Shown here: positions 1-64,000 of the stretch, piece by piece | How the letters are laid out: every line of letters begins with the position of its first letter | How positions within the stretch are numbered: the stretch's first letter is position 1 | From: Candidatus Protoclostridium gallicola | Lineage (GTDB): Bacteria; Bacillota; Clostridia; Christensenellales; Pumilibacteraceae | NCBI GenBank assembly: GCA_904387375.1 | Contig: CAJFLE010000008.1 | Coordinates: 1-64,000 of the forward strand | Direction: 5' to 3' | Length of the DNA stretch: 64,000 bases | Notes under the pieces: generated by a model | The model's database searches: none | Seen by the model: the letters and a program-made list of their open reading frames with translations, nothing else | Told to the model about the DNA's origin: nothing | Made by a program: the position numbers and the translations under genes

Positions 1-447
1 CGCTTCCAGACTGTCGAAGATGGTGGCCGGATTCTCTATGCTGCCGCCCACGCTGCCCGAGCTGCCGTAGGACAGATTTACGCTGTTCTTGCCGAACACA
101 CTGACGCGCGGCCTTGCCGACACCGAAGAATCCGACACCGGCGTGGCAACGGGCAGGGCGTTGTCGTTTTTCAGCAGTATGAAGCCCTCTTCGCAGATGT
201 CTTCGTTGACCGCGTTGCCGTTCGCCAGCGCGCTCGCCTTGTCCGTTATGCCTTCGTCGGCGACGAAGTAGTTGTTGTCGCCCGTGCCGCCCACCTTCTC
301 GCTGCGCTCGCCGCCGAACATCGTGTCCATCAGGCCGGGCAGCACCGTCGTCGCGACAATCGACACCGCGATGAGTATCGCGATAAGCACCACCGTAACG
401 ATGAACCATACGCGGACGGCGACGCTTTTAAGCAATGATTTGATCAT
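1..447 (-). CDS. GH3 glycosidase with N-terminal membrane anchor (partial, 3' end off the left edge)
   Basis: The first 149 codons of a glycoside hydrolase family 3 protein are present; the rest lies outside the window. The complement starts MIKSLLKSVAVRVW, followed by a long hydrophobic segment (about residues 13-36) that looks like an uncleaved anchor. The motifs CEEGFILLKN and VSVFGKNSVNLSYG mark the beginning of the GH3 alpha/beta-sandwich domain. That domain therefore comes first, as in the other GH3 proteins here. ATG at 447 is preceded by AGGAGAAAGG. The gene starts 25 nt after the lipoprotein gene and is probably the third gene of an operon with it and the GH3 at 1858. The anchor, FGGE spacer and FGKNSVN motif match the 986-residue GH3 at 8293. 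Likely role: surface beta-glycosidase; substrate unknown. Confidence 0.85.
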   Translation of the reverse strand, partial: MIKSLLKSVAVRVWFIVTVVLIAILIAVSIVATTVLPGLMDTMFGGERSEKVGGTGDNNYFVADEGITDKASALANGNAVNEDICEEGFILLKNDNALPVATPVSDSSVSARPRVSVFGKNSVNLSYGSSGSVGGSIENPATIFDSLEA

Positions 448-472
448 TTTCCTTTCTCCTTTGCCGCGCCGC

Positions 473-1771
473 TCAGTCCCTCAGGCCGTCGAGATTGGAC
501 TCGAAGCACATGCCTTCCGTCCAGTCGATGTCGGCATTCGTGTAGATGTACATGCAGTCGAACATGGGCGCCGTGGCGTTCATCGTGCCGCCGAGGCTCT
601 TTTCGTTGTCTATCGTTATGACGATTTCGTTGTCGCCCTCCCGAAGAGAAACGTCGTCGTTGATGACGAAATTGCTGAACGGACGGCGGGTGCCGGTGGT
701 GGGATCGGACACGCCGGTGAATTCCAGCGTTTCGTATTCCACTTCGTTCCCGTTCACCGTTATGGGCATTTCGTCGTCGCTGAGCGTGAAGTCGGAGCCT
801 TCGCCGGTAAGGCGCAGGACGATGACACAGCCGTCGACGTCGGAGTCGGAGGTTATGTGGAAGGTGAGCGAGTTGCCGTTGACGTACATGTATCCCACAT
901 AGAATCCGTTGCTTGCGCCGCCGTTCATGTTATCCACGTCGATGAGGCCTATGCCTTCCACGGAGCTGGACCAGCCCACGCCGATCTTGCCCGTCATATC
1001 CACGTACTCGGCTTCGAACGTATGGATCATCAGCCACTTTGCGTACAGCGTCGTATTGCTCTGCACGAACGTATTGAAGTTGTATTCGGTCGTGCACTCC
1101 GCGTCGGCATACCAGCCCATGAACGCGTAATCGTCGCGCGAAGGATCCGCGGGCTTGGTAATGCGTCTGCCTGCGTTGATCGTCTGCGAGTAATAGTCGC
1201 CCGCTTCGTCGTAGTTGTAAGAGAATGTCACGGTGACGGTGTCGCCGGTGGCTTCCTCCCATCCCGCGTACAGCGTCATATTGCCGGTTACGGCGGACGT
1301 GAACACGAATTCGGTCGTGCATGCCGCGTCGGTATACCAGCCGGTGAACACGTAGCCGTCGCGCGTCGGAGCGGTCGGCTGCGTCACCGTGCCGCCGATC
1401 TGTACGGATACGGACGTAGACGTCCCGCCGGAATAGTTCGCGTCGAACGTCACGGATGCGGAAGTCTGCGTCCAGCCCGCGTAATAAGTGACGTCGGAAG
1501 TGATCGCGTACTCGAAGTCCGCCTTGGTCGTGCATGCCGCGTCAGTGAACCAGCCGTCGAACGAATAATTGTCGCGCGTAGGGTTGGCGGGCGGCGTCAC
1601 CACTCCGCCGTCCTCGACGGTGGTCGTGTAGTCGTCGGGCGCGCCCTCGTAGTTGTAATCGAAAGTGACGGTGTACCCGGTCGCAGACGTTTCGGCAGGG
1701 CCGCACGCGGTCAGCAGAAAAAGCGCCGCGGCGACCAGTACGGCCGCAATAAGCATTCTTTTCAATTTCAT
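473..1771 (-). CDS. Lipoprotein with three InlB-type repeats and a C-terminal FEAEY domain
   Basis: This 432-residue secreted lipoprotein has a signal peptide ending in the lipobox LLTAC (about residue 22), so it should be lipid-anchored outside the membrane. Three repeats of the InlB B-repeat/Listeria-Bacteroides type follow (about residues 30-245), each with the pattern 'P.RD.Y.F.GW(Y/F).DA.CT...F'. The C-terminal 180 residues start at FEAEY and look like a beta-sandwich, possibly carbohydrate-binding (CBM6/35-like). The same domain ends the repeat protein at 11271. It lies 86 nt downstream of a GH3 gene and 25 nt upstream of another. A substrate-binding or scaffold role for the flanking GH3 enzymes is inferred, not shown. 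RBS AAAGGAGAAA precedes ATG 1771. Confidence 0.8.
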   Translation of the reverse strand: MKLKRMLIAAVLVAAALFLLTACGPAETSATGYTVTFDYNYEGAPDDYTTTVEDGGVVTPPANPTRDNYSFDGWFTDAACTTKADFEYAITSDVTYYAGWTQTSASVTFDANYSGGTSTSVSVQIGGTVTQPTAPTRDGYVFTGWYTDAACTTEFVFTSAVTGNMTLYAGWEEATGDTVTVTFSYNYDEAGDYYSQTINAGRRITKPADPSRDDYAFMGWYADAECTTEYNFNTFVQSNTTLYAKWLMIHTFEAEYVDMTGKIGVGWSSSVEGIGLIDVDNMNGGASNGFYVGYMYVNGNSLTFHITSDSDVDGCVIVLRLTGEGSDFTLSDDEMPITVNGNEVEYETLEFTGVSDPTTGTRRPFSNFVINDDVSLREGDNEIVITIDNEKSLGGTMNATAPMFDCMYIYTNADIDWTEGMCFESNLDGLRD

Positions 1772-1802
1772 TCGGTTTCTCCTTTATTTCTCGGATAACG
1801 AT

Positions 1803-1830
1803 ACCCAAGGGTGACTTGCGCCACCCTTGG
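1803..1830 (-). other. Intercistronic stem-loop without U-tract
   Basis: CCAAGGGTG pairs with CCACCCTTGG across a 7-nt loop in the gap between the GH3 gene (1858) and the lipoprotein gene (start 1771). No T-run follows in the minus direction, so an RNA stability or processing element is more likely than a terminator. Confidence 0.55.
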
Positions 1831-1857
1831 AATCATCGCTATCGGTTTAAGTACGTT

Positions 1858-4800
1858 TTACTCGGCATCCTTGCCGCGTTTCTTCACGAATGCGAAGACG
1901 GCGAAGCCGATCGCGGCAGCGGCGAGCACGGCGCCGGTTACGCCGATACCCATCAGCGAACCGCAGCCGCCCTCGTCGCCGTTCTCTCCGGCTTTTTCGA
2001 GCGCTTCCACTCTGCTTTCGAGCGCGTCGAGATCGGCAGAGGATGCGGAACCTTCAAGCGCCGCTATATCGGCCTTGATCGCCGCAAGTTCTTCTGCGAG
2101 ATCGGTATCGCCGAGCGCCGCTTCGAGCGCGGCTATGCGCTCTTCGAGCAGCTCAATCTCCGTCTTGCCGCCGGCGGGATCTTCTCCGCCCACGGTGATC
2201 GTGACGGGAACGTTATACTCGGCGGTATTGTTGCCCGACGTAACCGTAACCACGACGGTGAAGCCGAACGTCCCGAGCTCGGTCGGCGTGCCGACTATCT
2301 CGCCCGTCGCGGTATCGAGCGACAGACCTGCCGGAAGCGTGCCTTCGAGCGCGTAAATCTTGGCGTTGTCGACGAATACCGTCGTGTCGACCGCGCCCGT
2401 ATACGACTGACCGTATTCGGCAGCGGCGGCCTCGGCATACGAGAACGCCGGAGTAACCTCTATCGTCAGGTCGGCGGTAGTGCGCACCCACTTGTCGTAC
2501 ACTGCCCTGACGGTGAACGTGAACGTGCCCGCGCTGCCGACGGGAGTGCCGGAAAGCGTGCCGTCCTCGGCGAGGGTCAGCCCCTCGGGCAGGCTGCCGC
2601 CGATCACTTCGTAGTACGCTTCGGTCGCGCCCATATCAACGGCGACGGACTGATTGACCGCCGAACCCTGTGCCACCTTGGTCATGGTCTTATCGGCGAA
2701 CTTTCTGAGGTCGTAGCCGTTCTTGCCCGCCATTATGTTGGCTTCCATGTAGAGTACGCGCTGAGCGCACAGACGTATGTAGTAGTACTGTACGTCGCTC
2801 TGCGCGGGTTTTACTTTTTCAGCCACGGCAGCGGCGTCTATCTGACGGAAGTAGCCGCTCTCTTTAGCAGCCTCGGCAGCCATGTCGGCGTTCGAGTTGC
2901 TGGTCAGCGCGCCTGCGGTGTAGTCCTTGGTGAGCTCGTAGTACGTAAGCACGAGCTTACGGCTCTGATACGTACCCGTCGAGACTATGTCGCCCGCTTT
3001 ATAATTTCTCTCGATGCTGAAATTACGCACGCTGGTGACTTCGACGGAGCCCTGGCCGTTACGCAGGCTGCTGTTCCAGGTTCCGTCGGGCACGAGGGTG
3101 CCGAGGGGCAGGTCGTTACCCGCGCGGAGCAGCATGGTGCTGGGCCAGCAGTTGCTGTTGTACATATCGGTGACGATCGCGCCGTCGAATCCCCACTCAT
3201 CGCGGGTGAGCTCCTGAATGAGCTTATAGTTGACGGCAGCGGCGACCTGACCTATGCGGTTGAACGACGTCATGATACCGGTCGCGTTGCCTTCCTGGAT
3301 AGCCATCTGGAAAGGCTTGCAGTAGGTCTCGCGGAACGCCTGCTCGGTGCAGTACGTATTGATACCCTTTCTGTATATCTCCTGATCGTTGAGCACGAAG
3401 TGCTTGATCCAGCAGTTAAGACCCTTGCTCTGAGCGCCGCCCACGACTGCCGCAGCCATGTAGCCGCTGAGCATACCGTCCTCGCTGTAATACTCGAACG
3501 TTCTGCCGAGGAAGTGCGAACGGTGGATGTTCATCGCGGGTCCGTACCAGCCGGCGAGGTCATTGGCGTTGGTATAGCCGGCGTCCTGCCAGCGGAGCAT
3601 AGCCTGGTTTGCGGTCAGCACGCCCAAACGCTCGATAAGAACGGTGTTCCACGTAGCCGCCTGAAGGGGCGCGACGCACCATGCGAAGCCTCTCGACAGC
3701 GAAATGGGACCGTCGGTTTCACGCGTCTGCTCCTTGTTTATGGAAGGAACGGCCGCGGTGCCGTGGCTGCCGAAGGACACGACGTCGACGAGCTCGTCGA
3801 AGGTGAGCTGGTTCATGAACTCCGTCCACTTTTCGTCGTCGAACTCCACCCCGGTCATATCCGACAGTACGGTTTCGTAATGTCCGTTGGCGTCGAGCAC
3901 GCCCTCGCCCTGCGTCCAGTCTGCGGGAACGGTGACGTCCGCCCACGGCGTGGACAAATAGCCGCCGTCAGTCTGCTTATCGTCTGCGACAGCGTAATAG
4001 TCGCGGAGCACGGCGTCGTTGAACCAGGAATCGTCGCGTTTCAGTTCGTCGACGGTTGCGGCTTCGGGCTGAGTGTAAGTGCCGTTTTTGAAATCCATGC
4101 GGGACACGAGATCCATCTGCAGGTCGTCTTCCTCGAAGCCGCCGTAGTAGTCGAGCAGATTGTACTCGTCCTCGCCGGAGAACAGCGCGTTCGCTTCGGC
4201 GCCGCTGAAGTCGTCGGTGCCGAGGATTATATCGTCGGTGTTTTCGGTGCCGGTGCCGATACTGAACGCGTACGCGTCGTACTGTTCGTGCGAATTCTTC
4301 ATCGCGAACAGGTTGTAATCGCCGGCGTCGAGTTCGTACGTCGCTTCCCCGTTACCGTTGGCGTCGTTATAGTCGAAGGACGCCATATCCTGCACGTTGA
4401 CCTTGACGACAACCGTACCCGTTTCCTGAGGATCGAGAATGTCCGATTTGCCGAAGCCGACGAGCTTGACGTACGATTTTTCGATTTCGTTGTCATAGTA
4501 CGGAGCGTTGACGTATATCTGCACGACGTCCTTGCCCGCGACCTTGCCGGTGTTCGTCACGTTCACCTTGACGTAGAGCGTGTCCGCATCGCCCGTCAGC
4601 GTGCCGCCGATTTCGGTCGTGCAGGTTTCGTCGCTGTACACTCCGGCTATCTCCTGATCGAAGTCGGTGTAGGACAGACCGTAACCGAACGGGTACTGCA
4701 TCTGATCCTCGTACCATGCGTCGCCGGAGCCCTCTTCGTTCTGCTCCATCTCGTACCACATCGTCTCATAGAACATGTATCCGAGATAGACGCTCTCCTC

Positions 4801-5817
4801 GTACTGCACTTCGGTAAAGCCGGAGCCGGGCGTATTGCCCTGAGGCACGGTGCCGTAAACCTCTCCGTCCATGGTGCGGTATACGTTGGGATAAGGATTG
4901 GTTTCCTCGTCGTATATGGGAGTGCCGTCGTTGTTTACCGCCTGCACGCCCGTGCCGTAGTTGTTCCATACGATCGACGAAGTGAAGTCCTTCTCGAAAG
5001 TATCGACGAGCTTGCCCGAAGGATTGATTTCGCCGCTCAGTATCTGTCCGAGCGCCATGATGCCGTTCTGGCCGGGCTGCGAAATCCAGAGCGCGGCGTC
5101 CACGCCGTACTTTTCCTGATCAAGCTCTTTAAGCTCCATGGGGTTGGACGCGTTGAGAACCACGACCACCTTGTCGAAGTTGGCCGCAACGTGTTCCATG
5201 AGCGCCTGCTCGGCGTTCGTGAATTCGAGATAATGCTTGTTCTCTACTCCGTCGATGTGCTCCCCCGCGTCCGCCGCCTCTCCGATGTCGGTGGAAACGT
5301 CGGCGTTCTCGCCTCCCACGCGGGAGAACACGATTACGGCCGCGTCGTTGTACGACTTATACGAATCCGTGATATTCCTGCCGAACTGGTAAATCTCGTC
5401 CTTGGGAGTCGTCGTAGAATCCGCGGCGTACAGGCTCTTGAGCGCGGGGTTGATGCTGAAGCCCGCAGCGTTCAGCGAGTCTTCGAGCGTGGGCGCGGTG
5501 TCCGCCCTCACGCTGCCGGTACCCGTGCCCGCAAGCAGCAGATTGTCCGAGCGCACGCCGAACACGCTTATGTTACGGACGTCGCTCTTGAACGGAAGCA
5601 TATCCCCCTCGTTTTTAAGCAGAACCATGCCTTCGCCTGCTATCTGAACGTTCAGATCCTCGGCCGCGGCGACCACGTCGTCGTGCGAAGTAAAATCGGA
5701 ATAATACTTTCCGTCGTACTTGAGCGCGTCGGCGGCCGCGAACATGACCGTGCAGGTCATTGCGACAGTGAGCAGCAATGTGACCAAAACCATCGTCAGC
5801 TTGGCTGTTCTTGTCAT
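1858..5817 (-). CDS. Large secreted GH3 glycosidase with Ig-like repeats, coiled coil and C-terminal anchor
   Basis: This 1319-residue protein begins with a signal peptide (about residues 1-30). The GH3 alpha/beta-sandwich comes first (GEGMVLLKN near residue 62), then a fibronectin-like stretch (about 400-500), then the catalytic barrel, with the putative nucleophile Asp in GAIVTDMYN near residue 886. This reversed domain order is known from Ruminococcus and Butyrivibrio beta-glucosidases. Two putative-Ig repeats (LPEGLTLAEDGTLSGTP, LPAGLSLDTATGEIVGTP) lie at about 1070-1200. A heptad-rich coiled coil (about 1215-1280), the motif GGCGS, one membrane segment and the tail KKRGKDAE follow. It should be held on the outer face of the membrane. 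It is the first gene of cassette A; RBS AAAGGAGGAAC. The substrate cannot be read from sequence. Confidence 0.9.
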   Translation of the reverse strand: MTRTAKLTMVLVTLLLTVAMTCTVMFAAADALKYDGKYYSDFTSHDDVVAAAEDLNVQIAGEGMVLLKNEGDMLPFKSDVRNISVFGVRSDNLLLAGTGTGSVRADTAPTLEDSLNAAGFSINPALKSLYAADSTTTPKDEIYQFGRNITDSYKSYNDAAVIVFSRVGGENADVSTDIGEAADAGEHIDGVENKHYLEFTNAEQALMEHVAANFDKVVVVLNASNPMELKELDQEKYGVDAALWISQPGQNGIMALGQILSGEINPSGKLVDTFEKDFTSSIVWNNYGTGVQAVNNDGTPIYDEETNPYPNVYRTMDGEVYGTVPQGNTPGSGFTEVQYEESVYLGYMFYETMWYEMEQNEEGSGDAWYEDQMQYPFGYGLSYTDFDQEIAGVYSDETCTTEIGGTLTGDADTLYVKVNVTNTGKVAGKDVVQIYVNAPYYDNEIEKSYVKLVGFGKSDILDPQETGTVVVKVNVQDMASFDYNDANGNGEATYELDAGDYNLFAMKNSHEQYDAYAFSIGTGTENTDDIILGTDDFSGAEANALFSGEDEYNLLDYYGGFEEDDLQMDLVSRMDFKNGTYTQPEAATVDELKRDDSWFNDAVLRDYYAVADDKQTDGGYLSTPWADVTVPADWTQGEGVLDANGHYETVLSDMTGVEFDDEKWTEFMNQLTFDELVDVVSFGSHGTAAVPSINKEQTRETDGPISLSRGFAWCVAPLQAATWNTVLIERLGVLTANQAMLRWQDAGYTNANDLAGWYGPAMNIHRSHFLGRTFEYYSEDGMLSGYMAAAVVGGAQSKGLNCWIKHFVLNDQEIYRKGINTYCTEQAFRETYCKPFQMAIQEGNATGIMTSFNRIGQVAAAVNYKLIQELTRDEWGFDGAIVTDMYNSNCWPSTMLLRAGNDLPLGTLVPDGTWNSSLRNGQGSVEVTSVRNFSIERNYKAGDIVSTGTYQSRKLVLTYYELTKDYTAGALTSNSNADMAAEAAKESGYFRQIDAAAVAEKVKPAQSDVQYYYIRLCAQRVLYMEANIMAGKNGYDLRKFADKTMTKVAQGSAVNQSVAVDMGATEAYYEVIGGSLPEGLTLAEDGTLSGTPVGSAGTFTFTVRAVYDKWVRTTADLTIEVTPAFSYAEAAAAEYGQSYTGAVDTTVFVDNAKIYALEGTLPAGLSLDTATGEIVGTPTELGTFGFTVVVTVTSGNNTAEYNVPVTITVGGEDPAGGKTEIELLEERIAALEAALGDTDLAEELAAIKADIAALEGSASSADLDALESRVEALEKAGENGDEGGCGSLMGIGVTGAVLAAAAIGFAVFAFVKKRGKDAE

Positions 5818-5935
5818 TTTCTCTTGTTCCTCCTTTTATAATGTTTTATAAACACGGACGCTTGCGTCCGACGTTTAACATTATCCCCTCACCGCGGATA
5901 TTCACATATCCGCGCCGTATCGAAGGTTACAAGTC

Positions 5936-5995
5936 ATTATACCCCCCCAGCAACAAATATAGTACTATTTGTTCAATTTATAGTAAAATTGTTCA
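5936..5995 (-). promoter_or_regulatory. Candidate promoter and operator of cassette A
   Basis: On the minus strand a perfect TATAAT (5941-5936) is followed upstream by a run of seven G (5948-5942). At the 17-nt position there is only TACTAT, so the -35 box is poor. A 22-bp inverted repeat, AACAAATA-6 nt-TATTTGTT, covers 5952-5973 and the -35 position. TTGTTCA also occurs as a direct repeat at 5969-5975 and 5989-5995, a 20-bp period. This layout suggests a regulated promoter needing an activator. The leader to ATG 5817 is about 110 nt. Confidence 0.5.
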
Positions 5996-6050
5996 CGATT
6001 TTGCCGCGCCGCGCGCTTTCCCCGCACGGAGTTATGCACAAAAAAAGAAA

Positions 6051-6082
6051 ACCCCCGGAAAGAAAACTCTCTCCGGGGGATT
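6051..6082 (-). terminator. Rho-independent terminator of the GGGtGRT gene
   Basis: In the minus direction CCCCCGGA pairs with TTCCGGGGG, followed by TTTTCTTTTTTT. It lies 37 nt after the stop at 6120. Confidence 0.9.
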
Positions 6083-6119
6083 ACGGCGCGCTGCCGTATA
6101 ATATTAAAGTTTTACGCGA

Positions 6120-7124
6120 TTATTTTCTCATCGCCTCTTCGACTGCGACCGCGCAGGAGACGGAAGCGCCGACCATGGGGTTGTTGCCCATGCCGATGAG
6201 ACCCATCATCTCGACGTGCGCGGGGACGGAGGACGAACCTGCGAACTGCGCGTCGGAGTGCATTCTGCCCATCGTATCGGTCATGCCGTACGAAGCGGGG
6301 CCTGCGGCCATGTTGTCGGGATGAAGCGTTCTGCCCGTGCCGCCGCCCGAAGCGACCGAGAAGTATTTGACGCCCTTCTCGTTGCACTCTTTCTTATACG
6401 TGCCCGCAACGGGGTGCTGGAAACGCGTGGGGTTGGTGGAGTTGCCGGTGATGGACACGCCGACCTTTTCCAGCCACATGATCTTGACGCCCTCGCGAAC
6501 GTCGTCGGCGCCGTAGCAGCGCACTTTGGCGCGCTCGCCCGTGGAGTATGCGGTTTCCTTGACGATGTCGACCTTGTCGTTGAAGTAGTCCATCTTGGTC
6601 TGGACGTAGGTGAAGCCGTTGATACGCGAGATGATCATTGCGGCGTCCTTGCCGAGACCGTTGAGGATGACGCGGAGCGGCGTCTTGCGCACCTTGTTGG
6701 CGCTCTTGGCGATACCGATCGCGCCTTCTGCTGCGGCGAACGACTCGTGGCCGGCGAGGAAGCAGAAGCACTCGGTTTCCTCTTCGAGCAGCATTGCCGC
6801 GAGGTTGCCGTGGCCGAGACCGACCTTGCGCTGTTCTGCGACGGAGCCGGGGATGCAGAACGCCTGCAGGCCTTCGCCTATCGCGCGTGCGGCGTCTGCG
6901 GCTTTGGTGCAGCCCTTCTTGATGGCGATCGCGCAGCCGAGCGTGTACGCCCACTTCGCGTTCTCGAAACAGATATTCTGTATGCCCTGGGTTATTTCAT
7001 ACGGATTGAATCCCTTGTCCGTGCAGATTTTGAGCGCGTCCTCGAAATCCTTGATACCGTACTTCTTCATCACTTCGGAGGTTTTAGCCTCTCTTCTTTC
7101 GTAACCTTCAAAAGTAACAGCCAT
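6120..7124 (-). CDS. GGGtGRT family protein
   Basis: This 334-residue protein carries the diagnostic motif SVASGGGTGRTLHPDN near residue 270 and matches the GGGtGRT protein family along its full length. The family's biochemical role is not established. It is regularly found next to a NifU-like iron-sulfur scaffold, as here, where the scaffold gene ends 14 nt upstream. The chain is soluble with no signal peptide; several conserved Cys (CFENAKW, CAIAIKKGC, CFCFLAG) could bind a cluster or metal. RBS AAGGAGG lies before ATG 7124, and a strong terminator follows. Cytoplasmic iron-sulfur or redox maintenance is inferred from context only. Confidence 0.9.
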   Translation of the reverse strand: MAVTFEGYERREAKTSEVMKKYGIKDFEDALKICTDKGFNPYEITQGIQNICFENAKWAYTLGCAIAIKKGCTKAADAARAIGEGLQAFCIPGSVAEQRKVGLGHGNLAAMLLEEETECFCFLAGHESFAAAEGAIGIAKSANKVRKTPLRVILNGLGKDAAMIISRINGFTYVQTKMDYFNDKVDIVKETAYSTGERAKVRCYGADDVREGVKIMWLEKVGVSITGNSTNPTRFQHPVAGTYKKECNEKGVKYFSVASGGGTGRTLHPDNMAAGPASYGMTDTMGRMHSDAQFAGSSSVPAHVEMMGLIGMGNNPMVGASVSCAVAVEEAMRK

Positions 7125-7138
7125 GTTTCATAACCTCC

Positions 7139-7840
7139 TTACTGTTTGCGGGGATCGATGAACGAGCAGACCCCCTCTTCCTTCGTGAACCGGCCGTAGT
7201 GTCCGGTAGCGGCTTTGAGCGCTTCGGACGCGCTGACGCCCGCCTTGATCTTGTCGAGCATTACGCCGAGCTTGATATATTCGTAGCCGATGACCTGGTT
7301 GTCCTTGTCGAGAGCCATCTTGGTGATGTAGCCTTCGGTAAGTTCGAGGTAACGGACGCCCTTCTCCTCGGTACCGTAAATCGTACCCGTCATCGAACGC
7401 TCGCCCTTGCCGAGGTCTTCGAGCCCTGCGCCTATGACGAGGCCGTCCTCGGAGAACGCCGACTGCGTCCTGCCGTATACGATCTGCAGGAACAGCTCGC
7501 GCATCGCGGTGTTGATCGCGTCGCAGACGAGGTCGGTGTTGAGCGCTTCGAGTATCGTCTTGCCGGGAAGGATCTCGCCCGCCATAGCCGCGGAGTGAGT
7601 CATGCCGGAGCAGCCGATCGTCTCGACGAGAGCCTCGCGGATGACGCCGTTCTTGACGTTCAGGCTGAGCTTGCACGCACCCTGCTGGGGAGCGCACCAG
7701 CCTACGCCGTGCGTGTAGCCGTTGATGTCCTCGATCTTATAGGCCTGAACCCACTTGCCCTCCTCGGGAATGGGAGCCGGCCCGTGCTTGGGGCCTTTGG
7801 CCACGCAGACCATTCTTTCTACTTCCTTGGAAAACTGCAT
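7139..7840 (-). CDS. Iron-sulfur cluster assembly scaffold (NifU/IscU-like) protein
   Basis: This 233-residue cytoplasmic protein has an IscU/NifU-N-like core containing GWCAPQQGACK, TIGCSGMTHSA and a late GVCSFIDPRKQ cysteine. It is longer than ordinary IscU (about 130 residues) and belongs to the version that travels with GGGtGRT proteins in Clostridia. It probably builds or carries an Fe-S cluster for a dedicated partner rather than serving as the general scaffold. It is the first gene of a two-gene operon; RBS TTGGAGGAA before ATG 7840 and a promoter at 7875-7903. Confidence 0.88.
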   Translation of the reverse strand: MQFSKEVERMVCVAKGPKHGPAPIPEEGKWVQAYKIEDINGYTHGVGWCAPQQGACKLSLNVKNGVIREALVETIGCSGMTHSAAMAGEILPGKTILEALNTDLVCDAINTAMRELFLQIVYGRTQSAFSEDGLVIGAGLEDLGKGERSMTGTIYGTEEKGVRYLELTEGYITKMALDKDNQVIGYEYIKLGVMLDKIKAGVSASEALKAATGHYGRFTKEEGVCSFIDPRKQ

Positions 7841-7874
7841 GTTTATTCCTCCAATTTGTCCTTAACTTGTCCTA

Positions 7875-7903
7875 ATTTTAGCATAGAGTGCGAAAAAAAA
7901 CAA
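7875..7903 (-). promoter_or_regulatory. Promoter of the Fe-S scaffold/GGGtGRT operon
   Basis: Minus strand TTGTTT (7903-7898), 17-nt spacer, TAAAAT (7880-7875), 34 nt before ATG 7840. It is divergent from the small gene at 7990. Confidence 0.6.
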
Positions 7904-7989
7904 CTGTTTTTCGACCCGCGCCCAATATTTTACAATACTATAAGTACGCAAAACGGTTATACTATCCGTACAAGGAGGTGAATTCCGCA

Positions 7990-8193
7990 ATGGCTAATAC
8001 TTCTAAGACGAGTTCCGCCAAAACCGGCGCCACGTCCGCCCGCACGGGTATGTCCCAGACTACCGGCGCGCGCGGTACGGCTCAGACCCGCAAGACCAGC
8101 GGCGCGCAGAGCAAAACGACTACCGGCTCGGCGAACGCGAAGAAGAACGCGACCGGAGCGAAGAAGACCGGAAGTTGCAAGGGCTGCAACTGA
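7990..8193 (+). CDS. Small Thr/Ala/Lys-rich protein ending in a CKGC motif
   Basis: This 67-residue ORF is supported by a perfect AAGGAGGTG ribosome site at 7973-7981 and a strong terminator just after the stop. It is almost entirely Thr, Ser, Ala, Gly, Lys and Arg with no predicted fold, and ends GSCKGCN. It has no signal peptide or membrane segment. I do not recognise a family. Composition suggests a disordered, basic protein that could bind nucleic acid, and the CxxC pair could hold a metal or form a disulfide. An upstream in-frame start at 7888 would place the RBS inside the gene and is unlikely. Confidence 0.7.
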   Translation: MANTSKTSSAKTGATSARTGMSQTTGARGTAQTRKTSGAQSKTTTGSANAKKNATGAKKTGSCKGCN

Positions 8194-8210
8194 AGACGCT
8201 TCCGAAACGG

Positions 8211-8248
8211 AAAACACTGCCTCGGGCACGCCCGGGGCAGTGTTTTTT
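8211..8248. terminator. Bidirectional terminator between convergent genes
   Basis: AAAACACTGCCTCGGGC pairs with GCCCGGGGCAGTGTTTT, with T6 on the plus strand and TTTT on the minus strand. It serves the small gene at 7990 and the GH3 gene ending at 8293. Confidence 0.9.
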
Positions 8249-8292
8249 CTGCGCGCGCGGAAGCGCGCAGGTCTAGAGGGGCAAATTATTTC

Positions 8293-11253
8293 TTATTCGT
8301 CCTTGCTCTTCTTCAGCGCTTTTCTTACGGTGAAGAAGCCCCAGACGGCAAGGATAACTGCGATTCCGATATCAACCCATATGACGATCAGCACCCACGT
8401 GGGCATGCCGATCCCCCATACCACGCCGTCGCCGTGGCCGTTCATAGCCATTGAAGTGGAAACGGCATACAGAATATTTTTTGTCGCCCTTCGAATGCTT
8501 GCGATCTGAGTAGGAGAAGCGCCGGCGGTATCCGGACGATCGTCCTGCGTAAGATTGAGATCCCCGCCCGCTCTTATCATCTGATTCACGTTCATGTAAT
8601 CGGACAGATTGTAATCGGTGATTACCGCACCTTCAAACCCCCATTCGTCACGCAAGACTTCGGTAAGCAGCGCGTACGATCCGCCGGCCCATGTAGTCCC
8701 GATGCGGTTAAACGAACTCATTATTGCATTGGTGCCTCCTTCCTTTACCGCCAATTCGAAAGGTTTGAGATAAATTTCGCGCATGGACTGTTCGTTAGCC
8801 CATGTCAACACGCCGTTCGTGTCGCGATTTGTTTCCTGTTCATTGAGCGCGAAATGCTTGATGTAACAGGATAACCCGCATTTGCGTGCGCCGGATATGA
8901 CGTTTGCCGCCATTTTGCCGGATAGCAACGGATCCTCGCTATAATACTCCCAGTTTCTGCCGCCGAAGGGGCTGCGGTGAATGTTTACCGCCGGAGCATA
9001 CCATCCGCTGTACGGCCGGCCGTCGCCTTTTTCATTACCGAAAAGGCCCTCTATACCTATCATTACACCCATATCGTGTGCCAGCGCTTTATTGAAAGTA
9101 GCGCCTATAACGCATTCGGATGTATAGAAACAGGTTCCGTACACGCTGGGATCGCCCATAAAAGCCGTAAAACCGGGAGGGCCGTCAGGCATTGTCGTAA
9201 GCGGAAGATCGATACTCTCTATAGCATTCGTCTTATAGTTTCCCTGCCCTATAAGTTCTGCCATTTGTGCAATGTCCAGCGAATCCAGGAGATCTTTCCA
9301 TCTCGGGTCGTCATAATCCACATACGGAGTTCCGTCGTCAACGGAAATGAGATCGTACAGTTTGAGATCGGTAGACTTACCCTGCTCGAATGTTTCTTCG
9401 GTATAATAAGGTTTTCCGTTATCGTCCGCCGTCCAAGTAAGAGAAGTTATGAAATCGGATGTAACTTCGCGGTCTTCAGCGGAAGGCATGGTGGGAAACG
9501 TGAAAGCCCAGTCGTTGCGCGACAAATACGTATCTATACCCGCGCTTACATCGTCGAAACGATTGGCAACGGGGCCGCCTACATCATCGGTGTAACGCTG
9601 CGCCGCCGAAGAATAAGTAAGCGTCAATTCATCCGTATCCGAACCGTTCCATGCGTCGTGAGAATTACGGCCTATGAACACGTTATACGTGTTGCTTGAG
9701 CTGCTGGCATCCAATTCATAACCCATGAATTCGTTGACATTGGCGTCGTTGTAATCGTAGGACGCCATATCGCGCACATCGAGCGTCAGCGTAACCTGTC
9801 TTGTTTCGCCGGCAGGAATTGGCTCCGTCTTGGCATAATCTCCCAGTACGACATGCGGCTTCTCAATTTCTCCAGTCCAATAAGGGGCGGAGTAATAAAG
9901 CTGCACGACGTCCTGACCGGTCATACTGCCGTTATTCGTAACGTTCACTTTTACGGTTATCGTTCCGTCCTTATCGAGAGCGGAATAATTAGCCGGTTGC
10001 GCATCCGCTATCTCCCACGAAAAATCCGAATAACCGAGTCCGTACCCAAACGGGTATACGACATTTTCTTCATACCATTCCTCACCCTCATCGTAAGCTC
10101 TCGTTTCGTAATAACGGTATCCGTAATATATGCCCTCTTCGTAATCGACGTAATAATATCCCTGACCGGCGCCTCCGACCGTATATTCGTTACCGCCGTC
10201 GGTAAGATTATTGCCGAAATTCTGCCACGTGGGATCAGCCTTGAAGTTGCGGGCATAAATGTCCACGGTTCGCCCGGAAGGATTGATATCCCCGCAAAGT
10301 ATTTTACCAAGCGCGTTCAGTCCGCTGCCCCCGGGGTTCCCTATCCAAAGAGCGGCGTCTATTCTATCGTTGTCTTCTATAAATCCGAGTTCCATGGGAG
10401 TCGAACAGTTAACAATGACTATAACTTTATCGAAATTATTGCAGACGTCGGCAATCATGGCTCTTTCGTTCTTGTCAAGCTGTAAATAGTGTTCGTTTGC
10501 GTTTGCCCCGGTCACCGAAGAACTGCTGCCTGCTGATTTTGCCATAGTTCTCGGCAAATCGTACCCTTCGCCGCCTATGCGGGATATTACAACGAGCGCG
10601 GCATCGGAATAATCCTCATAGCTCTTTTTGACATCGTCCGTATACAGATTCTGCGGAGTTTCGCCCGTGGCGAATCCGTATACTATATCCCCCATTTCGG
10701 GGCTATCGCCTCTGCCACGCCCGGATACGCCGCTTTCGTAGAAGCTCTTCAGCGTGGGGTTAACCTCGAATCCGGCGTTGCTCAGCCCGGTGTAAAGATC
10801 TACCGTATCGTCACCTACTCTTGCCGACGAACCGGAGCCGCCGTAGACGATGTTCACGGAATTCTTGCCGAACACGCTGATCTTCGAGTTACGGGCAAGC
10901 GGCAACGCTTTTACGGTTTCGGACACGGCAGCATTCTTGAGCAGGGTTATTCCCTCCGCCGCAATCATTTCGTTGAGATTATTGGCATCGGCCAAAGCAT
11001 CGTCTTTCGTCTGCAATTCGGTGATCGGCCGGTAGTATTCGAACTTTTCGGGATCCGCAGTATAATACTGATAACGGGACGGATCACCCGATACGACTCT
11101 GCTTATCTCGCCGCCGAAAACAGAGCATATAGTACTGTAAATGAACGCATTCTGTGTTGCGACAAGCGTAACGACAAGTACAACCGTAAGTACGGCAAAG
11201 GTAGTTATCAGCCACGTACGCGCGCCTTTCCATATGGTTTTTATGATATTCAT
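8293..11253 (-). CDS. Membrane-anchored GH3 glycosidase
   Basis: This 986-residue GH3 enzyme has the sandwich domain first (AAEGITLLKN near residue 100, ISVFGKNSVNIVYG near 128) and the barrel last. The putative nucleophile is Asp in GAVITDYNLSDY near residue 880. An N-terminal hydrophobic segment (about 14-37) lacks a clear cleavage site. A second segment, MPTWVLIVIWVDIGIAVILA, lies close to the C-terminus before a Lys-rich tail. Both ends therefore seem to sit in the membrane with the enzyme outside. It begins 17 nt after the repeat-protein gene and is the third gene of cassette B; RBS GGGAGGTAA. It is paralogous to the partial gene at 1-447. Probably a beta-glycosidase; substrate unknown. 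Confidence 0.88.
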   Translation of the reverse strand: MNIIKTIWKGARTWLITTFAVLTVVLVVTLVATQNAFIYSTICSVFGGEISRVVSGDPSRYQYYTADPEKFEYYRPITELQTKDDALADANNLNEMIAAEGITLLKNAAVSETVKALPLARNSKISVFGKNSVNIVYGGSGSSARVGDDTVDLYTGLSNAGFEVNPTLKSFYESGVSGRGRGDSPEMGDIVYGFATGETPQNLYTDDVKKSYEDYSDAALVVISRIGGEGYDLPRTMAKSAGSSSSVTGANANEHYLQLDKNERAMIADVCNNFDKVIVIVNCSTPMELGFIEDNDRIDAALWIGNPGGSGLNALGKILCGDINPSGRTVDIYARNFKADPTWQNFGNNLTDGGNEYTVGGAGQGYYYVDYEEGIYYGYRYYETRAYDEGEEWYEENVVYPFGYGLGYSDFSWEIADAQPANYSALDKDGTITVKVNVTNNGSMTGQDVVQLYYSAPYWTGEIEKPHVVLGDYAKTEPIPAGETRQVTLTLDVRDMASYDYNDANVNEFMGYELDASSSSNTYNVFIGRNSHDAWNGSDTDELTLTYSSAAQRYTDDVGGPVANRFDDVSAGIDTYLSRNDWAFTFPTMPSAEDREVTSDFITSLTWTADDNGKPYYTEETFEQGKSTDLKLYDLISVDDGTPYVDYDDPRWKDLLDSLDIAQMAELIGQGNYKTNAIESIDLPLTTMPDGPPGFTAFMGDPSVYGTCFYTSECVIGATFNKALAHDMGVMIGIEGLFGNEKGDGRPYSGWYAPAVNIHRSPFGGRNWEYYSEDPLLSGKMAANVISGARKCGLSCYIKHFALNEQETNRDTNGVLTWANEQSMREIYLKPFELAVKEGGTNAIMSSFNRIGTTWAGGSYALLTEVLRDEWGFEGAVITDYNLSDYMNVNQMIRAGGDLNLTQDDRPDTAGASPTQIASIRRATKNILYAVSTSMAMNGHGDGVVWGIGMPTWVLIVIWVDIGIAVILAVWGFFTVRKALKKSKDE

Positions 11254-11270
11254 TGCTTATTACCTCCCGT

Positions 11271-13325
11271 TCAGACCTGCGCATACCCGGGCAGATTGTA
11301 CAGTGACGGACGCCACGACAGCGTCGCTCCGCCTAGATTGCCGAGCTCCATAGCATCGAAAGCAGGTACGTATGCTCCGCTCGTATTCGATATCGTAATG
11401 GTATTCAATCCGGCTTTCAAGTTTACGCTGCCTATATCATACCGCAAAAATTCGATCAGACTGCCGCTCTGATTGGAAATGGACGTACCGCCGTAGCTTA
11501 CGGGCGTACCATTGACTCTTATTTCATATGAGCCTGCGGGCGTAACCACTTCAGAATCCAGATACAACGCCAAAGATGCGCCGGTTACGGTCCGATCGGA
11601 CTCAAATTTAAACTCGAACGTTATTGCGCCGTAAGTATACGGGATGTAATATCCTCCCGCCTTGCTCTCCGATGTTTTTCCGTCTTTACTCATGCTTGCG
11701 ATTACTGACACATTGGAATTTATGAGACCTTCTTCCTGCGCGGAACCGGAATAGCCGGCGCCAGTTTTCCCGCGAAGATCGGTATATTCTGCTTCGAAAC
11801 GGGTTACTCCGCTCACAACAGCATCTTCTATATGAATACTTACGATGGCAGCCTTAGACGTAAATCCTTCCGCGGATGCGACCACGGTTATCTGCACCAT
11901 CTTGGCCGATTTTACGGGCACGCCCGTGATAACACCTTCGGGAGAAAGTGACAGTCCTTCCGGCAGCGCGGTTCGAGCCTCATAAGTTATGGGTACGTCG
12001 CTGTCGCCGTAACCGGACGGGAAAGATGCCGTAGCTATATCTAGCGAACAATCCTCCCCGACATAAAGATCGTTTGCCGGATCCGTATAAAGTGTCATAT
12101 TGTCATATATCAACGTTACAAGTACGCTGAGCGTAAAAGTTCTGGATACGGGTTCGCATCCGGCTGCGGAAGCCGTTACGACAATTTCAAAATTTCCGGT
12201 TCTGATCGTACGTCCAGCGAGAGTGCCGTCGGGATAGAGCGTAATACCGGAAGGCAGATTTCCTTCCGTTATCGAATATGTTACCGTCTGACGGTTGGAA
12301 GCGGTCGCCAGCACGGCACCGTATAAAAAGACGTTAGTTCCGGACTCTATGTTTTCCAGCGTTTCCGTTCTCATTGTTATCTTTCCGTCAGTAATCTCAT
12401 TAGGCAGCGACGGATTGATTTTGAGTTCAAATTCGGCTGTAGCAGCCGCATAACCGGCAGTATATGCCGTCACCGAAAATATCGATGTTCCCACGGTTTC
12501 CGGAATTCCGTACAGCACGCCCGCCGTCGTCATTTCCAGCCCGGCAGGCAGCTTTGAACCGTCTGCGATACGATAATTTATATTGGGCGAAGCGTCGGAG
12601 CCGGTGCCGTTGACGGCACTCGCCACACTACCGGTATAATACTCGCCTGCCGTACCGCGCCTGAGCGAAGCGGCCTCGTAATCAAGCCAGGCGTTTACCA
12701 CGCTTATACGCACATCCGCAGTGGCGCCGGCACAATCTTGAGCCGAAGCCGTCACTCGGATCGTGTATTCTCCATTTTCCGGGACCGTACCGGCAAGGAT
12801 CCCCGTACCGGTCAAAGTCACTCCTTCCGGCAGGGCCGCGCTGTCATCGGCAAGCGAATACGTTACCCCTTCCATATATGAGCCTGACGAGGTTACCGCC
12901 GTAGCGATACTGCGTTCGAACGCGACGCCGTGTGCAACCTTAACGTCGCCGCCGGCATACGAAAGTGCGCCCTCGGCGATGCTTACGGTAAAAGTCGCCG
13001 TTGCGGTACTTCCCTCGGCCGCGGCAACTACGGAAAACGTAAAATCGCCCTTAGCCGTCGGCGTACCCTCTATAAATCCGTCGGCATCCATGGAAAGTCC
13101 TGCCGGCAACATGCTGCCTTCGGCAAGCGCATAAGTCACCGTTTCTGCGCCGGAGGCCGTACCCACGTACGAAATGTATTCCTCCCCTACCCGGCCGGCC
13201 ATCAGATTGCTGCCTGAATAAGAGAGCTGTACGCCGCACCCGAAGAAAAAAAACGGAAATGCAACCGCCAGGCAAATTGCGAATACCGAAATGGGACAGA
13301 TTGTCTTTTTAATTTTCTCTTTCAT
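11271..13325 (-). CDS. Secreted repeat protein (putative lipoprotein) with Ig-like repeats and C-terminal FEAEY domain
   Basis: The 684-residue protein starts with a basic N-terminus and a hydrophobic stretch ending FFFFGCGV; this Cys is probably lipidated, although the lipobox is atypical. About five putative-Ig repeats follow (residues 35-520), recognised by the recurrent 'LP.G(L/I)(S/T)L...G.(I/L).G.P' pattern. From about residue 525 a domain starting FEAEYTDLRGKTGAGYSGS matches the C-terminal domain of the lipoprotein at 473, although the repeats differ in type. It lies between two GH3 genes in the same order as in cassette A. Glycan binding or spacing of the neighbouring enzymes is inferred. 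RBS AGAGGTAAG. Confidence 0.82.
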   Translation of the reverse strand: MKEKIKKTICPISVFAICLAVAFPFFFFGCGVQLSYSGSNLMAGRVGEEYISYVGTASGAETVTYALAEGSMLPAGLSMDADGFIEGTPTAKGDFTFSVVAAAEGSTATATFTVSIAEGALSYAGGDVKVAHGVAFERSIATAVTSSGSYMEGVTYSLADDSAALPEGVTLTGTGILAGTVPENGEYTIRVTASAQDCAGATADVRISVVNAWLDYEAASLRRGTAGEYYTGSVASAVNGTGSDASPNINYRIADGSKLPAGLEMTTAGVLYGIPETVGTSIFSVTAYTAGYAAATAEFELKINPSLPNEITDGKITMRTETLENIESGTNVFLYGAVLATASNRQTVTYSITEGNLPSGITLYPDGTLAGRTIRTGNFEIVVTASAAGCEPVSRTFTLSVLVTLIYDNMTLYTDPANDLYVGEDCSLDIATASFPSGYGDSDVPITYEARTALPEGLSLSPEGVITGVPVKSAKMVQITVVASAEGFTSKAAIVSIHIEDAVVSGVTRFEAEYTDLRGKTGAGYSGSAQEEGLINSNVSVIASMSKDGKTSESKAGGYYIPYTYGAITFEFKFESDRTVTGASLALYLDSEVVTPAGSYEIRVNGTPVSYGGTSISNQSGSLIEFLRYDIGSVNLKAGLNTITISNTSGAYVPAFDAMELGNLGGATLSWRPSLYNLPGYAQV

Positions 13326-13350
13326 AACACTTACCTCTGCGGGAGGAACC

Positions 13351-13414
13351 GGAATAGGCGAACGGATGACTTCTATTCGCCTATTCCATTTCCCGCGTCA
13401 CCCGAACAGGGTGA
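13351..13414 (-). other. Two intercistronic stem-loops without U-tracts
   Basis: GGAATAGGCGAA pairs with TTCGCCTATTCC (13351-13387), and TCACCC pairs with GGGTGA (13398-13414), in the gap after the long GH3 gene. Neither is followed by a T-run, so the two genes are probably co-transcribed and the hairpins may control mRNA processing or stability. Confidence 0.6.
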
Positions 13415-13434
13415 GTTCATTTAATGTTATTACG

Positions 13435-16400
13435 TTAATTCCTGCGAAGCTTTCTCATGACGATTGCCGCAACGACAAGTCCGGCGAGAGCTATGCCCAC
13501 AAGAACCAGGGTGCCAGCGATGTTGCTTCCGCAGCCGCCTGAACTTCCGTCTGCGCCGGGAGCACCCGTTTCGCCTTTATCACCCTTCTCGCCCTGAGGG
13601 CCGGCAGGGCCCGTAGCCGAAACACCGGTATCGACACCGTTGATGATCCAGTTGCCGTTTTCGCCGATTTCGATCGACGGAGTGACGCCGTCTTCACCGT
13701 CCTCGCCGGCAGGTCCCTGAGGGCCGGCAGGACCGGCAGAACCGCCGAGAGATTCGAGCGCTTCCTCAAGCGCATCGAGCCTGTCTTTGATACCCTCAAC
13801 CGACATGTCGCCGGAAGACTCAGAAATCGCATCGAGTGCAGCTTTAAGGATAGCTATATCGGAAGATACGTCTGCTTCGGGATCCTTCTGTATCTTATCG
13901 ATAATATCAAGTATCATATCCGCGACATCGTATGCGGAAGGTTCAACGACTTTGATCGTGAACTGAGAAATCTTATTGTTTGCGTTTTTGAATATTACCC
14001 ACTTATCCGCATCGGAGGCGCCTTCCGCGGTGACGCATACTTTGACTGTGTATGTACCGCCTTTGACAGACGCGTCGACAGTACCTTCGATCTTGCCGGT
14101 TTGAGGGTTAAGCGAAAGTCCTTCCGGCATGTCGCCGAGCTGCATTCTGTACTGTATGTCGCCGAGATCGCTGTCGGACACATCAAACGACACGGGAATC
14201 CCCTTCATTGCCGTAAACGTAGCACCGTCGACATCATAGGCACTGAGATTGTAACCTCTGTTCTTCGTAGTATCGTCGCTGCTATCAAGGAAATCGAACG
14301 CAAAACCGTTCATCGTAGCATTACTGTTAAGCAGGCAGTATGCCTGACGCTTTACGCAGTCATAAATTGCCTGCAGATGCGAAGGCGTCAGTTCTGCGGG
14401 ACAGAACGGAGTCTTTGTTCCGTCAGCGCCGGCCTTGGGCTGACCGAATACGGTAGCAAAGTCAAGACCGTTCTGCGCGCGAAGATCGAGACCGATATCG
14501 CCGCCTGCGCGTATCATCATGTTGGCGTTCATGCCGCCGTTTTTAGACTGAAATGCGTCCGTCGTGAATTGTCCGATGATACCCCATTCTTCGCGGACGA
14601 GTCCGGTCATAAGATCGTAGCATGCGCCCGCCCATTCGAATCCGAAACGGTTGAAAGAGGTCATGAATGCGGCAGGCGTCGCAACGCCTGCGTCGTTCCG
14701 TATGTCATTAACCGCTTTTGCAGCGCGTTCGAAAGGACGGAGATAAATCTGACGTACGGTCTGCTCGTCTGCCCAGACCGACATGTCGTTATTTTCGCGC
14801 GCGGTTTCCATGTCGTTAAGCGCAAAATGCTTCATGTAGCAGATCAAACCGTGTTCGCCCGCGCCGGTAACTACGGCAGCAGCCATCTTGCCTGACAATG
14901 TCGCGTCTTCGCTGTAATACTCGAAGTTGCGGCCACCGAACTGACTACGATGCATATTCACACCGGGAGCGTACCAACCTGTGGAATGATTCCAAAGCGC
15001 AACCTGACCGGTAAGATCGCCCTGGCGATGCGCCAGTTCCTCGTTCCACGTGCTTGCGACAACGGTTTCAGGTGCGAAATTGCCCTTAATTTCACCGCCG
15101 TTGCTGAGCTCTGCTTTGCCGGGCGCGCCCCATGCGTTGCTTATACCCTGAGGCCCGTCGTGATGTATGCTGGAAACGATACCGAACGCCGTTGCGTTTG
15201 CTTCGGCCACACCGAACTGTGTGAACTTGCCGTTTATGGATGCCGCCGCCTGTTCGACGGTCATCTGCGAAACAAAATCGTCCCATGCGGGATCGTCCAT
15301 TGCTTTGCCGACGAGAGTTTTAAGCTGAATCGGAGCGGAACCGGGAGTGGTGTACGCCTCATCGGAATCACGGAAAGAATAGGTCGCTTTCTTTGCGCCT
15401 TCTTCCGTACCGGCCTCGGTGTAATACCATTTATCTGCGCCGTCGACGCTGTCGTACGTATCCCGGAATGCGGGATTGTTTTCCGTATCCACAGTGCCAT
15501 CTTCGTCGTACTCGAAAGGCATGAGCAGATTTGCAAGCCAGTCGTCGGTCTTGACGGTTTCGGCATCTGCCTTTTTAAGGTACTTAGGCGCGGACGACCA
15601 ATCGTCAGGAACCGCATTCACGGGAGTGACGGTTTTTCCGTCAGACCAATCCGCCGCACTGTAATTCTTGCCGTATATGTATCTGTACTGAGCAGACCAG
15701 AACGGGTCGAGTACGGTGTTATCGGCAGTCACGTCGAACCAGTAAGCCGACTGAGGGAAAGTTCCTGCGAAATCCTCGCGCGACATTACGCCGTCTTTCA
15801 TCTCTTCGTTCATTGTTTCGAAACGGATCCCGACATCTTTACCGGAATGAGGATCTTTATCGAATACTACTTCTGACGCAAGATTATGCGTTTTCTTATT
15901 TGCGTCGGTAGCGGTCGCCCAGCCGTGGGAATCCGTAGTCACATAGAAATAGTAATTCCCTGCATCGAGCTCCCATGTATTTTTATCGTTGTCGTTGGCG
16001 TCGTATACGTCGAACGATGCCATATCGAATGCCTCGAGCGTAAGAGTCACGGTGTCGGTTTCTCCCTTTTCAAGGAGCTTGGTCTTTGCAAAATCGCCGA
16101 GTACGACTTTTGACTTTTCTACTTCTCCCTTCACATAAGGTGCTTCGTAATACAGTTGCACTACGTCTTTGCCCGCGACTTCGCCGGTATTCTTGACGGT
16201 AACGTCCAACGAAACGGTAAAGTTTCCGTATTCGTCAGCAGTTCCGACCTCCAAATCGCCGACTGTCCACTCGAAAGTAGTATAAGACAGACCATAACCG
16301 AACGGATATACGACTTCTTCGTCGTAATCGAAGCCTGCGTAATTGCCTGCGGCGGCTTCCGCAGCCGCTGTTTCGTAATACTGATAGCCGACGTAAATAC

Positions 16401-17658
16401 CTTCTTCGTATTCGACTCCGAAGTATCCGTGTCCGGTGTCGTATCCGTATTCCCCGCCAGTTTCATAGTCGGGAAGAAATCCATCGAACGGAACAAGCAG
16501 ACCGTTCTCGTCCTCGCGGTAATACTGATTGCCGAGATCGGACGTAGTTGTAAGACCATTTCCAATACGGTGTCCCGACTGATTAGCGAATGAAGGAGTC
16601 TTAGTGAAATCGGAAACGAGCGCATCTACCGTTTTTCCGGAAGGGTTGACCTTGCCGGAGATTATTTTTGCAAGCGACTCGAAGCCGTTTTGTCCAGCGC
16701 CGGGAGCCCAGATGATCGAAGAAATCGCTTCGTCTTCAGCAAGAGGCTTAACTTCAAACGCACTGAGGCTGTTGAGCACTATTATTATGTTGCTGAATTC
16801 ACCAGAATCTTTTATGGATTGAATCAATGCTTTTTCGTTATCATCAAGCTCGAGATAGTGTTCGAACGGGTTGCTTTCCCTGCCACTGCCGCCTACAGGC
16901 GTCCACGTGCCGTTACCCTCTATCTCATCCTCGATTGCATCGCGGCCGGGATTGGCGTTCGCGTCAGCGGCAGTCTGTCCCTTGGTCGTCGCGAATGACG
17001 ACATGGGAAGATCGGCGCCCTCGCCGCCTATCCTGGAAATAACGACAACCGCCGCGTTATTGTAATCCGCGTAAGAATTCTTCACTTCGTCGGGATACAT
17101 CGATTGAGGAGTTTCGCCGACGTTCCAGTAAGATGCCTGCGCATTGCTCATCGACGCGCTTGATCTGCCGCTGCCCGACGCATCTTTATCATTATAGAAA
17201 TTCACGAGTTTTGGATTGACTTCGAAGCCCTCGTTTTTCAGACTGTCGATAAGCGTTACGTCTACGCCGCTGCCGCCGGACGAACCGGATCCGGAATATA
17301 CGGGATTGACGGAATTTTTACCGAATACGCTGATCTTGTTGCGCGACGCGGCCAGCGGGAGGCTGGGCACCGTTTCCGTGGTCGGACGCCATCCAGACGT
17401 CGTGTATGTAACATCCTCGTTTTTGAGCAGAACATATCCCTCTTCGGTGATTCTGAGATTATGCTCGTGCACGGCGTCAAGCGCTTCCTGCTCGCTTTCG
17501 AACTCGGTTTCGAAAACGGGACCTGTCCAGCCTGTCTTGGCCGCGGACGCGCCGAAAGAGCCTGCGTTGACGGCAAGGCACATAATAAGCGCCACCGCCA
17601 AACAGACAGCAATGGAAATCATTTTTAACAAACGATTTCCGGAAACTGCTTTTTTCAT
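13435..17658 (-). CDS. Large secreted GH3 glycosidase with coiled coil, collagen-like repeats and C-terminal anchor
   Basis: This 1407-residue protein has a signal peptide ending near GSFGASAA. The GH3 sandwich (EEGYVLLKNED, ISVFGKNSVNPVYSGSGS) again precedes the barrel, with the putative nucleophile Asp in GQFTTDAFQ near residue 1034. One putative-Ig repeat (MPEGLSLNPQTGKIEGT) follows. A predicted coiled coil comes next, then two blocks of Gly-X-Y triplets (about 1306-1326 and 1350-1373) separated by a GENGNWIINGVDTG linker. The protein ends with GGCGS, one membrane segment and RKLRRN. The collagen-like stalk suggests trimeric display at the surface. It is the first GH3 gene of cassette B, downstream of a two-component system; RBS AAGGAGG. 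Confidence 0.9.
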   Translation of the reverse strand: MKKAVSGNRLLKMISIAVCLAVALIMCLAVNAGSFGASAAKTGWTGPVFETEFESEQEALDAVHEHNLRITEEGYVLLKNEDVTYTTSGWRPTTETVPSLPLAASRNKISVFGKNSVNPVYSGSGSSGGSGVDVTLIDSLKNEGFEVNPKLVNFYNDKDASGSGRSSASMSNAQASYWNVGETPQSMYPDEVKNSYADYNNAAVVVISRIGGEGADLPMSSFATTKGQTAADANANPGRDAIEDEIEGNGTWTPVGGSGRESNPFEHYLELDDNEKALIQSIKDSGEFSNIIIVLNSLSAFEVKPLAEDEAISSIIWAPGAGQNGFESLAKIISGKVNPSGKTVDALVSDFTKTPSFANQSGHRIGNGLTTTSDLGNQYYREDENGLLVPFDGFLPDYETGGEYGYDTGHGYFGVEYEEGIYVGYQYYETAAAEAAAGNYAGFDYDEEVVYPFGYGLSYTTFEWTVGDLEVGTADEYGNFTVSLDVTVKNTGEVAGKDVVQLYYEAPYVKGEVEKSKVVLGDFAKTKLLEKGETDTVTLTLEAFDMASFDVYDANDNDKNTWELDAGNYYFYVTTDSHGWATATDANKKTHNLASEVVFDKDPHSGKDVGIRFETMNEEMKDGVMSREDFAGTFPQSAYWFDVTADNTVLDPFWSAQYRYIYGKNYSAADWSDGKTVTPVNAVPDDWSSAPKYLKKADAETVKTDDWLANLLMPFEYDEDGTVDTENNPAFRDTYDSVDGADKWYYTEAGTEEGAKKATYSFRDSDEAYTTPGSAPIQLKTLVGKAMDDPAWDDFVSQMTVEQAAASINGKFTQFGVAEANATAFGIVSSIHHDGPQGISNAWGAPGKAELSNGGEIKGNFAPETVVASTWNEELAHRQGDLTGQVALWNHSTGWYAPGVNMHRSQFGGRNFEYYSEDATLSGKMAAAVVTGAGEHGLICYMKHFALNDMETARENNDMSVWADEQTVRQIYLRPFERAAKAVNDIRNDAGVATPAAFMTSFNRFGFEWAGACYDLMTGLVREEWGIIGQFTTDAFQSKNGGMNANMMIRAGGDIGLDLRAQNGLDFATVFGQPKAGADGTKTPFCPAELTPSHLQAIYDCVKRQAYCLLNSNATMNGFAFDFLDSSDDTTKNRGYNLSAYDVDGATFTAMKGIPVSFDVSDSDLGDIQYRMQLGDMPEGLSLNPQTGKIEGTVDASVKGGTYTVKVCVTAEGASDADKWVIFKNANNKISQFTIKVVEPSAYDVADMILDIIDKIQKDPEADVSSDIAILKAALDAISESSGDMSVEGIKDRLDALEEALESLGGSAGPAGPQGPAGEDGEDGVTPSIEIGENGNWIINGVDTGVSATGPAGPQGEKGDKGETGAPGADGSSGGCGSNIAGTLVLVGIALAGLVVAAIVMRKLRRN

Positions 17659-17673
17659 TGTTCTTCCTCCTTA

Positions 17674-17715
17674 AATAATATTGCCGCCATCGTTTCCGAT
17701 GACGGCAATATTATT
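17674..17715 (-). other. Long stem-loop between histidine kinase and GH3 gene
   Basis: AATAATATTGCCG and CGGCAATATTATT form the base of a nearly perfect 42-nt hairpin that ends directly before the AAGGAGG site of the GH3 gene. No clear U-tract follows, so it may be a weak terminator or an RNA processing or stability element. Confidence 0.6.
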
Positions 17716-17779
17716 GCATGTGGAGTATTCTTTATCAACGGTTTTGCCGAAAACTGCTTTCAAACTGACGAAATCGGCA

Positions 17780-19087
17780 TCAGTTTCCGGCGATTGCGGC
17801 AGCAGAACTCAACGGAAAAAACATATTGAGCATGAAAAGGTCTTCCTTGACTGTAACCGACATGCGCCCACCGTACTTCTCGACGATCATACGCATACTG
17901 CGCACTCCGAAACCATGCCCATCGTTTTCGCTCATTGGCAGTCCGTCGCGCATCATGATGCTGCCGTCGAAATAATTCGTTATGCATATGTTCATGAATC
18001 CGCCTTTGACAATAGACGTTATACTGATGACTTTCTTTTCTTCTTCCAGTCCCGATACCGCAGTGACGGCATTTTCCACTGCGTTACCGAACAAAGCGTA
18101 AAGCTCATGGTCCGGAATAAACGACAGATATGTACCGTCCAGCAGACAGGTAAATCTGATTTTGTTATTCAGACAGTAAAGAATATGTTTTGCCATTGCA
18201 ACGTCGATGGCATCGTTCCCGGTTTTGATCTGAGAGCTGTATATATCGACCGTATCACCGAGTTCGCGCAGCGCATCCGCGCTGATTTTACCTTCCATGG
18301 CGCGAAGCTGATGCCTGATATCATGGCATTTCAGATTTATCATATCAATATTCGTCTTTTCTTGAAGGTATTTCTCTCGCTCCTCCGACAACATTTGCTG
18401 TAACATTTTGAAATCATCGGCCATATGTTTATTAGATAATATATTGATTTCTACGATTATGGCCATAAAAGCACAAATCGACGACAGCAGATATTCGAAC
18501 ACCATCAGTTCGCCTGCTCCTATAATAAAAAACTGCATTTCTATAAATACGGTAGAAAGCAGCATGACTGCTGTTATAATGAGCTGCACCGGACTTTCGA
18601 TCCTTATATTGACATAAGCAGATTTTTGCCGCCTTATTGAAAAATACCAAATCGCGAAACATGCGACGGCGCACACCGTCAGATTAGAAACAAATCTCAG
18701 AACATACGGAACGTCACTGAAAATAGACATAAACGCCTGCGTCATTCTCTGTGATATATGCTGCACACTGTATCCTATCGTTGCGCAGAAAGAAGCCGCC
18801 ATAATCCCGCAATCGAAGCATAAGATCATACAGCCGGCGCAGGCAGCATACTGGATGACGAATTTTCCGCCGCCCGCAAGCATCATATAGTCGCGTCCGA
18901 GAAAAGTTTCGAGAGAGTTGAGTCCGAAAGAAAGAGCCAGCAATGCTATAATGCAGCATACAACCCTCGGTATAAAGTACGGACGTTTCGGCATACGCCA
19001 GCCGACGAATGCCGTTACGAAGGCGAACAGCACGATAAAACTGTAATCTCGCCATAATGCGCATAATAAAGACGGAAAACCATCCAT
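17780..19087 (-). CDS. AgrC-like sensor histidine kinase (GHKL)
   Basis: A sensor kinase of about 435 residues. Some six hydrophobic segments fill the first 200 residues. A coiled linker (REKYLQEKTNIDMINLKCHD) leads to the phospho-acceptor His of HDIRHQLRAM and to a GHKL ATPase with N-box NAVENAVTAV and G-box GHGFGVRSM. This is the layout of AgrC/VirS-type kinases, which often sense peptides or cell-surface signals. I chose ATG at 19087 because it has a G-rich ribosome site; a TTG directly before it (19090) is also possible. The partner response regulator ends 6 nt upstream. The kinase precedes the GH3 cassette, so it may control it; this is inferred from position. Confidence 0.9.
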   Translation of the reverse strand: MDGFPSLLCALWRDYSFIVLFAFVTAFVGWRMPKRPYFIPRVVCCIIALLALSFGLNSLETFLGRDYMMLAGGGKFVIQYAACAGCMILCFDCGIMAASFCATIGYSVQHISQRMTQAFMSIFSDVPYVLRFVSNLTVCAVACFAIWYFSIRRQKSAYVNIRIESPVQLIITAVMLLSTVFIEMQFFIIGAGELMVFEYLLSSICAFMAIIVEINILSNKHMADDFKMLQQMLSEEREKYLQEKTNIDMINLKCHDIRHQLRAMEGKISADALRELGDTVDIYSSQIKTGNDAIDVAMAKHILYCLNNKIRFTCLLDGTYLSFIPDHELYALFGNAVENAVTAVSGLEEEKKVISITSIVKGGFMNICITNYFDGSIMMRDGLPMSENDGHGFGVRSMRMIVEKYGGRMSVTVKEDLFMLNMFFPLSSAAAIAGN

Positions 19088-19093
19088 CAATAA

Positions 19094-19819
19094 TCACCCC
19101 CCCCCGCATGGCGTCAGGCCGGTCAGCACTTCGCTCAGCCGCGTTACAAACTCCTTTTTCATTCCGCGGCTTATTTTCAGCCATGTGCCGGCGACAAGTA
19201 CCTCGTCGCCCTTTATCTCCCGGCACCAGCGCAGATTGACGAGATAACTCGAGCTGCAACGGCAGAATCCGCTGCCGGCAAGCTCGTTTTCCAGCTGTTT
19301 CAGACCGCTGCCCCGCGTTTCGTAATCTCCGGACGCGCAGTGATACGTCAGGCGTTTGTCCATTATTTCTATGTAATATACGTCCTGCGCGGGCATGACC
19401 TTGTCGCCCTCGCCGGGAATATGTATTACAACGGGAGAAGGCCGCGACTCGTTTATGAGCCGCAGTTTGTCCATACGCAGTTTGAGATCGTAATATTTTA
19501 CGGGTTTTAAGAAGTAATCGAGCGCGCCTACTTTATAACCGCGCAGCGCGTACTGCGCCATGTCGGTAACGAAGATTATGGGCACTTCCTCATCCAGCCT
19601 GCGCAACTGTTCTGCGGCGTCCATGCCGTTCATATACGGCAGGCATATATCCATAAACACGACGTCATACACCGGCTTGTAGCTTTGCAAAAATATTTCC
19701 GCCCTGTCGAACACATCGGTCATAATCGCCATGCCCGTCTCTGCCGCGTAACGGTCGAGAAATTTTTTCAGACTGATCCTGTCGGACGCGGAGTCCTCCA
19801 CTATCGCCGCTTTCAGCAT
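19094..19819 (-). CDS. LytTR-family response regulator
   Basis: About 241 residues: an N-terminal receiver domain (acidic IVEDS, phospho-acceptor Asp in VVFMDICLPYMNG, conserved Lys in FLKPV) and a C-terminal LytTR DNA-binding domain (DVYYIEIMDKRLTYH, FCRCSSSYLVNL). I prefer the ATG at 19819 because AGAGGGG lies 6 nt before it; ATG 19825 overlaps that site. The gene ends in a G9 homopolymer just before TGA and is followed by the kinase gene. Such regulators bind 9-bp direct repeats with about a 21-bp period. Confidence 0.92.
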   Translation of the reverse strand: MLKAAIVEDSASDRISLKKFLDRYAAETGMAIMTDVFDRAEIFLQSYKPVYDVVFMDICLPYMNGMDAAEQLRRLDEEVPIIFVTDMAQYALRGYKVGALDYFLKPVKYYDLKLRMDKLRLINESRPSPVVIHIPGEGDKVMPAQDVYYIEIMDKRLTYHCASGDYETRGSGLKQLENELAGSGFCRCSSSYLVNLRWCREIKGDEVLVAGTWLKISRGMKKEFVTRLSEVLTGLTPCGGG

Positions 19820-19880
19820 ATCCATCCCCTCTGATCATGATTTTTTCACTTACCGTATCGCAAGCGCATTTAACCGTTTC

Positions 19881-19909
19881 ATAATACACAATATGCCGCT
19901 CAAGGTCAA
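19881..19909 (-). promoter_or_regulatory. Promoter of the two-component operon
   Basis: Minus strand TTGACC (19909-19904), 17-nt spacer, TATTAT (19886-19881), about 60 nt before the response-regulator start. Confidence 0.7.
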
Positions 19910-19999
19910 CCTTTCGGGCGAAACCGGTCGTTTTTCTGCCGAAATCTGCATTTTCGGCGCACGTATGTTCATATGCGCACGTATTACGGAACGGGAAAC

Positions 20000-20023
20000 G
20001 GGGCACCGCCGTAACGATGCCCC
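20000..20023 (-). terminator. Possible terminator of rpmE
   Basis: In the minus direction GGGGCA pairs with TGCCCC, followed by GTTTCCCGTT. The T-tract is weak; it lies 25 nt after the rpmE stop. Confidence 0.5.
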
Positions 20024-20047
20024 GCCATGTTGTTTCGCAGTACGGAC

Positions 20048-20260
20048 TTATTTGCCCGCTTTCGCATATCTCTTGTTGAATTTGTCGATTCTGCCGCCTG
20101 TTTCCACTCTCTTCTGCTTGCCGGTATAGAACGGATGGCACTTCGAGCAGACGTCGACTTTGAGGACGTCGCCCTTCTTGGTCGTGCCGGTAACGAACTC
20201 GGCGCCGCATGCGCATACGCACTTAACCTCGTGGTAATCGGGGTGTATCTTCTCTTTCAT
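20048..20260 (-). CDS. rpmE: Ribosomal protein bL31 (zinc form)
   Basis: The 70-residue protein begins [19 protein letters not shown] and has the paired cysteines CVCACG and [10 protein letters not shown], which mark the zinc-binding (C+) form of bL31 rather than the zinc-free YkpC-type. It belongs to the large ribosomal subunit. It is a single gene between the two-component operon and dnaA, with its own consensus promoter and RBS AAGGAGAG. Confidence 0.97.
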
Positions 20261-20330
20261 GATATTCTCTCCTTGTTATCCGGGGCATGACCGCCGTCCG
20301 CCGCCATGTATCCCGGTTTGTAGCCTTAAT

Positions 20331-20359
20331 ATTATACGCATGTACGCGGACAAAGTCAA
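20331..20359 (-). promoter_or_regulatory. Promoter of rpmE
   Basis: Minus strand TTGACT (20359-20354), 17-nt spacer, TATAAT (20336-20331), giving a leader of about 65 nt with an SD site. Confidence 0.8.
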
Positions 20360-20375
20360 GCGATTTTGCGCCATA

Positions 20376-21728
20376 TTATTTTTTGTACACCATGCTCTTT
20401 ATATCCGTCACGCCGTTTTTGATGCGCTCGCTCGTCGGCATGAGCCGCTCTATCTTGTCGCGCGCGTGCATGACCGTCGTGTGATCGCGTCCGCCGCAGA
20501 TGTTGCCCACCGTTTCCAGCGGCATATTGGTCAGATCCGCCATGAGATACATGCAGATCTGTCGCGGCTCGACGATTTCCTTGTTTTTCTTTTTGCCGAG
20601 AAGCTCCTCTTTCGTCACGCCGAAATATTTGCATACGCATTCGATGATCGTGTCCGGGCTGACCTTTTCGTCGGCGACGTTGCGGTAGTCCTTGAGCGTG
20701 TCGCGCACGAGGTCTATCGACGGCGGCAGATTGGTAAGGCCGGACAGGAAAACCACCTTGTTGAGCAGGCTTTCCATTTCGCGGATGTTGTTTTCTATCT
20801 TCTCCGCCATGAACGTGAGCACGTCCAGCGGAATGTTGCACATGAGTTTCTGCGCTTTCTTTTTGAGTATGGCTATGCGCGTTTCGATGTCGGGCGGCTG
20901 AATGTCGGTTATAAGCCCCCACTCGAACCGGCTGCGCAGGCGCTCCTCGAGGTCGGGGATCTCCGCGGGCGGGCAGTCGGACGTGAACACGAGTTGTTTG
21001 CCGGCGTCGTGCAGGTCGTTGAAGGTATGGAACAGCTCTTCCTGCGTGCGCTCCTTGCCGGAGATGAACTGAATGTCGTCGATCATGAGCACGTCGGCGG
21101 AACGGTACTTGTCGCGGAAAGAGTTCTGCGACTCCTTGCCGTTGCCTATGGACGAGATGAATTCGTTGAGAAACTTCTCGCTGGACACGTAGATTATTTT
21201 CTTTTCGGGGTGGGAAACGAGCAGCGAATTGCCTATCGCGTGCATGATGTGCGTCTTTCCCAGACCGGTGCCGCCGTAGATGAACAGCGGATTGAACTTG
21301 ACGCCGGGCGCCTCGCTGACGGCGTGCGCCGCCGCCACCGTGAACTCGTTGCTCTTGCCCACGACGAACTCTTCGAAATTGTATTTCGGATTGATGGGCG
21401 TGCCTACGGCGTAGTTGGGCACCGGCTTTTCCTCTTCCGCGCCTTCCGTCTGCTGCGACGAGCGGTAAAGCTCCTTTTCCCCCGCCTCTATGACGATGAT
21501 GTCGGTCAGATAGGGCGCGACCTTCTGCGCCACGAGCTTTATGAGTATCTTGTGGCTGGAATTGACCTTGTTCTTGTGTTCGTCGTTGGTGGCGACGAGC
21601 ACGAGCCTGCCCTTCTCGTCCACGGTCAGCGGTTCGAGCGTTTTGATCCACACGTCAAAACTGACCGCGCTGCACTCGGTCTCCAGGTCTACGAGCATAT
21701 CTCGCCAGATTTCGTTAGCACTCTTCAT
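20376..21728 (-). CDS. dnaA: Chromosomal replication initiator DnaA
   Basis: The 450-residue DnaA has all four domains: the N-terminal interaction domain (IWRDMLVDLETECS), a short linker, the AAA+ domain with Walker A GGTGLGKTH and Walker B DVLMIDDIQF, and the C-terminal DNA-binding domain with the signature GGRDHTTVMHARDKI. It opens oriC by binding DnaA boxes. Unusually for Firmicutes, dnaN, recF and gyrB do not follow; the gene lies behind a tetR-type gene (27-nt gap) and before rpmE. No clear terminator follows the stop. Confidence 0.98.
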   Translation of the reverse strand: MKSANEIWRDMLVDLETECSAVSFDVWIKTLEPLTVDEKGRLVLVATNDEHKNKVNSSHKILIKLVAQKVAPYLTDIIVIEAGEKELYRSSQQTEGAEEEKPVPNYAVGTPINPKYNFEEFVVGKSNEFTVAAAHAVSEAPGVKFNPLFIYGGTGLGKTHIMHAIGNSLLVSHPEKKIIYVSSEKFLNEFISSIGNGKESQNSFRDKYRSADVLMIDDIQFISGKERTQEELFHTFNDLHDAGKQLVFTSDCPPAEIPDLEERLRSRFEWGLITDIQPPDIETRIAILKKKAQKLMCNIPLDVLTFMAEKIENNIREMESLLNKVVFLSGLTNLPPSIDLVRDTLKDYRNVADEKVSPDTIIECVCKYFGVTKEELLGKKKNKEIVEPRQICMYLMADLTNMPLETVGNICGGRDHTTVMHARDKIERLMPTSERIKNGVTDIKSMVYKK

Positions 21729-21755
21729 AATATCTCATCCAATGGGTAGTTGTCG

Positions 21756-22334
21756 TCAGCTGTCGAACTCGCGGAAGAAAAACAGCGTCAGCTTGCGCAC
21801 CATTTCGGTGAACTCTTCCTCGTTCCATTCCATGCCCAGCACGCCCAGCACGCCGCCGAGATAGCCGTCCGCCACGACGCGCGCCATGACGCGCTCGTAA
21901 TCGCTTATCTCGCGCTCGCCGAAGTTGCGCCGCACGATGATGCCGTATACGAGCTGTCCTATTATCTCGCTGAATTTTTCGTACTTGGTGCCGCCGCACT
22001 TGTGCAGCAGTATGTCCAGCTCCGTCCGGTGCTTCCAGAACACGCGGTAGAGCTCCTTGGCCATGAAGGAAGAAAACTGTTCGAGGGGCATGTCCAGCAC
22101 GGTGATCGTGCCGGCGAGGTCGGCAATGAACTTGGGAATGAAGTTGAACACGACGTCCACGACGTCGCCCAGCAGCTCGTCCTTGCCCGAATAGTATGTG
22201 TAGAAATTGCCCGCGGACACCCCGGCGCGCTCGGCAATGCGCGTCAGGCTCGCGTCCTTATAACCGCGCTCCGCGAACTCCGCGCGCGCGGCTTCGAGTA
22301 TTCTTTCCCCGACTTCTTTCTTTTTCACCTGCAT
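21756..22334 (-). CDS. TetR/AcrR-family transcriptional regulator
   Basis: The 192-residue protein has the TetR helix-turn-helix at its N-terminus (ILEAARAEFAERGYKDASLT and AGVSAGNFYTYYSGKDEL). The C-terminal all-helical domain should bind an unknown ligand. It lies between rsmI and dnaA, with no transporter or efflux gene nearby to suggest a target. ATG 22334 has no SD site and lies 11 nt from a consensus -10 box, so its mRNA would have almost no leader. Co-transcription with dnaA is likely from the 27-nt gap. Confidence 0.9.
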   Translation of the reverse strand: MQVKKKEVGERILEAARAEFAERGYKDASLTRIAERAGVSAGNFYTYYSGKDELLGDVVDVVFNFIPKFIADLAGTITVLDMPLEQFSSFMAKELYRVFWKHRTELDILLHKCGGTKYEKFSEIIGQLVYGIIVRRNFGEREISDYERVMARVVADGYLGGVLGVLGMEWNEEEFTEMVRKLTLFFFREFDS

Positions 22335-22345
22335 AGCCGATTGTT

Positions 22346-22374
22346 ATTATATCACAGGCAGCCGCGCTTGTCAA
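22346..22374 (-). promoter_or_regulatory. Consensus promoter for tetR-dnaA
   Basis: Minus strand TTGACA (22374-22369), 17-nt spacer, TATAAT (22351-22346). The predicted start site is only about 4 nt before ATG 22334. The -35 box overlaps the end of rsmI. Confidence 0.82.
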
Positions 22375-23183
22375 GACCGGCTTCCTTTTAGCTCGGCGTA
22401 TACGGCGCTCTTGGAAACGCCGCGGTCGCGCGCCACCGCCTTCATGGCCTCCTTTTCCGTCATGCCGCCGGCGACGTACCTCGCGAAGTGCTCTTTTACG
22501 TCCAGCGCGAGCAGCGCCTCCGCGGGGTCGGGCGCGCCCTCGACGACGAGCACCATCTCCCCTTTGAGCACCGCGTCCGCCGGAATGTCGGGCAGCGTGA
22601 AGTCTATGACGTCCTCGTGCAGCTTGGAGATCTCGCGCACCAGGCACGCCTTGCGCGCGCCGAGGCGGGAGAACAGAAACGCGGCGTCGCGTACGGCGTC
22701 GTGCGGCGGGACGTAGAACAGCAGCGTCGAGCGCAGGCCCGCGAACCTGTCCATGAGCCTGTTCCTGTCCCCTTCCTTGTCGGGCAGAAAGCCCACGAAG
22801 CAGAACGACGACGCGTCGAAGCCGGACAGTACGAGCGCGCTCACCGCCGCGCAGCCGCTGCCCACGACGGTATATTCCAGCCCTCGCTCGCGCAGTCTGC
22901 GCACGAGCACGCTGCCGGGGTCGGAGATGACGGGCGTGCCCGCGTCGGACACGAGCGCGACGTTTTTGCCGCTTTCGATCATATCCGCTATGGCGTCCGC
23001 CTGCCTGCTCTCGCTGAACTTTTCGTAGGCGCGCACGGGCGCGGTTATGCCGTAGCGCGCGAAAAGCACGGCGGAGTGCCGCGTGTCCTCGCACAGTATG
23101 AGATCGGCGCTTTTCAGCGTCTCCACGGCGCGGTACGTTATGTCCCCGAGGTTTCCTATCGGTGTCACGACGATATAAAGCAT
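22371..23183 (-). CDS. rsmI: 16S rRNA (cytidine(1402)-2'-O)-methyltransferase RsmI
   Basis: The 270-residue RsmI belongs to the tetrapyrrole-methylase fold and methylates the ribose of C1402 in 16S rRNA. It has the typical start MLYIVVTPIGNLGDIT, CEDTRHS, and the SAM-binding SDAGTPVISDPGS. I placed the start at ATG 23183 because homologues begin at this motif; the longer open frame to 23288 would run through a terminator and two DnaA boxes. A promoter lies at 23193-23221, leaving almost no leader. It is near trmN6 as in Bacillus (yabB-yabC). Confidence 0.95.
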   Translation of the reverse strand: MLYIVVTPIGNLGDITYRAVETLKSADLILCEDTRHSAVLFARYGITAPVRAYEKFSESRQADAIADMIESGKNVALVSDAGTPVISDPGSVLVRRLRERGLEYTVVGSGCAAVSALVLSGFDASSFCFVGFLPDKEGDRNRLMDRFAGLRSTLLFYVPPHDAVRDAAFLFSRLGARKACLVREISKLHEDVIDFTLPDIPADAVLKGEMVLVVEGAPDPAEALLALDVKEHFARYVAGGMTEKEAMKAVARDRGVSKSAVYAELKGSRS

Positions 23184-23192
23184 CTTACGATT

Positions 23193-23221
23193 AGTATAAC
23201 ACAGCGGCGGGCGCGCCGCAA
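23193..23221 (-). promoter_or_regulatory. Promoter of rsmI
   Basis: Minus strand TTGCGG (23221-23216), 17-nt spacer, TATACT (23198-23193), 9 nt before ATG 23183. Confidence 0.65.
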
Positions 23222-23233
23222 GGCTTTTGGCAC

Positions 23234-23259
23234 AAAAAAACGGCGGTCCGAAGCCGCCG
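23234..23259 (-). terminator. Minus-strand terminator downstream of the DnaA boxes
   Basis: CGGCGG pairs with CCGCCG across a 7-nt loop, followed by T7 in the minus direction. It lies between the DnaA boxes and the rsmI promoter and would stop read-through from upstream. Confidence 0.75.
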
Positions 23260-23269
23260 GAGAAAAAAG

Positions 23270-23309
23270 TTATCCACAAGTTATCCACAATTCCCGCACG
23301 TTGTCCACA
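23270..23309. promoter_or_regulatory. Cluster of three DnaA boxes
   Basis: Two perfect TTATCCACA boxes (23270-23278, 23281-23289) and one TTGTCCACA box (23301-23309), all in the same orientation, lie in a pocket between two minus-strand terminators. dnaA itself starts 1.5 kb away. No strongly AT-rich unwinding element is visible beside them. They could be part of oriC, a DnaA-titration or regulatory site, or a control site for the rsmI-tetR-dnaA region. Confidence 0.8.
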
Positions 23310-23347
23310 ACGAAGTCGCAGGAGAATTCGGGGAGCAAAAGCCGCAA

Positions 23348-23383
23348 TAAAAAAGCGCTTCCGCAGGCATGCCTGCGGAAGCG
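23348..23383 (-). terminator. Terminator of the guaB-tilS-hpt-trmN6 operon
   Basis: Perfect 13-bp stem CGCTTCCGCAGGC/GCCTGCGGAAGCG, followed in the minus direction by CTTTTTTATT; it lies 22 nt after the trmN6 stop. Confidence 0.93.
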
Positions 23384-23405
23384 TTCTTCCGTTACGTATT
23401 TATTT

Positions 23406-24089
23406 TTATTCGGGATAATCGACGCCGGTGGAGCCGAGCACGTCGCGCTCCGGATAAATTTCCAAACCGCGCTTGCCGTCCTTTATGCATTTGAGCAGAA
23501 AGATATGCGGCTTTTTGCCGGCGGGGCGCAGCACCTGCAGCGCCTTGGGCGTCAGACGGCGGGCGTAAGCCTCGCACATGACTTCATCCATACGCTCGGT
23601 TATGTGCACGATATAGAACCTGCCGCCCTGCCCGAGCAGGTACGAAGCGGCGTCCAGCGCATCGGCGAGCGTCATGGCGACCTCGTGCCGCGCTATGCGC
23701 ACGCGTTCGGACAGGCTTGCCGAGCCGCTGCCCGCTTTGCGGTAGGGCGGATTGCACGTCACGACGGTGAACGAACCGGCGGGAAACAGCGAGCGCACGT
23801 CCTGCACGCGCGCGTTGACGATCGTCACGGGCAAATCGTTGAGTTCGGCGTTGCGCCGCGCCAGAGCCGCGACGTCGGGCTGCAGCTCCACGCCCACGGT
23901 CGGTATGCCCTTCTTCCCCGCGAGGAGCACGGGCACTATACCGGTGCCGCAGCCGAGGTCTATCGCACGGTCGCGCGCGCCGCCCTCGGCGAAATTGGCG
24001 AGCTCGACGCCGTCGGTGCCGAAAGGGAAAAAACCGTCGTCCTGGATGAATTTCAGCCCGTGCGTCTGCAGGTCGCACACTTTTTCCAT
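23406..24089 (-). CDS. tRNA1(Val) (adenine(37)-N6)-methyltransferase-like protein
   Basis: The 227-residue protein has a SAM-binding motif (AIDLGCGTGIVPVLL) and the catalytic NPPY motif of adenine-N6 or glutamine-N5 methylases (VVTCNPPYRK). The start QTHGLKFIQDDGFFPFGTDG is typical of YabB/TrmN6 proteins, which methylate A37 of tRNA-Val. Its ATG overlaps the hpt stop (TGATG), so the two are translationally coupled. The rsmI neighbour supports this identity. The exact tRNA target is not certain. Confidence 0.88.
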   Translation of the reverse strand: MEKVCDLQTHGLKFIQDDGFFPFGTDGVELANFAEGGARDRAIDLGCGTGIVPVLLAGKKGIPTVGVELQPDVAALARRNAELNDLPVTIVNARVQDVRSLFPAGSFTVVTCNPPYRKAGSGSASLSERVRIARHEVAMTLADALDAASYLLGQGGRFYIVHITERMDEVMCEAYARRLTPKALQVLRPAGKKPHIFLLKCIKDGKRGLEIYPERDVLGSTGVDYPE

Positions 24090-24637
24090 CAGTTGATCTT
24101 ATACACTCCGTCGAGATTGCGGTACTGCTGGGCGTTGTCCAGCCCGTAGCCGATTATGTACGGATTGCCGGTGATGGTGAACGCGTTGTAATCGGGTTCG
24201 ACGTCCACGACGCGGCAGTCGGGCTTGTTGAGCAGCGTCGCTATGCGCACGACCTTGGCGCCCTTTTCGTAAAAATATTCTTTGAGCGCCTTGAGCGTCC
24301 TGCCCGTATCGATGATGTCCTCGATGATGAGTACTTCCGCGCCTTTGATCTCCGACTCGTCCACCGACGAATATTTCATGTTCACGGTGCCCGTGGAGCG
24401 CATGCGGTCGCCGCTCGCGCTGTAATACGAGCTGGCCGCGACGAAGCCGAAACGCACGTCGCGGTCGCGTATGGCTTTGACAAGGTCTGCGTAGAACAGC
24501 ACGGCGCCCTTGATGACGCATATCGCGAGCAGAGGCTCGTCCGGCGTATACGCCTTGCTGATCTCCTTGCCCATTTCGGCGACGCGCTCGGTTATCTGCG
24601 CCTGCGTGTAGATCTGCGTGATTTTCGTATCTGTCAT
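24089..24637 (-). CDS. hpt: Hypoxanthine phosphoribosyltransferase
   Basis: The 182-residue enzyme has the PRPP-binding motif VLIIEDIIDTGRTL, flanking signatures (LAICVIKGAVLFYADL; Ser-Tyr-Tyr flexible loop) and a late DYNAFTITGNPYIIGYGLD. It salvages hypoxanthine and guanine to IMP and GMP in the cytoplasm. It overlaps tilS by 4 nt (ATGA) and follows guaB, forming a purine/tRNA operon; a tilS-hpt pair is a classic Firmicutes arrangement. RBS GGGAGAGGAT. Confidence 0.96.
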   Translation of the reverse strand: MTDTKITQIYTQAQITERVAEMGKEISKAYTPDEPLLAICVIKGAVLFYADLVKAIRDRDVRFGFVAASSYYSASGDRMRSTGTVNMKYSSVDESEIKGAEVLIIEDIIDTGRTLKALKEYFYEKGAKVVRIATLLNKPDCRVVDVEPDYNAFTITGNPYIIGYGLDNAQQYRNLDGVYKIN

Positions 24638-25890
24638 GTATCCTCTCCCTTCGCGCGCACGGATATTACGGCGGCGCGTTCGGTTTTTTCGTCGATTTTA
24701 ATCTTCTCGCCCGTCGCCATACCTATGACGGCGAGCACTTCCCCGCCGTGAGCGAGGCACAGTATCCCGCGCTTTACGCGCAGCGGCAGTTTGCGGTCGG
24801 TAAGCCAGTCGGACAGCAGTTTCTCATGCCCGCCGACGGGTCTGAACCTGTCGCCATCGCGCCGGGTGCGCACCACCGCGCCCGCGGGCAGCTTGTCCGC
24901 GTCGAACACGGTGCGCGTTTTGTCGACACGAGGTTCGCATTCCTCCGCGGTCACTTCGGCAAAGCCGAAATCCGTCGTGCCGTAAGCGAACGGTTTTTCC
25001 GCGCGGATCGCTTGTACCCGTGCGGATACGCGCACGCCGCCGCCCTCTCGTTCGGCCCTAAAGCCGTGCGGCAGATCGACGCCGCGCCCCGGCTGCTTGT
25101 CCAGCAGCGCGAGCGCGTCCTCTATGTTCCTGCGCGAAAAGTCCGCGGTCAGTCCCGCGTCCAGAAAGGCGGCGATGACGTCAGCCCCGTCCGCGCCGGG
25201 TACAATCAGCCCTCCGCTGCGGGAAGGCAGCTCCGCGGCGGCGTCGGACAGCCGCGCCACGGCGGCGTCCAGCCCGGGGTATCTGCCGCGCAGCAGCGGC
25301 AGAACCTCGCGGCGCAGGAAATTGCGCGTATACGCCGTATCCGCGTTGGTGGAGTCCTCCACGTAAGGCACGCCGAAGGCCGCCACGTAATCGTTGATTT
25401 CGTCCTTGGTGCAGCCGATGAGCGGGCGCACTATGTCCCCGTCGCGCTCGGTCATGCCCACCAGCCCGCGCAGTCCGCTGCCGCGGAATATGTGCATGAG
25501 CACCGTTTCCGTGCGGTCGCAGGCGTTGTGCGCCGTAAGAATGGCGGAAACCTCGCCCGTCGACAGCAGCGACGAGAACAGCTCCCGCCGCACGGTACGC
25601 GCCGCGGCTTCCAGTCCCGCGCCCTGTTCCCTGGCGAGCGCCGGCACGTCGGCCTTCCTGAAGATCAGCCGCAGTCCGCGCTCCCGGCAGAAATCGGCGA
25701 CGAACGCCGAGTCGCGCTCGGACTCCTCGCCGCGAATGCCGTGGTCGACGTTCACTACCGCGATGCGGCCGGCCGGAACGAGCCCGAAACGCAGCAGGCA
25801 GTCGAGCAGGCACATCGAATCGCTGCCGCCGCTGACCGCTACGCCTATACGGCCCTCGCCGGGCAGACGGCGTTCAAGCACGCCGCGCAC
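24634..25890 (-). CDS. tilS: tRNA(Ile)-lysidine synthase TilS
   Basis: The 418-residue enzyme converts C34 of tRNA-Ile(CAU) to lysidine with ATP. The PP-loop motif GVAVSGGSDSMCLLD lies at about residues 17-31, followed by VNVDHGIRGEESERD and a C-terminal substrate-binding domain (RRDGDRFRPVGG; KLLSDWLTDRKLPL). The start is a GTG at 25890, 25 nt after the guaB stop; no in-frame ATG exists upstream, and the SD is weak. Essential in most bacteria. Confidence 0.95.
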   Translation of the reverse strand: MRGVLERRLPGEGRIGVAVSGGSDSMCLLDCLLRFGLVPAGRIAVVNVDHGIRGEESERDSAFVADFCRERGLRLIFRKADVPALAREQGAGLEAAARTVRRELFSSLLSTGEVSAILTAHNACDRTETVLMHIFRGSGLRGLVGMTERDGDIVRPLIGCTKDEINDYVAAFGVPYVEDSTNADTAYTRNFLRREVLPLLRGRYPGLDAAVARLSDAAAELPSRSGGLIVPGADGADVIAAFLDAGLTADFSRRNIEDALALLDKQPGRGVDLPHGFRAEREGGGVRVSARVQAIRAEKPFAYGTTDFGFAEVTAEECEPRVDKTRTVFDADKLPAGAVVRTRRDGDRFRPVGGHEKLLSDWLTDRKLPLRVKRGILCLAHGGEVLAVIGMATGEKIKIDEKTERAAVISVRAKGEDT

Positions 25891-25915
25891 TTTGTCTGCG
25901 AGCGTGCAGCCGTTA

Positions 25916-28347
<2,432 letters not shown>

Positions 28348-28359
28348 ATATTATTTTTC

Positions 28360-28388
28360 AGTATATCACAATCTTCGCCGGTAGTAAA
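28360..28388 (-). promoter_or_regulatory. Promoter of the unknown membrane-protein gene
   Basis: Minus strand TTTACT (28388-28383), 17-nt spacer, TATACT (28365-28360); the predicted leader is about 5 nt. Confidence 0.6.
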
Positions 28389-28416
28389 ACGTTTTCGGGC
28401 GGATAGGTAAATTTTT

Positions 28417-29088
28417 TTATCCGCGCACGGCGGTAATTTCGCCGCTCAGCGCGTTTATAAGCACGGAATGCGTGCCGCCCTCGTGCAGAAAACCGACGTA
28501 CCAGTACCAGCCGCCGGCGGCGTTGATGGTGTTCTCGGACACGCGGAGATATATCTCGTAGTCTTTCCATTCCTTCATCTTGTCCGCCGCCTCTTCCAGC
28601 GCGGCAGTCAGCGCGTATTCCCCGTCCACGCCGCCGACCACGCACGCCTCGGCGGTTACGCTTTCTCCGCCCACGGTCATGGCGAGCGCCAGCAGTTCGT
28701 CGCCTTCCAGCGCGTCGGCTATCTCCGCCGAATACGTGCCCTTGAACGGGTGCCGCGAGAGATTGAGTTCGTATTCGGTTTCGCCCACCGTCACAGACAG
28801 CGGTATGCTTTCCGCGCCCGCCTGCCAGTCGCCGTACGGCCGCACGGTCACGAGAGTATACTCCGTTCTGCCTTCCGCGCTGCTGCCGTCGAGCAGATAC
28901 GGCTCCTCGCGCACTCCGCTGATGACGTCGGCGAGAAACAGATCGTTATCCGCGCGCAGAGCGCCGTAACGGTAGTCGGAAATGCGGTCGGAATATCTGC
29001 CTATCGCGGTGTCGTCGCATGCGGCCGCGCACATAAGAAAAGCGGCGAGCACCGCGGCAAGCGCCGCCGCGCAAACAAGTTTTTTCAT
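28417..29088 (-). CDS. Putative lipoprotein of unknown function
   Basis: This 223-residue protein has a signal peptide with lipobox MCAAAC|D near residue 24, predicting lipid anchoring outside the membrane. The mature part has no recognisable domain; it is mixed alpha/beta with a C-terminal half (WYWYVGFLHEGGTHSVLINA) that resembles PepSY-type conserved-strand patterns. It is transcribed away from the xre gene at 29179. No clear SD precedes ATG 29088; TAATAT lies 9 nt upstream of it, so this mRNA may also be leaderless. Confidence 0.7.
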   Translation of the reverse strand: MKKLVCAAALAAVLAAFLMCAAACDDTAIGRYSDRISDYRYGALRADNDLFLADVISGVREEPYLLDGSSAEGRTEYTLVTVRPYGDWQAGAESIPLSVTVGETEYELNLSRHPFKGTYSAEIADALEGDELLALAMTVGGESVTAEACVVGGVDGEYALTAALEEAADKMKEWKDYEIYLRVSENTINAAGGWYWYVGFLHEGGTHSVLINALSGEITAVRG

Positions 29089-29143
29089 ACCGTATATATA
29101 TTACCGCCCCGCGCGGATTATGCCGAAAGCGCCCGCTGCGGGC

Positions 29144-29172
29144 TTGCGTTCCGGCGAATATTCTTGTATAAT
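29144..29172 (+). promoter_or_regulatory. Promoter of xre gene (leaderless layout)
   Basis: TTGCGT (29144-29149), 17-nt spacer, TATAAT (29167-29172); only 6 nt (ATTTTC) lie between the -10 box and ATG 29179, so transcription should start at the start codon. Confidence 0.8.
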
Positions 29173-29178
29173 ATTTTC

Positions 29179-29397
29179 ATGAAAACTTTTGCGGAAACTC
29201 TGAAATATTACCGGACGATAAACGGCTGTACGCAAAGCGAACTTGCGGACAAAACGGGAATATCCCAGCAGCGGATAAGCTATTACGAACGCGGGGCGCG
29301 CGTCCCTTCTCTGGATGACTGCGTAAAGCTTGCGGATGTCTTCGGCATTTCGCTCGACGAACTGGCCGGCAGAGAATACGGCAAAGCAAACGATTGA
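29179..29397 (+). CDS. Small XRE-family regulator
   Basis: The 72-residue protein is a single HTH_3 domain: CTQSELADKTGISQQRISYYERG, then VPSLDDCVKLADVFGISLDEL. It is probably a DNA-binding repressor with no effector domain. The start is fixed by the promoter: TATAAT ends 6 nt before ATG and no SD exists. A 34-nt bidirectional terminator follows. Its target is unknown; the divergent lipoprotein gene at 29088 is the closest candidate. Confidence 0.9.
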   Translation: MKTFAETLKYYRTINGCTQSELADKTGISQQRISYYERGARVPSLDDCVKLADVFGISLDELAGREYGKAND

Positions 29398-29406
29398 ATA
29401 AGGACC

Positions 29407-29440
29407 ACAAAAAACGACCGTGCGCACGGTCGTTTTTTGT
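29407..29440. terminator. Bidirectional terminator
   Basis: A perfect palindrome with arms built on AAAAAACGACCGTGC, giving T6 on both strands. It separates the convergent xre gene and the lipoprotein gene at 29468. Confidence 0.95.
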
Positions 29441-29467
29441 GTGTCATTTATTAAATGCATAACTAAA

Positions 29468-30007
29468 TTATACGAACACATACGTAAGTTCGGTTACGCG
29501 CTCTGCCGCCGTCTTATCTATGCCGGCTATCAGATATACGCTGTTCATAACTTCGGAAACGGGAATGCCGCCGCCGGATATGTCCGGCTCCGCATCCGGA
29601 CAATGTATATACATAGTCAGTTTGCCGTTTTCAATCCCGATCTCTTTGATGCGGTATTGTCCCATATAGCCGGTCTTACCGAAAACGCAAACGATCAGCG
29701 ATTTATCTGCATGTCCGGCAAGATATTCTTCGACAGCTTTTTCGGCGTTGTTATCTTCATTTCCCGAGAAAAGCGAATATCCGGCTCGCAGGCAGACTCT
29801 GTTCAATGCACCCGCGGAGTTGCATATCGTAATAAAACCGTCATACTTTTCCGGCAGATCATAGCTCGTATATTCCAATACGGCATCGAAATCGGGCGAC
29901 GCCGTATACGGCTCGGATTCACCGTTACAGCCGGATATCAATGCGGCAAGCAAACAGATACAAACGACCGCAAGTAAACAGATTAATTTTTTTCCGGATT
30001 TGAACAT
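29468..30007 (-). CDS. Putative lipoprotein of unknown function
   Basis: This 179-residue protein has a signal peptide with a lipobox-like LISGCN near residue 27. The rest shows no known domain; it has alternating strands and helices (KSLIVCVFGKTGYMGQYRIK, KLTMYIHCPDAEPDISGGG) and three more Cys. RBS AAGAGGTGA precedes ATG 30007. It is transcribed alone, with an AT-rich upstream region. Confidence 0.75.
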   Translation of the reverse strand: MFKSGKKLICLLAVVCICLLAALISGCNGESEPYTASPDFDAVLEYTSYDLPEKYDGFITICNSAGALNRVCLRAGYSLFSGNEDNNAEKAVEEYLAGHADKSLIVCVFGKTGYMGQYRIKEIGIENGKLTMYIHCPDAEPDISGGGIPVSEVMNSVYLIAGIDKTAAERVTELTYVFV

Positions 30008-30218
30008 TCCAATGTCACCTCTTTTTTCCGTCGTTTTCCTGTAAATTTTACTGATTTTACTCCTTCTACATATATAACGTTTTCACCCACGCTTTTTTAC
30101 GCAAATTTTTCAAAATTTTTCAAAAAAAATTTTCAGGCATGGCGCTTTCTATTTATACAACGTTTCAGCCCTCAATTTTTCCCGCATTTTTCAAAAATTT
30201 TTCCGAAAATTTTTATAC
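30008..30218. other. AT-rich intergenic region
   Basis: About 210 bp with repeated T5-C-A4/5-T4/5 patterns (30105-30135, 30176-30220), markedly AT-rich against the GC-rich surroundings. It separates the lipoprotein gene from the potA-like gene. It must hold the lipoprotein promoter, but I cannot pick one box pair with confidence. Confidence 0.5.
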
Positions 30219-30254
30219 GAAAAAGGCCGCATTGCGCTTATCGCAATATGCGGC
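30219..30254 (-). terminator. Terminator of the PotA-like gene
   Basis: GCCGCATATTGCG pairs with CGCAATGCGGC (loop ATAAG), followed by CTTTTTCG in the minus direction; 39 nt after the stop. Confidence 0.88.
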
Positions 30255-30292
30255 TTGTTTTCAGTCATATATGCTTATATGCACATACGTCC

Positions 30293-31375
30293 TCAGAGGA
30301 CGATTACGCTGCCCCTGTCGGCGCATATACCCACTATGCTGCCCGGAGCGTATTCGGCAGGGCAATACGCGGTCAGTTCTTCTCCGCCCGCCGCCACCCG
30401 GACTTCATAGCGCGAGCCGGCGAACGACGACGAGATCACCGCGCCGCGCGCAAACGCCTCGGGGTCGTTCTCGCCGGTCAGCCGCACGTGCTCGGGACGG
30501 ATCACGACGTCAGTCGGCCTGCCCGGCTCCGGCGCACCGTCGCAGGGCAGCACGGCGCCGAGGCACTCCACCCCGCCGTGAGCCGAAACGCCGCGGAGCA
30601 GATTGCCGCCGCCCACGAAGCCGGCGACGAACGCGTCTGCGGGACGGAAATATACGTCCTCCGGCGTACCCGTCTGGTGCACGGCGCCCGCGCTCATGAC
30701 GACGACGGTGTCGGACATGGCGAGCGCCTCTTCCTGGTCGTGGGTGACGTATACGAATGTAATGCCCAGCTCGCGCTGCATGCGTTTCAGTTCGTGCCGC
30801 ATTTCCAGCCGCATGGTAAGGTCGAGCGCGCCCAGCGGCTCGTCGAGCAGCAGCACTTCGGGCTGAAGCACCGCGGCGCGGGCGATCGCCACGCGCTGCT
30901 GCTGGCCGCCCGACAGCGTGCCCACCGCGCGGCCGCCCATACCTTCCAGCCCCACGACGCGGAGCGAGCGCTCCGTCTTCTCCTTTATCTCCGCCGCGCG
31001 CAGCCGCCGCGTTTTATCTCTGCCACGCGCGTCTTTTCCCGCCGGCACGCGCAGCAGCTTCAGACCGAACGCGATGTTGCCGAAAACGGTCAGGTGCGGA
31101 AACAGCGCGTACTTCTGGAACACCGTATTGACGGGCCGCTGCGCCGGCGGCACTCCTTCCATGTCCCTGCCGCCTATGAATATTCTGCCAGAGGTCGGCG
31201 GTTCGAACCCGGCTATCATGCGCAGCAGCGTGGTCTTGCCGCAACCGCTGGGGCCGAGCAGCGTGACGAATTCGCCGCGGCGCACGCCGAGCGACACGCG
31301 GTCGGCGGCCGTGACGTCGCCGAACCTCTTGGTCACGTCTTCCAGAACTATTATATTGTCGCGCGCGTCCGTCAT
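30293..31375 (-). CDS. ABC transporter ATP-binding protein, PotA-like
   Basis: The 360-residue ATPase has Walker A GPSGCGKTT, Q-loop VFQKYALFPH, signature LSGGQQQRVAIARA, Walker B EVLLLDEPLGALD, the H-loop His in VTHDQEEA, and a C-terminal TOBE-type domain from about residue 270. It is most like the spermidine/putrescine ATPase PotA, although related iron(III) and sugar ATPases share this architecture. No permease or binding protein lies nearby, so it must work with subunits encoded elsewhere. A strong promoter is at 31419-31447. Confidence 0.88.
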   Translation of the reverse strand: MTDARDNIIVLEDVTKRFGDVTAADRVSLGVRRGEFVTLLGPSGCGKTTLLRMIAGFEPPTSGRIFIGGRDMEGVPPAQRPVNTVFQKYALFPHLTVFGNIAFGLKLLRVPAGKDARGRDKTRRLRAAEIKEKTERSLRVVGLEGMGGRAVGTLSGGQQQRVAIARAAVLQPEVLLLDEPLGALDLTMRLEMRHELKRMQRELGITFVYVTHDQEEALAMSDTVVVMSAGAVHQTGTPEDVYFRPADAFVAGFVGGGNLLRGVSAHGGVECLGAVLPCDGAPEPGRPTDVVIRPEHVRLTGENDPEAFARGAVISSSFAGSRYEVRVAAGGEELTAYCPAEYAPGSIVGICADRGSVIVL

Positions 31376-31418
31376 GCGTTCCGCTCCCCGGTATATATTT
31401 TCTTTATATTATATAAGA

Positions 31419-31447
31419 TTTATATAACCCGCGGCGTTTTATGTCAA
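31419..31447 (-). promoter_or_regulatory. Promoter of the PotA-like gene
   Basis: Minus strand TTGACA (31447-31442), 17-nt spacer, TATAAA (31424-31419); leader about 37 nt with GGGGAG. Confidence 0.75.
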
Positions 31448-31507
31448 GCGTTTTTGCGCAATATATGCTCTAAATCACGCTTTTTCCTCCGGAAATCGGT
31501 GCGGAAG

Positions 31508-31537
31508 TTGACATTGACGTCCGTCCGGTGTTATAAT
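31508..31537 (+). promoter_or_regulatory. Promoter of the ilvD-leuCDB operon
   Basis: TTGACA (31508-31513), 18-nt spacer, TATAAT (31532-31537). The leader is only about 28 nt, with GAGGATAAG before ATG 31572, so there is no room for a T-box or peptide attenuator. Confidence 0.8.
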
Positions 31538-31571
31538 AACGCAAATAAACTTTATCAGCGAGGATAAGAAT

Positions 31572-33233
31572 ATGGGTAAAAATCTTACGCAGGGAATCGA
31601 AAAAGCGCCTCAGCGGTCGCTTTACAAGGCTCTCGGTATGTCGGACGAAGAACTCGGCAAGCCGCTCATCGCCGTCATTTCGGCGAAAAGCGAGATAGTG
31701 CCCGGACACCTGCATCTCGACAGGGTCGCGGACGCGGTCAAGGCGGGCATATACGCCGCCGGCGGCACGCCTTTCGTCATACCGTCCATCGGCGTCTGCG
31801 ACGGCATAGCAATGGGACACGCGGGAATGAAATATTCCCTGCCCTCCCGCGAGCTTATCGCGGACAGCGTCGAGTCCATGCTCATCGGCCACGCTTTCGA
31901 CGGCGTCGTGCTCGTGCCCAACTGCGATAAGATAGTGCCCGGCATGCTCATGGGCGCGTGCAGAGTCAATCTGCCCACCGTCGTGGTATCCGGCGGCCCC
32001 ATGGAGTCCGGCGTCGTGAACGGGCGCAAGGCATCGCTGTCCACGATGTTCGAGGCGGTAGGCGCGGTCAGCGCCGGCAAAATGTCGCTGGACGAACTCA
32101 AAGAGATGGAGAACAAGTGCTGCCCCGGCTGCGGCTCGTGCTGCGGCATGTATACGGCAAACTCCATGAACTGCCTGCTCGAATCGCTCGGCATCGCGCT
32201 GCCCGGCAACGGCACGGCGCTGGCAACGAGCGCGGACAGAATACGTCTTGCCAAGGAGGCGGGCAAGTACATAATGAAAGCGGTCGCCGACGACGTCACG
32301 CCGCGCATGATACTCACCAAGGAGGCGTTCGCCAACGCCATAGCCTGCGACAATGCCATTGGCGCGTCCACGAACAGCGTGCTGCACCTCATCGCCATAG
32401 CGAGCGAGTGCGGCATCGAGCTGACGTACGACATGTTCGCCAAGGCTTCGGCGTCCACGCCCAACCTGTGCAAGCTCTCCCCCGCGACCGAATACGACAT
32501 GGACGCGCTGGGCAAAGCGGGCGGCATCATGGCGGTGCTCAATCAGCTGGCAAAAAAGAACCTCATTAACGGCAGCGTACGCACGGTGACGGGCAAAACG
32601 CTGGCGGAGGAATACGAGGGCGCGGAGATAAAGGATCCGCAGATCATCCACCCCGTCGACGAACCCATTTCGCCCACTGGCGGCCTGGCCTTCCTCAAAG
32701 GCAACATCGCGGAGAACGGCGCCGTCGTCAAGCGCAGCGCGGTGTGCGCCGCAATGCAGACGTTCACGGGCAAAGCCAAGTGCTTCGACAGCGAGGAAGA
32801 AGCCGTTTCCGCCATCATGGGCGGCAAGATCCAGTCGGGCGACGTCGTCGTCATACGCTACGAGGGGCCCAAGGGCGGCCCGGGCATGAGAGAGATGCTC
32901 TCCCCCACGTCCGCGCTCGTCGGCATGGGACTGGATTCCGGTGTCGCGCTCATTACGGACGGACGTTTCTCCGGAGCTACGAGAGGCGCGGCGATAGGCC
33001 ATGTGGCGCCCGAGGCGGCGGAAGGCGGCAAGATCGCAATAATCAAAGACGGCGACAAGATAAAAATAGATATTCCGAACGGCAAGCTCGAGCTCGAAGT
33101 GCCGGCGAAGGAAATCGCGGCGCGAATGAAGAAGCTCCGTCCCAAGGATTCTTCGCCCACCGGCTACCTGCTCCGTTATTCGTATCTCGTGACCAGCGCG
33201 GACAAGGGTGCGGTCATGAAAAAGAAATTCTGA
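31572..33233 (+). CDS. ilvD: Dihydroxy-acid dehydratase
   Basis: The 553-residue enzyme makes 2-keto acids from dihydroxyisovalerate or dihydroxymethylvalerate, the last common step of valine and isoleucine synthesis. The Fe-S cluster cysteines are visible in [12 protein letters not shown] and [18 protein letters not shown], and the family signature [12 protein letters not shown] appears near residue 460. It is first in an operon with leuC, leuD and leuB; ilvBN, ilvC and leuA are not in the window. Length is normal for the family. Confidence 0.98.
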
Positions 33234-33256
33234 CCCAAGGCAAAGGATAAACTCGA

Positions 33257-34507
33257 ATGGCAATGACATTATCTCAGAAAATACTGGCGGCGCACGCGGG
33301 GCTGGACTCCGTGGTGCCCGGCCAGCTCATAACGGCGAAGCTCGATCTCGTGCTCGGCAACGACATAACCTCGCCCGTCGCCATAAAGGAAATAGAAAAG
33401 CACGGCGGCGGCAAGGTGTTCGACAAGAGCAAGGTCGCGCTCGTCATGGACCACTTCGTCCCCAATAAGGACATCAAGAGTGCGGAGCAGTGCAAGTGCT
33501 GCCGCAACTTCGCGCGCGAGCAGGGCGTCGAAAACTTCTTCGACGTCGGCGAGATGGGCATCGAGCATGCGCTTCTGCCCGAAAAGGGACTGGTCGGCGC
33601 GGGCGACCTCGTCATAGGCGCGGACAGCCACACCTGTACTTACGGCGCGCTCGGCGCCTTCTCCACCGGCGTGGGTTCGACGGACATGGCGTACGGCATG
33701 CTCACCGGCACGGCGTGGTTCAAAGTTCCGTCCGCGATAAAAGTGACGCTCACCGGCAAGCCCGCTCCCCACGTATCCGGCAAGGACGTCATACTCCACC
33801 TCATCGGGGTCATCGGCGTGTCCGGCGCGCTGTACAAGTCGTTGGAATTCGTCGGCGACGGCGTGCGGCACATGACCATGGACGACCGCCTCACGATATG
33901 CAACATGGCGATCGAAGCGGGCGCGAAAAACGGCGTGTTCGCCTGCGACGACGTCACGCGCGCATACCTTAAAGAACACTGCAGGAAGGAATCCGTCGCT
34001 TTCGAGGCTGACGCCGACGCGCAGTACGAGCGCGAGGTGGTCATAGACCTGGCCGCGCTCAAGCCCACGGTATCCTTCCCTCACCTGCCCGAGAACACGC
34101 ATACGGTGGACGAGATCGGCGATATAGTCATCGACCAGGTCGTCATCGGTTCGTGCACCAACGGGCGCATATCCGACCTGCGCGCGGCGGCGGAAGTGCT
34201 GCGCGGGCGCAAGGTGGCCAAGGGCGTGCGCACGATAGTGATACCCGCCACGCAGTCCGTCTATCTGCAGGCGATGGAAGAAGGGCTGATAAAGACGTTC
34301 ATCGAAGCGGGCGCGGTCGTGTCCACCCCGACGTGCGGCCCCTGCCTCGGCGGATATATGGGCATACTCGCGAGCGGCGAGAAGTGCGTCGCCACGACCA
34401 ACCGCAACTTCGTCGGCCGCATGGGCGCGGAAGACAGCGAGATCTACCTCGCCTCGCCTTACGTCGCCGCATGCTCGGCGGTGCTCGGAAAAATAGGAGT
34501 GTTATAA
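33257..34507 (+). CDS. leuC: 3-isopropylmalate dehydratase large subunit
   Basis: This 416-residue aconitase-family protein, with LeuD, isomerises 2-isopropylmalate to 3-isopropylmalate. Cluster ligands appear in IGSCTNGR (about 300) and [13 protein letters not shown] (about 360); [10 protein letters not shown] marks the active site. The length (about 420) fits the short LeuC type found in archaea and many anaerobes rather than the roughly 470-residue enterobacterial type. It begins 23 nt after ilvD and 1 nt before leuD. Confidence 0.96.
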
Positions 34508-34508
34508 A

Positions 34509-34976
34509 ATGAAAGGCACTGTGCATAAATATAAGGACAACGTCAATACCGACGAGATCATACCTGCGAGATATCTCAACGACTCGACGCCGGCCGCGCT
34601 CGCGGCGCACTGCATGGAGGACATCGACAAATCGTTCGTCGGCAGCGTGAAGCCGGGCGACATCATCGTTGCCGAAAAGAACTTCGGCTGCGGCTCCTCG
34701 CGCGAGCACGCGCCCATCGCCATCAAGGCGAGCGGCGTGTCCTGCGTCATCGCCTGCGACTTCGCGCGCATATTCTTCCGCAACTGCATAAACATCGGTC
34801 TGCCCATTCTCGAATGCCCCGAGGCGGCGCGCGACGCGGAGAGCGGCGACGTCATAGACGTGGATCTGACCGCAGGCACGATCAGGAACGAAACCAAGGG
34901 CAGGACGTATTCCGTCCCCCCTTTCCCGCCCGAGATACGCGCCATCATCGCGCGCGGCGGCCTGCTCAACAAATAA
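34509..34976 (+). CDS. leuD: 3-isopropylmalate dehydratase small subunit
   Basis: The 155-residue swivel domain starts [23 protein letters not shown] and contains [16 protein letters not shown], the substrate-binding signature. It pairs with LeuC. It is nearly contiguous with leuC and 19 nt before leuB. The short length again matches the anaerobe/archaeal type. Confidence 0.97.
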
Positions 34977-34995
34977 AACATTTCCGGAGCGATTT

Positions 34996-36051
34996 ATGAA
35001 GAAAAATATAGTGGTTCTCGCCGGCGACGGCATAGGGCCGGAGATTACGGGCGCAGCGGTGGAAGTGCTGCGCCGCGTGGCGGAAAAATACGGACACGAA
35101 TTCGCGTTCGATTACAAGGATATGGGCGGCTGCGCCATAGACAGGTTCGGCGTGCCCCTGCCGGGCGAAACGGTGGACGCGTGCAAGAAAGCGGACGGAG
35201 TGCTGCTCGGCGCCGTGGGCGGACCCAAGTGGGACGCTCAGCCGGCGGACAACCGTCCCGAAAAAGGCCTGCTCGGCATACGCTCGGCGCTCGGGCTCTA
35301 CGCCAACCTGCGCCCCGCGGTCATATATCCCGAGCTGGCCGACGCCAGCCCCCTGAAGCCCTCGGTGCTCGAGCGCGGCGTGGACGTCATGGTAGTGCGC
35401 GAGCTTATCGGCGGCATATATTTCGGGCCGCGCGCCGTCAGCGAGGACGGGCAGTCGGCATACGATACCGAAGTGTACAGCGTCGGCGAAGTGCGGCGCA
35501 TAGCGAAAGTTGCGTTCGACCTCGCCATGACGCGCAGAAAGAAGGTCACGAGCGTTGATAAGGCCAACGTACTGCTCTCGTCGCGGCTGTGGCGCAGAAC
35601 GGTGACCGAAGTCGCGCGGGACTACCCCGAAGTAGAACTCAACCATATATACGTCGACAACGCGGCGATGCAGCTCGTCCGCGATCCCTCGCAGTTCGAC
35701 GTGCTGCTCTGCCCCAATATGTTCGGCGACATACTCAGCGACGAAGCGAGCCAGATAACCGGCTCGATCGGCATGCTGCCCTCCTCGTCGCTCGGCACCT
35801 GCAAGGCCGGACTGTTCGAGCCCATACACGGTTCGGCGCCGGACATTGCCGGACAGGACATAGCCAACCCCATAGCGACCGTGCTCGCGGCGGCGATGAT
35901 GCTGGACAACATGGAGCTGCACGACGAAGCCCGCGCGGTGGAAAAGGCGGTCGGCGGCGTGATCGCGGCGGGATACCGCACTCCCGACATGGGTGCGGGC
36001 AGGCGCGTCGGATGTCGAGAGATGGGCAGACTTATCGCGGACGCGATATAA
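34996..36051 (+). CDS. leuB: 3-isopropylmalate dehydrogenase
   Basis: The 351-residue NAD-dependent decarboxylating dehydrogenase has the GDGIGPEI start, [13 protein letters not shown], and the metal-binding [20 protein letters not shown]. It converts 3-isopropylmalate to 2-ketoisocaproate, the leucine precursor. It is the last biosynthetic gene of the operon; leuA must lie elsewhere. Confidence 0.97.
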
Positions 36052-36066
36052 CGACCCGGTGATTAT

Positions 36067-36780
36067 ATGGACGATCAGGAGAAGCTGGCTCACAACCTCG
36101 TCAAGTTCCGCAAAGCCGCGGGACTGACGCAGCTCGAGCTGTCCGAAAAGATCAAATATTCCAACAAAACGGTATCCAAATGGGAGCGCGCCGAAAGCTT
36201 TCCCGACGTGTTCACGCTCAAAAAAATAGCCGAAATATACGGCGTGACGGTCAACGACATTCTCGACGGCGTGGCTCCGCAGGACGTGCACGAGGCGGAG
36301 GACGAAGCCAAGCGCAAACCCGACTACCCCGTCAAACGCGCCATACTCGTCATGTCGTGCGCCCTGCTGTTCTGCATAACGCTCGTCGCGTTCTTTCTCA
36401 TGGTGTTTGCCGTGGGACGCGGACGTACGCCCGACGGCGGCGTCGAGATTTCCCTGTTTAACGCCGCGGGATACTGCTACGCAGTGTTTTTCGTATACAA
36501 TATCCCGCTCGACGCGATAGCCTGTTTCATCTTCATGCTCGTCGTGCACAAGCATGCGGAAAAGTGGTGCCTGACCGTCATCTTATGGGGCATTCTTGCA
36601 AGCATACATCTTTCGATCATATATCTGCAGCCGCTCACCGCGCTCATTTACATCTGCGGCGTGCCCTTCCAGATACTCATAACCAACTTCTGCCGTTATC
36701 TCAATCTTGCGATAAACGACGGAGAGCCCAAGAAAAAAGCCCCGGAAAAAGTTCCGGAGCAGGAAGATAAGAATAAGTAA
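36067..36780 (+). CDS. XRE-family regulator with C-terminal membrane domain
   Basis: The 237-residue protein has an N-terminal HTH_3 domain (GLTQLELSEKIKYSNKTVSKWERA, about residues 20-43), a charged linker, then about four hydrophobic segments (90-210) and a Lys/Glu-rich tail. This HTH-plus-membrane layout is common in Clostridia, but its signal is unknown. It starts 15 nt after leuB and ends at the operon terminator, so it is co-transcribed with leucine genes. Whether it regulates them is not known. Confidence 0.88.
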   Translation: MDDQEKLAHNLVKFRKAAGLTQLELSEKIKYSNKTVSKWERAESFPDVFTLKKIAEIYGVTVNDILDGVAPQDVHEAEDEAKRKPDYPVKRAILVMSCALLFCITLVAFFLMVFAVGRGRTPDGGVEISLFNAAGYCYAVFFVYNIPLDAIACFIFMLVVHKHAEKWCLTVILWGILASIHLSIIYLQPLTALIYICGVPFQILITNFCRYLNLAINDGEPKKKAPEKVPEQEDKNK

Positions 36781-36784
36781 CGGC

Positions 36785-36817
36785 AAAGTCCGGCGCACGC
36801 AGCGCCGGACTTTTTTT
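36785..36817 (+). terminator. Terminator of the ilvD-leu operon
   Basis: AAAGTCCGGCGC pairs with GCGCCGGACTTT, followed by T7; 4 nt after the stop. Confidence 0.95.
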
Positions 36818-36876
36818 ATTTATGCGTCTTTATATCGCTCCGCCCCGTATGCGTACGGCAAAGCCATCGAAAGCGT

Positions 36877-38142
36877 TCACGTAAGATCCCCTTCGGACGA
36901 TGACCCGGCCTGCTTTTCTTTTTCGGCAAGGTCGCGGTCGATCTCTTCCTCTATCGGAAACGTTTCGCGGCGCATTTCCAATAATAATTTGCAGTGCAGC
37001 AACGCTCCGGCAAACAGCGGAATCAGACACGTCATGGACCACACCAATGACGGAAACGCTATTGCGAGCGCATAGCCGAGCACGAGGGATATTCCCGCGA
37101 ACACATATATGATTCTCCCTTTTCCTTTGCGGAACGCTTCGTATTTGTCGAACACGATCAGATGTTTCGCATACCGCGGATTACTTTCCAATTCCGCACG
37201 CTGCCGTTTTTTGAGCGCGCTCAGCTTGGGAGCAAACGGAAGCACGACCAGCAAAACACTTATAAATAAGGCGGTGACGAATCCGGGGAAAGCGAAGCCG
37301 ATAATATCGTTTATCGCAATACCTCCGTTATCCTGCTGCACGTCCAGCAAAACGATAACGAGAATGAAAGCTGCGCAAAAGACAATGATGGCAATAAACG
37401 CCGCGACAGACTTTTTCTTTCGTATTCTCTCCGCTTCGCTGCGCAGCTCCTCGTCGGGAAACATATAACGATACATGCGGGAGTCGGCATCCGTCTTCGG
37501 CGAGGGTATATATTCGCGGCCCTGCGCCTCGTCTATTGCCTTTTCTTCCTTCTCGGTATCCGTTTCCGTCGGATTTTCGGAGGACGCGGATTTTACGGTC
37601 GTAACCACCGATACGATTATCGCCGCGACTATGAAGGCGCCGAGCAAAACGATTCCGGTAATTCCGATCCATGTCAGCCGCTCCGATCCGGGATTAATCG
37701 CAAAATCAGCCAGCAGCATAACGACCAGGCATACAAATCCCGCCACCATCAGCAGCACCGGAATTACTCCCGCTTTTGCCGTGCGTTTTTTCGTTTCGGC
37801 CATCTTTTGCCGGTAACTTACGAATTCCGGCGGTTCGCCTTCCGACGGCGCGCGGCGCAATATGCGGGAAAACTTCACATTGAAGACTATTTCGGCAACC
37901 AGCACCGCGACAACCGACGCAACGCATATAAACAGTATTATTATGAGAACCGCGGTAAGCGCGGCCGAGTCGCCGGCTTCTATCTGCGATCTGAACGCAT
38001 ACGCGATAATTACAAAAACTATCAGCGACAAACCGAATACGCCGCCCGCGACAGTCTTCGCCGCATGCAATTTATACATGCGCCTGCGCTCGTTTTCGTC
38101 CCATATAGCGCGGGCATACTTCACAAAAGATTTTTCAAACAT
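36877..38142 (-). CDS. Unknown polytopic membrane protein
   Basis: The 421-residue protein has about eight hydrophobic segments (approximately 29-50, 62-87, 124-146, 157-184, 248-268, 281-306, 348-365, 370-388) in two halves joined by an acidic cytosolic loop (190-245). I do not recognise a family or catalytic motif. It follows the Dabb gene after 22 nt; RBS AAAGGAGGGG. No transporter signature is visible. Confidence 0.8.
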   Translation of the reverse strand: MFEKSFVKYARAIWDENERRRMYKLHAAKTVAGGVFGLSLIVFVIIAYAFRSQIEAGDSAALTAVLIIILFICVASVVAVLVAEIVFNVKFSRILRRAPSEGEPPEFVSYRQKMAETKKRTAKAGVIPVLLMVAGFVCLVVMLLADFAINPGSERLTWIGITGIVLLGAFIVAAIIVSVVTTVKSASSENPTETDTEKEEKAIDEAQGREYIPSPKTDADSRMYRYMFPDEELRSEAERIRKKKSVAAFIAIIVFCAAFILVIVLLDVQQDNGGIAINDIIGFAFPGFVTALFISVLLVVLPFAPKLSALKKRQRAELESNPRYAKHLIVFDKYEAFRKGKGRIIYVFAGISLVLGYALAIAFPSLVWSMTCLIPLFAGALLHCKLLLEMRRETFPIEEEIDRDLAEKEKQAGSSSEGDLT

Positions 38143-38164
38143 TTCCCCTCCTTTTGCGGCCTGT

Positions 38165-38470
38165 TTATACTTCTATGTCCGCCGTGACGCGCGCGGTACG
38201 CACCTTGCCTATGAACTCGCGCACTTTTACGTGCTCGGGATGGCCGTCATACAAAGGCAGGTCCTCTATTTTGTCCAGAGTGACCACGAGAGCCATGTCG
38301 TAGTGCATGTCGTCGCCTCCCGTCACCGATCCGCCCACTTCGAGGCCGCGGATAACCGGCACCTTGCCGACGAGCGACGCGAGACCGCCGCGCACTTTTT
38401 CTATGATCTCGGGCTTCTTCATGCCCTCGGCTTCGTCCTTGAACTTCCACATAACGATATGTCTGATCAT
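38165..38470 (-). CDS. Dabb (stress-responsive A/B barrel) protein
   Basis: This 101-residue dimeric alpha-beta barrel protein begins IRHIVMWKFKDEAEG and contains YDMALVVTLDKIEDLPLYDGHPEHVKVREFI, the hallmark of the Dabb family. Such proteins are small cytoplasmic enzymes or binding proteins whose role is often unknown. It is the first gene of a two-gene operon; RBS AAGGAGAA, promoter at 38502-38529. Confidence 0.92.
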   Translation of the reverse strand: MIRHIVMWKFKDEAEGMKKPEIIEKVRGGLASLVGKVPVIRGLEVGGSVTGGDDMHYDMALVVTLDKIEDLPLYDGHPEHVKVREFIGKVRTARVTADIEV

Positions 38471-38501
38471 ATCCGTTCTCCTTTTTTAATTTCCGCCGTA
38501 A

Positions 38502-38529
38502 GTATAACACAGAATCGCGGTAAAAGCAA
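38502..38529 (-). promoter_or_regulatory. Promoter of the Dabb gene
   Basis: Minus strand TTGCTT (38529-38524), 16-nt spacer, TATACT (38507-38502). Confidence 0.65.
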
Positions 38530-38548
38530 GAGATACGGCGTGTGTGTA

Positions 38549-38578
38549 TTGACTGCGGCGCGCGAGGTGTGTTACAAT
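38549..38578 (+). promoter_or_regulatory. Promoter of the CoA-disulfide reductase-like gene
   Basis: TTGACT (38549-38554), 18-nt spacer, TACAAT (38573-38578); divergent from the Dabb promoter, with the two -35 boxes about 20 bp apart. Confidence 0.7.
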
Positions 38579-38598
38579 ATGTCCACGGAGGCAAAACC

Positions 38599-40290
38599 AT
38601 GAAAGTAATCATTGTCGGAGGCGTGGCAGGCGGCGCGACCGCCGCGGCGCGGCTCAGAAGAAACGACGAAAATGCGGAGATAATAATTTTCGAGCGCACG
38701 GGATATATCTCGTACGCAAACTGCGGACTGCCCTATTATATCGGCGGCGTCATCACGGACAGGCGCGCGCTCGCGCTGCAGACGCCGGAAAGTTTCGGGC
38801 GGCGTTTCAATGTCGACGTTCGCGTGCGGTGCGAGGTCACGGACATCGATACGGAGAGAAAAACCGTAAAGGTCAGGGAGCTGAACGGCGGGCGCGAGTA
38901 TGAGGAAAGTTACGACAAGCTGCTGCTCTCGCCCGGGGCGAAAGCGGCGGTGCCTCCCGTTCCCGGAGCGGGCGGCGACAGGACGTTCACGCTCCGTACC
39001 GTCGAGGACACGTTCGCGATATACGACTTCGCGGGAAAAACGGACGCGAAAAAGGCCGTTATCGTCGGCGGCGGATTCATAGGGCTGGAAACGGCGGAAA
39101 ACCTTATGCGGCGAGGCATTGCGGTAACGCTGCTGCAGCGCGGCACGCACGTCATGCCGCCTTTCGACGGCGATATGGCAGAAGTACTGCACGCCTATCT
39201 GCGCGCGCAGGGGCTGGATCTGCGGCTGGGAGTCAACGTAGCGGCGTTCGAGGCGGACGACGGCGGCATAACGGTCAGAACCGACTGCGGCGACGTGCGC
39301 GCCGATTTTGCGGTCATAGCCACGGGCGTAGCGCCGGACACGGAGCTTGCCGTGCGCGCGGGGCTGAAAACGGGCATACGCGGCGCGATCGTCGTCAGCG
39401 GGCGCATGGAAACTTCCGCGCCCGACGTATACGCCGTGGGCGACGCCGTGCAGGTAACCGAATTCGTGGGCGGCCGCGACGCGCTCATCTCCCTCGCCGG
39501 GCCGGCGAACAAACAGGGTCGCATAGCCGCGGACAACATGACGGGCGGACACGCGGAGTATAAAGGCTCGCAGGGCTCGTCTGTGATAAAGCTGTTCGGC
39601 ATGACGGCGGCGTGCACGGGTTTAAACGAGAAAACGGCGGCCGCGGCAGGCATAGCCTGCGACAAGGTCGTGATCGCGCCCGCGTCGCATGCGACGTATT
39701 ATCCGGGTGCGGAAGATATGTTTCTGAAGCTGCTGTTCGGCACGAACGGACGCGTGCTCGGCGCGCAGATAGCGGGCGGCGAAGGAGTTGACAAGCGCAT
39801 CGACGTTATCGCGACGGCGATACGCGCGCGCATGACGGTGAGAGATCTCGCCGAACTCGACCTCGCATACGCCCCGCCCTATTCGTCGGCGAAAGATCCC
39901 GTCAATATGGCAGGTTTCGTCGCCTGCAACGTGCTGGACGGCAAGGTCAGACAGTATCACTGGCACGACGTTCCCGCGCTGTCCGGCAGAAAGGATATAA
40001 CCATGCTCGACGTGCGCACGCGCGGCGAATACGCCCGCGGCCGCATCGCAGGCACGGTGAACATTCCGCTGGACGAGCTGCGCTCACGGCTGGACGAACT
40101 TGACCGCGCCAAGCCGGTATACGTCAACTGCCACAGCGGTCTGCGCAGTTATATCGCCTGCCGCATACTGACCGCGCACGGCTTCGACTGCTATAACCTC
40201 TCGGGAGGGTACGGGTTTTTCCGCTATGCCTCGGCGGGCGCCGAGTACGGCGGCGGGCAGACCTATCCCTGCGGCATGCCGAAAGAGTAA
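38599..40290 (+). CDS. FAD-dependent CoA-disulfide reductase with C-terminal rhodanese domain
   Basis: The 563-residue enzyme has the FAD motif IIVGGVAGGATAAARLRR, a redox-active single Cys in ISYANCGLPYYIGG (residue about 43), the NAD-binding VIVGGGFIGLETAENL, and a dimerisation domain. The last 100 residues are a rhodanese domain with persulfide Cys in YVNCHSGLRSY. This matches CoA-disulfide/CoA-polysulfide reductase fusions, used for thiol redox balance or sulfur metabolism. The start at ATG 38599 follows ACGGAGG; an upstream in-frame start at 38542 would precede the promoter -10. Confidence 0.92.
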   Translation: MKVIIVGGVAGGATAAARLRRNDENAEIIIFERTGYISYANCGLPYYIGGVITDRRALALQTPESFGRRFNVDVRVRCEVTDIDTERKTVKVRELNGGREYEESYDKLLLSPGAKAAVPPVPGAGGDRTFTLRTVEDTFAIYDFAGKTDAKKAVIVGGGFIGLETAENLMRRGIAVTLLQRGTHVMPPFDGDMAEVLHAYLRAQGLDLRLGVNVAAFEADDGGITVRTDCGDVRADFAVIATGVAPDTELAVRAGLKTGIRGAIVVSGRMETSAPDVYAVGDAVQVTEFVGGRDALISLAGPANKQGRIAADNMTGGHAEYKGSQGSSVIKLFGMTAACTGLNEKTAAAAGIACDKVVIAPASHATYYPGAEDMFLKLLFGTNGRVLGAQIAGGEGVDKRIDVIATAIRARMTVRDLAELDLAYAPPYSSAKDPVNMAGFVACNVLDGKVRQYHWHDVPALSGRKDITMLDVRTRGEYARGRIAGTVNIPLDELRSRLDELDRAKPVYVNCHSGLRSYIACRILTAHGFDCYNLSGGYGFFRYASAGAEYGGGQTYPCGMPKE

Positions 40291-40333
40291 CCGACTGTAA
40301 ACGAACGAATCATATACGTTTTATGCATATATG

Positions 40334-40364
40334 AAAACGGCGGAGAAAATTCTCCGCCGTTTTT
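40334..40364. terminator. Bidirectional terminator
   Basis: AAAACGGCGGAGAA pairs with TTCTCCGCCGTTTT; T5 on plus. It separates the convergent genes ending at 40290 and 40380. Confidence 0.92.
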
Positions 40365-40379
40365 GTCGTTTTCAGGCGA

Positions 40380-40934
40380 TTATTTTATTTTCTTGCCGTC
40401 GGCAAACGCCTTGCCCACGACCGCACCCAGCTCGATATACGCCGAGTGCACCGAATCGAACGTGATCGGCCGCACCTTTGCGGGATCTATCTCCCCGTCC
40501 GAAAGCACGCTCTCGTCCGCGCAGACGTTGACGATCTCGCCCACCACGATGCCGTCCTCGTTGATTTTCACGAGCCTGCATTCCAGCGTCATGGGAAACT
40601 CGTCTATGACGGGCGCGTCCACGAACTTGCTCTTCGTCACGTGCAGCCCCGCCCTTTCCAGCTTATCCGGCACTTTATTGCCGGACACGATGCCGACGTA
40701 ATCCGCCTCGACGACGTGCGCCGCGTCCGCCACGCTTATCGTGAAGGCCTTGCGCGCAATTATATTCTTATACGTCTTGTGCGACTCCGCCAGGCTGAGC
40801 ATAACCGTGTTCGTGTCGTAAATGCCGCCCCACGCCGCGTTCATGGCGTCAGGCGTGCCGTCCTCGCCGTACGTCGCCACGATGAGCACGGGCATGGGAT
40901 AGAGATACGTTTTAGCTCCGAAATCCTTTTTCAT
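40380..40934 (-). CDS. Flavin reductase-like FMN-binding protein
   Basis: The 184-residue flavoprotein belongs to the flavin reductase-like split-barrel family: PMPVLIVATYGEDGTPDAMNAAWGG and SHKTYKNI are typical FMN-binding elements. Members act as NAD(P)H:flavin or small electron-transfer flavoproteins in anaerobes. It is a single gene, RBS AGGAGG, promoter at 40964-40992. The physiological partner is not evident; the nearby CoA-disulfide reductase is convergent, not co-operonic. Confidence 0.9.
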   Translation of the reverse strand: MKKDFGAKTYLYPMPVLIVATYGEDGTPDAMNAAWGGIYDTNTVMLSLAESHKTYKNIIARKAFTISVADAAHVVEADYVGIVSGNKVPDKLERAGLHVTKSKFVDAPVIDEFPMTLECRLVKINEDGIVVGEIVNVCADESVLSDGEIDPAKVRPITFDSVHSAYIELGAVVGKAFADGKKIK

Positions 40935-40963
40935 GATAATGCCTCCTTGTTTATTCCGCCGCT

Positions 40964-40992
40964 ATTATACCACCGTGCAACGAATAACGCAA
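40964..40992 (-). promoter_or_regulatory. Promoter of the flavin reductase-like gene
   Basis: Minus strand TTGCGT (40992-40987), 17-nt spacer, TATAAT (40969-40964). Confidence 0.75.
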
Positions 40993-41020
40993 GCGTTGCA
41001 AAATAAAAACACCGCAAAAA

Positions 41021-41130
41021 CGCAGGCATATCATTCGTCATCATGCAGATCGTACGTTATACTCTAAAACAAAAACACCGCTCAGCGGTGTTTTCTGGAG
41101 CTACTGGCCGGACTTCAGCCGTGCGACCTG
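41021..41130 (-). repeat. Degenerate duplicate of the tRNA-Thr 3' part, its terminator and flank
   Basis: About 110 bp that repeat 41188-41297 with one indel and few mismatches outside the former tRNA body. The copy keeps the CCA end, the 3' acceptor strand, part of a mutated T-arm and the terminator hairpin AAAACACCGC/GCGGTGTTTT. The 5' half of the tRNA is missing, so it cannot be functional. It reads as a tandem duplication remnant or an integration scar at a tRNA 3' end. Confidence 0.85.
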
Positions 41131-41237
41131 CTGCTCAGCCGAGCGCGCAGCGCGAACGCCACGAGCAAAGCGAGTATTACGATATGCCGCAGGCATATCA
41201 TTCGTCATCATGCAGGTCGCCGTTATACTCTAAAACA

Positions 41238-41260
41238 AAAACACCGCTCAGCGGTGTTTT
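41238..41260 (-). terminator. Terminator of tRNA-Thr
   Basis: AAAACACCGC/GCGGTGTTTT stem with T5-G-T4 in the minus direction, directly after the tRNA 3' end. Confidence 0.9.
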
Positions 41261-41261
41261 C

Positions 41262-41337
41262 TGGAGCTACTGGCCGGACTTGAACCGGCGACCTGCTGAT
41301 TACGAATCAGCTGCTCTACCAACTGAGCCACAGTAGC
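41262..41337 (-). tRNA. tRNA-Thr (anticodon CGT)
   Basis: The 76-nt gene folds into a full cloverleaf: acceptor GCTACTG/CAGTAGC, D-stem GCTC/GAGC, anticodon stem GCTGA/TCAGC with loop TTCGTAA (anticodon CGT, reading ACG), T-arm GCCGG-TTCAAGT-CCGGC, discriminator T and encoded CCA. A promoter and terminator flank it. Confidence 0.97.
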
Positions 41338-41375
41338 ATATATGCGGGTATATGCGCATTTTCACGCGCCTTGAT

Positions 41376-41404
41376 ATAATACCATTTTTGCAGACGATTT
41401 GCAA
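41376..41404 (-). promoter_or_regulatory. Promoter of tRNA-Thr
   Basis: Minus strand TTGCAA (41404-41399), 17-nt spacer, TATTAT (41381-41376), about 38 nt before the tRNA 5' end. Confidence 0.7.
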
Positions 41405-41528
41405 GCGTTTTACACCCGTTTGCCGAAAAAGTACTGCGTTAATTTAATAAAAACTTTTACTTACAATTTAATCTCTTCGATTTAATTTCCACGTAAAAAT
41501 ACCGGGGTCCCGGATATGTGTGCATGGA

Positions 41529-42320
41529 CTATTTTCCGAACGTTTCCTCGAACTCGTCAAGCACGCAAAGCAGATCTCCTGGCAGTCTGGAGCGGGCATA
41601 GACGCGCAGAGGCTCGGGTATGCCGTAGTACGGCTCGGCAATGCTGCCCGCTATGGCGGCAATCGTGTCGCTGTCGCCGCCGAGACTGACGGCTGTACGC
41701 ACCGCGTCCTCGAAACAATCCGATTCGAAGAACGCTTCCAGCGCGGGCGGAACGCTGTCGCGGCACGAGGAGCTGAACCCGTACGTCGGGCGCAGTCCGT
41801 CGATCGTGAAGTCGAGCGTACGGTAATGCGTTTCGACATACCGGCGCAGTTCCGCCTTGTCCGCGCCGCCGCGCGCGAGGAAGATACAGGCCGCGACGCA
41901 CTCCGCAGCGGCGAAACTGTCCGGATGGTCGTGTGTGACCCCTGTCACCAGCCGCGCCATCTCCGAACATTCGGGCAGAGAGCGGGCCGCCCAGCCCACC
42001 GGAGATATGCGCATGGCGGCGCCGTTGCCGTAACTGCCGTAAGGCGGCTGCGGTTTGTCCGCAAGCAGCCAGCCGAGAAACCGCCCGCCGTATCCGGCAT
42101 CGGGGTAGCGCGCTCCGAACTCGCGCATGTACTTCACCGCCGCTCTGCCCAGGCCGCCGTAATCGCCGCGGCAGGACAGCACCGCTTTCGCCACCGCGAT
42201 CGTCATGACCGTGTCGTCGGTGAAAAACGCGCCCGGAGCGTACAGATCGAAATTCTTGGCCTTGTAATTGGAAAACTCGAACCGAGAGCCAGCTATGTCA
42301 CCCGTTATCGCACCCAGCAT
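41529..42320 (-). CDS. ADP-ribosylglycohydrolase family protein
   Basis: This 263-residue enzyme has the family metal-binding motifs: GAITGDIAGS at the start, FFTDDTVMT near residue 32 and SLGGDSDTIAAIAGSIAE near 215. Such DraG/ARH-type enzymes remove ADP-ribose from proteins or other targets. The start at ATG 42320 is chosen for the AGGGAGGA site and the conserved first motif; ATG 42344 is in frame but lacks these. No ADP-ribosyltransferase is nearby, so the substrate is unknown. Confidence 0.92.
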   Translation of the reverse strand: MLGAITGDIAGSRFEFSNYKAKNFDLYAPGAFFTDDTVMTIAVAKAVLSCRGDYGGLGRAAVKYMREFGARYPDAGYGGRFLGWLLADKPQPPYGSYGNGAAMRISPVGWAARSLPECSEMARLVTGVTHDHPDSFAAAECVAACIFLARGGADKAELRRYVETHYRTLDFTIDGLRPTYGFSSSCRDSVPPALEAFFESDCFEDAVRTAVSLGGDSDTIAAIAGSIAEPYYGIPEPLRVYARSRLPGDLLCVLDEFEETFGK

Positions 42321-42352
42321 ATATATTCCTCCCTGCGCTTTCAAGTACGTCT

Positions 42353-42381
42353 ATTATAACACACGGCGCGGCCGGCAGCAA
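42353..42381 (-). promoter_or_regulatory. Promoter of the ADP-ribosylglycohydrolase gene
   Basis: Minus strand TTGCTG (42381-42376), 17-nt spacer, TATAAT (42358-42353). Confidence 0.7.
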
Positions 42382-42392
42382 ACGATTATAGT

Positions 42393-42425
42393 AAAACGTC
42401 CTCCGCATAAAGCGAAGGACGTTTT
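42393..42425 (-). terminator. Terminator of the ribosomal-protein operon after rplL
   Basis: AAAACGTCCT.CGC pairs with GCGGAGGACGTTTT, 20 nt after the rplL stop; only a TTTT tail, partly within the stem. Confidence 0.8.
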
Positions 42426-42444
42426 GCGTACGGATTGTATCCGA

Positions 42445-42819
42445 TTATTTCAGTTCCGCGGTAGCGCCGACTTCCTTGAACTTTGCGACCATTTCGTTCG
42501 CCGCGTCCTTGGAGACGCCTTCCTTGACGGTAGCGGGAGCGCCGTCGACGAGAGCCTTCGCCTCGCCGAGTCCGAGACCGGTGATCTCGCGGACGACCTT
42601 GATGCAAGGGATCTTGTTCGGACCTGCGTCCTTGAGGACGACGTCGAACTCCGTCTTCTCTTCCGCTGCGGGAGCTGCTGCTCCGCCTGCTGCGGGTGCG
42701 GCGACAGCCATAGCGGCTGCGGATACGCCGAACTTCTCTTCGATTGCCTTAACGAGTTCGTTGAGCTCCATAACGCTCATCTTCTCGACTTCTTCAACGA
42801 TTTTTGCTATATCAGCCAT
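42445..42819 (-). CDS. rplL: Ribosomal protein bL12 (L7/L12)
   Basis: The 124-residue stalk protein has the N-terminal dimerisation helix ([20 protein letters not shown]), an Ala-rich hinge and the conserved C-terminal domain ([20 protein letters not shown]). It recruits translation factors to the ribosome. It is last in the operon; rpoB, which normally follows, is absent here. Confidence 0.98.
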
Positions 42820-42884
42820 TTTATTTAATCTCCTTGAAATTTTCGATTTTTGTTTGCGCGGTCATGCCGCGCGTTGTTTTTCTT

Positions 42885-43379
42885 TTACGCCGACTTCTTT
42901 GCGATCTCGCTGAGTACGACCGCGAGATTGCGCATGGGAGCCGTGAGAAGTCCGAGCAGCTGCGAAAGCAGAACGGGCTTCGGAGGAATGCTCGCGAGCA
43001 CTTTGACTTCTTCGATAGTAGCCGCCTTGCCCTCGATCACGCCGCCTTTGAGTTCGAGCTTCTTGGTCTTGTCGCCGTTTTCGACGGCGATCTTCGCGCC
43101 TGCGACGGTATCCTCATACGAGAACGCCGCGGCGGTGGGTCCTTCGAATACTTTTTCGTAACCGGTGAGTCCGCATTTTTCGAAAGCGCGCAGGAGTATG
43201 GAATTCTTGATGACTTTATACTCGACGTTTGCCTTTCTCATATCCACGCGGAGCGCGGTGTCCTGTTCCACGGTAAGGCCGCAGTGATTGACGAGCACTA
43301 TGCTCTTCGCCTTCTTGATTTTCTCGGCTACTTCGTCTACCAGCGCTTCCTTTGCCGCGATGATTGCCTTGCTTGCCAT
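42885..43379 (-). CDS. rplJ: Ribosomal protein uL10
   Basis: The 164-residue protein forms the base of the L12 stalk. It has the typical N-terminal RNA-binding part (KEALVDEVAEKIKKAKSIVL) and a C-terminal helix for L12 dimers. It is preceded by an autoregulatory leader and followed by rplL after 65 nt. Confidence 0.97.
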   Translation of the reverse strand: MASKAIIAAKEALVDEVAEKIKKAKSIVLVNHCGLTVEQDTALRVDMRKANVEYKVIKNSILLRAFEKCGLTGYEKVFEGPTAAAFSYEDTVAGAKIAVENGDKTKKLELKGGVIEGKAATIEEVKVLASIPPKPVLLSQLLGLLTAPMRNLAVVLSEIAKKSA

Positions 43380-43394
43380 GTTTGCCTGATTACC

Positions 43395-43560
43395 TCCTTT
43401 TGCCCCGCCGGTGCGGCGGAACAGGAATAAATAAAAGCCCCGACGGACTTGCCGGGGCCTTGCAAAGTTAATAAACGGCTTTTCGCGCCGTTTTACGACG
43501 ATGTAAGTTTGCCTCGACTAGCCCCGACGTGTCGGATTTAAGGCCTTGCGGCCGCTTGTT
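43395..43560 (-). ncRNA. L10 leader (ribosomal protein autoregulatory RNA)
   Basis: The 205-nt gap between rplA and rplJ contains several stems, including GGCCCCGGC-type and GCCGC/GCGGC pairs and a CCCCG/CGGGG helix near 43440-43460. Position and structure fit the L10 leader, to which the L10(L12)4 complex binds to repress rplJL. The boundaries are approximate. Confidence 0.65.
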
Positions 43561-43584
43561 TCTACGACATATATTGTTTTTTGA

Positions 43585-44271
43585 TTACACGCGGTGAGCC
43601 ACTTTGATGCCGGGGCCCATCGTGGATGCGAGCGTCACGCTCTTGACGTACACGCCCTTGGCCGCGGCGGGCTTCGCCTTGACGATAGCGTCCATGAGAG
43701 CCTGGTAGTTCTCGAGCAGCTTTTCCTTGCCGAACGACTTCTTGCCGATCGGGCAGTGAATGATCGCGGTCTTGTCCAGTCTGTACTCGACCTTACCTGC
43801 TTTGGCGTCCTTGACCGCCTTTGCGACGTCCATCGTGACGGTGCCGGACTTCGGCGAAGGCATGAGACCTTTGGGTCCGAGGATACGAGCCACGCGGCCC
43901 ATCTGACCCATCATGTCGGGCGAGGTGATGCACACGTCGAAATCGAGGAAGTTGTCCGAAAGGATCTTCTGAATGATTTCTTCCGCGCCCACGATATCCG
44001 CGCCAGCAGCCTGAGCGGCGTCCGCCTTGTCGCCCTTTGCGATAACGAGAACTTTGACGTTTTTACCCGTACCGTTGGGAAGGACGACGGTGCCGCGCAC
44101 CTGCTGATCCGCCTGACGGGGATCGACGCCCAGACGCACGTGCAGTTCGATGGTTTCGTCGAACTTGGCCTTTGCGGTAGCGATTGCGTTTGCGACCGCC
44201 GCGTCGGGATCGTATGCTTTCTTTACGTCCACTTCGGCGAGGGACGCTTTGTAATTCTTACCGAGTTTCAT
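43585..44271 (-). CDS. rplA: Ribosomal protein uL1
   Basis: The 228-residue protein has the two-domain L1 fold, with the signature [20 protein letters not shown] and [17 protein letters not shown]. It forms the L1 stalk and can repress its own mRNA. It lies 10 nt after rplK. Confidence 0.98.
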
Positions 44272-44281
44272 TGCGCCCTCC

Positions 44282-44707
44282 TTAACCTTCGACCTCGACG
44301 CCCATGGAGCGCGCCGTGCCTTTTATCATGCTGACAGCCGCTTCCAGACTGCCCGCGTTGAGGTCGGGAAGTTTGACCTTGGCTATCTCTTCCACCTGCG
44401 CCATCGTCAGCTTGCCGACCTTGTCCTTGTTGGGCTTGGCCGAGCCGGACTCGATGCCCAGCGCCTTCTTGATGAGAACGGGCGCGGGAGGAGTCTTCAT
44501 GATGAAGGTGAAGCTTCTGTCCGAATAGATGCTGATCACCACGGGGATGATCATGCCTTCCTGATTCTTGGTCTTCTCGTTGAATTCCTTGGTAAAGCCG
44601 GGTATGTTTATACCGTGGGGACCGAGGGACGAACCGACGGGAGGTCCCGGGGTGGCTTTGCCTGCGGGAAGCTGCAACTTGACGACCGCCTGCAATTTCT
44701 TTGCCAT
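44282..44707 (-). CDS. rplK: Ribosomal protein uL11
   Basis: The 141-residue protein begins with [20 protein letters not shown] and has the C-terminal RNA-binding signature near [12 protein letters not shown]. It binds the GTPase-associated centre of 23S rRNA. Between nusG and rplA, as usual. Confidence 0.98.
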
Positions 44708-44791
44708 TGTTTACTCCTTATATAATTTTCATTATATAATCGCGGTGATAACGAATCTTGCGATTCTCCCGAATTATAACTTTCCTGCCGC

Positions 44792-45322
44792 TCAGTCTTC
44801 CGAAGCGGGCTCTATCTGATACAGTTCCAGATCCACCGGCGTCTGACGGCCGAACATGGATACGGACACGCGGCACTTCTGGTTCTCCGCGTCTATGGTT
44901 TCTATCTTGCCGACGAAATCTTCGAGAGGTCCGGAAATGATCTTCACCGTGTCGCCCGGCTTGTAATCCGTCTTGGCGACGACCTTTTCGAGGTGCATTC
45001 TGCGGATCTCGTCCTCGGTAAGCGGGAGCGGACGACCCTGCGGACCGACGAAACCGGTCACGCCGCGCGTCTGCGTTATGATGTGCCACATGCTGTTGTC
45101 GTAATCCATCTTGATGAGGACGTAGCAGGGATACATCTTGCGCTTGACGAGCTTTTTCTTGCCGTTCTTCTCCTCGAGCACTTCTTCCATGGGAATGGTA
45201 ATCTCGAAAAGACGGTCGGTGAGATTATTCTTCTCGAAGACCATTTTGAGGTTCATCTCCACCTGGTTTTCATAACCGGAATAGGTGTGGAGAACATACC
45301 ACTTTGCATTCTCGATGCCCAT
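44792..45322 (-). CDS. nusG: Transcription termination/antitermination protein NusG
   Basis: The 176-residue protein has the NGN domain (KWYVLHTYSGYENQVEMNL; TRGVTGFVGPQGRPLPL) and the C-terminal KOW motif (GDTVKIISGPLEDFVGKIE). It couples RNA polymerase to the ribosome or Rho. Three nt separate it from secE. Confidence 0.98.
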   Translation of the reverse strand: MGIENAKWYVLHTYSGYENQVEMNLKMVFEKNNLTDRLFEITIPMEEVLEEKNGKKKLVKRKMYPCYVLIKMDYDNSMWHIITQTRGVTGFVGPQGRPLPLTEDEIRRMHLEKVVAKTDYKPGDTVKIISGPLEDFVGKIETIDAENQKCRVSVSMFGRQTPVDLELYQIEPASED

Positions 45323-45325
45323 TTG

Positions 45326-45667
45326 TCAATCCTTTTTGCTGTTTCTGGCTTTGACGACTTTGTATGCTATCACTCCGGCGATTGCCGCAACCACGAGTAC
45401 TATGCCGACGATAAGCGCGACCATCTGCGTAACCTGCAGGTAAATGTCGTCGTTCGTGGTCAGCGAGAACAGTTCGCGGTAGATGAAGCCGAGCAGGCTG
45501 TCCACGCCGATGAGCACGACGAGAAAAGCCAGCGTGACGACGAGCACCGTGCCCAGACGTTTCATCGTCTGCCCGAAAGTGGGCCAGCTCACCTGCTTGA
45601 GTTCGCCGAAAGTAGCCACGATCGGATTGACCTTTTTGGTCTGATTGTTTTTGTTATCCTTAGCCAT
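45326..45667 (-). CDS. secE: Preprotein translocase subunit SecE with a C-terminal extension
   Basis: The 113-residue protein carries the SecE core FGELKQVSWPTFGQTM followed by the usual membrane segment (about 40-62). Typical Gram-positive SecE ends there at about 60-75 residues. Here a second hydrophobic segment (VALIVGIVLVVAAIAGVIAY, about 85-105) and a basic tail follow. The position before nusG confirms the identity. The extra segment is unusual and its role unknown. Confidence 0.95.
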   Translation of the reverse strand: MAKDNKNNQTKKVNPIVATFGELKQVSWPTFGQTMKRLGTVLVVTLAFLVVLIGVDSLLGFIYRELFSLTTNDDIYLQVTQMVALIVGIVLVVAAIAGVIAYKVVKARNSKKD

Positions 45668-45678
45668 CGGACCGCTCC

Positions 45679-45840
45679 TTACTTGGTTTCCTTATGGACG
45701 GTGTGGGTTTTGCAGAACTTGCAGTATTTCTTGATCTCGATACGGTCGGGATCGTTCTTCTTGTTCTTGAACGTGTCGTAGTTCCTCTGCTTGCATACGG
45801 TGCACGCGAGAGTTATCTTGTTTCTGCTGGTGTTAGCCAT
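45679..45840 (-). CDS. rpmG: Ribosomal protein bL33 (zinc form)
   Basis: The 53-residue protein begins [16 protein letters not shown] and has CTVC and CKFC pairs, the zinc-binding form. ATG 45840 is chosen because of the GGAGG site; an upstream frame to 45948 runs through the terminator and promoter. It opens the rpmG-secE-nusG-rplKAJL operon. Confidence 0.97.
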
Positions 45841-45885
45841 TATCAGCCTCCGTGTTATTTGCTCTTTTGTACGTGCCGGCGCACT

Positions 45886-45916
45886 AAAAAAGAGCACCCC
45901 GCTTTTCGGGTGCTCC
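45886..45916 (-). terminator. Terminator-like hairpin at the 5' end of the rpmG operon transcript
   Basis: In the minus direction GGAGCACCCG pairs with CGGGGTGCTC (loop AAAAG), followed by T6. No gene lies upstream on this strand; the hairpin sits directly at the predicted transcription start, so it looks like a leader attenuator rather than an ordinary terminator. Confidence 0.8.
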
Positions 45917-45918
45917 TT

Positions 45919-45948
45919 ATAATAACAGATACGGCAAACGAAAGTCAA
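45919..45948 (-). promoter_or_regulatory. Promoter of the rpmG-secE-nusG-rplKAJL operon
   Basis: Minus strand TTGACT (45948-45943), 18-nt spacer, TATTAT (45924-45919). The predicted start at about 45912 falls within the 5' arm of the adjacent hairpin. Confidence 0.7.
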
Positions 45949-46070
45949 GCGTTTTGCGCCGCCGCGAGCAAGATTTCCGCAAAAAAATATCGCGCGGGCG
46001 GCGCGGCGCTTCTTTGCGTCCCGCGCGGCGCGTCCGAATCCGTCTTTTTGCGAATTTCATACGAAAAGAC

Positions 46071-46099
46071 TTGAATTATACTAAAATTTATTATATACT
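46071..46099 (+). promoter_or_regulatory. Promoter of degV-family gene
   Basis: TTGAAT (46071-46076), 17-nt AT-rich spacer, TATACT (46094-46099); about 47-nt leader to ATG 46153. Confidence 0.7.
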
Positions 46100-46152
46100 A
46101 ATACATAAGTGGGAGACTGCTTAAATAAAAACAGGACAGGTATTTTTCTACT

Positions 46153-47031
46153 ATGTTTACGTTGACATCGGACAGCGCGATAGACGTGTTCCGCGCAAGA
46201 GCGGACGAGCTCGGTATCAGAATCATTCCCCTGACATACACCGTCGACGGGGTGACGATCGAGGATTTCGCATCCGGAGAGGACGAATACAAAAAATTCT
46301 ATGACGACCTTAAAAACGGCTCCATGCCGGTCACAAGCCAGATCAACCCGTTCGCGCACGAGGAGTTCTGGGAAAAGGTATACGCCGAGGACAAGCAGGA
46401 CATCGTGCACATCACGCTGTCAAGCGGTCTGTCGCAGACTTATACTTCGGCGTGCAAGGCCGCCGAAAGCTTTATGGAGAAGCATCCAGGCGTACACGTA
46501 TACGTCGTCGACTCGCTCGGCGCGACGCAGGCGGAGGCGCCCGTATACGAAAAGGCGATCGAACTGCGCGACAGCGGCGTAAGCGCCGCGGATGCCGCCG
46601 AAGCGCTCGCCGTATACCCCCACCGCATACAGGTATACATCATCGTCGACGACCTCTTCCACCTCAAACGCGGCGGACGCATAAGCGCGGCAAGCGCGGT
46701 CATGGGCACGATGATAGGAATCAAACCCATCATAGTGTTCAACGAGGAAGGCAAGCTGTGCGTATACAAAAAGCCGGTCGGCTGGAAGAAGGCGCTCAAA
46801 ACCGTGCTCGACCACATCGAGGAGTATTGCACCGACCCGGCGAACAAAAAAATATGGATCGCCCATGCGGACGCGCTCGACAAGGCGGAGGAAGCGAAAG
46901 CCGCTATCGAAAAGCGGTTCGGTTCGAAGGTGCAGATCGGCTGGATAGGCCCGGTCATCGGAGCGCATATCAACCGCGGCACCGTCGGCATACTTTTCGA
47001 AGCCAACAGCAGACTGAATATCAAGGCGTAA
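46153..47031 (+). CDS. DegV-family (FakB-like) fatty-acid-binding protein
   Basis: The 292-residue protein matches the DegV fold: TLTSDSAIDV at the start, the TSQINPF motif, LSSGLSQTYTSA, and the second-domain signature LKRGGRISAASAVMGTMIGIKPII. Members bind a fatty acid; FakB proteins present it to the kinase FakA for phospholipid synthesis. No fakA gene is near. It stands alone between a promoter and a terminator. Confidence 0.94.
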   Translation: MFTLTSDSAIDVFRARADELGIRIIPLTYTVDGVTIEDFASGEDEYKKFYDDLKNGSMPVTSQINPFAHEEFWEKVYAEDKQDIVHITLSSGLSQTYTSACKAAESFMEKHPGVHVYVVDSLGATQAEAPVYEKAIELRDSGVSAADAAEALAVYPHRIQVYIIVDDLFHLKRGGRISAASAVMGTMIGIKPIIVFNEEGKLCVYKKPVGWKKALKTVLDHIEEYCTDPANKKIWIAHADALDKAEEAKAAIEKRFGSKVQIGWIGPVIGAHINRGTVGILFEANSRLNIKA

Positions 47032-47092
47032 AGTTTCAGGCGCGCGGACGCCATGCGCAGATACATGTAAAATCAATTAAAAAACAAACGGG

Positions 47093-47133
47093 CAAAGTCG
47101 ATTTCGGTACAGTGCGGAATCGACTTTGTTTTT
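47093..47133 (+). terminator. Terminator of the degV-family gene
   Basis: CAAAGTCGATT pairs with AATCGACTTTG, with T5 after; about 60 nt after the stop. Confidence 0.88.
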
Positions 47134-47221
47134 CGGAAAGAAATATTTGCGCCTTTATATTTCCCGCTCACAAGAAGCGGATTATGCGCCGGGGCACGCA
47201 ATGACGCCACGGCGTACCACC

Positions 47222-47491
47222 TTACGAGTCTTTCCCGGTCTCATCCGCGTGCAGAAATTTGCGCCGCGTGGCTTCCCCGCCCCGCAGATGCCGCTCGGCA
47301 AGGTTGCGTTCGAGCACGCACCGCACCTCGGCCGCCAATGCCGGGTCGATCGCCGCCAGCCCGTCCGTCACGTATTTATGCACCGTGGATTTTGCCATGC
47401 CGAAAACTTCCGCCGCCGCGCGCACCGTCGCGCCCGTTCTGACTATGTACTCCCCGAGCGCCGCCGCCCGATCCCCGCGATTCTTTGCCAT
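47222..47491 (-). CDS. spoIIID: Stage III sporulation transcriptional regulator SpoIIID
   Basis: The 89-residue protein shows the SpoIIID pattern: GEYIVRTGATVRAAAEVFGM, AKSTVHKYVTDGLAAIDPAL, then VLERNLAERHLRGGEATRRK. It is a DNA-binding regulator of mother-cell genes during sporulation, so the organism probably forms endospores or descends from spore formers. The start at ATG 47491 is chosen by similarity; a TTG at 47518 would add nine residues. SD is poor. Confidence 0.95.
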   Translation of the reverse strand: MAKNRGDRAAALGEYIVRTGATVRAAAEVFGMAKSTVHKYVTDGLAAIDPALAAEVRCVLERNLAERHLRGGEATRRKFLHADETGKDS

Positions 47492-47505
47492 AGTCCTATA
47501 TATGA

Positions 47506-47536
47506 AAAAATCCGCCAAAATATGACGGATTTTTCG
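47506..47536 (-). terminator. Terminator of prs
   Basis: AAAAATCCGTC pairs with GGCGGATTTTTT in the minus direction; about 30 nt after the prs stop and just before spoIIID. Confidence 0.85.
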
Positions 47537-47564
47537 CTATGAGATACTAAAATACAGGGTTTTC

Positions 47565-48536
47565 TCAGTCGTAAATCGTGCTGATGGGAGAATCGCTGAA
47601 CACGCTCTCGATACCCTTCGCGAATATGGGCGCGACGGTGAGCGGCACGAGCTTGGACAGTTTGAAGTCCGCGGGGCGCTCGATGGTGTTGAGCATGAAA
47701 AGTTTCTCTATGTACGAATTTTCCAGACGTTCGCACGCCGGACCGGACAGCACGCCGTGGGTGCAGCAGGCATATACTTTCTTTGCGCCGCCCACTTCGA
47801 CGAGCGCTTTCGCGCCCTGCGTGATGGTGCCGGCGGTATCGATCATATCGTCGACTATGAGGCATACCTTGCCCTTGACGTCGCCGACTATGTTCATGAC
47901 TTCCATGACGTTGGCCTTGGGACGGCGCTTGTCCACGATCGCGAGCGGAGTGCCGAGCTTCTCCCCCATTCTGCGCGCGCGGGCGACGCTGCCCACGTCG
48001 GGAGAAACGGTTATAAGCTCGTCGTTGGCCATGGCGTCCTTGAAAAACTGCTGACGCTTGATGGCGTTGCCGAGAATGGGAATTCCGATGAGGTGATCGA
48101 CGGGGATATTGAAGAATCCCTGTATCTGATTGGCGTGCAGATCCATGGTAAGAATTCTGTCGGCGCCCGCCGTCGTGATCATATCGGCGACGAGCTTGGC
48201 GGTAATGGGATCGCGGGGGCGCGCCTTTCTGTCCTGACGGGCATAGCCGAAGTACGGCATGACCGCGGTTATTCTGCCCGCGCTGGCGCGTTTAAGCGCG
48301 TCGATGATGACGAGCAGCTCCATAAGGTTGTCGTTCACAGGGTACGACGTGGACTGAATCACGTAAGCGTCGCTGCCGCGCACCGTTTCGCTGACGTGTA
48401 CGGCGCACTCGCCGTCCGAGAACTTGCCCACTTCGAGTTTGCCGAGCGACAGCCCGAGGCAGTCCGCTATTTCTTTTGCAAGGTTGGGGCACGCGCTGCC
48501 TGCGAATAATTTGATCTGGTTACCGTGTACGTTCAT
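47565..48536 (-). CDS. prs: Ribose-phosphate pyrophosphokinase
   Basis: The 323-residue PRPP synthase has the class I signatures PYFGYARQDRKARPRDPITAK, DLHANQIQGFF and the PRPP motif VCLIVDDMIDTAGT. It makes PRPP for purine, pyrimidine, His and Trp synthesis. It lies 19 nt after the glmU-like gene, as in Bacillus. Confidence 0.98.
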   Translation of the reverse strand: MNVHGNQIKLFAGSACPNLAKEIADCLGLSLGKLEVGKFSDGECAVHVSETVRGSDAYVIQSTSYPVNDNLMELLVIIDALKRASAGRITAVMPYFGYARQDRKARPRDPITAKLVADMITTAGADRILTMDLHANQIQGFFNIPVDHLIGIPILGNAIKRQQFFKDAMANDELITVSPDVGSVARARRMGEKLGTPLAIVDKRRPKANVMEVMNIVGDVKGKVCLIVDDMIDTAGTITQGAKALVEVGGAKKVYACCTHGVLSGPACERLENSYIEKLFMLNTIERPADFKLSKLVPLTVAPIFAKGIESVFSDSPISTIYD

Positions 48537-48555
48537 TTCTTATCTCTTTTCCTTT

Positions 48556-49671
48556 TTAAAAAGTCGGTTTTTCTTCTTCGCTGCGAGTAAAAGCGTTATT
48601 TCCCCAATTTTCTTTTATTGCCTGTCTGCCGCGTCCGATCGCGAGTCCGCCCGCGGGTACGTTTTCGGTGATGACCGAGCCTGCCGCGATAAACGCGCCG
48701 TCGCCTATTTCGAGAGGCGCGACAAGCGTGGCGTTGCTGCCCACGAACACCTTTTTTCCCAGCGTTATGCGGCGCTTCTTTCTGCCGTCGTAGTTGGCGA
48801 ACACGGCGCCCGCGCCTATGTTGCAGCCCTCGCCTATCTCGGCGTCGCCGACGTACGCGAGGTGGCAGATCTTACTGCCCGCGCCGACGCGGCTGTTCTT
48901 TATCTCCACGTGATTGCCTACGCGCGCCCCCGCGCCTATCTCGGCGCCCGTGCGCAGGTGGGCGTAAGGCCCCACCGACGCGCCGCCGTAGACTATCGCC
49001 CCGGTGAGAGTGCTGCTCTTTATGTCCGCGCCGCTCTCCACCACCGACGAATCGATGACGCAGTGCTCGCCGATATGCGCGCCCGAGCGGATTATGCTCC
49101 TGCCCTTGATGGCGCAGAACGGCTCTATCTTGACGCCCGGCTCTATGACCGCGTTGGCGCCGATGAACGTCGAATTCGGATCCACTATTTCCACGCCGCG
49201 CTCCATGAAGAAATACACGATGCGGGAGCGGAGTATGTCCGACGCGTATGCGAGCTGGTTATAGCTGAACACGGTCACGAAATCGTCGTCGCCCGGCGTG
49301 ATTATGCGGTCGGTATATATCTTGTCCGTCGTTTTCGCGTAATCGGTGCGGATAACCCAGCCGCGCGGCAGGCGCATGACGTTCATGTTCTCGCGCTTGA
49401 AGCGCGCCACCGCCTCGCTGACCGCGGCGTACGTGATCAGAGGCGTGTCCGAGTAAAGAACGACGGTGATCGGGCGGGCGTCGGACAAATGAGAAACAAC
49501 GACGGGCAGCAGCTCGTCGCCTTCCGTATAGTCCACGCTTTCCGTATCCATTCCGCGCATAGCACAGCACACCCACTGCTCGAGTGTGCGTCCGAAAAGA
49601 TCCGTATCCGGCGAGGGCTTGTTGTCGCCGCGCCTGGTGCGCAGCACCAAAACTTTCACGTCGTCGTTCAC
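48556..49671 (-). CDS. GlmU-like glucosamine-1-phosphate acetyltransferase with a reduced N-terminal domain
   Basis: The protein has 371 residues from GTG 49671. The C-terminal two thirds are a left-handed beta-helix with GlmU acetyltransferase motifs: GPYAHLRTGAEIGAG, the catalytic His in SKICHLAYVGDAE, and FANYDGRKK. The N-terminal 130 residues keep a Rossmann-like pattern but lack the LAAGxGTRM nucleotidyltransferase loop, and the protein is about 85 residues shorter than bifunctional GlmU. It can therefore probably acetylate but not uridylate. The GTG is chosen because an upstream ATG (49728) lies before the promoter. It precedes prs, the usual glmU neighbour. Confidence 0.88.
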   Translation of the reverse strand: MNDDVKVLVLRTRRGDNKPSPDTDLFGRTLEQWVCCAMRGMDTESVDYTEGDELLPVVVSHLSDARPITVVLYSDTPLITYAAVSEAVARFKRENMNVMRLPRGWVIRTDYAKTTDKIYTDRIITPGDDDFVTVFSYNQLAYASDILRSRIVYFFMERGVEIVDPNSTFIGANAVIEPGVKIEPFCAIKGRSIIRSGAHIGEHCVIDSSVVESGADIKSSTLTGAIVYGGASVGPYAHLRTGAEIGAGARVGNHVEIKNSRVGAGSKICHLAYVGDAEIGEGCNIGAGAVFANYDGRKKRRITLGKKVFVGSNATLVAPLEIGDGAFIAAGSVITENVPAGGLAIGRGRQAIKENWGNNAFTRSEEEKPTF

Positions 49672-49677
49672 GCTAAT

Positions 49678-49706
49678 ATTATATGTTTTAACGAAAAATA
49701 AGTCAA
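49678..49706 (-). promoter_or_regulatory. Promoter of glmU-like/prs operon (leaderless layout)
   Basis: Minus strand TTGACT (49706-49701), 17-nt spacer, TATAAT (49683-49678), 6 nt before the GTG start codon; no SD. Confidence 0.82.
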
Positions 49707-49724
49707 GTAAAAAACCGCTTCGGT

Positions 49725-50243
49725 TCAACTTCCGTTCTGCAATATATTACCTGTTTCGCTTTCCGTCTTTTTCTTTCGGCGCGCCTTGAAAAAATCGGTG
49801 AGCAGTTTGGCGCACTCGCATTCCATCAGCCCGCCCTCCGTTTCGGCGCGGTGGTTGAAAACGGAGTTATTTGCCAGGTTCATGACGGTGCCGGCGCAGC
49901 CGAATCGCCTGTCGTAAGCGCCGTAGCGCACCCGCTTGATGCGCGACAGCACGACGGCTCCCGCGCACATGACGCAGGGTTCCTTGGTCACGTACAGCTC
50001 GCAGCCCTCGAGGTTCCAGTGCCCCAGCTTTTTGCCCGCTTTGCGCAGCGCGACGATCTCGGCGTGCGCGGTGGGATCGCATGCGGTAGTGCGCACGTTA
50101 TGCGCCCGCGCGATTATTCTGCCGTCGCACACGACGACGGCGCCGACGGGAACCTCGCTCTTCCCCTCGGCTTTTGCCGCCTCTTTCAGAGCGGCGCGCA
50201 TGAATTTTTCTTCATCAGTTTTGCCAGCACCAGCGGCAGCCAT
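49725..50243 (-). CDS. tadA: tRNA-specific adenosine deaminase TadA
   Basis: The 172-residue enzyme makes inosine at position 34 of tRNA-Arg(ACG). It has the zinc motifs DPTAHAEIVAL and EPCVMCAGA and the typical KFMRAALKEAAKAEGKSEVPVGAVVV start. ATG 50243 is preferred because homologues have about 12-15 residues before the FMRxAL motif; this overlaps the M14 gene by 58 nt. ATG 50201 would overlap by 16 nt. Confidence 0.94.
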   Translation of the reverse strand: MAAAGAGKTDEEKFMRAALKEAAKAEGKSEVPVGAVVVCDGRIIARAHNVRTTACDPTAHAEIVALRKAGKKLGHWNLEGCELYVTKEPCVMCAGAVVLSRIKRVRYGAYDRRFGCAGTVMNLANNSVFNHRAETEGGLMECECAKLLTDFFKARRKKKTESETGNILQNGS

Positions 50244-51031
50244 AGATTCCTTTCCTCTCCGATAAGATCGCTTTCGTCCAGCGGATGCGAATGTTTTTCG
50301 CTCACCGTTTCTATCGTAAGCGCTGGTATGCCCAGCGCGCTCACGCACCAGTCCTTGTACCCGCCCGCGCTGCCGAGGTCGCCGTGCACGAGCCTGTACC
50401 TCAGCCAGTCCGCCGCGGCCGCAGCAATCGCGCGGTCGCGTTTCAGCCGCTCGCCCGTCTGCCCGAACTCGTAATACACCTCGCGGCCGAGCGCGTGATA
50501 GCTCACCGTCAGCACCGGCCGCACCCGGCGGGTAAAAGCGGCGAGCGCGCGCGTTTCCGGCTCGCTCTCCGGGCTGTAACCGACGAACGAGGACGGAGCG
50601 GGTTCGCGCACGTTGCCGGCGCCCCTGCCCCAGCGCGCGTCGAAATTGCAGTTCAAGTCCACGCCGCGCAGGTTGGCTTTCCACAGGCGCACGTCGCCGG
50701 CCAGCGCTCCGACGGAGTCGGCGTAATCGGGGAACGCGCCCGTGCCCGACTGCGCCAGCGTGCAGCCGTCCGGGTTGGTCATGGGCAGAAAGTACACGCC
50801 GAGAGGCAGCCGCTCCCGCATGAGAAAGCGTATCTGCCGCATGACGAGCACCGAGGTCACCCACTCGCGGGCGTGAATGCCGCCCTGCACTATAATCTGT
50901 CCTCCGTCCTTGGGACCGAGGCGGACGTACACTATATGCTGCCCGGCCACGGATCGGCCTATGCTGCCGCATTCCGCGCCCTGCCGGCACAGCGCGCAGA
51001 CGTCCCTGCGCAGTTCGTTATAGGTATACAC
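50186..51031 (-). CDS. M14-family zinc carboxypeptidase
   Basis: The 281-residue metallopeptidase has the zinc ligands HAREW (His, Glu) and the later His in TVSYHALGREVYYEFG, the NPDG motif, NCNF, and the catalytic Glu in ALTIETVSEK. No signal peptide is seen, so it probably acts in the cytoplasm, perhaps on peptidoglycan peptides as related M14 enzymes do; this is inferred. The start is GTG 51031; no SD is seen and TATAAT lies 5 nt upstream. Confidence 0.88.
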   Translation of the reverse strand: MYTYNELRRDVCALCRQGAECGSIGRSVAGQHIVYVRLGPKDGGQIIVQGGIHAREWVTSVLVMRQIRFLMRERLPLGVYFLPMTNPDGCTLAQSGTGAFPDYADSVGALAGDVRLWKANLRGVDLNCNFDARWGRGAGNVREPAPSSFVGYSPESEPETRALAAFTRRVRPVLTVSYHALGREVYYEFGQTGERLKRDRAIAAAAADWLRYRLVHGDLGSAGGYKDWCVSALGIPALTIETVSEKHSHPLDESDLIGEERNLWLPLVLAKLMKKNSCAPL

Positions 51032-51071
51032 ATTATATTATAATGCGCGGTTTGCCGTGAAATGCTCCGTT

Positions 51072-51521
51072 TTATTTGTGATACGCCGAACCTTCGGTTA
51101 TGGTAAAGGCGCGGTACAGCTGTTCGGCGGCAATGAGCCGCATGAGCCGGTGCGGGTACGTCATGCGCCCGAAGGATACGACCGCGTCCGCGGCTTTGCG
51201 CACCTCGTCGGTGACGCCGCGGCTGCCGCCTATTATGAACTGCACTTTTGGCGAGCGCAGATACGCGCCGTCAATCAGTCCGGCAAACTCCTCGCTCGTC
51301 AGCGCTTTGCCGCGCAGATCGGCAAGCACGGTAAACCCGTTCATCTTCGCAAGAATGGCGCGGCTCTCCTCCGCAGCCGCTTTGCCGTCGTCGCGGCAGT
51401 CGGGAATTTCGGTCACGGTAACGTCGCAGTACCGCCCCAGCCGCTTGACGTACTCGGCTATGCCGTCTGTAAAATATCTTTCCTTTATGCTGCCCACGCA
51501 CAGCAGTTCCAGCTTTTTCAT
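51072..51521 (-). CDS. rlmH: 23S rRNA (pseudouridine(1915)-N3)-methyltransferase RlmH
   Basis: The 149-residue SPOUT methyltransferase has the knot motif FIIGGSRGVTDEV and ends with LMRLIAAEQLYRAFTITEGSAYHK, the RlmH signature. It methylates pseudouridine 1915 in 23S rRNA. ATG 51521 overlaps the upstream stop by 4 nt (ATGA). Association with a YycJ-like gene is as in Bacillus. Confidence 0.97.
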   Translation of the reverse strand: MKKLELLCVGSIKERYFTDGIAEYVKRLGRYCDVTVTEIPDCRDDGKAAAEESRAILAKMNGFTVLADLRGKALTSEEFAGLIDGAYLRSPKVQFIIGGSRGVTDEVRKAADAVVSFGRMTYPHRLMRLIAAEQLYRAFTITEGSAYHK

Positions 51522-52516
51522 GCGCCCAGTCCCGTCACCAGACGGCTCACCCACATGATGAGGCAGATGACCGCGCCCACGATGAACATTATCGTACCGG
51601 CGAGCGTACCGCCGTCGTCGGCGTAGTTCTCGAAATCTTCCGTCCTGCCCGTGTGAGGTTCGGGCGATTCGGGTTCCAGCCCGCCGAACCTGCGTCCGAC
51701 GAAACGTATGACCAGCGCCGCCATGACCGCGAGCGCTGCGGAAACGGCGATGAACACGCCCCGGCCCCAGCCGCTTGCGAAAATGCCGTTGATCCAGCCG
51801 GACAGCGCTCCGTCCACGGCGGGCACCGAGAGCACGATGCCTATCGCGTTATTGAGCGCGTGCATGATGATCGCGGGCACTATGGAGCCGAAACGTATGG
51901 TAACGTATGCCAGCGCGCAGCCGAAAAAGAACTGGTAAACGGTCTGCTGCGGGTTCATGTGTATGAGCGCGAACATAAGCCCGCTGACCGCGACCATGAA
52001 CGGTATGCGCAGACCGCGCTTCATCGTTCCGCACACGGCAAGCGACGACAGCACGCTGCCGCGCAGCAGCAGTTCCTCGCACACCGGAGCGGCAAACACG
52101 GTGCGCACAACAGCGAAAACAATCGCCAGCGCGCCGGCCATGGACACTATACCGCCGCCGGCATATCCCAGCGACGAGAGCATATAGTTGAACGCGAGCG
52201 CGAGGCCTTCGAACCCGACGACGCACACTACGGTGAGAACCGCCGCGCTCACGACGCCGCGCACTGTCGGTTTCGCGAACGTATACGTCATGCGGCTGCC
52301 CAGATTGCGGGCGGGCAGCAGCGCCGCCACGAGGAAGCACAGCTGTATGAGGATATTGAAAAGAAAGCTCACGACCTCGTATACGGCGGAGCCTTCTTCG
52401 AGCGCGCCGACGGCAAACGAATAGATTACGGTAACGACGAGGAACGCCGCCACCGCGCCGACGTACGAGAACCCGCCTTCGACGGCGGAATATTTTTTGA
52501 GTAGTTTGCCGCTCAA
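51518..52516 (-). CDS. CPBP-family intramembrane metalloprotease
   Basis: The 332-residue polytopic protein (about 8-9 segments) has the CPBP/Abi motifs EELLLRGSV, FALIHMN and HALNNAIG, which hold the metal and catalytic Glu. Members include prenyl-protein proteases and bacteriocin-immunity proteins; the substrate here is unknown. ATGA overlaps link it to the genes on both sides, so MBL, CPBP and RlmH are translationally coupled. Confidence 0.92.
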   Translation of the reverse strand: MSGKLLKKYSAVEGGFSYVGAVAAFLVVTVIYSFAVGALEEGSAVYEVVSFLFNILIQLCFLVAALLPARNLGSRMTYTFAKPTVRGVVSAAVLTVVCVVGFEGLALAFNYMLSSLGYAGGGIVSMAGALAIVFAVVRTVFAAPVCEELLLRGSVLSSLAVCGTMKRGLRIPFMVAVSGLMFALIHMNPQQTVYQFFFGCALAYVTIRFGSIVPAIIMHALNNAIGIVLSVPAVDGALSGWINGIFASGWGRGVFIAVSAALAVMAALVIRFVGRRFGGLEPESPEPHTGRTEDFENYADDGGTLAGTIMFIVGAVICLIMWVSRLVTGLGA

Positions 52517-53274
52517 ACCTCTATCACCTCCGACATTTCGCTCTGCACGGCGACCGTAATCTCGGCGCTGCCGGCGAGATTATACTTTTTCAGCGCTCCG
52601 CACGCAGCGGTGAGCGCCGCGTCCGGCGTATTGTTCTGCTCGGACAGATGCCCCAGCATGATATGTTTTACGCCCCTGCTTGCGAGATAAGCCACGCATT
52701 CGGCGCTCGCCTGATTGGACAGGTGCCCGCGGCAGCCCGCGATGCGCGCTTTGAGATATTCCGGATAACAGTAATTGGCGCGGAGCATGTCCGGGTCGTA
52801 ATTGGACTCGATGAGCACCGCGTCCGAATCGGATATGGCTTCGAGCGTGCTTTTCGGCATTATGCCGAGGTCGGTCACGACGGTGACCTTGCTGCCCTCG
52901 CTGTAAAAGGAATAGCCGAAGCAGGGCACGTCGTGCGACACGGGAAACGCGGACACCGTGATGTCGCCTATGCACACGTCGCCGCTGAATTCTTCGCGCT
53001 CGCCCTCCGCCCTGCCGGCGACGCCGGAGTGCAGAATACGGTTGTAATGGAGAGCGGCCCCGCGCTTCATCGCCTCGGGGACGTAACGGAAATGGTCGGA
53101 ATGGGTGTGCGTGAGAAAAATGTCCCGCGTGTCCGCGGCGCCGAGCGCCGCCAGCGCGGACGAAACGCGCCGCGGAGATACGCCGAGATCGACGAGCAGC
53201 GACGTGCGGTTGCTGCCCACGAATATGCAGTTGCCCTTGCTGCCGCTCGCTATGCTGCAAATACGAAGTGCCAT
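52513..53274 (-). CDS. Metallo-beta-lactamase-fold hydrolase, YycJ/WalJ-like
   Basis: The 253-residue protein has the metal-binding HTHSDHF near residue 56, FPVSHDVPCFGY, TDLG and LGHLSEQN motifs, and the start ICSIASGSKGNCIFV of the YycJ family, proposed 5'-3' DNA exonucleases or cell-wall coordination factors. It heads the MBL-CPBP-rlmH-M14-tadA gene series. ATG 53274 has no SD and lies 8 nt from its -10 box. Confidence 0.92.
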   Translation of the reverse strand: MALRICSIASGSKGNCIFVGSNRTSLLVDLGVSPRRVSSALAALGAADTRDIFLTHTHSDHFRYVPEAMKRGAALHYNRILHSGVAGRAEGEREEFSGDVCIGDITVSAFPVSHDVPCFGYSFYSEGSKVTVVTDLGIMPKSTLEAISDSDAVLIESNYDPDMLRANYCYPEYLKARIAGCRGHLSNQASAECVAYLASRGVKHIMLGHLSEQNNTPDAALTAACGALKKYNLAGSAEITVAVQSEMSEVIEV

Positions 53275-53282
53275 ATATGCGT

Positions 53283-53327
53283 ATTATACCAGCGTGCGTT
53301 GACTTTGTCAAATGCGTGTGGTATAAT
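53283..53327. promoter_or_regulatory. Mirror-symmetric divergent promoter pair
   Basis: Minus promoter: TTGACA (53311-53306), 17 nt, TATAAT (53288-53283). Plus promoter: TTGACT (53299-53304), 17 nt, TATAAT (53322-53327). Both share the exact centre at 53305, so the -35 boxes are one base apart (TTGAC-TTT-GTCAA) and the -10 boxes form ATTATACC/GGTATAAT. The polymerase sites overlap completely. Confidence 0.88.
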
Positions 53328-53333
53328 CTCGTT

Positions 53334-54164
53334 ATGTATAAGTGCGAAGAGATTACGGAAAAGCTGGCGGCGGGCATAGACGCCGCGCTCAAAAAAGTGG
53401 ATCCCGACGTCGTGCGGCTGCTCGAAAAAGCGCGCGCGGAAGAGGACAACGAGCGCGCGGCATGGGCTCTCGACCAGATCATAGAAAACGACAGGGTGGC
53501 GGAATGCACGGACAGCTATCCGTGCCAGGACACCGGCGTGGCGATGCTGTTCGTCACGGTCGGGCAGGACGCGGCCTTCGACGGCAGCCTGGAAGAGGCG
53601 CTGCAGGAAGGCGTGCGCCGCGGCTATGCCGAAGCGCGCAAGTCTATCGCCCACCCTCTCACGCGGCTGAACACGGGCGACAATACCCCCGCCGTCGTGT
53701 ATTACGAGCTCGTCCCCGGCGCCGGACTGGACGTGAAATTCCTTGCCAAGGGCGCGGGCAGCGAGAACATGGGCGGCGTGCGTATGCTCACCCCGTCCAA
53801 AGGCAGGGCGGGAATAATCTCCGCCGTGACCGAAATCGTAAGGGAAGCGGGCGCCAATCCCTGCCCGCCCATACTGCTCGGCGTGGGCGTGGGCGGCACC
53901 ATGGACAAGGCGGCGCTGCTCAGCAAGAAGGCGCTGCTCCGCAGGTGCGGCGAGCCGAGCGCAGACGCGGAAACCGCGGCGCTCGAACGCGACATTCTCG
54001 AGGCCGTGAACGCGCTGGGCATAGGCGCGCAGGGACTGGGCGGACGGCATACCGCGCTCGCATGCGCGGCGGAAACGGCTTATACCCACATAGGAATGCT
54101 GCCCGTCGCGGTGACGGTGCAGTGCCACAGCGTGCGGCACGCGCACATGACTTTCGGAGAATAA
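53334..54164 (+). CDS. Class I fumarate hydratase (tartrate dehydratase-type), alpha subunit
   Basis: The 276-residue subunit carries the [4Fe-4S] ligands in YPCQDTGVA, NPCPPILLGVGVGG and VTVQCHSVRHA, as in two-subunit class I fumarases of anaerobes. With the beta subunit it interconverts fumarate and malate; L-tartrate is an alternative substrate in relatives. ATG 53334 lies 6 nt after TATAAT, fixing a leaderless start; an in-frame ATG at 53268 is upstream of the promoter. Confidence 0.93.
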   Translation: MYKCEEITEKLAAGIDAALKKVDPDVVRLLEKARAEEDNERAAWALDQIIENDRVAECTDSYPCQDTGVAMLFVTVGQDAAFDGSLEEALQEGVRRGYAEARKSIAHPLTRLNTGDNTPAVVYYELVPGAGLDVKFLAKGAGSENMGGVRMLTPSKGRAGIISAVTEIVREAGANPCPPILLGVGVGGTMDKAALLSKKALLRRCGEPSADAETAALERDILEAVNALGIGAQGLGGRHTALACAAETAYTHIGMLPVAVTVQCHSVRHAHMTFGE

Positions 54165-54167
54165 AAC

Positions 54168-54683
54168 ATGCGGACTTTCGGAATAACGAACGATTACGAT
54201 ATAACTTCGCTGCGCGCGGGCGACGCCGTGACCTTTTCGGGCGCCATATACACGGCGCGCGACGCGGCGCACAAACGGATGACCGAGGCCGCCGCGGCGG
54301 GCAGCCCCCTGCCCTTCGATATCCGCGGCGCGGCGATATACTACGCCGGGCCCACTCCCGCGAGAAGCGGCGAGATCATAGGCTCGTGCGGACCGACCAC
54401 GAGCGCGCGCATGGACGACTATACGCCCGCGCTGCTCGACCTCGGCCTTAAAATAATGATAGGCAAAGGCAAGCGCAGCCCCGCCGTCGTCGAGGCGATG
54501 AAGCGCAACAAGGCGGTATATCTCATCGCCGTGGGCGGAGCCGCCGCGCTCATCAAAAGCCGCGTGACCGCGTGCGAGGACGTCGCCTACCCCGACCTCG
54601 GCTGCGAAGCCGTGCGGCGGCTGACGGTGAAAGACCTCCCACTCCTCGTCGCGATAGACTCCCGCGGCGAGTCCATACTCTGA
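54168..54683 (+). CDS. Class I fumarate hydratase (tartrate dehydratase-type), beta subunit
   Basis: The 171-residue subunit matches the C-terminal domain of class I fumarases: GDAVTFSGAIYTARDAAHKR, YYAGPTP, GSCGPTTSARMD and MIGKGKRS. It starts 3 nt after the alpha subunit. The split into two genes is normal in Clostridia. A terminator follows at once. Confidence 0.94.
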   Translation: MRTFGITNDYDITSLRAGDAVTFSGAIYTARDAAHKRMTEAAAAGSPLPFDIRGAAIYYAGPTPARSGEIIGSCGPTTSARMDDYTPALLDLGLKIMIGKGKRSPAVVEAMKRNKAVYLIAVGGAAALIKSRVTACEDVAYPDLGCEAVRRLTVKDLPLLVAIDSRGESIL

Positions 54684-54691
54684 AGCATGAA

Positions 54692-54715
54692 AAACGGCAG
54701 CCGACGGCTGCCGTT
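54692..54715 (+). terminator. Terminator of the fumarase genes
   Basis: AAACGGCAGCC pairs with GGCTGCCGTTT, 8 nt after the stop; short T-tract. Confidence 0.85.
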
Positions 54716-54780
54716 TGATTTATGCGGTCTTATTCGCGCAACTGTGTAAGAACTGCAAAGATTCCGACAAAAAAATGCAA

Positions 54781-54809
54781 TTGAATAAGCTCGTCCGGTG
54801 TGGTATAAT
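54781..54809 (+). promoter_or_regulatory. Promoter of the GH2 gene
   Basis: TTGAAT (54781-54786), 17-nt spacer, TATAAT (54804-54809); AAAGGGGA precedes ATG 54837. Confidence 0.75.
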
Positions 54810-54836
54810 TATAGAAAAAGCAAAAGGGGATCCGAT

Positions 54837-56750
54837 ATGAGAAGATTTATCAATCTCAACAAAGGCTGGAAATTCACCAAAGAAGGTACGGTGACGGACG
54901 TCGACGTGCCGCATACCTGGAACGGCGTGGACGGACAGGACGGCGGCAACGACTACAAGCGTCTCGTGTGCAAGTACGAGCGCACGGTCGCCCGTCCCGA
55001 AATGACGGACGGCGAGCAGGTCTACCTCGAATTCAAGGGCGTCAACTCGTCGTGCAAAGTGACGTTCAACGGCAAGGAAGTGTGCCGCCACGACGGAGGC
55101 TACTCCAAATTCCGCGTCAACGTCACCGAACAGCTCCTGGACGACAACAAGCTGGAAGTGGAAGTGGACAACCGCGCCAACGAAACGGTATATCCGCAGA
55201 CGGCCGACTTCACTTTCTACGGCGGCATATACCGCGACGTCAATCTCGTAGTCGTCGATAAGAATCACTTCGATCTCGACTATGCCGGCGCGCCCGGAAT
55301 AAAGGTCACGCCTACCGTGGAAGGTATGGCGGGCGTAGTGAAAACCGAAGCTTTCGTGACCGGCGAGGGCGACGTAAAAATCACGGTGCTCGACGCGGCG
55401 GACAAGGTAGTCGCCGAAGGCGGCAACAACGAGGAACTGACCGTTCCGAACGTCAGGCTGTGGAACGGACGCATCGACCCGTATCTCTATACGGCGAAAG
55501 CGGAACTCGTCGTCGGCGGCAAAGTGGTCGACGAAGTGAAAACGCATTTCGGCTTCCGCACTTTCAGAATAGACCCGGACAAGGGCTTCTTCCTCAACGG
55601 CAAGTCATACCCTCTGCGCGGCGTATGCCGGCATCAGGACAGACCGAAGATCGGCAACGCCATAACCAAGGCGATGCACGACGAGGATATGTCCATGATC
55701 GTCGAAGTGGGCGCGACCACGATAAGACTGGCGCACTATCAGCACGACGATTATTTCTACGATCTCTGCGACCGTTACGGCCTCGTCGTATGGGCGGAGA
55801 TACCGTACATATCCCGCCACATGGACGGCGCGGACAAGAACGCGATGAGCCAGATGAAAGAGCTCATCAGCCAGCAGTACAACCACCCCTCCATCGTATG
55901 CTGGGGACTGTCCAACGAAATAACCATGCACCGCGCGGGGCCGGACAGGCTGGAATTCCACAAGAAGCTCAACGATTTCTGCCACTCGTACGATCCCACC
56001 CGTCCCACCGTCATAGCGGTATATATGGTCGCCATGGTGCGCAACAAGCTCAACTATGTGCCCGACCTCGTGTCGTACAACCTCTATCACGGCTGGTATC
56101 TCCCCTTCTTCACCCTCTCGGGCAAGAAGCTGGACCGTTTCCACCGCGCGCATCCCAACACCCCTCTCGGCCTGTCCGAGTACGGCGCGGAAGCGATGCC
56201 CAATCTGCACAGCGCGTCGCCGAGACGCGGGGACAACACCGAGGAGTTCCAGTGCATTTTCCACGAGAAGTATCTCGACATCATCGAGGCGCGTCCTTAT
56301 CTGTGGGCGACGCACGTGTGGAACATGTACGACTTCGCGGCAGACGCCCGCAACCAGGGCGGCGAGCCGGGTATGAACCACAAGGGTCTCGTAACCTTCG
56401 ACCGCAAGACCAAGAAAGACGCGTTCTATCTGTATAAGGCGCACTGGTCGAGCGATCCGTTCGTGCACATCTGCGGCAAGCGGTTCGCCAACCGCTGCGG
56501 CGAGAACATGACCGTCAAAGTGTATTCCAACGGCGACGAGGTGCAGCTGTACAACAACGGCAGACTGGTCGGACAGAAGAAAGGCAAATACAAATTCGAA
56601 TTCTCCGTCAATCTCGAAAATGAGAACAATCTCGAAGCGAAGTGCGGCAGCCTGACCGACACCGCGGTCATAAAGAAAGTCGGCTCGCCCGATCCTTCGT
56701 ACAAGCTGTCCAAAAAGAACAAGGGCAGCAACAAGAGCTGGGAGAAATAA
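54837..56750 (+). CDS. GH2-family beta-galactosidase/beta-glucuronidase
   Basis: The 637-residue cytoplasmic enzyme has the GH2 sugar-binding, Ig-like and barrel domains in order. The acid/base Glu is in WGLSNEITMH (about 363) and the nucleophile Glu in GLSEYGAEAM (about 448). It has no signal peptide. The sequence GMNHKGLVTFDRKTKKDAFY resembles GH2 beta-galactosidases but also fits the Asn-x-Lys carboxylate-binding pattern of beta-glucuronidases. Since it faces a hexuronate operon, beta-glucuronidase is a real alternative. The tail (residues about 610-637) is Lys/Ser-rich. Confidence 0.9.
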   Translation: MRRFINLNKGWKFTKEGTVTDVDVPHTWNGVDGQDGGNDYKRLVCKYERTVARPEMTDGEQVYLEFKGVNSSCKVTFNGKEVCRHDGGYSKFRVNVTEQLLDDNKLEVEVDNRANETVYPQTADFTFYGGIYRDVNLVVVDKNHFDLDYAGAPGIKVTPTVEGMAGVVKTEAFVTGEGDVKITVLDAADKVVAEGGNNEELTVPNVRLWNGRIDPYLYTAKAELVVGGKVVDEVKTHFGFRTFRIDPDKGFFLNGKSYPLRGVCRHQDRPKIGNAITKAMHDEDMSMIVEVGATTIRLAHYQHDDYFYDLCDRYGLVVWAEIPYISRHMDGADKNAMSQMKELISQQYNHPSIVCWGLSNEITMHRAGPDRLEFHKKLNDFCHSYDPTRPTVIAVYMVAMVRNKLNYVPDLVSYNLYHGWYLPFFTLSGKKLDRFHRAHPNTPLGLSEYGAEAMPNLHSASPRRGDNTEEFQCIFHEKYLDIIEARPYLWATHVWNMYDFAADARNQGGEPGMNHKGLVTFDRKTKKDAFYLYKAHWSSDPFVHICGKRFANRCGENMTVKVYSNGDEVQLYNNGRLVGQKKGKYKFEFSVNLENENNLEAKCGSLTDTAVIKKVGSPDPSYKLSKKNKGSNKSWEK

Positions 56751-56798
56751 CACAGACTTCCTGAAACGACGACCTCCATAGAAACGTCGGGAAAATGA

Positions 56799-56885
56799 GA
56801 AACTCCGCGTCCGGACCGGACGCGGAGTTTCCTTATTCCGTTATTCGGAAACAGCCGCGACATGATGTCGCGGCTGTTTCCGAAT
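56799..56885. other. Two strong hairpins after the GH2 gene
   Basis: GAAACTCCGCGTCC/GGACGCGGAGTTTC at 56799-56831 and a 20-bp perfect stem, ATTCGGAAACAGCCGCGACA with its complement and a 3-nt loop, at 56843-56885. The first could end the GH2 transcript, though its T-tract is poor. Confidence 0.75.
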
Positions 56886-56960
56886 GCAAAAAAGGAGAAC
56901 CCGATTTACGCGCGGCTGTATGCGCCACGGGCCCGGAAATGATGAAGACCCCTTCAATTT

Positions 56961-57250
56961 ATTGCGCGGCACTAACGTTCGGCTTCGCCGCGCGCAATAT
57001 AAACCTTATACGAGCGAAAGCCTTCGCGAAGGATAAGGGATCGATCGGAAGCGAGGGAGCGCTTCGCCGACCGAGCGACCTTATGTCAACTTTCGGCAGA
57101 AAGTTGTGAAAGTTCCAAGAAAACAATGCAGAGCGGACTATAAGTCCGCGAACATTGTTGTCTTGAATTAAATACAACGAGGCACAGGCTGTGCCGAGTT
57201 CCGTTGGCGTTCGCGCCAATGCGAGCACCGAAAAACTCGGAAGAGTTTTC
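56961..57250. ncRNA. Hairpin-dense noncoding element of unknown class
   Basis: At least seven consecutive stems fill this stretch: 56961-56998 (ATTGCGCGGC/GCCGCGC..AAT), 57004-57037 (CCTTAT/ATAAGG with an inner stem), 57047-57070, CAACTTTC/GAAAGTTG near 57088, AACAATG/CATTGTT with inner GCGGACT/AGTCCGC near 57140, GGCACA/TGTGCC at 57181-57195, TTGGCG/CGCCAA near 57210, and AAAACTC/GAGTTTT near 57240. The last one, read on minus, could terminate the kdgK operon. No convincing gene is present. I do not know an RNA family that fits; a structured RNA or dispersed repeat is possible. Confidence 0.5.
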
Positions 57251-57294
57251 CGGGCGCAACATTGCAACCGGCGCGAATCAGCACCGCGCAAGGA

Positions 57295-58314
57295 TCAACG
57301 TTGGACCCTTCCCGAGGCGTCGCCGCCGGCAAGAGCGGTGACTTCGGCGACCGAAACCATGTTGTAGTCGCCTTCGACGGAATGTTTCAGGCAGCTTGCC
57401 GCGACGGCGAATTCGATGGCTGCGCGGCTGTCGTAGCCATTACCGAGCGCGTATATGAGACCGCCGCCGAAGCTGTCGCCGCCGCCCACGCGGTCGACGA
57501 TGTGCATGGTGTATTCCTTGGAGAGGCAGTAGTCCTTGCCGTCGTAGAGCATGCCCGCCCACTTGTTGTCGTTTGCGGACAGCGAAGTGCGGAGCGTAAT
57601 CGCCACATACCTGAAGCCGAATTTGTCGGCGAGCTGTTTTGCGACCGACTTATAGCCCTCTTTGTCGAGCGAGCCTTTGGTGACGTCGGTGCCGCCTGCC
57701 TTGATACCGAACACGTCGAACGCGTCCTCTTCGTTGGAGATGCACACGTCCACGTAAGGCATGAGTTTTGTCATGACTTCGCGCGCCTTGTCGCGCGTCC
57801 ACAGCTTTTTGCGGTAGTTCAGGTCGCAGGACACTGTTATGCCGCGCTTCTTCATGGTCGGCAGTACGTTCAGCAGCACTTCGGCGAGATTGTCGCCGAG
57901 CGCGGGGGTTATGCCGGTGAAGTGGAACCACGTCGCGCCGTCCAGCAGTCTGTCCCAGTCGTAGTCCTCCTTGCCCGACAGCGCGAACGCCGAGCCGGCT
58001 CTGTCGTATATGACCTTGCTGGGGCGCTGGCTGGCGCCTTTTTCGAGGTAATAGATGCCTATTCTGTCGCCGCCGCGCGCTATGCCCGACGTATCGACGC
58101 CGTAGCGGCGCAGCGAGTTGACCGCCGACTGGCCGATTTCGTTTGCAGGCAGCTTGGACACGAACGCCGCGTCCGCACCGTAGTTTGCGAGCGAAACCGC
58201 GACGTTGGCTTCCCCGCCTCCGTAGGTCGCGCCGAACTTATCCGCCTGCACGAATCTGTAATATCCCTCGGGCGCAAGCCTGAGCATGAGTTCTCCGAAC
58301 GTGATTACTTTCAT
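57295..58314 (-). CDS. kdgK: 2-keto-3-deoxygluconate kinase
   Basis: The 339-residue PfkB-family kinase has the N-terminal GGGEANVAVSLANYGADAAFVSKL motif and the C-terminal catalytic DRVGGGDSFGGGLIYAL with its base Asp. It phosphorylates 2-keto-3-deoxygluconate to KDPG. It is last in the hexuronate operon, with its ATG overlapping the eda stop (ATGA). Confidence 0.94.
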   Translation of the reverse strand: MKVITFGELMLRLAPEGYYRFVQADKFGATYGGGEANVAVSLANYGADAAFVSKLPANEIGQSAVNSLRRYGVDTSGIARGGDRIGIYYLEKGASQRPSKVIYDRAGSAFALSGKEDYDWDRLLDGATWFHFTGITPALGDNLAEVLLNVLPTMKKRGITVSCDLNYRKKLWTRDKAREVMTKLMPYVDVCISNEEDAFDVFGIKAGGTDVTKGSLDKEGYKSVAKQLADKFGFRYVAITLRTSLSANDNKWAGMLYDGKDYCLSKEYTMHIVDRVGGGDSFGGGLIYALGNGYDSRAAIEFAVAASCLKHSVEGDYNMVSVAEVTALAGGDASGRVQR

Positions 58315-58925
58315 TTTCCGCCTCCGACGAGTGCGACCGCGCTTGCGGTCTTTGCTTCGATCTCCGCCGGCGTGCCTTTCATCATCCAGCTGCCGCCGCA
58401 GGCGAAGATCCTGTCGTACCCGAGAAATTCGAGCACGTTGTCTTCATTAACGCCGCCAGTCGGCATAAACCGCACCTGCGGGAACGCCGCGGCGAGCGCC
58501 TTTATCGTTTTGAGTCCGCCGTAATTGGACGCCGGGAAAAATTTCAGGTCGGTCAGCCCCAGGCTCACGGCCTTTATTATCTCGGTGGGCGTCACTATGC
58601 CGGGATAGTACGGCACGCCCTTTTCGCGGCACACGGCCGCCACGTCCTCGGCAAGTCCGGGCGACACGATGAATTTCGCGCCGCACGCTATCGCTTCACT
58701 GCACTGCTCCGCATTTATGACGGTGCCGGCGCCGACAAGCATTTCCGGATATTTTTCGCACGCCAGCCTTATCGCGTAAGGCGCGCATACGGTGCGGAAA
58801 GTTATTTCCGCGACGGGCAGTCCCCCGCGCACGAGAGCGCCGAGCATGCCTTCCGCGTCCTCTTCGCGGTTGATTACCACGACGGGGACGATTCTGAGTT
58901 CCCTGATTCTTTCGGATACTTCCAT
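58311..58925 (-). CDS. eda: KDPG aldolase
   Basis: The 204-residue class I aldolase splits 2-keto-3-deoxy-6-phosphogluconate into pyruvate and glyceraldehyde-3-phosphate. The Schiff-base Lys lies in LTDLKFFPASNYGG, with the Glu of AEITFRT and MPTGGVNEDN. It also may act on 4-hydroxy-2-oxoglutarate, as in relatives. Coupled to kdgK. Confidence 0.95.
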   Translation of the reverse strand: MEVSERIRELRIVPVVVINREEDAEGMLGALVRGGLPVAEITFRTVCAPYAIRLACEKYPEMLVGAGTVINAEQCSEAIACGAKFIVSPGLAEDVAAVCREKGVPYYPGIVTPTEIIKAVSLGLTDLKFFPASNYGGLKTIKALAAAFPQVRFMPTGGVNEDNVLEFLGYDRIFACGGSWMMKGTPAEIEAKTASAVALVGGGK

Positions 58926-58959
58926 ATCTGATCGCCTTCTTTATATAATCAAAATATAA

Positions 58960-60288
58960 TCAAATTCCGAGCAGCCGCCTGATGTTGTTGTAGCATATAT
59001 CGGCGGCAAGTCCGTACGCCGCGTCGGCGTCGTATTCTCCCTTTTCGACCAGCCCGCCGATGTAATCGCACAGAATGCGGCGGAAGAAGTCGAAACGCGA
59101 GTAAGACGAGAAGGAACGCGAATCGGTCAGCATGCCGGTGTTCGTCCCCAGGCAGGCGTATTCCGCGACCCTGGACAGGTTGTCGCGTATGCCGGCCGCA
59201 GTGTCGTTGAACCACCACGCCGCGCCCATTCTCACGTTCCGGAACGCTCCGCTTATCGACGCGAGCATGGGCACCGCACCGGGATTGAGAGAATACAGCA
59301 GAATGCACGGACGCTCGTCGTCGCTCAGCCGGGAAAGGAAGGCTATGACGCCGTCGGGGTCGGTTTCCCCCGCTATAACGTCGCAGCCTCGGTCTACGCC
59401 CTGAGAAGCGTAGATGCCGGGGTTGACATTGCGGACGACCGAAAAATGCAGCTGCATCACCATGCCGCGGCGGCGGTATTCGCGCGCCAGCCATTCGAGA
59501 ATAAAGCCGAAGTACGCGTCCTTTTCCGCCTCGGCGGCCGAGCCGAAGTGCGCGAATATGCGCGCCGCCTCCGCCTCGGTAGCGTACGACTTCGGGAAGT
59601 CGCGGAAGCCGTGGTCGGATATGCGGCAGCCGTGGGCCGCGAAATAGTCAAGTCTGTTCGTCAGCGCGGCGAGCAGATCGGCGAGCGTGTCTATCTTCAC
59701 GCCCGACACTCTGCCCAGCTCGTCCAGATATCCGCGCTCGGGCGCGTACAGCTTATCCGGGCGGAAAGTCGGAGTGACGAGCGTGCCGCCGTACCTGCCG
59801 TGCGACGAGAGATCGGCGGTCGGATCGTCGGTGGTCGCCACGAACTCCACGTCGAACAGTTTCAGCAGTCCGCGCACGGTCAGCGACGAGAGCTTTTCGT
59901 TCGCGGCGTCGTATATGCGCGCGGCCGAACGCCCGTCCAGCGGTTCGTTTATGCCGAATACCTGTTTGAGCTCGAGATGCGACCAGTAGTAGAGCGGACC
60001 GCCGGCGAGGCGGGGCAGGATTTCGGCGTAGCGCAGGAATTTTTCCTTCCAGTCCGCTCCGCCCGTTATATATTCCTCGTCCACGCCGCACATGCGCATC
60101 GCGCGCCACTTATAGTGGTCGCCAGCCAGCCACAGCTGGCCTATGTTTTCGAAACCGTCGTCGCGTTTTATGGCAGTCTGATCGAGGTGGCAGTGATAAT
60201 CTATGATGGGCAGCGAGCGCACCGAAGCGTACAGCTCCTTTGCCGCGCCCGAGCCGAGCAGCAGATCGTCGTCGAAAAACGCCTTCAT
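58960..60288 (-). CDS. uxaC: Uronate isomerase
   Basis: The 442-residue enzyme, slightly shorter than the usual 465-470, has the family metal-binding DYHCHLD near residue 31, ISDHGFRD, and GMLTDSRSFSSYSRFDFFRR near the end. It isomerises glucuronate to fructuronate and galacturonate to tagaturonate. ATG 60288 is chosen by homology; the longer open frame is antisense noise. It begins 2 nt after the SDR gene. Confidence 0.96.
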   Translation of the reverse strand: MKAFFDDDLLLGSGAAKELYASVRSLPIIDYHCHLDQTAIKRDDGFENIGQLWLAGDHYKWRAMRMCGVDEEYITGGADWKEKFLRYAEILPRLAGGPLYYWSHLELKQVFGINEPLDGRSAARIYDAANEKLSSLTVRGLLKLFDVEFVATTDDPTADLSSHGRYGGTLVTPTFRPDKLYAPERGYLDELGRVSGVKIDTLADLLAALTNRLDYFAAHGCRISDHGFRDFPKSYATEAEAARIFAHFGSAAEAEKDAYFGFILEWLAREYRRRGMVMQLHFSVVRNVNPGIYASQGVDRGCDVIAGETDPDGVIAFLSRLSDDERPCILLYSLNPGAVPMLASISGAFRNVRMGAAWWFNDTAAGIRDNLSRVAEYACLGTNTGMLTDSRSFSSYSRFDFFRRILCDYIGGLVEKGEYDADAAYGLAADICYNNIRRLLGI

Positions 60289-60290
60289 TC

Positions 60291-61130
60291 TCACACCCCG
60301 GAGTATGCGGAGAATCCGCCGTCCACGGGGACCACGATACCGGTCACGAAACCGCTCGCGCCGCTGTCGGCCAGCCAGAGCAGCGTGCCGATGAGATCGT
60401 CGGTCTCGCCGAAACGTCCCATGGGAGTGTGCGCGAGTATCTTCGCGGTGCGCGCCGTCGGGGTGCCGTCGTCGTTGAACAGCAGCTTGGCGTTCTGCTT
60501 GGTGGAGAAGAAACCGGGCGCTATCGCGTTGACGCGCACGCCTTTGGACGCAAAGTGTACCGCCAGCCACTGCGTGAAATTGGACACGCCCGCTTTCGCC
60601 GCGGAGTATGCCGGTATTTTGGTCAGAGGGCGGTACGCGTTCATCGACGAGATGTTGATGATGTTGCCCCTTCCGGCGTCGGCCATATCCTTGGCAAACA
60701 CCTGCGCGCACAGCACCGCGCTAAGAATATTGAGGTCGAACACGAACTTGAAGCCGTTTTCGTCGAGGTCGAAGAAAGTCTTCATGCCCTCGGCGGCCTC
60801 CGCGGCCGTTTCGTTGTCCGTAGTGCACTTGGGGCTGTTGCCGCCCGCGCCGTTGATAAGCATCGTGACCTTGCCGAACTTATCCTCGATGACCGCCTTC
60901 GCCTTCTCTATATCGGCCTTGGACAGGCAGTTGGCGGGAGCGGCGACCGCTCTTCCGCCGGCGGCGACGATCTCTCCCGCCACCCTCTCGCACGAGTCGG
61001 GGTTGAGGTCGATGATGCCCACCGCAGCGCCGCATTCGGCGAGCGCCTTTGCGAACGCGCTCATGAGCACGCCGCCCGCGCCCGTGACCGCTACCGTTTC
61101 CTTGCTTAAGTCTACTTTGAATGGAACCAT
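60291..61130 (-). CDS. SDR-type D-mannonate oxidoreductase (fructuronate reductase)
   Basis: The 279-residue short-chain dehydrogenase has the NAD(P) motif TGAGGVLMSAFAKAL, NGAGG, catalytic Ser in NISSMNAY and YxxxK in YSAAKAGVSNF. It belongs to the UxuB/YjmF SDR type of Firmicutes, not the long-chain UxuB of E. coli. Given the flanking uxuA and uxaC, it should reduce fructuronate to mannonate. The N-terminal VPFKVDLSKETVAVTG is typical. Confidence 0.88.
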   Translation of the reverse strand: MVPFKVDLSKETVAVTGAGGVLMSAFAKALAECGAAVGIIDLNPDSCERVAGEIVAAGGRAVAAPANCLSKADIEKAKAVIEDKFGKVTMLINGAGGNSPKCTTDNETAAEAAEGMKTFFDLDENGFKFVFDLNILSAVLCAQVFAKDMADAGRGNIINISSMNAYRPLTKIPAYSAAKAGVSNFTQWLAVHFASKGVRVNAIAPGFFSTKQNAKLLFNDDGTPTARTAKILAHTPMGRFGETDDLIGTLLWLADSGASGFVTGIVVPVDGGFSAYSGV

Positions 61131-61157
61131 ATATGTCTTCTCCCTTAACGGATTCGG

Positions 61158-62198
61158 TTATTTTGTTTTCTCGGCCATTTCGAACAGGCCGTTGATGTAC
61201 GCCGCGCCGAGCGCTCTGTCGTAAAGACCGTAGCCCGGTTTGCCGTTTTCGTCCCAGATGTTTCTGCCGTGGTCGGGGCGGACATAGCCGTCGAAACCGT
61301 TGTCCACGAGCGCTCTGACTATCTTAGCCATATCCAGGCTGCCGTCCGCCGAACGGTGACCCACTTCGCAGAAGCTGTCCGTGTCGTCGGTGTACCTGAT
61401 GTTGCGCAGATGGGCGAAATGCACGCGTCCCTGCGCCGCGTATTTGGCGGCCATACCCGCAACGTCGTTTGTTCTGCCCGCGCCGAAGGAGCCGGTGCAC
61501 AGCGTCACGCCGTTGCTGACGCTCGGCACTGCCGAGAACATTCTGTCGAGGTCGGCCTCGCACGAAACGATGCGGGGCAGACCGAAGATGTCCCAGGGCG
61601 GATCGTCGGCATGAATGGCCATTTTGACGCCGACCTCGTCGCATACGGGAATGACCCTTTCGAGGAAATATACGAGATTGGCGAAGAGCTGTTCGTGAGA
61701 AACTTCCTTGTACGCCGCGAGCAGACTTTGCAGTTCCTCGGGAGAGTAACTCTCGTCCCAGCCGGGCAGGTGCAGATTGTTGGGGTCCACCTTTTCATAA
61801 TCGGCGCGCGAGTACGACAGCGAGTCGGAGCCGTCCGCGTTTTTATGATGCATATCCGTGCGCAACCAGTCGAACACCGGCATGAAATTGTAGCACACGC
61901 ACTTCACGCCGTATTTGGCTACGGTGCGCAGATTCTTGCAGTAGTTCTCGATGTACAGATCGCGTTTGCCGCGGCCGAGTTTGATGTCCTCGTGCACGGG
62001 TATGGATTCTATCACTTCCATTTCCAGCCCCGCGCCGTCCGCCAGCGCTTTCAGGCGCGCCACGGACTCGTCGCTCCACGCCTCGCCGACCGGCACGTCG
62101 TACACCGCGGTAACGACGCCGGTCATACCCGGAATCTGTCTGATATATGACAGAGGGATGTTGTCTTTTTCGCCGTACCATCTGAAAGTAAGTTTCAT
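61158..62198 (-). CDS. uxuA: Mannonate dehydratase
   Basis: The 346-residue enzyme dehydrates mannonate to 2-keto-3-deoxygluconate. It has the start MKLTFRWYGEKDNIPLSYIRQIPG, VCYNFMPVFDWLRTDM, KMAIHADDPPW with metal ligands and VRPDHGRNIW. It is the first enzyme gene after its own promoter; RBS GGAGGAT. Confidence 0.97.
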   Translation of the reverse strand: MKLTFRWYGEKDNIPLSYIRQIPGMTGVVTAVYDVPVGEAWSDESVARLKALADGAGLEMEVIESIPVHEDIKLGRGKRDLYIENYCKNLRTVAKYGVKCVCYNFMPVFDWLRTDMHHKNADGSDSLSYSRADYEKVDPNNLHLPGWDESYSPEELQSLLAAYKEVSHEQLFANLVYFLERVIPVCDEVGVKMAIHADDPPWDIFGLPRIVSCEADLDRMFSAVPSVSNGVTLCTGSFGAGRTNDVAGMAAKYAAQGRVHFAHLRNIRYTDDTDSFCEVGHRSADGSLDMAKIVRALVDNGFDGYVRPDHGRNIWDENGKPGYGLYDRALGAAYINGLFEMAEKTK

Positions 62199-62241
62199 GT
62201 TTATCCTCCGTTCGATTTCCGTATGAGCTTTTTGCAGTTAC

Positions 62242-62275
62242 ATTGTATCACACCGCGACGGGTTTTGCAATTGCA
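62242..62275 (-). promoter_or_regulatory. Promoter and palindromic operator candidate of the hexuronate operon
   Basis: Minus strand TTGCAA (62270-62265), 17-nt spacer, TACAAT (62247-62242), about 38 nt before the transcript leader of uxuA. The palindrome TGCAATTGCA (62266-62275) overlaps the -35 box and could bind a GntR- or LacI-type repressor. Confidence 0.6.
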
Positions 62276-62346
62276 GAAACGTAACAAACATATTGCATTT
62301 TTTGCTGTCTTTGAATGGGTCTGCGGCAGCGCAGTCAGATAAAGCA

Positions 62347-62385
62347 GGCGGGAGGTCCGTCCGTTTCCGTCCGCGTCCTCCCGCC
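62347..62385 (-). terminator. Hairpin after the sugar-transporter gene
   Basis: GGCGGGAGG pairs with CCTCCCGCC, with partial inner pairing; few T residues follow in the minus direction, so termination may be partial. It separates the transporter from the uxuA promoter. Confidence 0.6.
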
Positions 62386-62417
62386 CTATTCGAATGTGCC
62401 TTGATTTATGCGCGCGG

Positions 62418-64000
62418 TCAGCCCGCAGGAGTCTCCGCGCCGTCCGGACCTGCGGATTCCTCCGTCTTCGGCAGGAATTCATCGGGTATGGGAATGGCGT
62501 TTACCGACGGCTCGGCGACCTCGTTTTCATGCCGCGTGAACACTTTTTTATACAGCTTGTCGAAGAAGTTTTCTTTCTCGACGATGACCTCGCCCGTCTT
62601 CTTGTTTATTCTCGGCTTTTTGACCGGAATGAACTCGGCGGGAACCTGGTCGATGGTCTTCCACGTTTCCATAGCCTGCTCGAGGCTCATGCCGCCCTCG
62701 ATCGCCGCTTTTCTGACGGCGTTAACGGCCTGGATCTCTTCCAGCTTTTTGCCGGAAAGGCGGTATCTCGTCATGCAGAACGTCGTGATGAGCCAGGAAG
62801 CCATGGGCAGCAGGCAGAAGCATATGATCGCCGACAGCTTCATGCCGTCCATGTACGGCGTGCCTTCGGTGGGCAGCGCGTTGAGGCCGGGCACTATGCC
62901 GACGATGAATACGGTGAGCAGCAGCGTCTGCAGCGAGGAGATGAGTTTATCTATGAGCGAGAACAGCGTGCCCATGATGCCGGGCAGATACTTGCCGCTG
63001 CGGTAGGTCTCGTAGTCCGTGCAGTCGGCGACCATGGGGATGGTCATCTGATCGCAGCAGTTGAACGCGCCGTATCCGCAGCCGTAAAGAATTATGAATA
63101 TTATCGTATAGGCGTTTATCGTCAAGTGGAAACCGCCGTCCGTGGAGAACAGCGACAGGTGCGTCGCGGTGTTTGCCGGATCGTAGATACACAGCATTAT
63201 CAGCACGCCGACGTAGAACAGCAGCGCCAGCAGCGTGAACTGCGCGACTCCCCTCTTCTGGCCTTTCCGCCCCGATGTCTTGGAGCCCCATAAGAAGAAC
63301 AGCCCCATGAATATGAACGCGAGCACGTAGAACGGTATGTACAGTCCGTTGTAATCGCCCATCAGACAGCCGAACACGAGGAAGGCGACGGCGCCAGAGG
63401 TCGCGACGGTGGACGCGAGCTTGTTGAAGCCGGACGAGATGACGAGCCAGCGGATTTCGCGGTTGCTCTTGACGACGTTGACGTAGTCCCTGAACTTCGG
63501 GGATTCGGTCGTGACGCCCCAGTACTGCGGCTTGTCCTTCTCGCTGATGGCGGCGACGGCCATTATCGTGTATATTGCGGACACGATGATGACGAACGGC
63601 ACCATGATGTTATAGAACGTAGGGCCGTACGCCGCGCCGTAGTTGTACGCGTACAGCGTATTCGGGTCGAGATTGAGCGCCGTCAGTTTTGATATCAGCA
63701 CATCGTTGCCTCCGGCGCTCTGCAGACCATTGAGAATCTGGCTGATCGTCTGACCGCCTTCTTCCGCCTCGTACACGAGCAGACCTTTTTCGCAGATCGC
63801 CTCGTTGGTAAGGATACCGCCTGCCATGACGTTGACGAGCACGATGGAGCCGAGCTGACCGATCATGTTCCAGATCATGAACTGGCTGCGCTGCTTGGGG
63901 TCGTTGGTAAGGCAGGTCTGTCCGGCCTTGGTGCACGCGCACTGACAGGTATAGCCGAGGACGTATATTATGTACGCGACTATGTATATCACCCAGCGGA
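62418..64000 (-). CDS. GPH-family sugar/uronide:cation symporter (partial, 5' end off the right edge)
   Basis: At least 527 residues of a polytopic transporter are in the window; the frame stays open to the edge. The pattern (GYTCQCACTKAGQTCLTNDPKQRSQ near its beginning, CCDQMTIPMVADCTDYETYRSGKY and LPGIMGTLFSLIDKLISSLQ) is that of glycoside-pentoside-hexuronide symporters. The first one or two membrane segments are missing. A charged cytosolic tail of about 100 residues (MSLEQAMETWKTIDQVPAEF onward) is longer than usual. Position beside uxuA suggests a hexuronide substrate such as glucuronate or glucuronides. Confidence 0.88.
   Translation of the reverse strand, partial: RWVIYIVAYIIYVLGYTCQCACTKAGQTCLTNDPKQRSQFMIWNMIGQLGSIVLVNVMAGGILTNEAICEKGLLVYEAEEGGQTISQILNGLQSAGGNDVLISKLTALNLDPNTLYAYNYGAAYGPTFYNIMVPFVIIVSAIYTIMAVAAISEKDKPQYWGVTTESPKFRDYVNVVKSNREIRWLVISSGFNKLASTVATSGAVAFLVFGCLMGDYNGLYIPFYVLAFIFMGLFFLWGSKTSGRKGQKRGVAQFTLLALLFYVGVLIMLCIYDPANTATHLSLFSTDGGFHLTINAYTIIFIILYGCGYGAFNCCDQMTIPMVADCTDYETYRSGKYLPGIMGTLFSLIDKLISSLQTLLLTVFIVGIVPGLNALPTEGTPYMDGMKLSAIICFCLLPMASWLITTFCMTRYRLSGKKLEEIQAVNAVRKAAIEGGMSLEQAMETWKTIDQVPAEFIPVKKPRINKKTGEVIVEKENFFDKLYKKVFTRHENEVAEPSVNAIPIPDEFLPKTEESAGPDGAETPAG

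Follow-up and report, generated by a model that had tools for sequence, protein, structure and literature searches.

A recurring cassette of two permuted GH3 proteins and a predicted CBM35-like lipoprotein in Candidatus Protoclostridium gallicola and its relatives

Nine cassettes, each on one strand and each encoding a long GH3 protein (Long), a middle protein with an FEAEY domain and a short GH3 protein (Short), are present in the 1.80 Mb genome of Candidatus Protoclostridium gallicola. Other genera, and also Bacilli, share this order, which gives 41 distinct cassettes after removal of duplicates. We propose that the cassette is probably a membrane-tethered, LytTR-controlled unit that trims glycans at the cell surface. 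The stretch analyzed, referred to here as the window, covers the initial 64 kb of contig C8 in the 28-contig assembly. The original prediction had described two such clusters in it with equal gene order; both are real and were found at the predicted positions, and the total had been underestimated.

The two window cassettes, A and B, lie entirely on the minus strand in the order long GH3, FEAEY protein, short GH3. In cassette A the Long (13435-17658) contains GH3_C, Fn3-like, GH3_N and He_PIG matches followed by GGCG and a C-terminal anchor, and also has a weakly collagen-like stretch. The middle protein (11271-13325), a predicted lipoprotein, has five He_PIG (Ig-like) repeats and an FEAEY domain at 11343-11798, and the Short (8293-11253) has membrane helices at its N- and C-terminus. 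The collagen-like and internalin-like repeat matches are all below cut-offs or at repeat level only. As had been proposed for one cassette, a sensor kinase and a LytTR regulator lie upstream, also on the minus strand: Pfam identifies a GHKL (HATPase_c_5, PF14501) kinase at 17780-19090, with 7 membrane helices and a longest loop of 34 residues predicted by hydropathy, and a LytTR response regulator (PF00072 and PF04397) at 19094-19825. Cassette B consists of a Long at 1858-5817 (GH3_C, Fn3-like, GH3_N, He_PIG, GGCG and a C-terminal hydrophobic anchor), a middle protein at 473-1771 that is a predicted lipoprotein (lipobox LTAC) and has List_Bact (InlB-type; PF09479) repeats and a C-terminal FEAEY domain, at 527-1018, for which a CBM35-like fold is predicted, and a Short at 1-447. 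Because the window begins at a contig end, 1-447 is only the N-terminal piece of this Short. By itself it gave no Pfam match above the cut-off; it scored 108 bits against a GH3 model built from the same genome and its DNA matches the end of contig C6 with 95% identity over 345 bp, the final 99 bp being identical. The FGGE and FGKNSVN motifs said to link 447 and 11253 are present in both, and FGKNSVN also occurs in the Long of cassette A.

The count of nine comes from reading 30 stretches around the GH3_C matches of the genome. A contig end truncates the Short in two of these cassettes, and that of L044 belongs to another GH3 type. GH3_C matches number 46 in the genome, some being pieces at contig ends or split frames. 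Other arrangements include FEAEY-GH3 pairs and variant forms (L034, L035, L036, L048, L059) as well as single GH3s accompanied by a kinase/regulator pair. GH3 frames in the 30 stretches and the window amount to 146 kb, or 8.1% of the genome. By comparison there is one GH43 match, and the transporter search returned six BPD_transp_1, two MFS_2 and no PTS_EIIC matches, with MFS_1 matches in three places. GH3 is expanded; GH43 and these four transporter families, the families searched, are not.

GH3_C matches across 74 genomes of the same family range from none to dozens, and from 2 to at least 37 within the genus; the counts from this search are lower bounds for G000 (at least 37, against 46), G038 and G047. 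FEAEY domains occur in 25 of the 74, comprising 24 of the 25 genomes with at least seven GH3_C matches and one of the 49 with fewer. With kinship ignored, the per-genome counts of GH3_C, HATPase_c_5 kinases and FEAEY domains rise together over the 74 genomes (Pearson 0.96 for GH3-kinase, 0.91 for GH3-FEAEY and 0.94 for kinase-FEAEY; Spearman 0.70, 0.84 and 0.76, respectively). The triplet is conserved in other genomes, as the original prediction required: cassettes are present in four genus groups within the family (L061-L078), and a scan for the Short placed them in 18 loci of named records that include Clostridia, Bacilli and one bin labeled Acholeplasmataceae, among which at least L092 may repeat a relative's contig (G013:C8). 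Automatic detection gave 44 triplets, of which L087 and L090 (duplicates of L075 and L076) and L108 (overlapping frames) were removed to leave the 41; as loci were picked as best matches, counts among them are not prevalences.

The Pfam order GH3_C, Fn3-like, GH3_N in the three full-length window GH3s is that of a circularly permuted GH3 of the GlyA1 type. The same model order was found in 36 of the 37 frames of at least 900 aa in this genome, L060 being the exception. Permuted GH3s are a described subfamily whose type enzyme is GlyA1 from the rumen, and the accessible part of its description gives the same domain order and a catalytic Glu and Asp that are conserved here (PMC5104943; PDB 5k6l). 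Structure comparison of the Short gave a near full-length match only to 5k6 and 5wvp/5wug among the matches listed, making GlyA1 its best structural match alongside 5wvp/5wug; the AlphaFold model used is weak (pLDDT 65.7) and serves for domain order only. The Shorts retain the acid/base, the nucleophile, the Lys-His and the checked Arg and Asp positions in 33/33 sequences each. Among the Longs the acid/base Glu is present in 33/38 and the nucleophile Asp in 37/38, with one clade of five lacking the Glu, and the other GH3s have the two residues in 20/21 and 21/21 cases. Counterparts of the GlyA1 residues were assigned by motif and position. Membership in GH3 predicts exo-glycosidase activity.

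Hydropathy places an N-terminal membrane helix in 33/33 Shorts, in line with the membrane segment originally proposed to hold them, and adds a C-terminal helix in 32/33 that had been overlooked. Besides these two helices, the Shorts have a basic tail predicted to be cytosolic. The C-terminal hydrophobic anchor attributed to the Longs is present in both window copies, yet in only 26/41 Longs overall; a C-terminal helix is also found in most of the single-GH3 tails inspected. Whereas the accessible part of PMC5104943 describes neither membrane anchoring nor a cassette for GlyA1, the Shorts here have helices at both ends, many Longs have a C-terminal anchor, and the GH3s fall into two position-specific types.

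The middle proteins have a lipobox in 38/41 cassettes, where they are predicted to be lipoproteins; with the GH3s, they are predicted to be anchored at the surface. Those of the window were correctly described as differing in their repeats (PF09479, InlB-type, versus He_PIG, Ig-like), which are unrelated domains, while having the terminal FEAEY domain in common. The FEAEY domain is predicted to adopt a CBM35-like beta-sandwich fold. Pfam searches with 19 single FEAEY domains at E values up to 0.01 returned CBM_6 for one and PF14683 for three, none of them strong, and when the FEAEY region of 473-1771 was used as a protein query, 18 relatives were recovered, all of them close. From the modeled fold we infer that the lipoprotein binds glycan.

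The regulatory genes accompany the GH3 genes closely. Within 7 kb of a GH3 gene, a zone covering 25% of the genome, lie 21 of the 23 HATPase_c_5 kinases (p = 3.6e-11), and by inspection 21/22 LytTR genes are in kinase/regulator pairs near GH3. A kinase is at most 3.5 kb away in six of the nine cassettes, each time with a LytTR regulator. LytTR proteins bind sites spaced about 21 bp. Upstream gaps were searched for repeated 10-mers with at most two mismatches and compared with 200 dinucleotide shuffles. The main set comprised 41 gaps in this genome and its relatives, each separating a kinase/regulator pair from the GH3 or FEAEY gene that follows; in it, direct repeats were found at 21 bp in 13 gaps (1.5 in shuffles) and at 20-22 bp in 20 (4.7 in shuffles, the highest of the 200 giving 11); 6/41 gaps had them at 18 bp, a value without a shuffle for comparison. 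GH3 units lacking a pair just upstream had repeats at 21 bp in 21/94 (7.1 expected) and at 20-22 bp in 40 (21.5 expected, highest shuffle 33), in a set that is noisy, with 17, 15 and 16 at 15, 27 and 30 bp, likewise without shuffle values. As a negative control, the 72 gaps between cassette genes contained 11 repeats at 20-22 bp against 6.8, which is indistinguishable from shuffles reaching 14. Direct repeats about 21 bp apart are thus enriched upstream, as would be needed for LytTR control. A comparison of repeat words common to the regulator and cassette promoters of one locus gave a null result in one form and a weak one in another.

The predicted LytTR operator of cassette A (17706-17779, minus strand) comprises repeats at 17770-17779 and 17749-17758, 21 bp apart and, in the best register, mismatched at two of ten positions, with a possible -10 element downstream of them near 17706-17716. 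A further direct repeat of 21-bp spacing upstream of the regulator gene, at 19914-19944 on the minus strand (coordinates derived from its position 119 bp from the start of the gene), may be an autoregulatory site. The predicted operator and promoter of cassette B (5936-5995, minus strand) contain TGAACAA repeats at 5976-5995 and 5957-5975, 20 bp apart, and a TATAAT at 5936-5941. Cassette L040 on contig C6 has the same composite of a TGAACAA repeat, then a G run and TATAAT, and neither cassette adjoins a kinase/regulator pair. The pattern TGAACAAN12-15TGAACA has three matches genome-wide and its reversed control none; the third is 2.2 kb from a GH3 and is without the remaining composite elements. 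The occurrence of one composite at two cassettes without a pair therefore suggests a single shared regulator that would act on both at a distance.

The same gene neighborhood could be read differently: the GH3s and the CBM35-like lipoprotein might mainly form the receptor side of the kinase, binding and perhaps cutting a glycan and signaling through their own membrane helices, which we consider unlikely. The kinases have 5 to 8 predicted helices and no loop above 75 residues in 20/21 frames of this genome, and therefore no space for a large outer domain. The location of 21/23 kinases within 7 kb of GH3 also favors a receptor role, as do the two helices and basic cytosolic tail of the Shorts, and the Long clade without the acid/base Glu would fit a role in binding. 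In L032 a kinase and a GH3 share a single open frame (7116-11732), a further point for such a role; however, the joint retains an apparent GH3 start and ribosome site, as judged by eye, so that the frame may result from simple stop loss, and we do not claim a true fusion. Against this reading stand the Shorts, whose checked catalytic residues are kept in 33/33 sequences each, which indicates catalysis.

It is improbable that the cassettes are ordinary Gram-positive polysaccharide utilization loci (gpPULs) whose transporter is located elsewhere. The grouping of surface enzyme, binding protein and regulator does resemble such loci: in the accessible part of PMC5320581, enzyme and regulator are clustered as in the cassettes, and the gpPUL Ros-7 is listed with RR[LytTR] and a histidine kinase. 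The definition given there, however, demands a transport system in the locus, and a whole-genome search found no BPD_transp_1, MFS_2, PTS_EIIC or MFS_1 match within 10 kb of the nine cassettes, six of which have a LytTR regulator. The nearest member of these families, a pair of permeases, lies about 12 kb from the cassette at 159-167 kb of contig C8 and might be inside the published 11-gene reach of a gpPUL. The cassettes differ from the gpPULs described in that source also in having two GH3s and a binding-like lipoprotein rather than mixed enzymes.

Slighter still is the chance that these are surface proteins diversified to alter the cell's own or a neighbor's surface glycans, in host contact or in avoidance of phage or immunity, rather than to feed. 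The spread of GH3_C counts from 2 to at least 37 within the genus, the near-identical pair of Shorts at two contig ends and the collagen-like and internalin-like repeat matches, sub-cut-off or at repeat level as they are, point in this direction. The conserved catalytic residues of the Shorts and the carbohydrate-module-like predicted fold of the middle proteins argue against it.

For phylogenetic analysis, minimum lengths of 1000 aa for Longs and 850 aa for Shorts were set, giving 38 and 33 sequences, respectively. The original prediction held that position-matched GH3s should be each other's closest relatives, and in a tree of 90 GH3s all 38 Longs fell on one side of a single branch, with weak support of 66, and 31/33 Shorts formed one clade with support of 100. 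The two odd Shorts, L044 and L068, group with single GH3s. When the position labels were shuffled on this tree, 29 changes were needed on average. The tree of GH3s from this genome is concordant, except that the L054 Long stands apart from the other eight; the unpermuted L060 was excluded from both trees and the L036 pair from the tree of 90. Pairwise distances between Longs, Shorts and FEAEY domains correlate across the 31 cassettes with both GH3s long enough, L044 and L068 being excluded for their Shorts of another type (Mantel test, r of 0.68, 0.53 and 0.47; 0/5000 permutations each), and Long and Short agree on the nearest neighbor in 17/31. Genome relatedness accounts for part of this correlation between species; within this genome, the six cassettes with complete genes gave r of 0.66-0.74 (36 to 85 of 5000 permutations). 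We take this to mean that movement and duplication have mostly involved the whole cassette. Nine copies, grouping by position and correlated distances uphold the view of a duplicated and diversified three-part unit and, together with the 41 distinct cassettes, rule out a local accident in which two unrelated clusters merely look alike, which the unrelated repeat domains of the window middle proteins might have hinted at and which we regard as scarcely credible.

For the glycan-trimming surface unit that we favor, cleavage of glycans, concerted action of the proteins, regulation by the neighboring pair and monosaccharide uptake through a few shared carriers are inferred. In this view the CBM35-like lipoprotein would keep a glycan at the membrane, and two differently anchored permuted GH3 exo-glycosidases, the Short and, in most cassettes, also the Long, would remove its end sugars. 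A LytTR regulator, supplied in six of nine cassettes by a close-by kinase/regulator pair, probably switches the unit on at direct repeats about 21 bp apart, and the kinase would report the presence of substrate either directly or via the tethered proteins. The released monosaccharides would enter through a few common carriers, and what distinguishes one copy from another would be the linkage or glycan attacked and not the sugar imported.

Bacteroidetes Sus-type loci have a surface binding lipoprotein, surface enzymes and often a dedicated sensor per locus, and occur in many copies per genome. The cassettes are predicted to be similar in all four respects. A SusC/SusD pair is absent from the three-gene cassettes in a Pfam scan of the window genes; the accessible part of PMC5320581 gives a minimum definition of Sus-type loci. 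We put forward, tentatively and as a doubtful extension, that the cassettes are a monoderm counterpart of the Sus array, in which about 8% of bases encode outward permuted GH3s, many units have their own LytTR circuit, the tethered GH3/CBM35 proteins both trim sugars and form the outer sensing part of kinases lacking a large outer domain, and only free monosaccharides are imported. With monosaccharide-only import by few shared carriers, specificity would therefore reside in which linkage is cut outside rather than in transport.

One of the closest published precedents concerns Butyrivibrio proteoclasticus B316, in which, according to the accessible part of PMC2914790, three of three LytTR regulators have a secreted GH3 bearing a C-terminal membrane helix in their vicinity. 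The association matches that of the 21/22 LytTR genes found here by inspection. It differs in scale, as the remark there is one sentence on three loci in 4.4 Mb while seven times as many are present here in 1.8 Mb, and in the three-gene cassette with its CBM35-like lipoprotein. The claim that the system has no described match thus holds for the triplet, which we have not found in print, and fails for the permuted GH3s and LytTR-GH3 loci, which are described in the accessible parts of PMC5104943 and PMC2914790. No published description of the triplet, the CBM35-like lipoprotein, the multiplication or the repeats was found in literature searches, nor was anything on a LytTR-GH3 triplet found in the accessible part of PMC5945754. 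Permuted GH3s and the LytTR-GH3 association are therefore already in print, and the triplet, its multiplication and the repeats are apparently new.

What had appeared as a curiosity of two clusters becomes a recurring genetic unit of paralogous surface glycosidases with position-specific roles, a binding-like lipoprotein, a nearby regulator and candidate promoter sites. The Long clade without its acid/base residue would be a natural case of an enzyme turned binder, or of altered chemistry. If our interpretation is true, the many kinase/glycosidase pairs would offer a means of asking what GHKL kinases sense, and Clostridia and Bacilli with few transporters would have a way of competing for glycans that needs no import of oligosaccharides.

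A pair consisting of a GHKL (HATPase_c_5) sensor kinase and a LytTR response regulator was found no more than 4 kb from a GH3 gene in 47 of the 80 loci scanned. The pair and a GH3 of the circularly permuted type share one locus at L139, L140, L116 and L150, and the named genomes with such loci include Bifidobacterium, Streptococcus, Mediterraneibacter and Pseudobutyrivibrio. At locus L032 a single open frame of 1538 aa (7116-11732) spans both a sensor kinase and a GH3, and this frame still contains the likely start of the GH3.

At three loci (L036, 2755-15867; L079; L080) the GH3 carries a FEAEY domain of its own and adjoins further FEAEY proteins. This arrangement is a conserved variant. The tree and a check of catalytic residues revealed one clade of Long GH3s, the type that occupies the first position of the cassette, in which the acid/base glutamate has been lost and the nucleophile is kept; its members are L054 2075-5554, L085, L088, L092 and L119. 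Among the Longs of the 41 distinct cassettes from all genomes, 19 end in a Gly-Cys type motif followed by a hydrophobic stretch and a basic tail, as exemplified by both window Longs (1858-5817 and 13435-17658). This C-terminus is possibly a Cys-containing sorting signal. The window also encodes a putative CPBP-like membrane protease (51518-52516), read by eye.

The window contig, C8, and contig C6 of the same genome (L039) both terminate inside copies of a Short GH3, the type at the third cassette position. The two copies (1-345 in each) are 95% identical over 345 bp, with the last 99 bp identical, which suggests that the gene was recently duplicated or that gene conversion took place. The GH3 pieces that open contigs C25 (L057) and C26 (L058) are identical in their first 25 residues when compared at the protein level. 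Another repeat, about 150-300 bp long, is dispersed outside the GH3 genes; its copies, which share 80-95% identity, lie at window 56984-57277, at L038 127-401 and 1705-2022, and at L056, L055, L035 and L049.

Between the two window cassettes lies a paired GGGtGRT protein (PF14057) and NifU_N-like protein (6120-7840), the NifU_N score being just under the cut-off. Window 54798-64000 is a putative uronide-use locus, separate from the cassettes. It contains a GH2 that matched the beta-glucuronidase LacZ4 model with a score below the cut-off, an MFS_2 carrier, and a sugar-acid catabolism cluster of kinase, aldolase, isomerase and dehydratase, whose translations were read by eye.

A further module, carbohydrate-binding by family, occurs within the GH3/FEAEY units: at L034 (10162-12951) a CBM_4_9 domain is present in a non-FEAEY protein whose gene is flanked by those of a FEAEY protein and a GH3. 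At L057 (4226-6721) a GH78-like rhamnosidase immediately precedes a GH3, which hints that rhamnose-bearing glycosides may be substrates of this unit.
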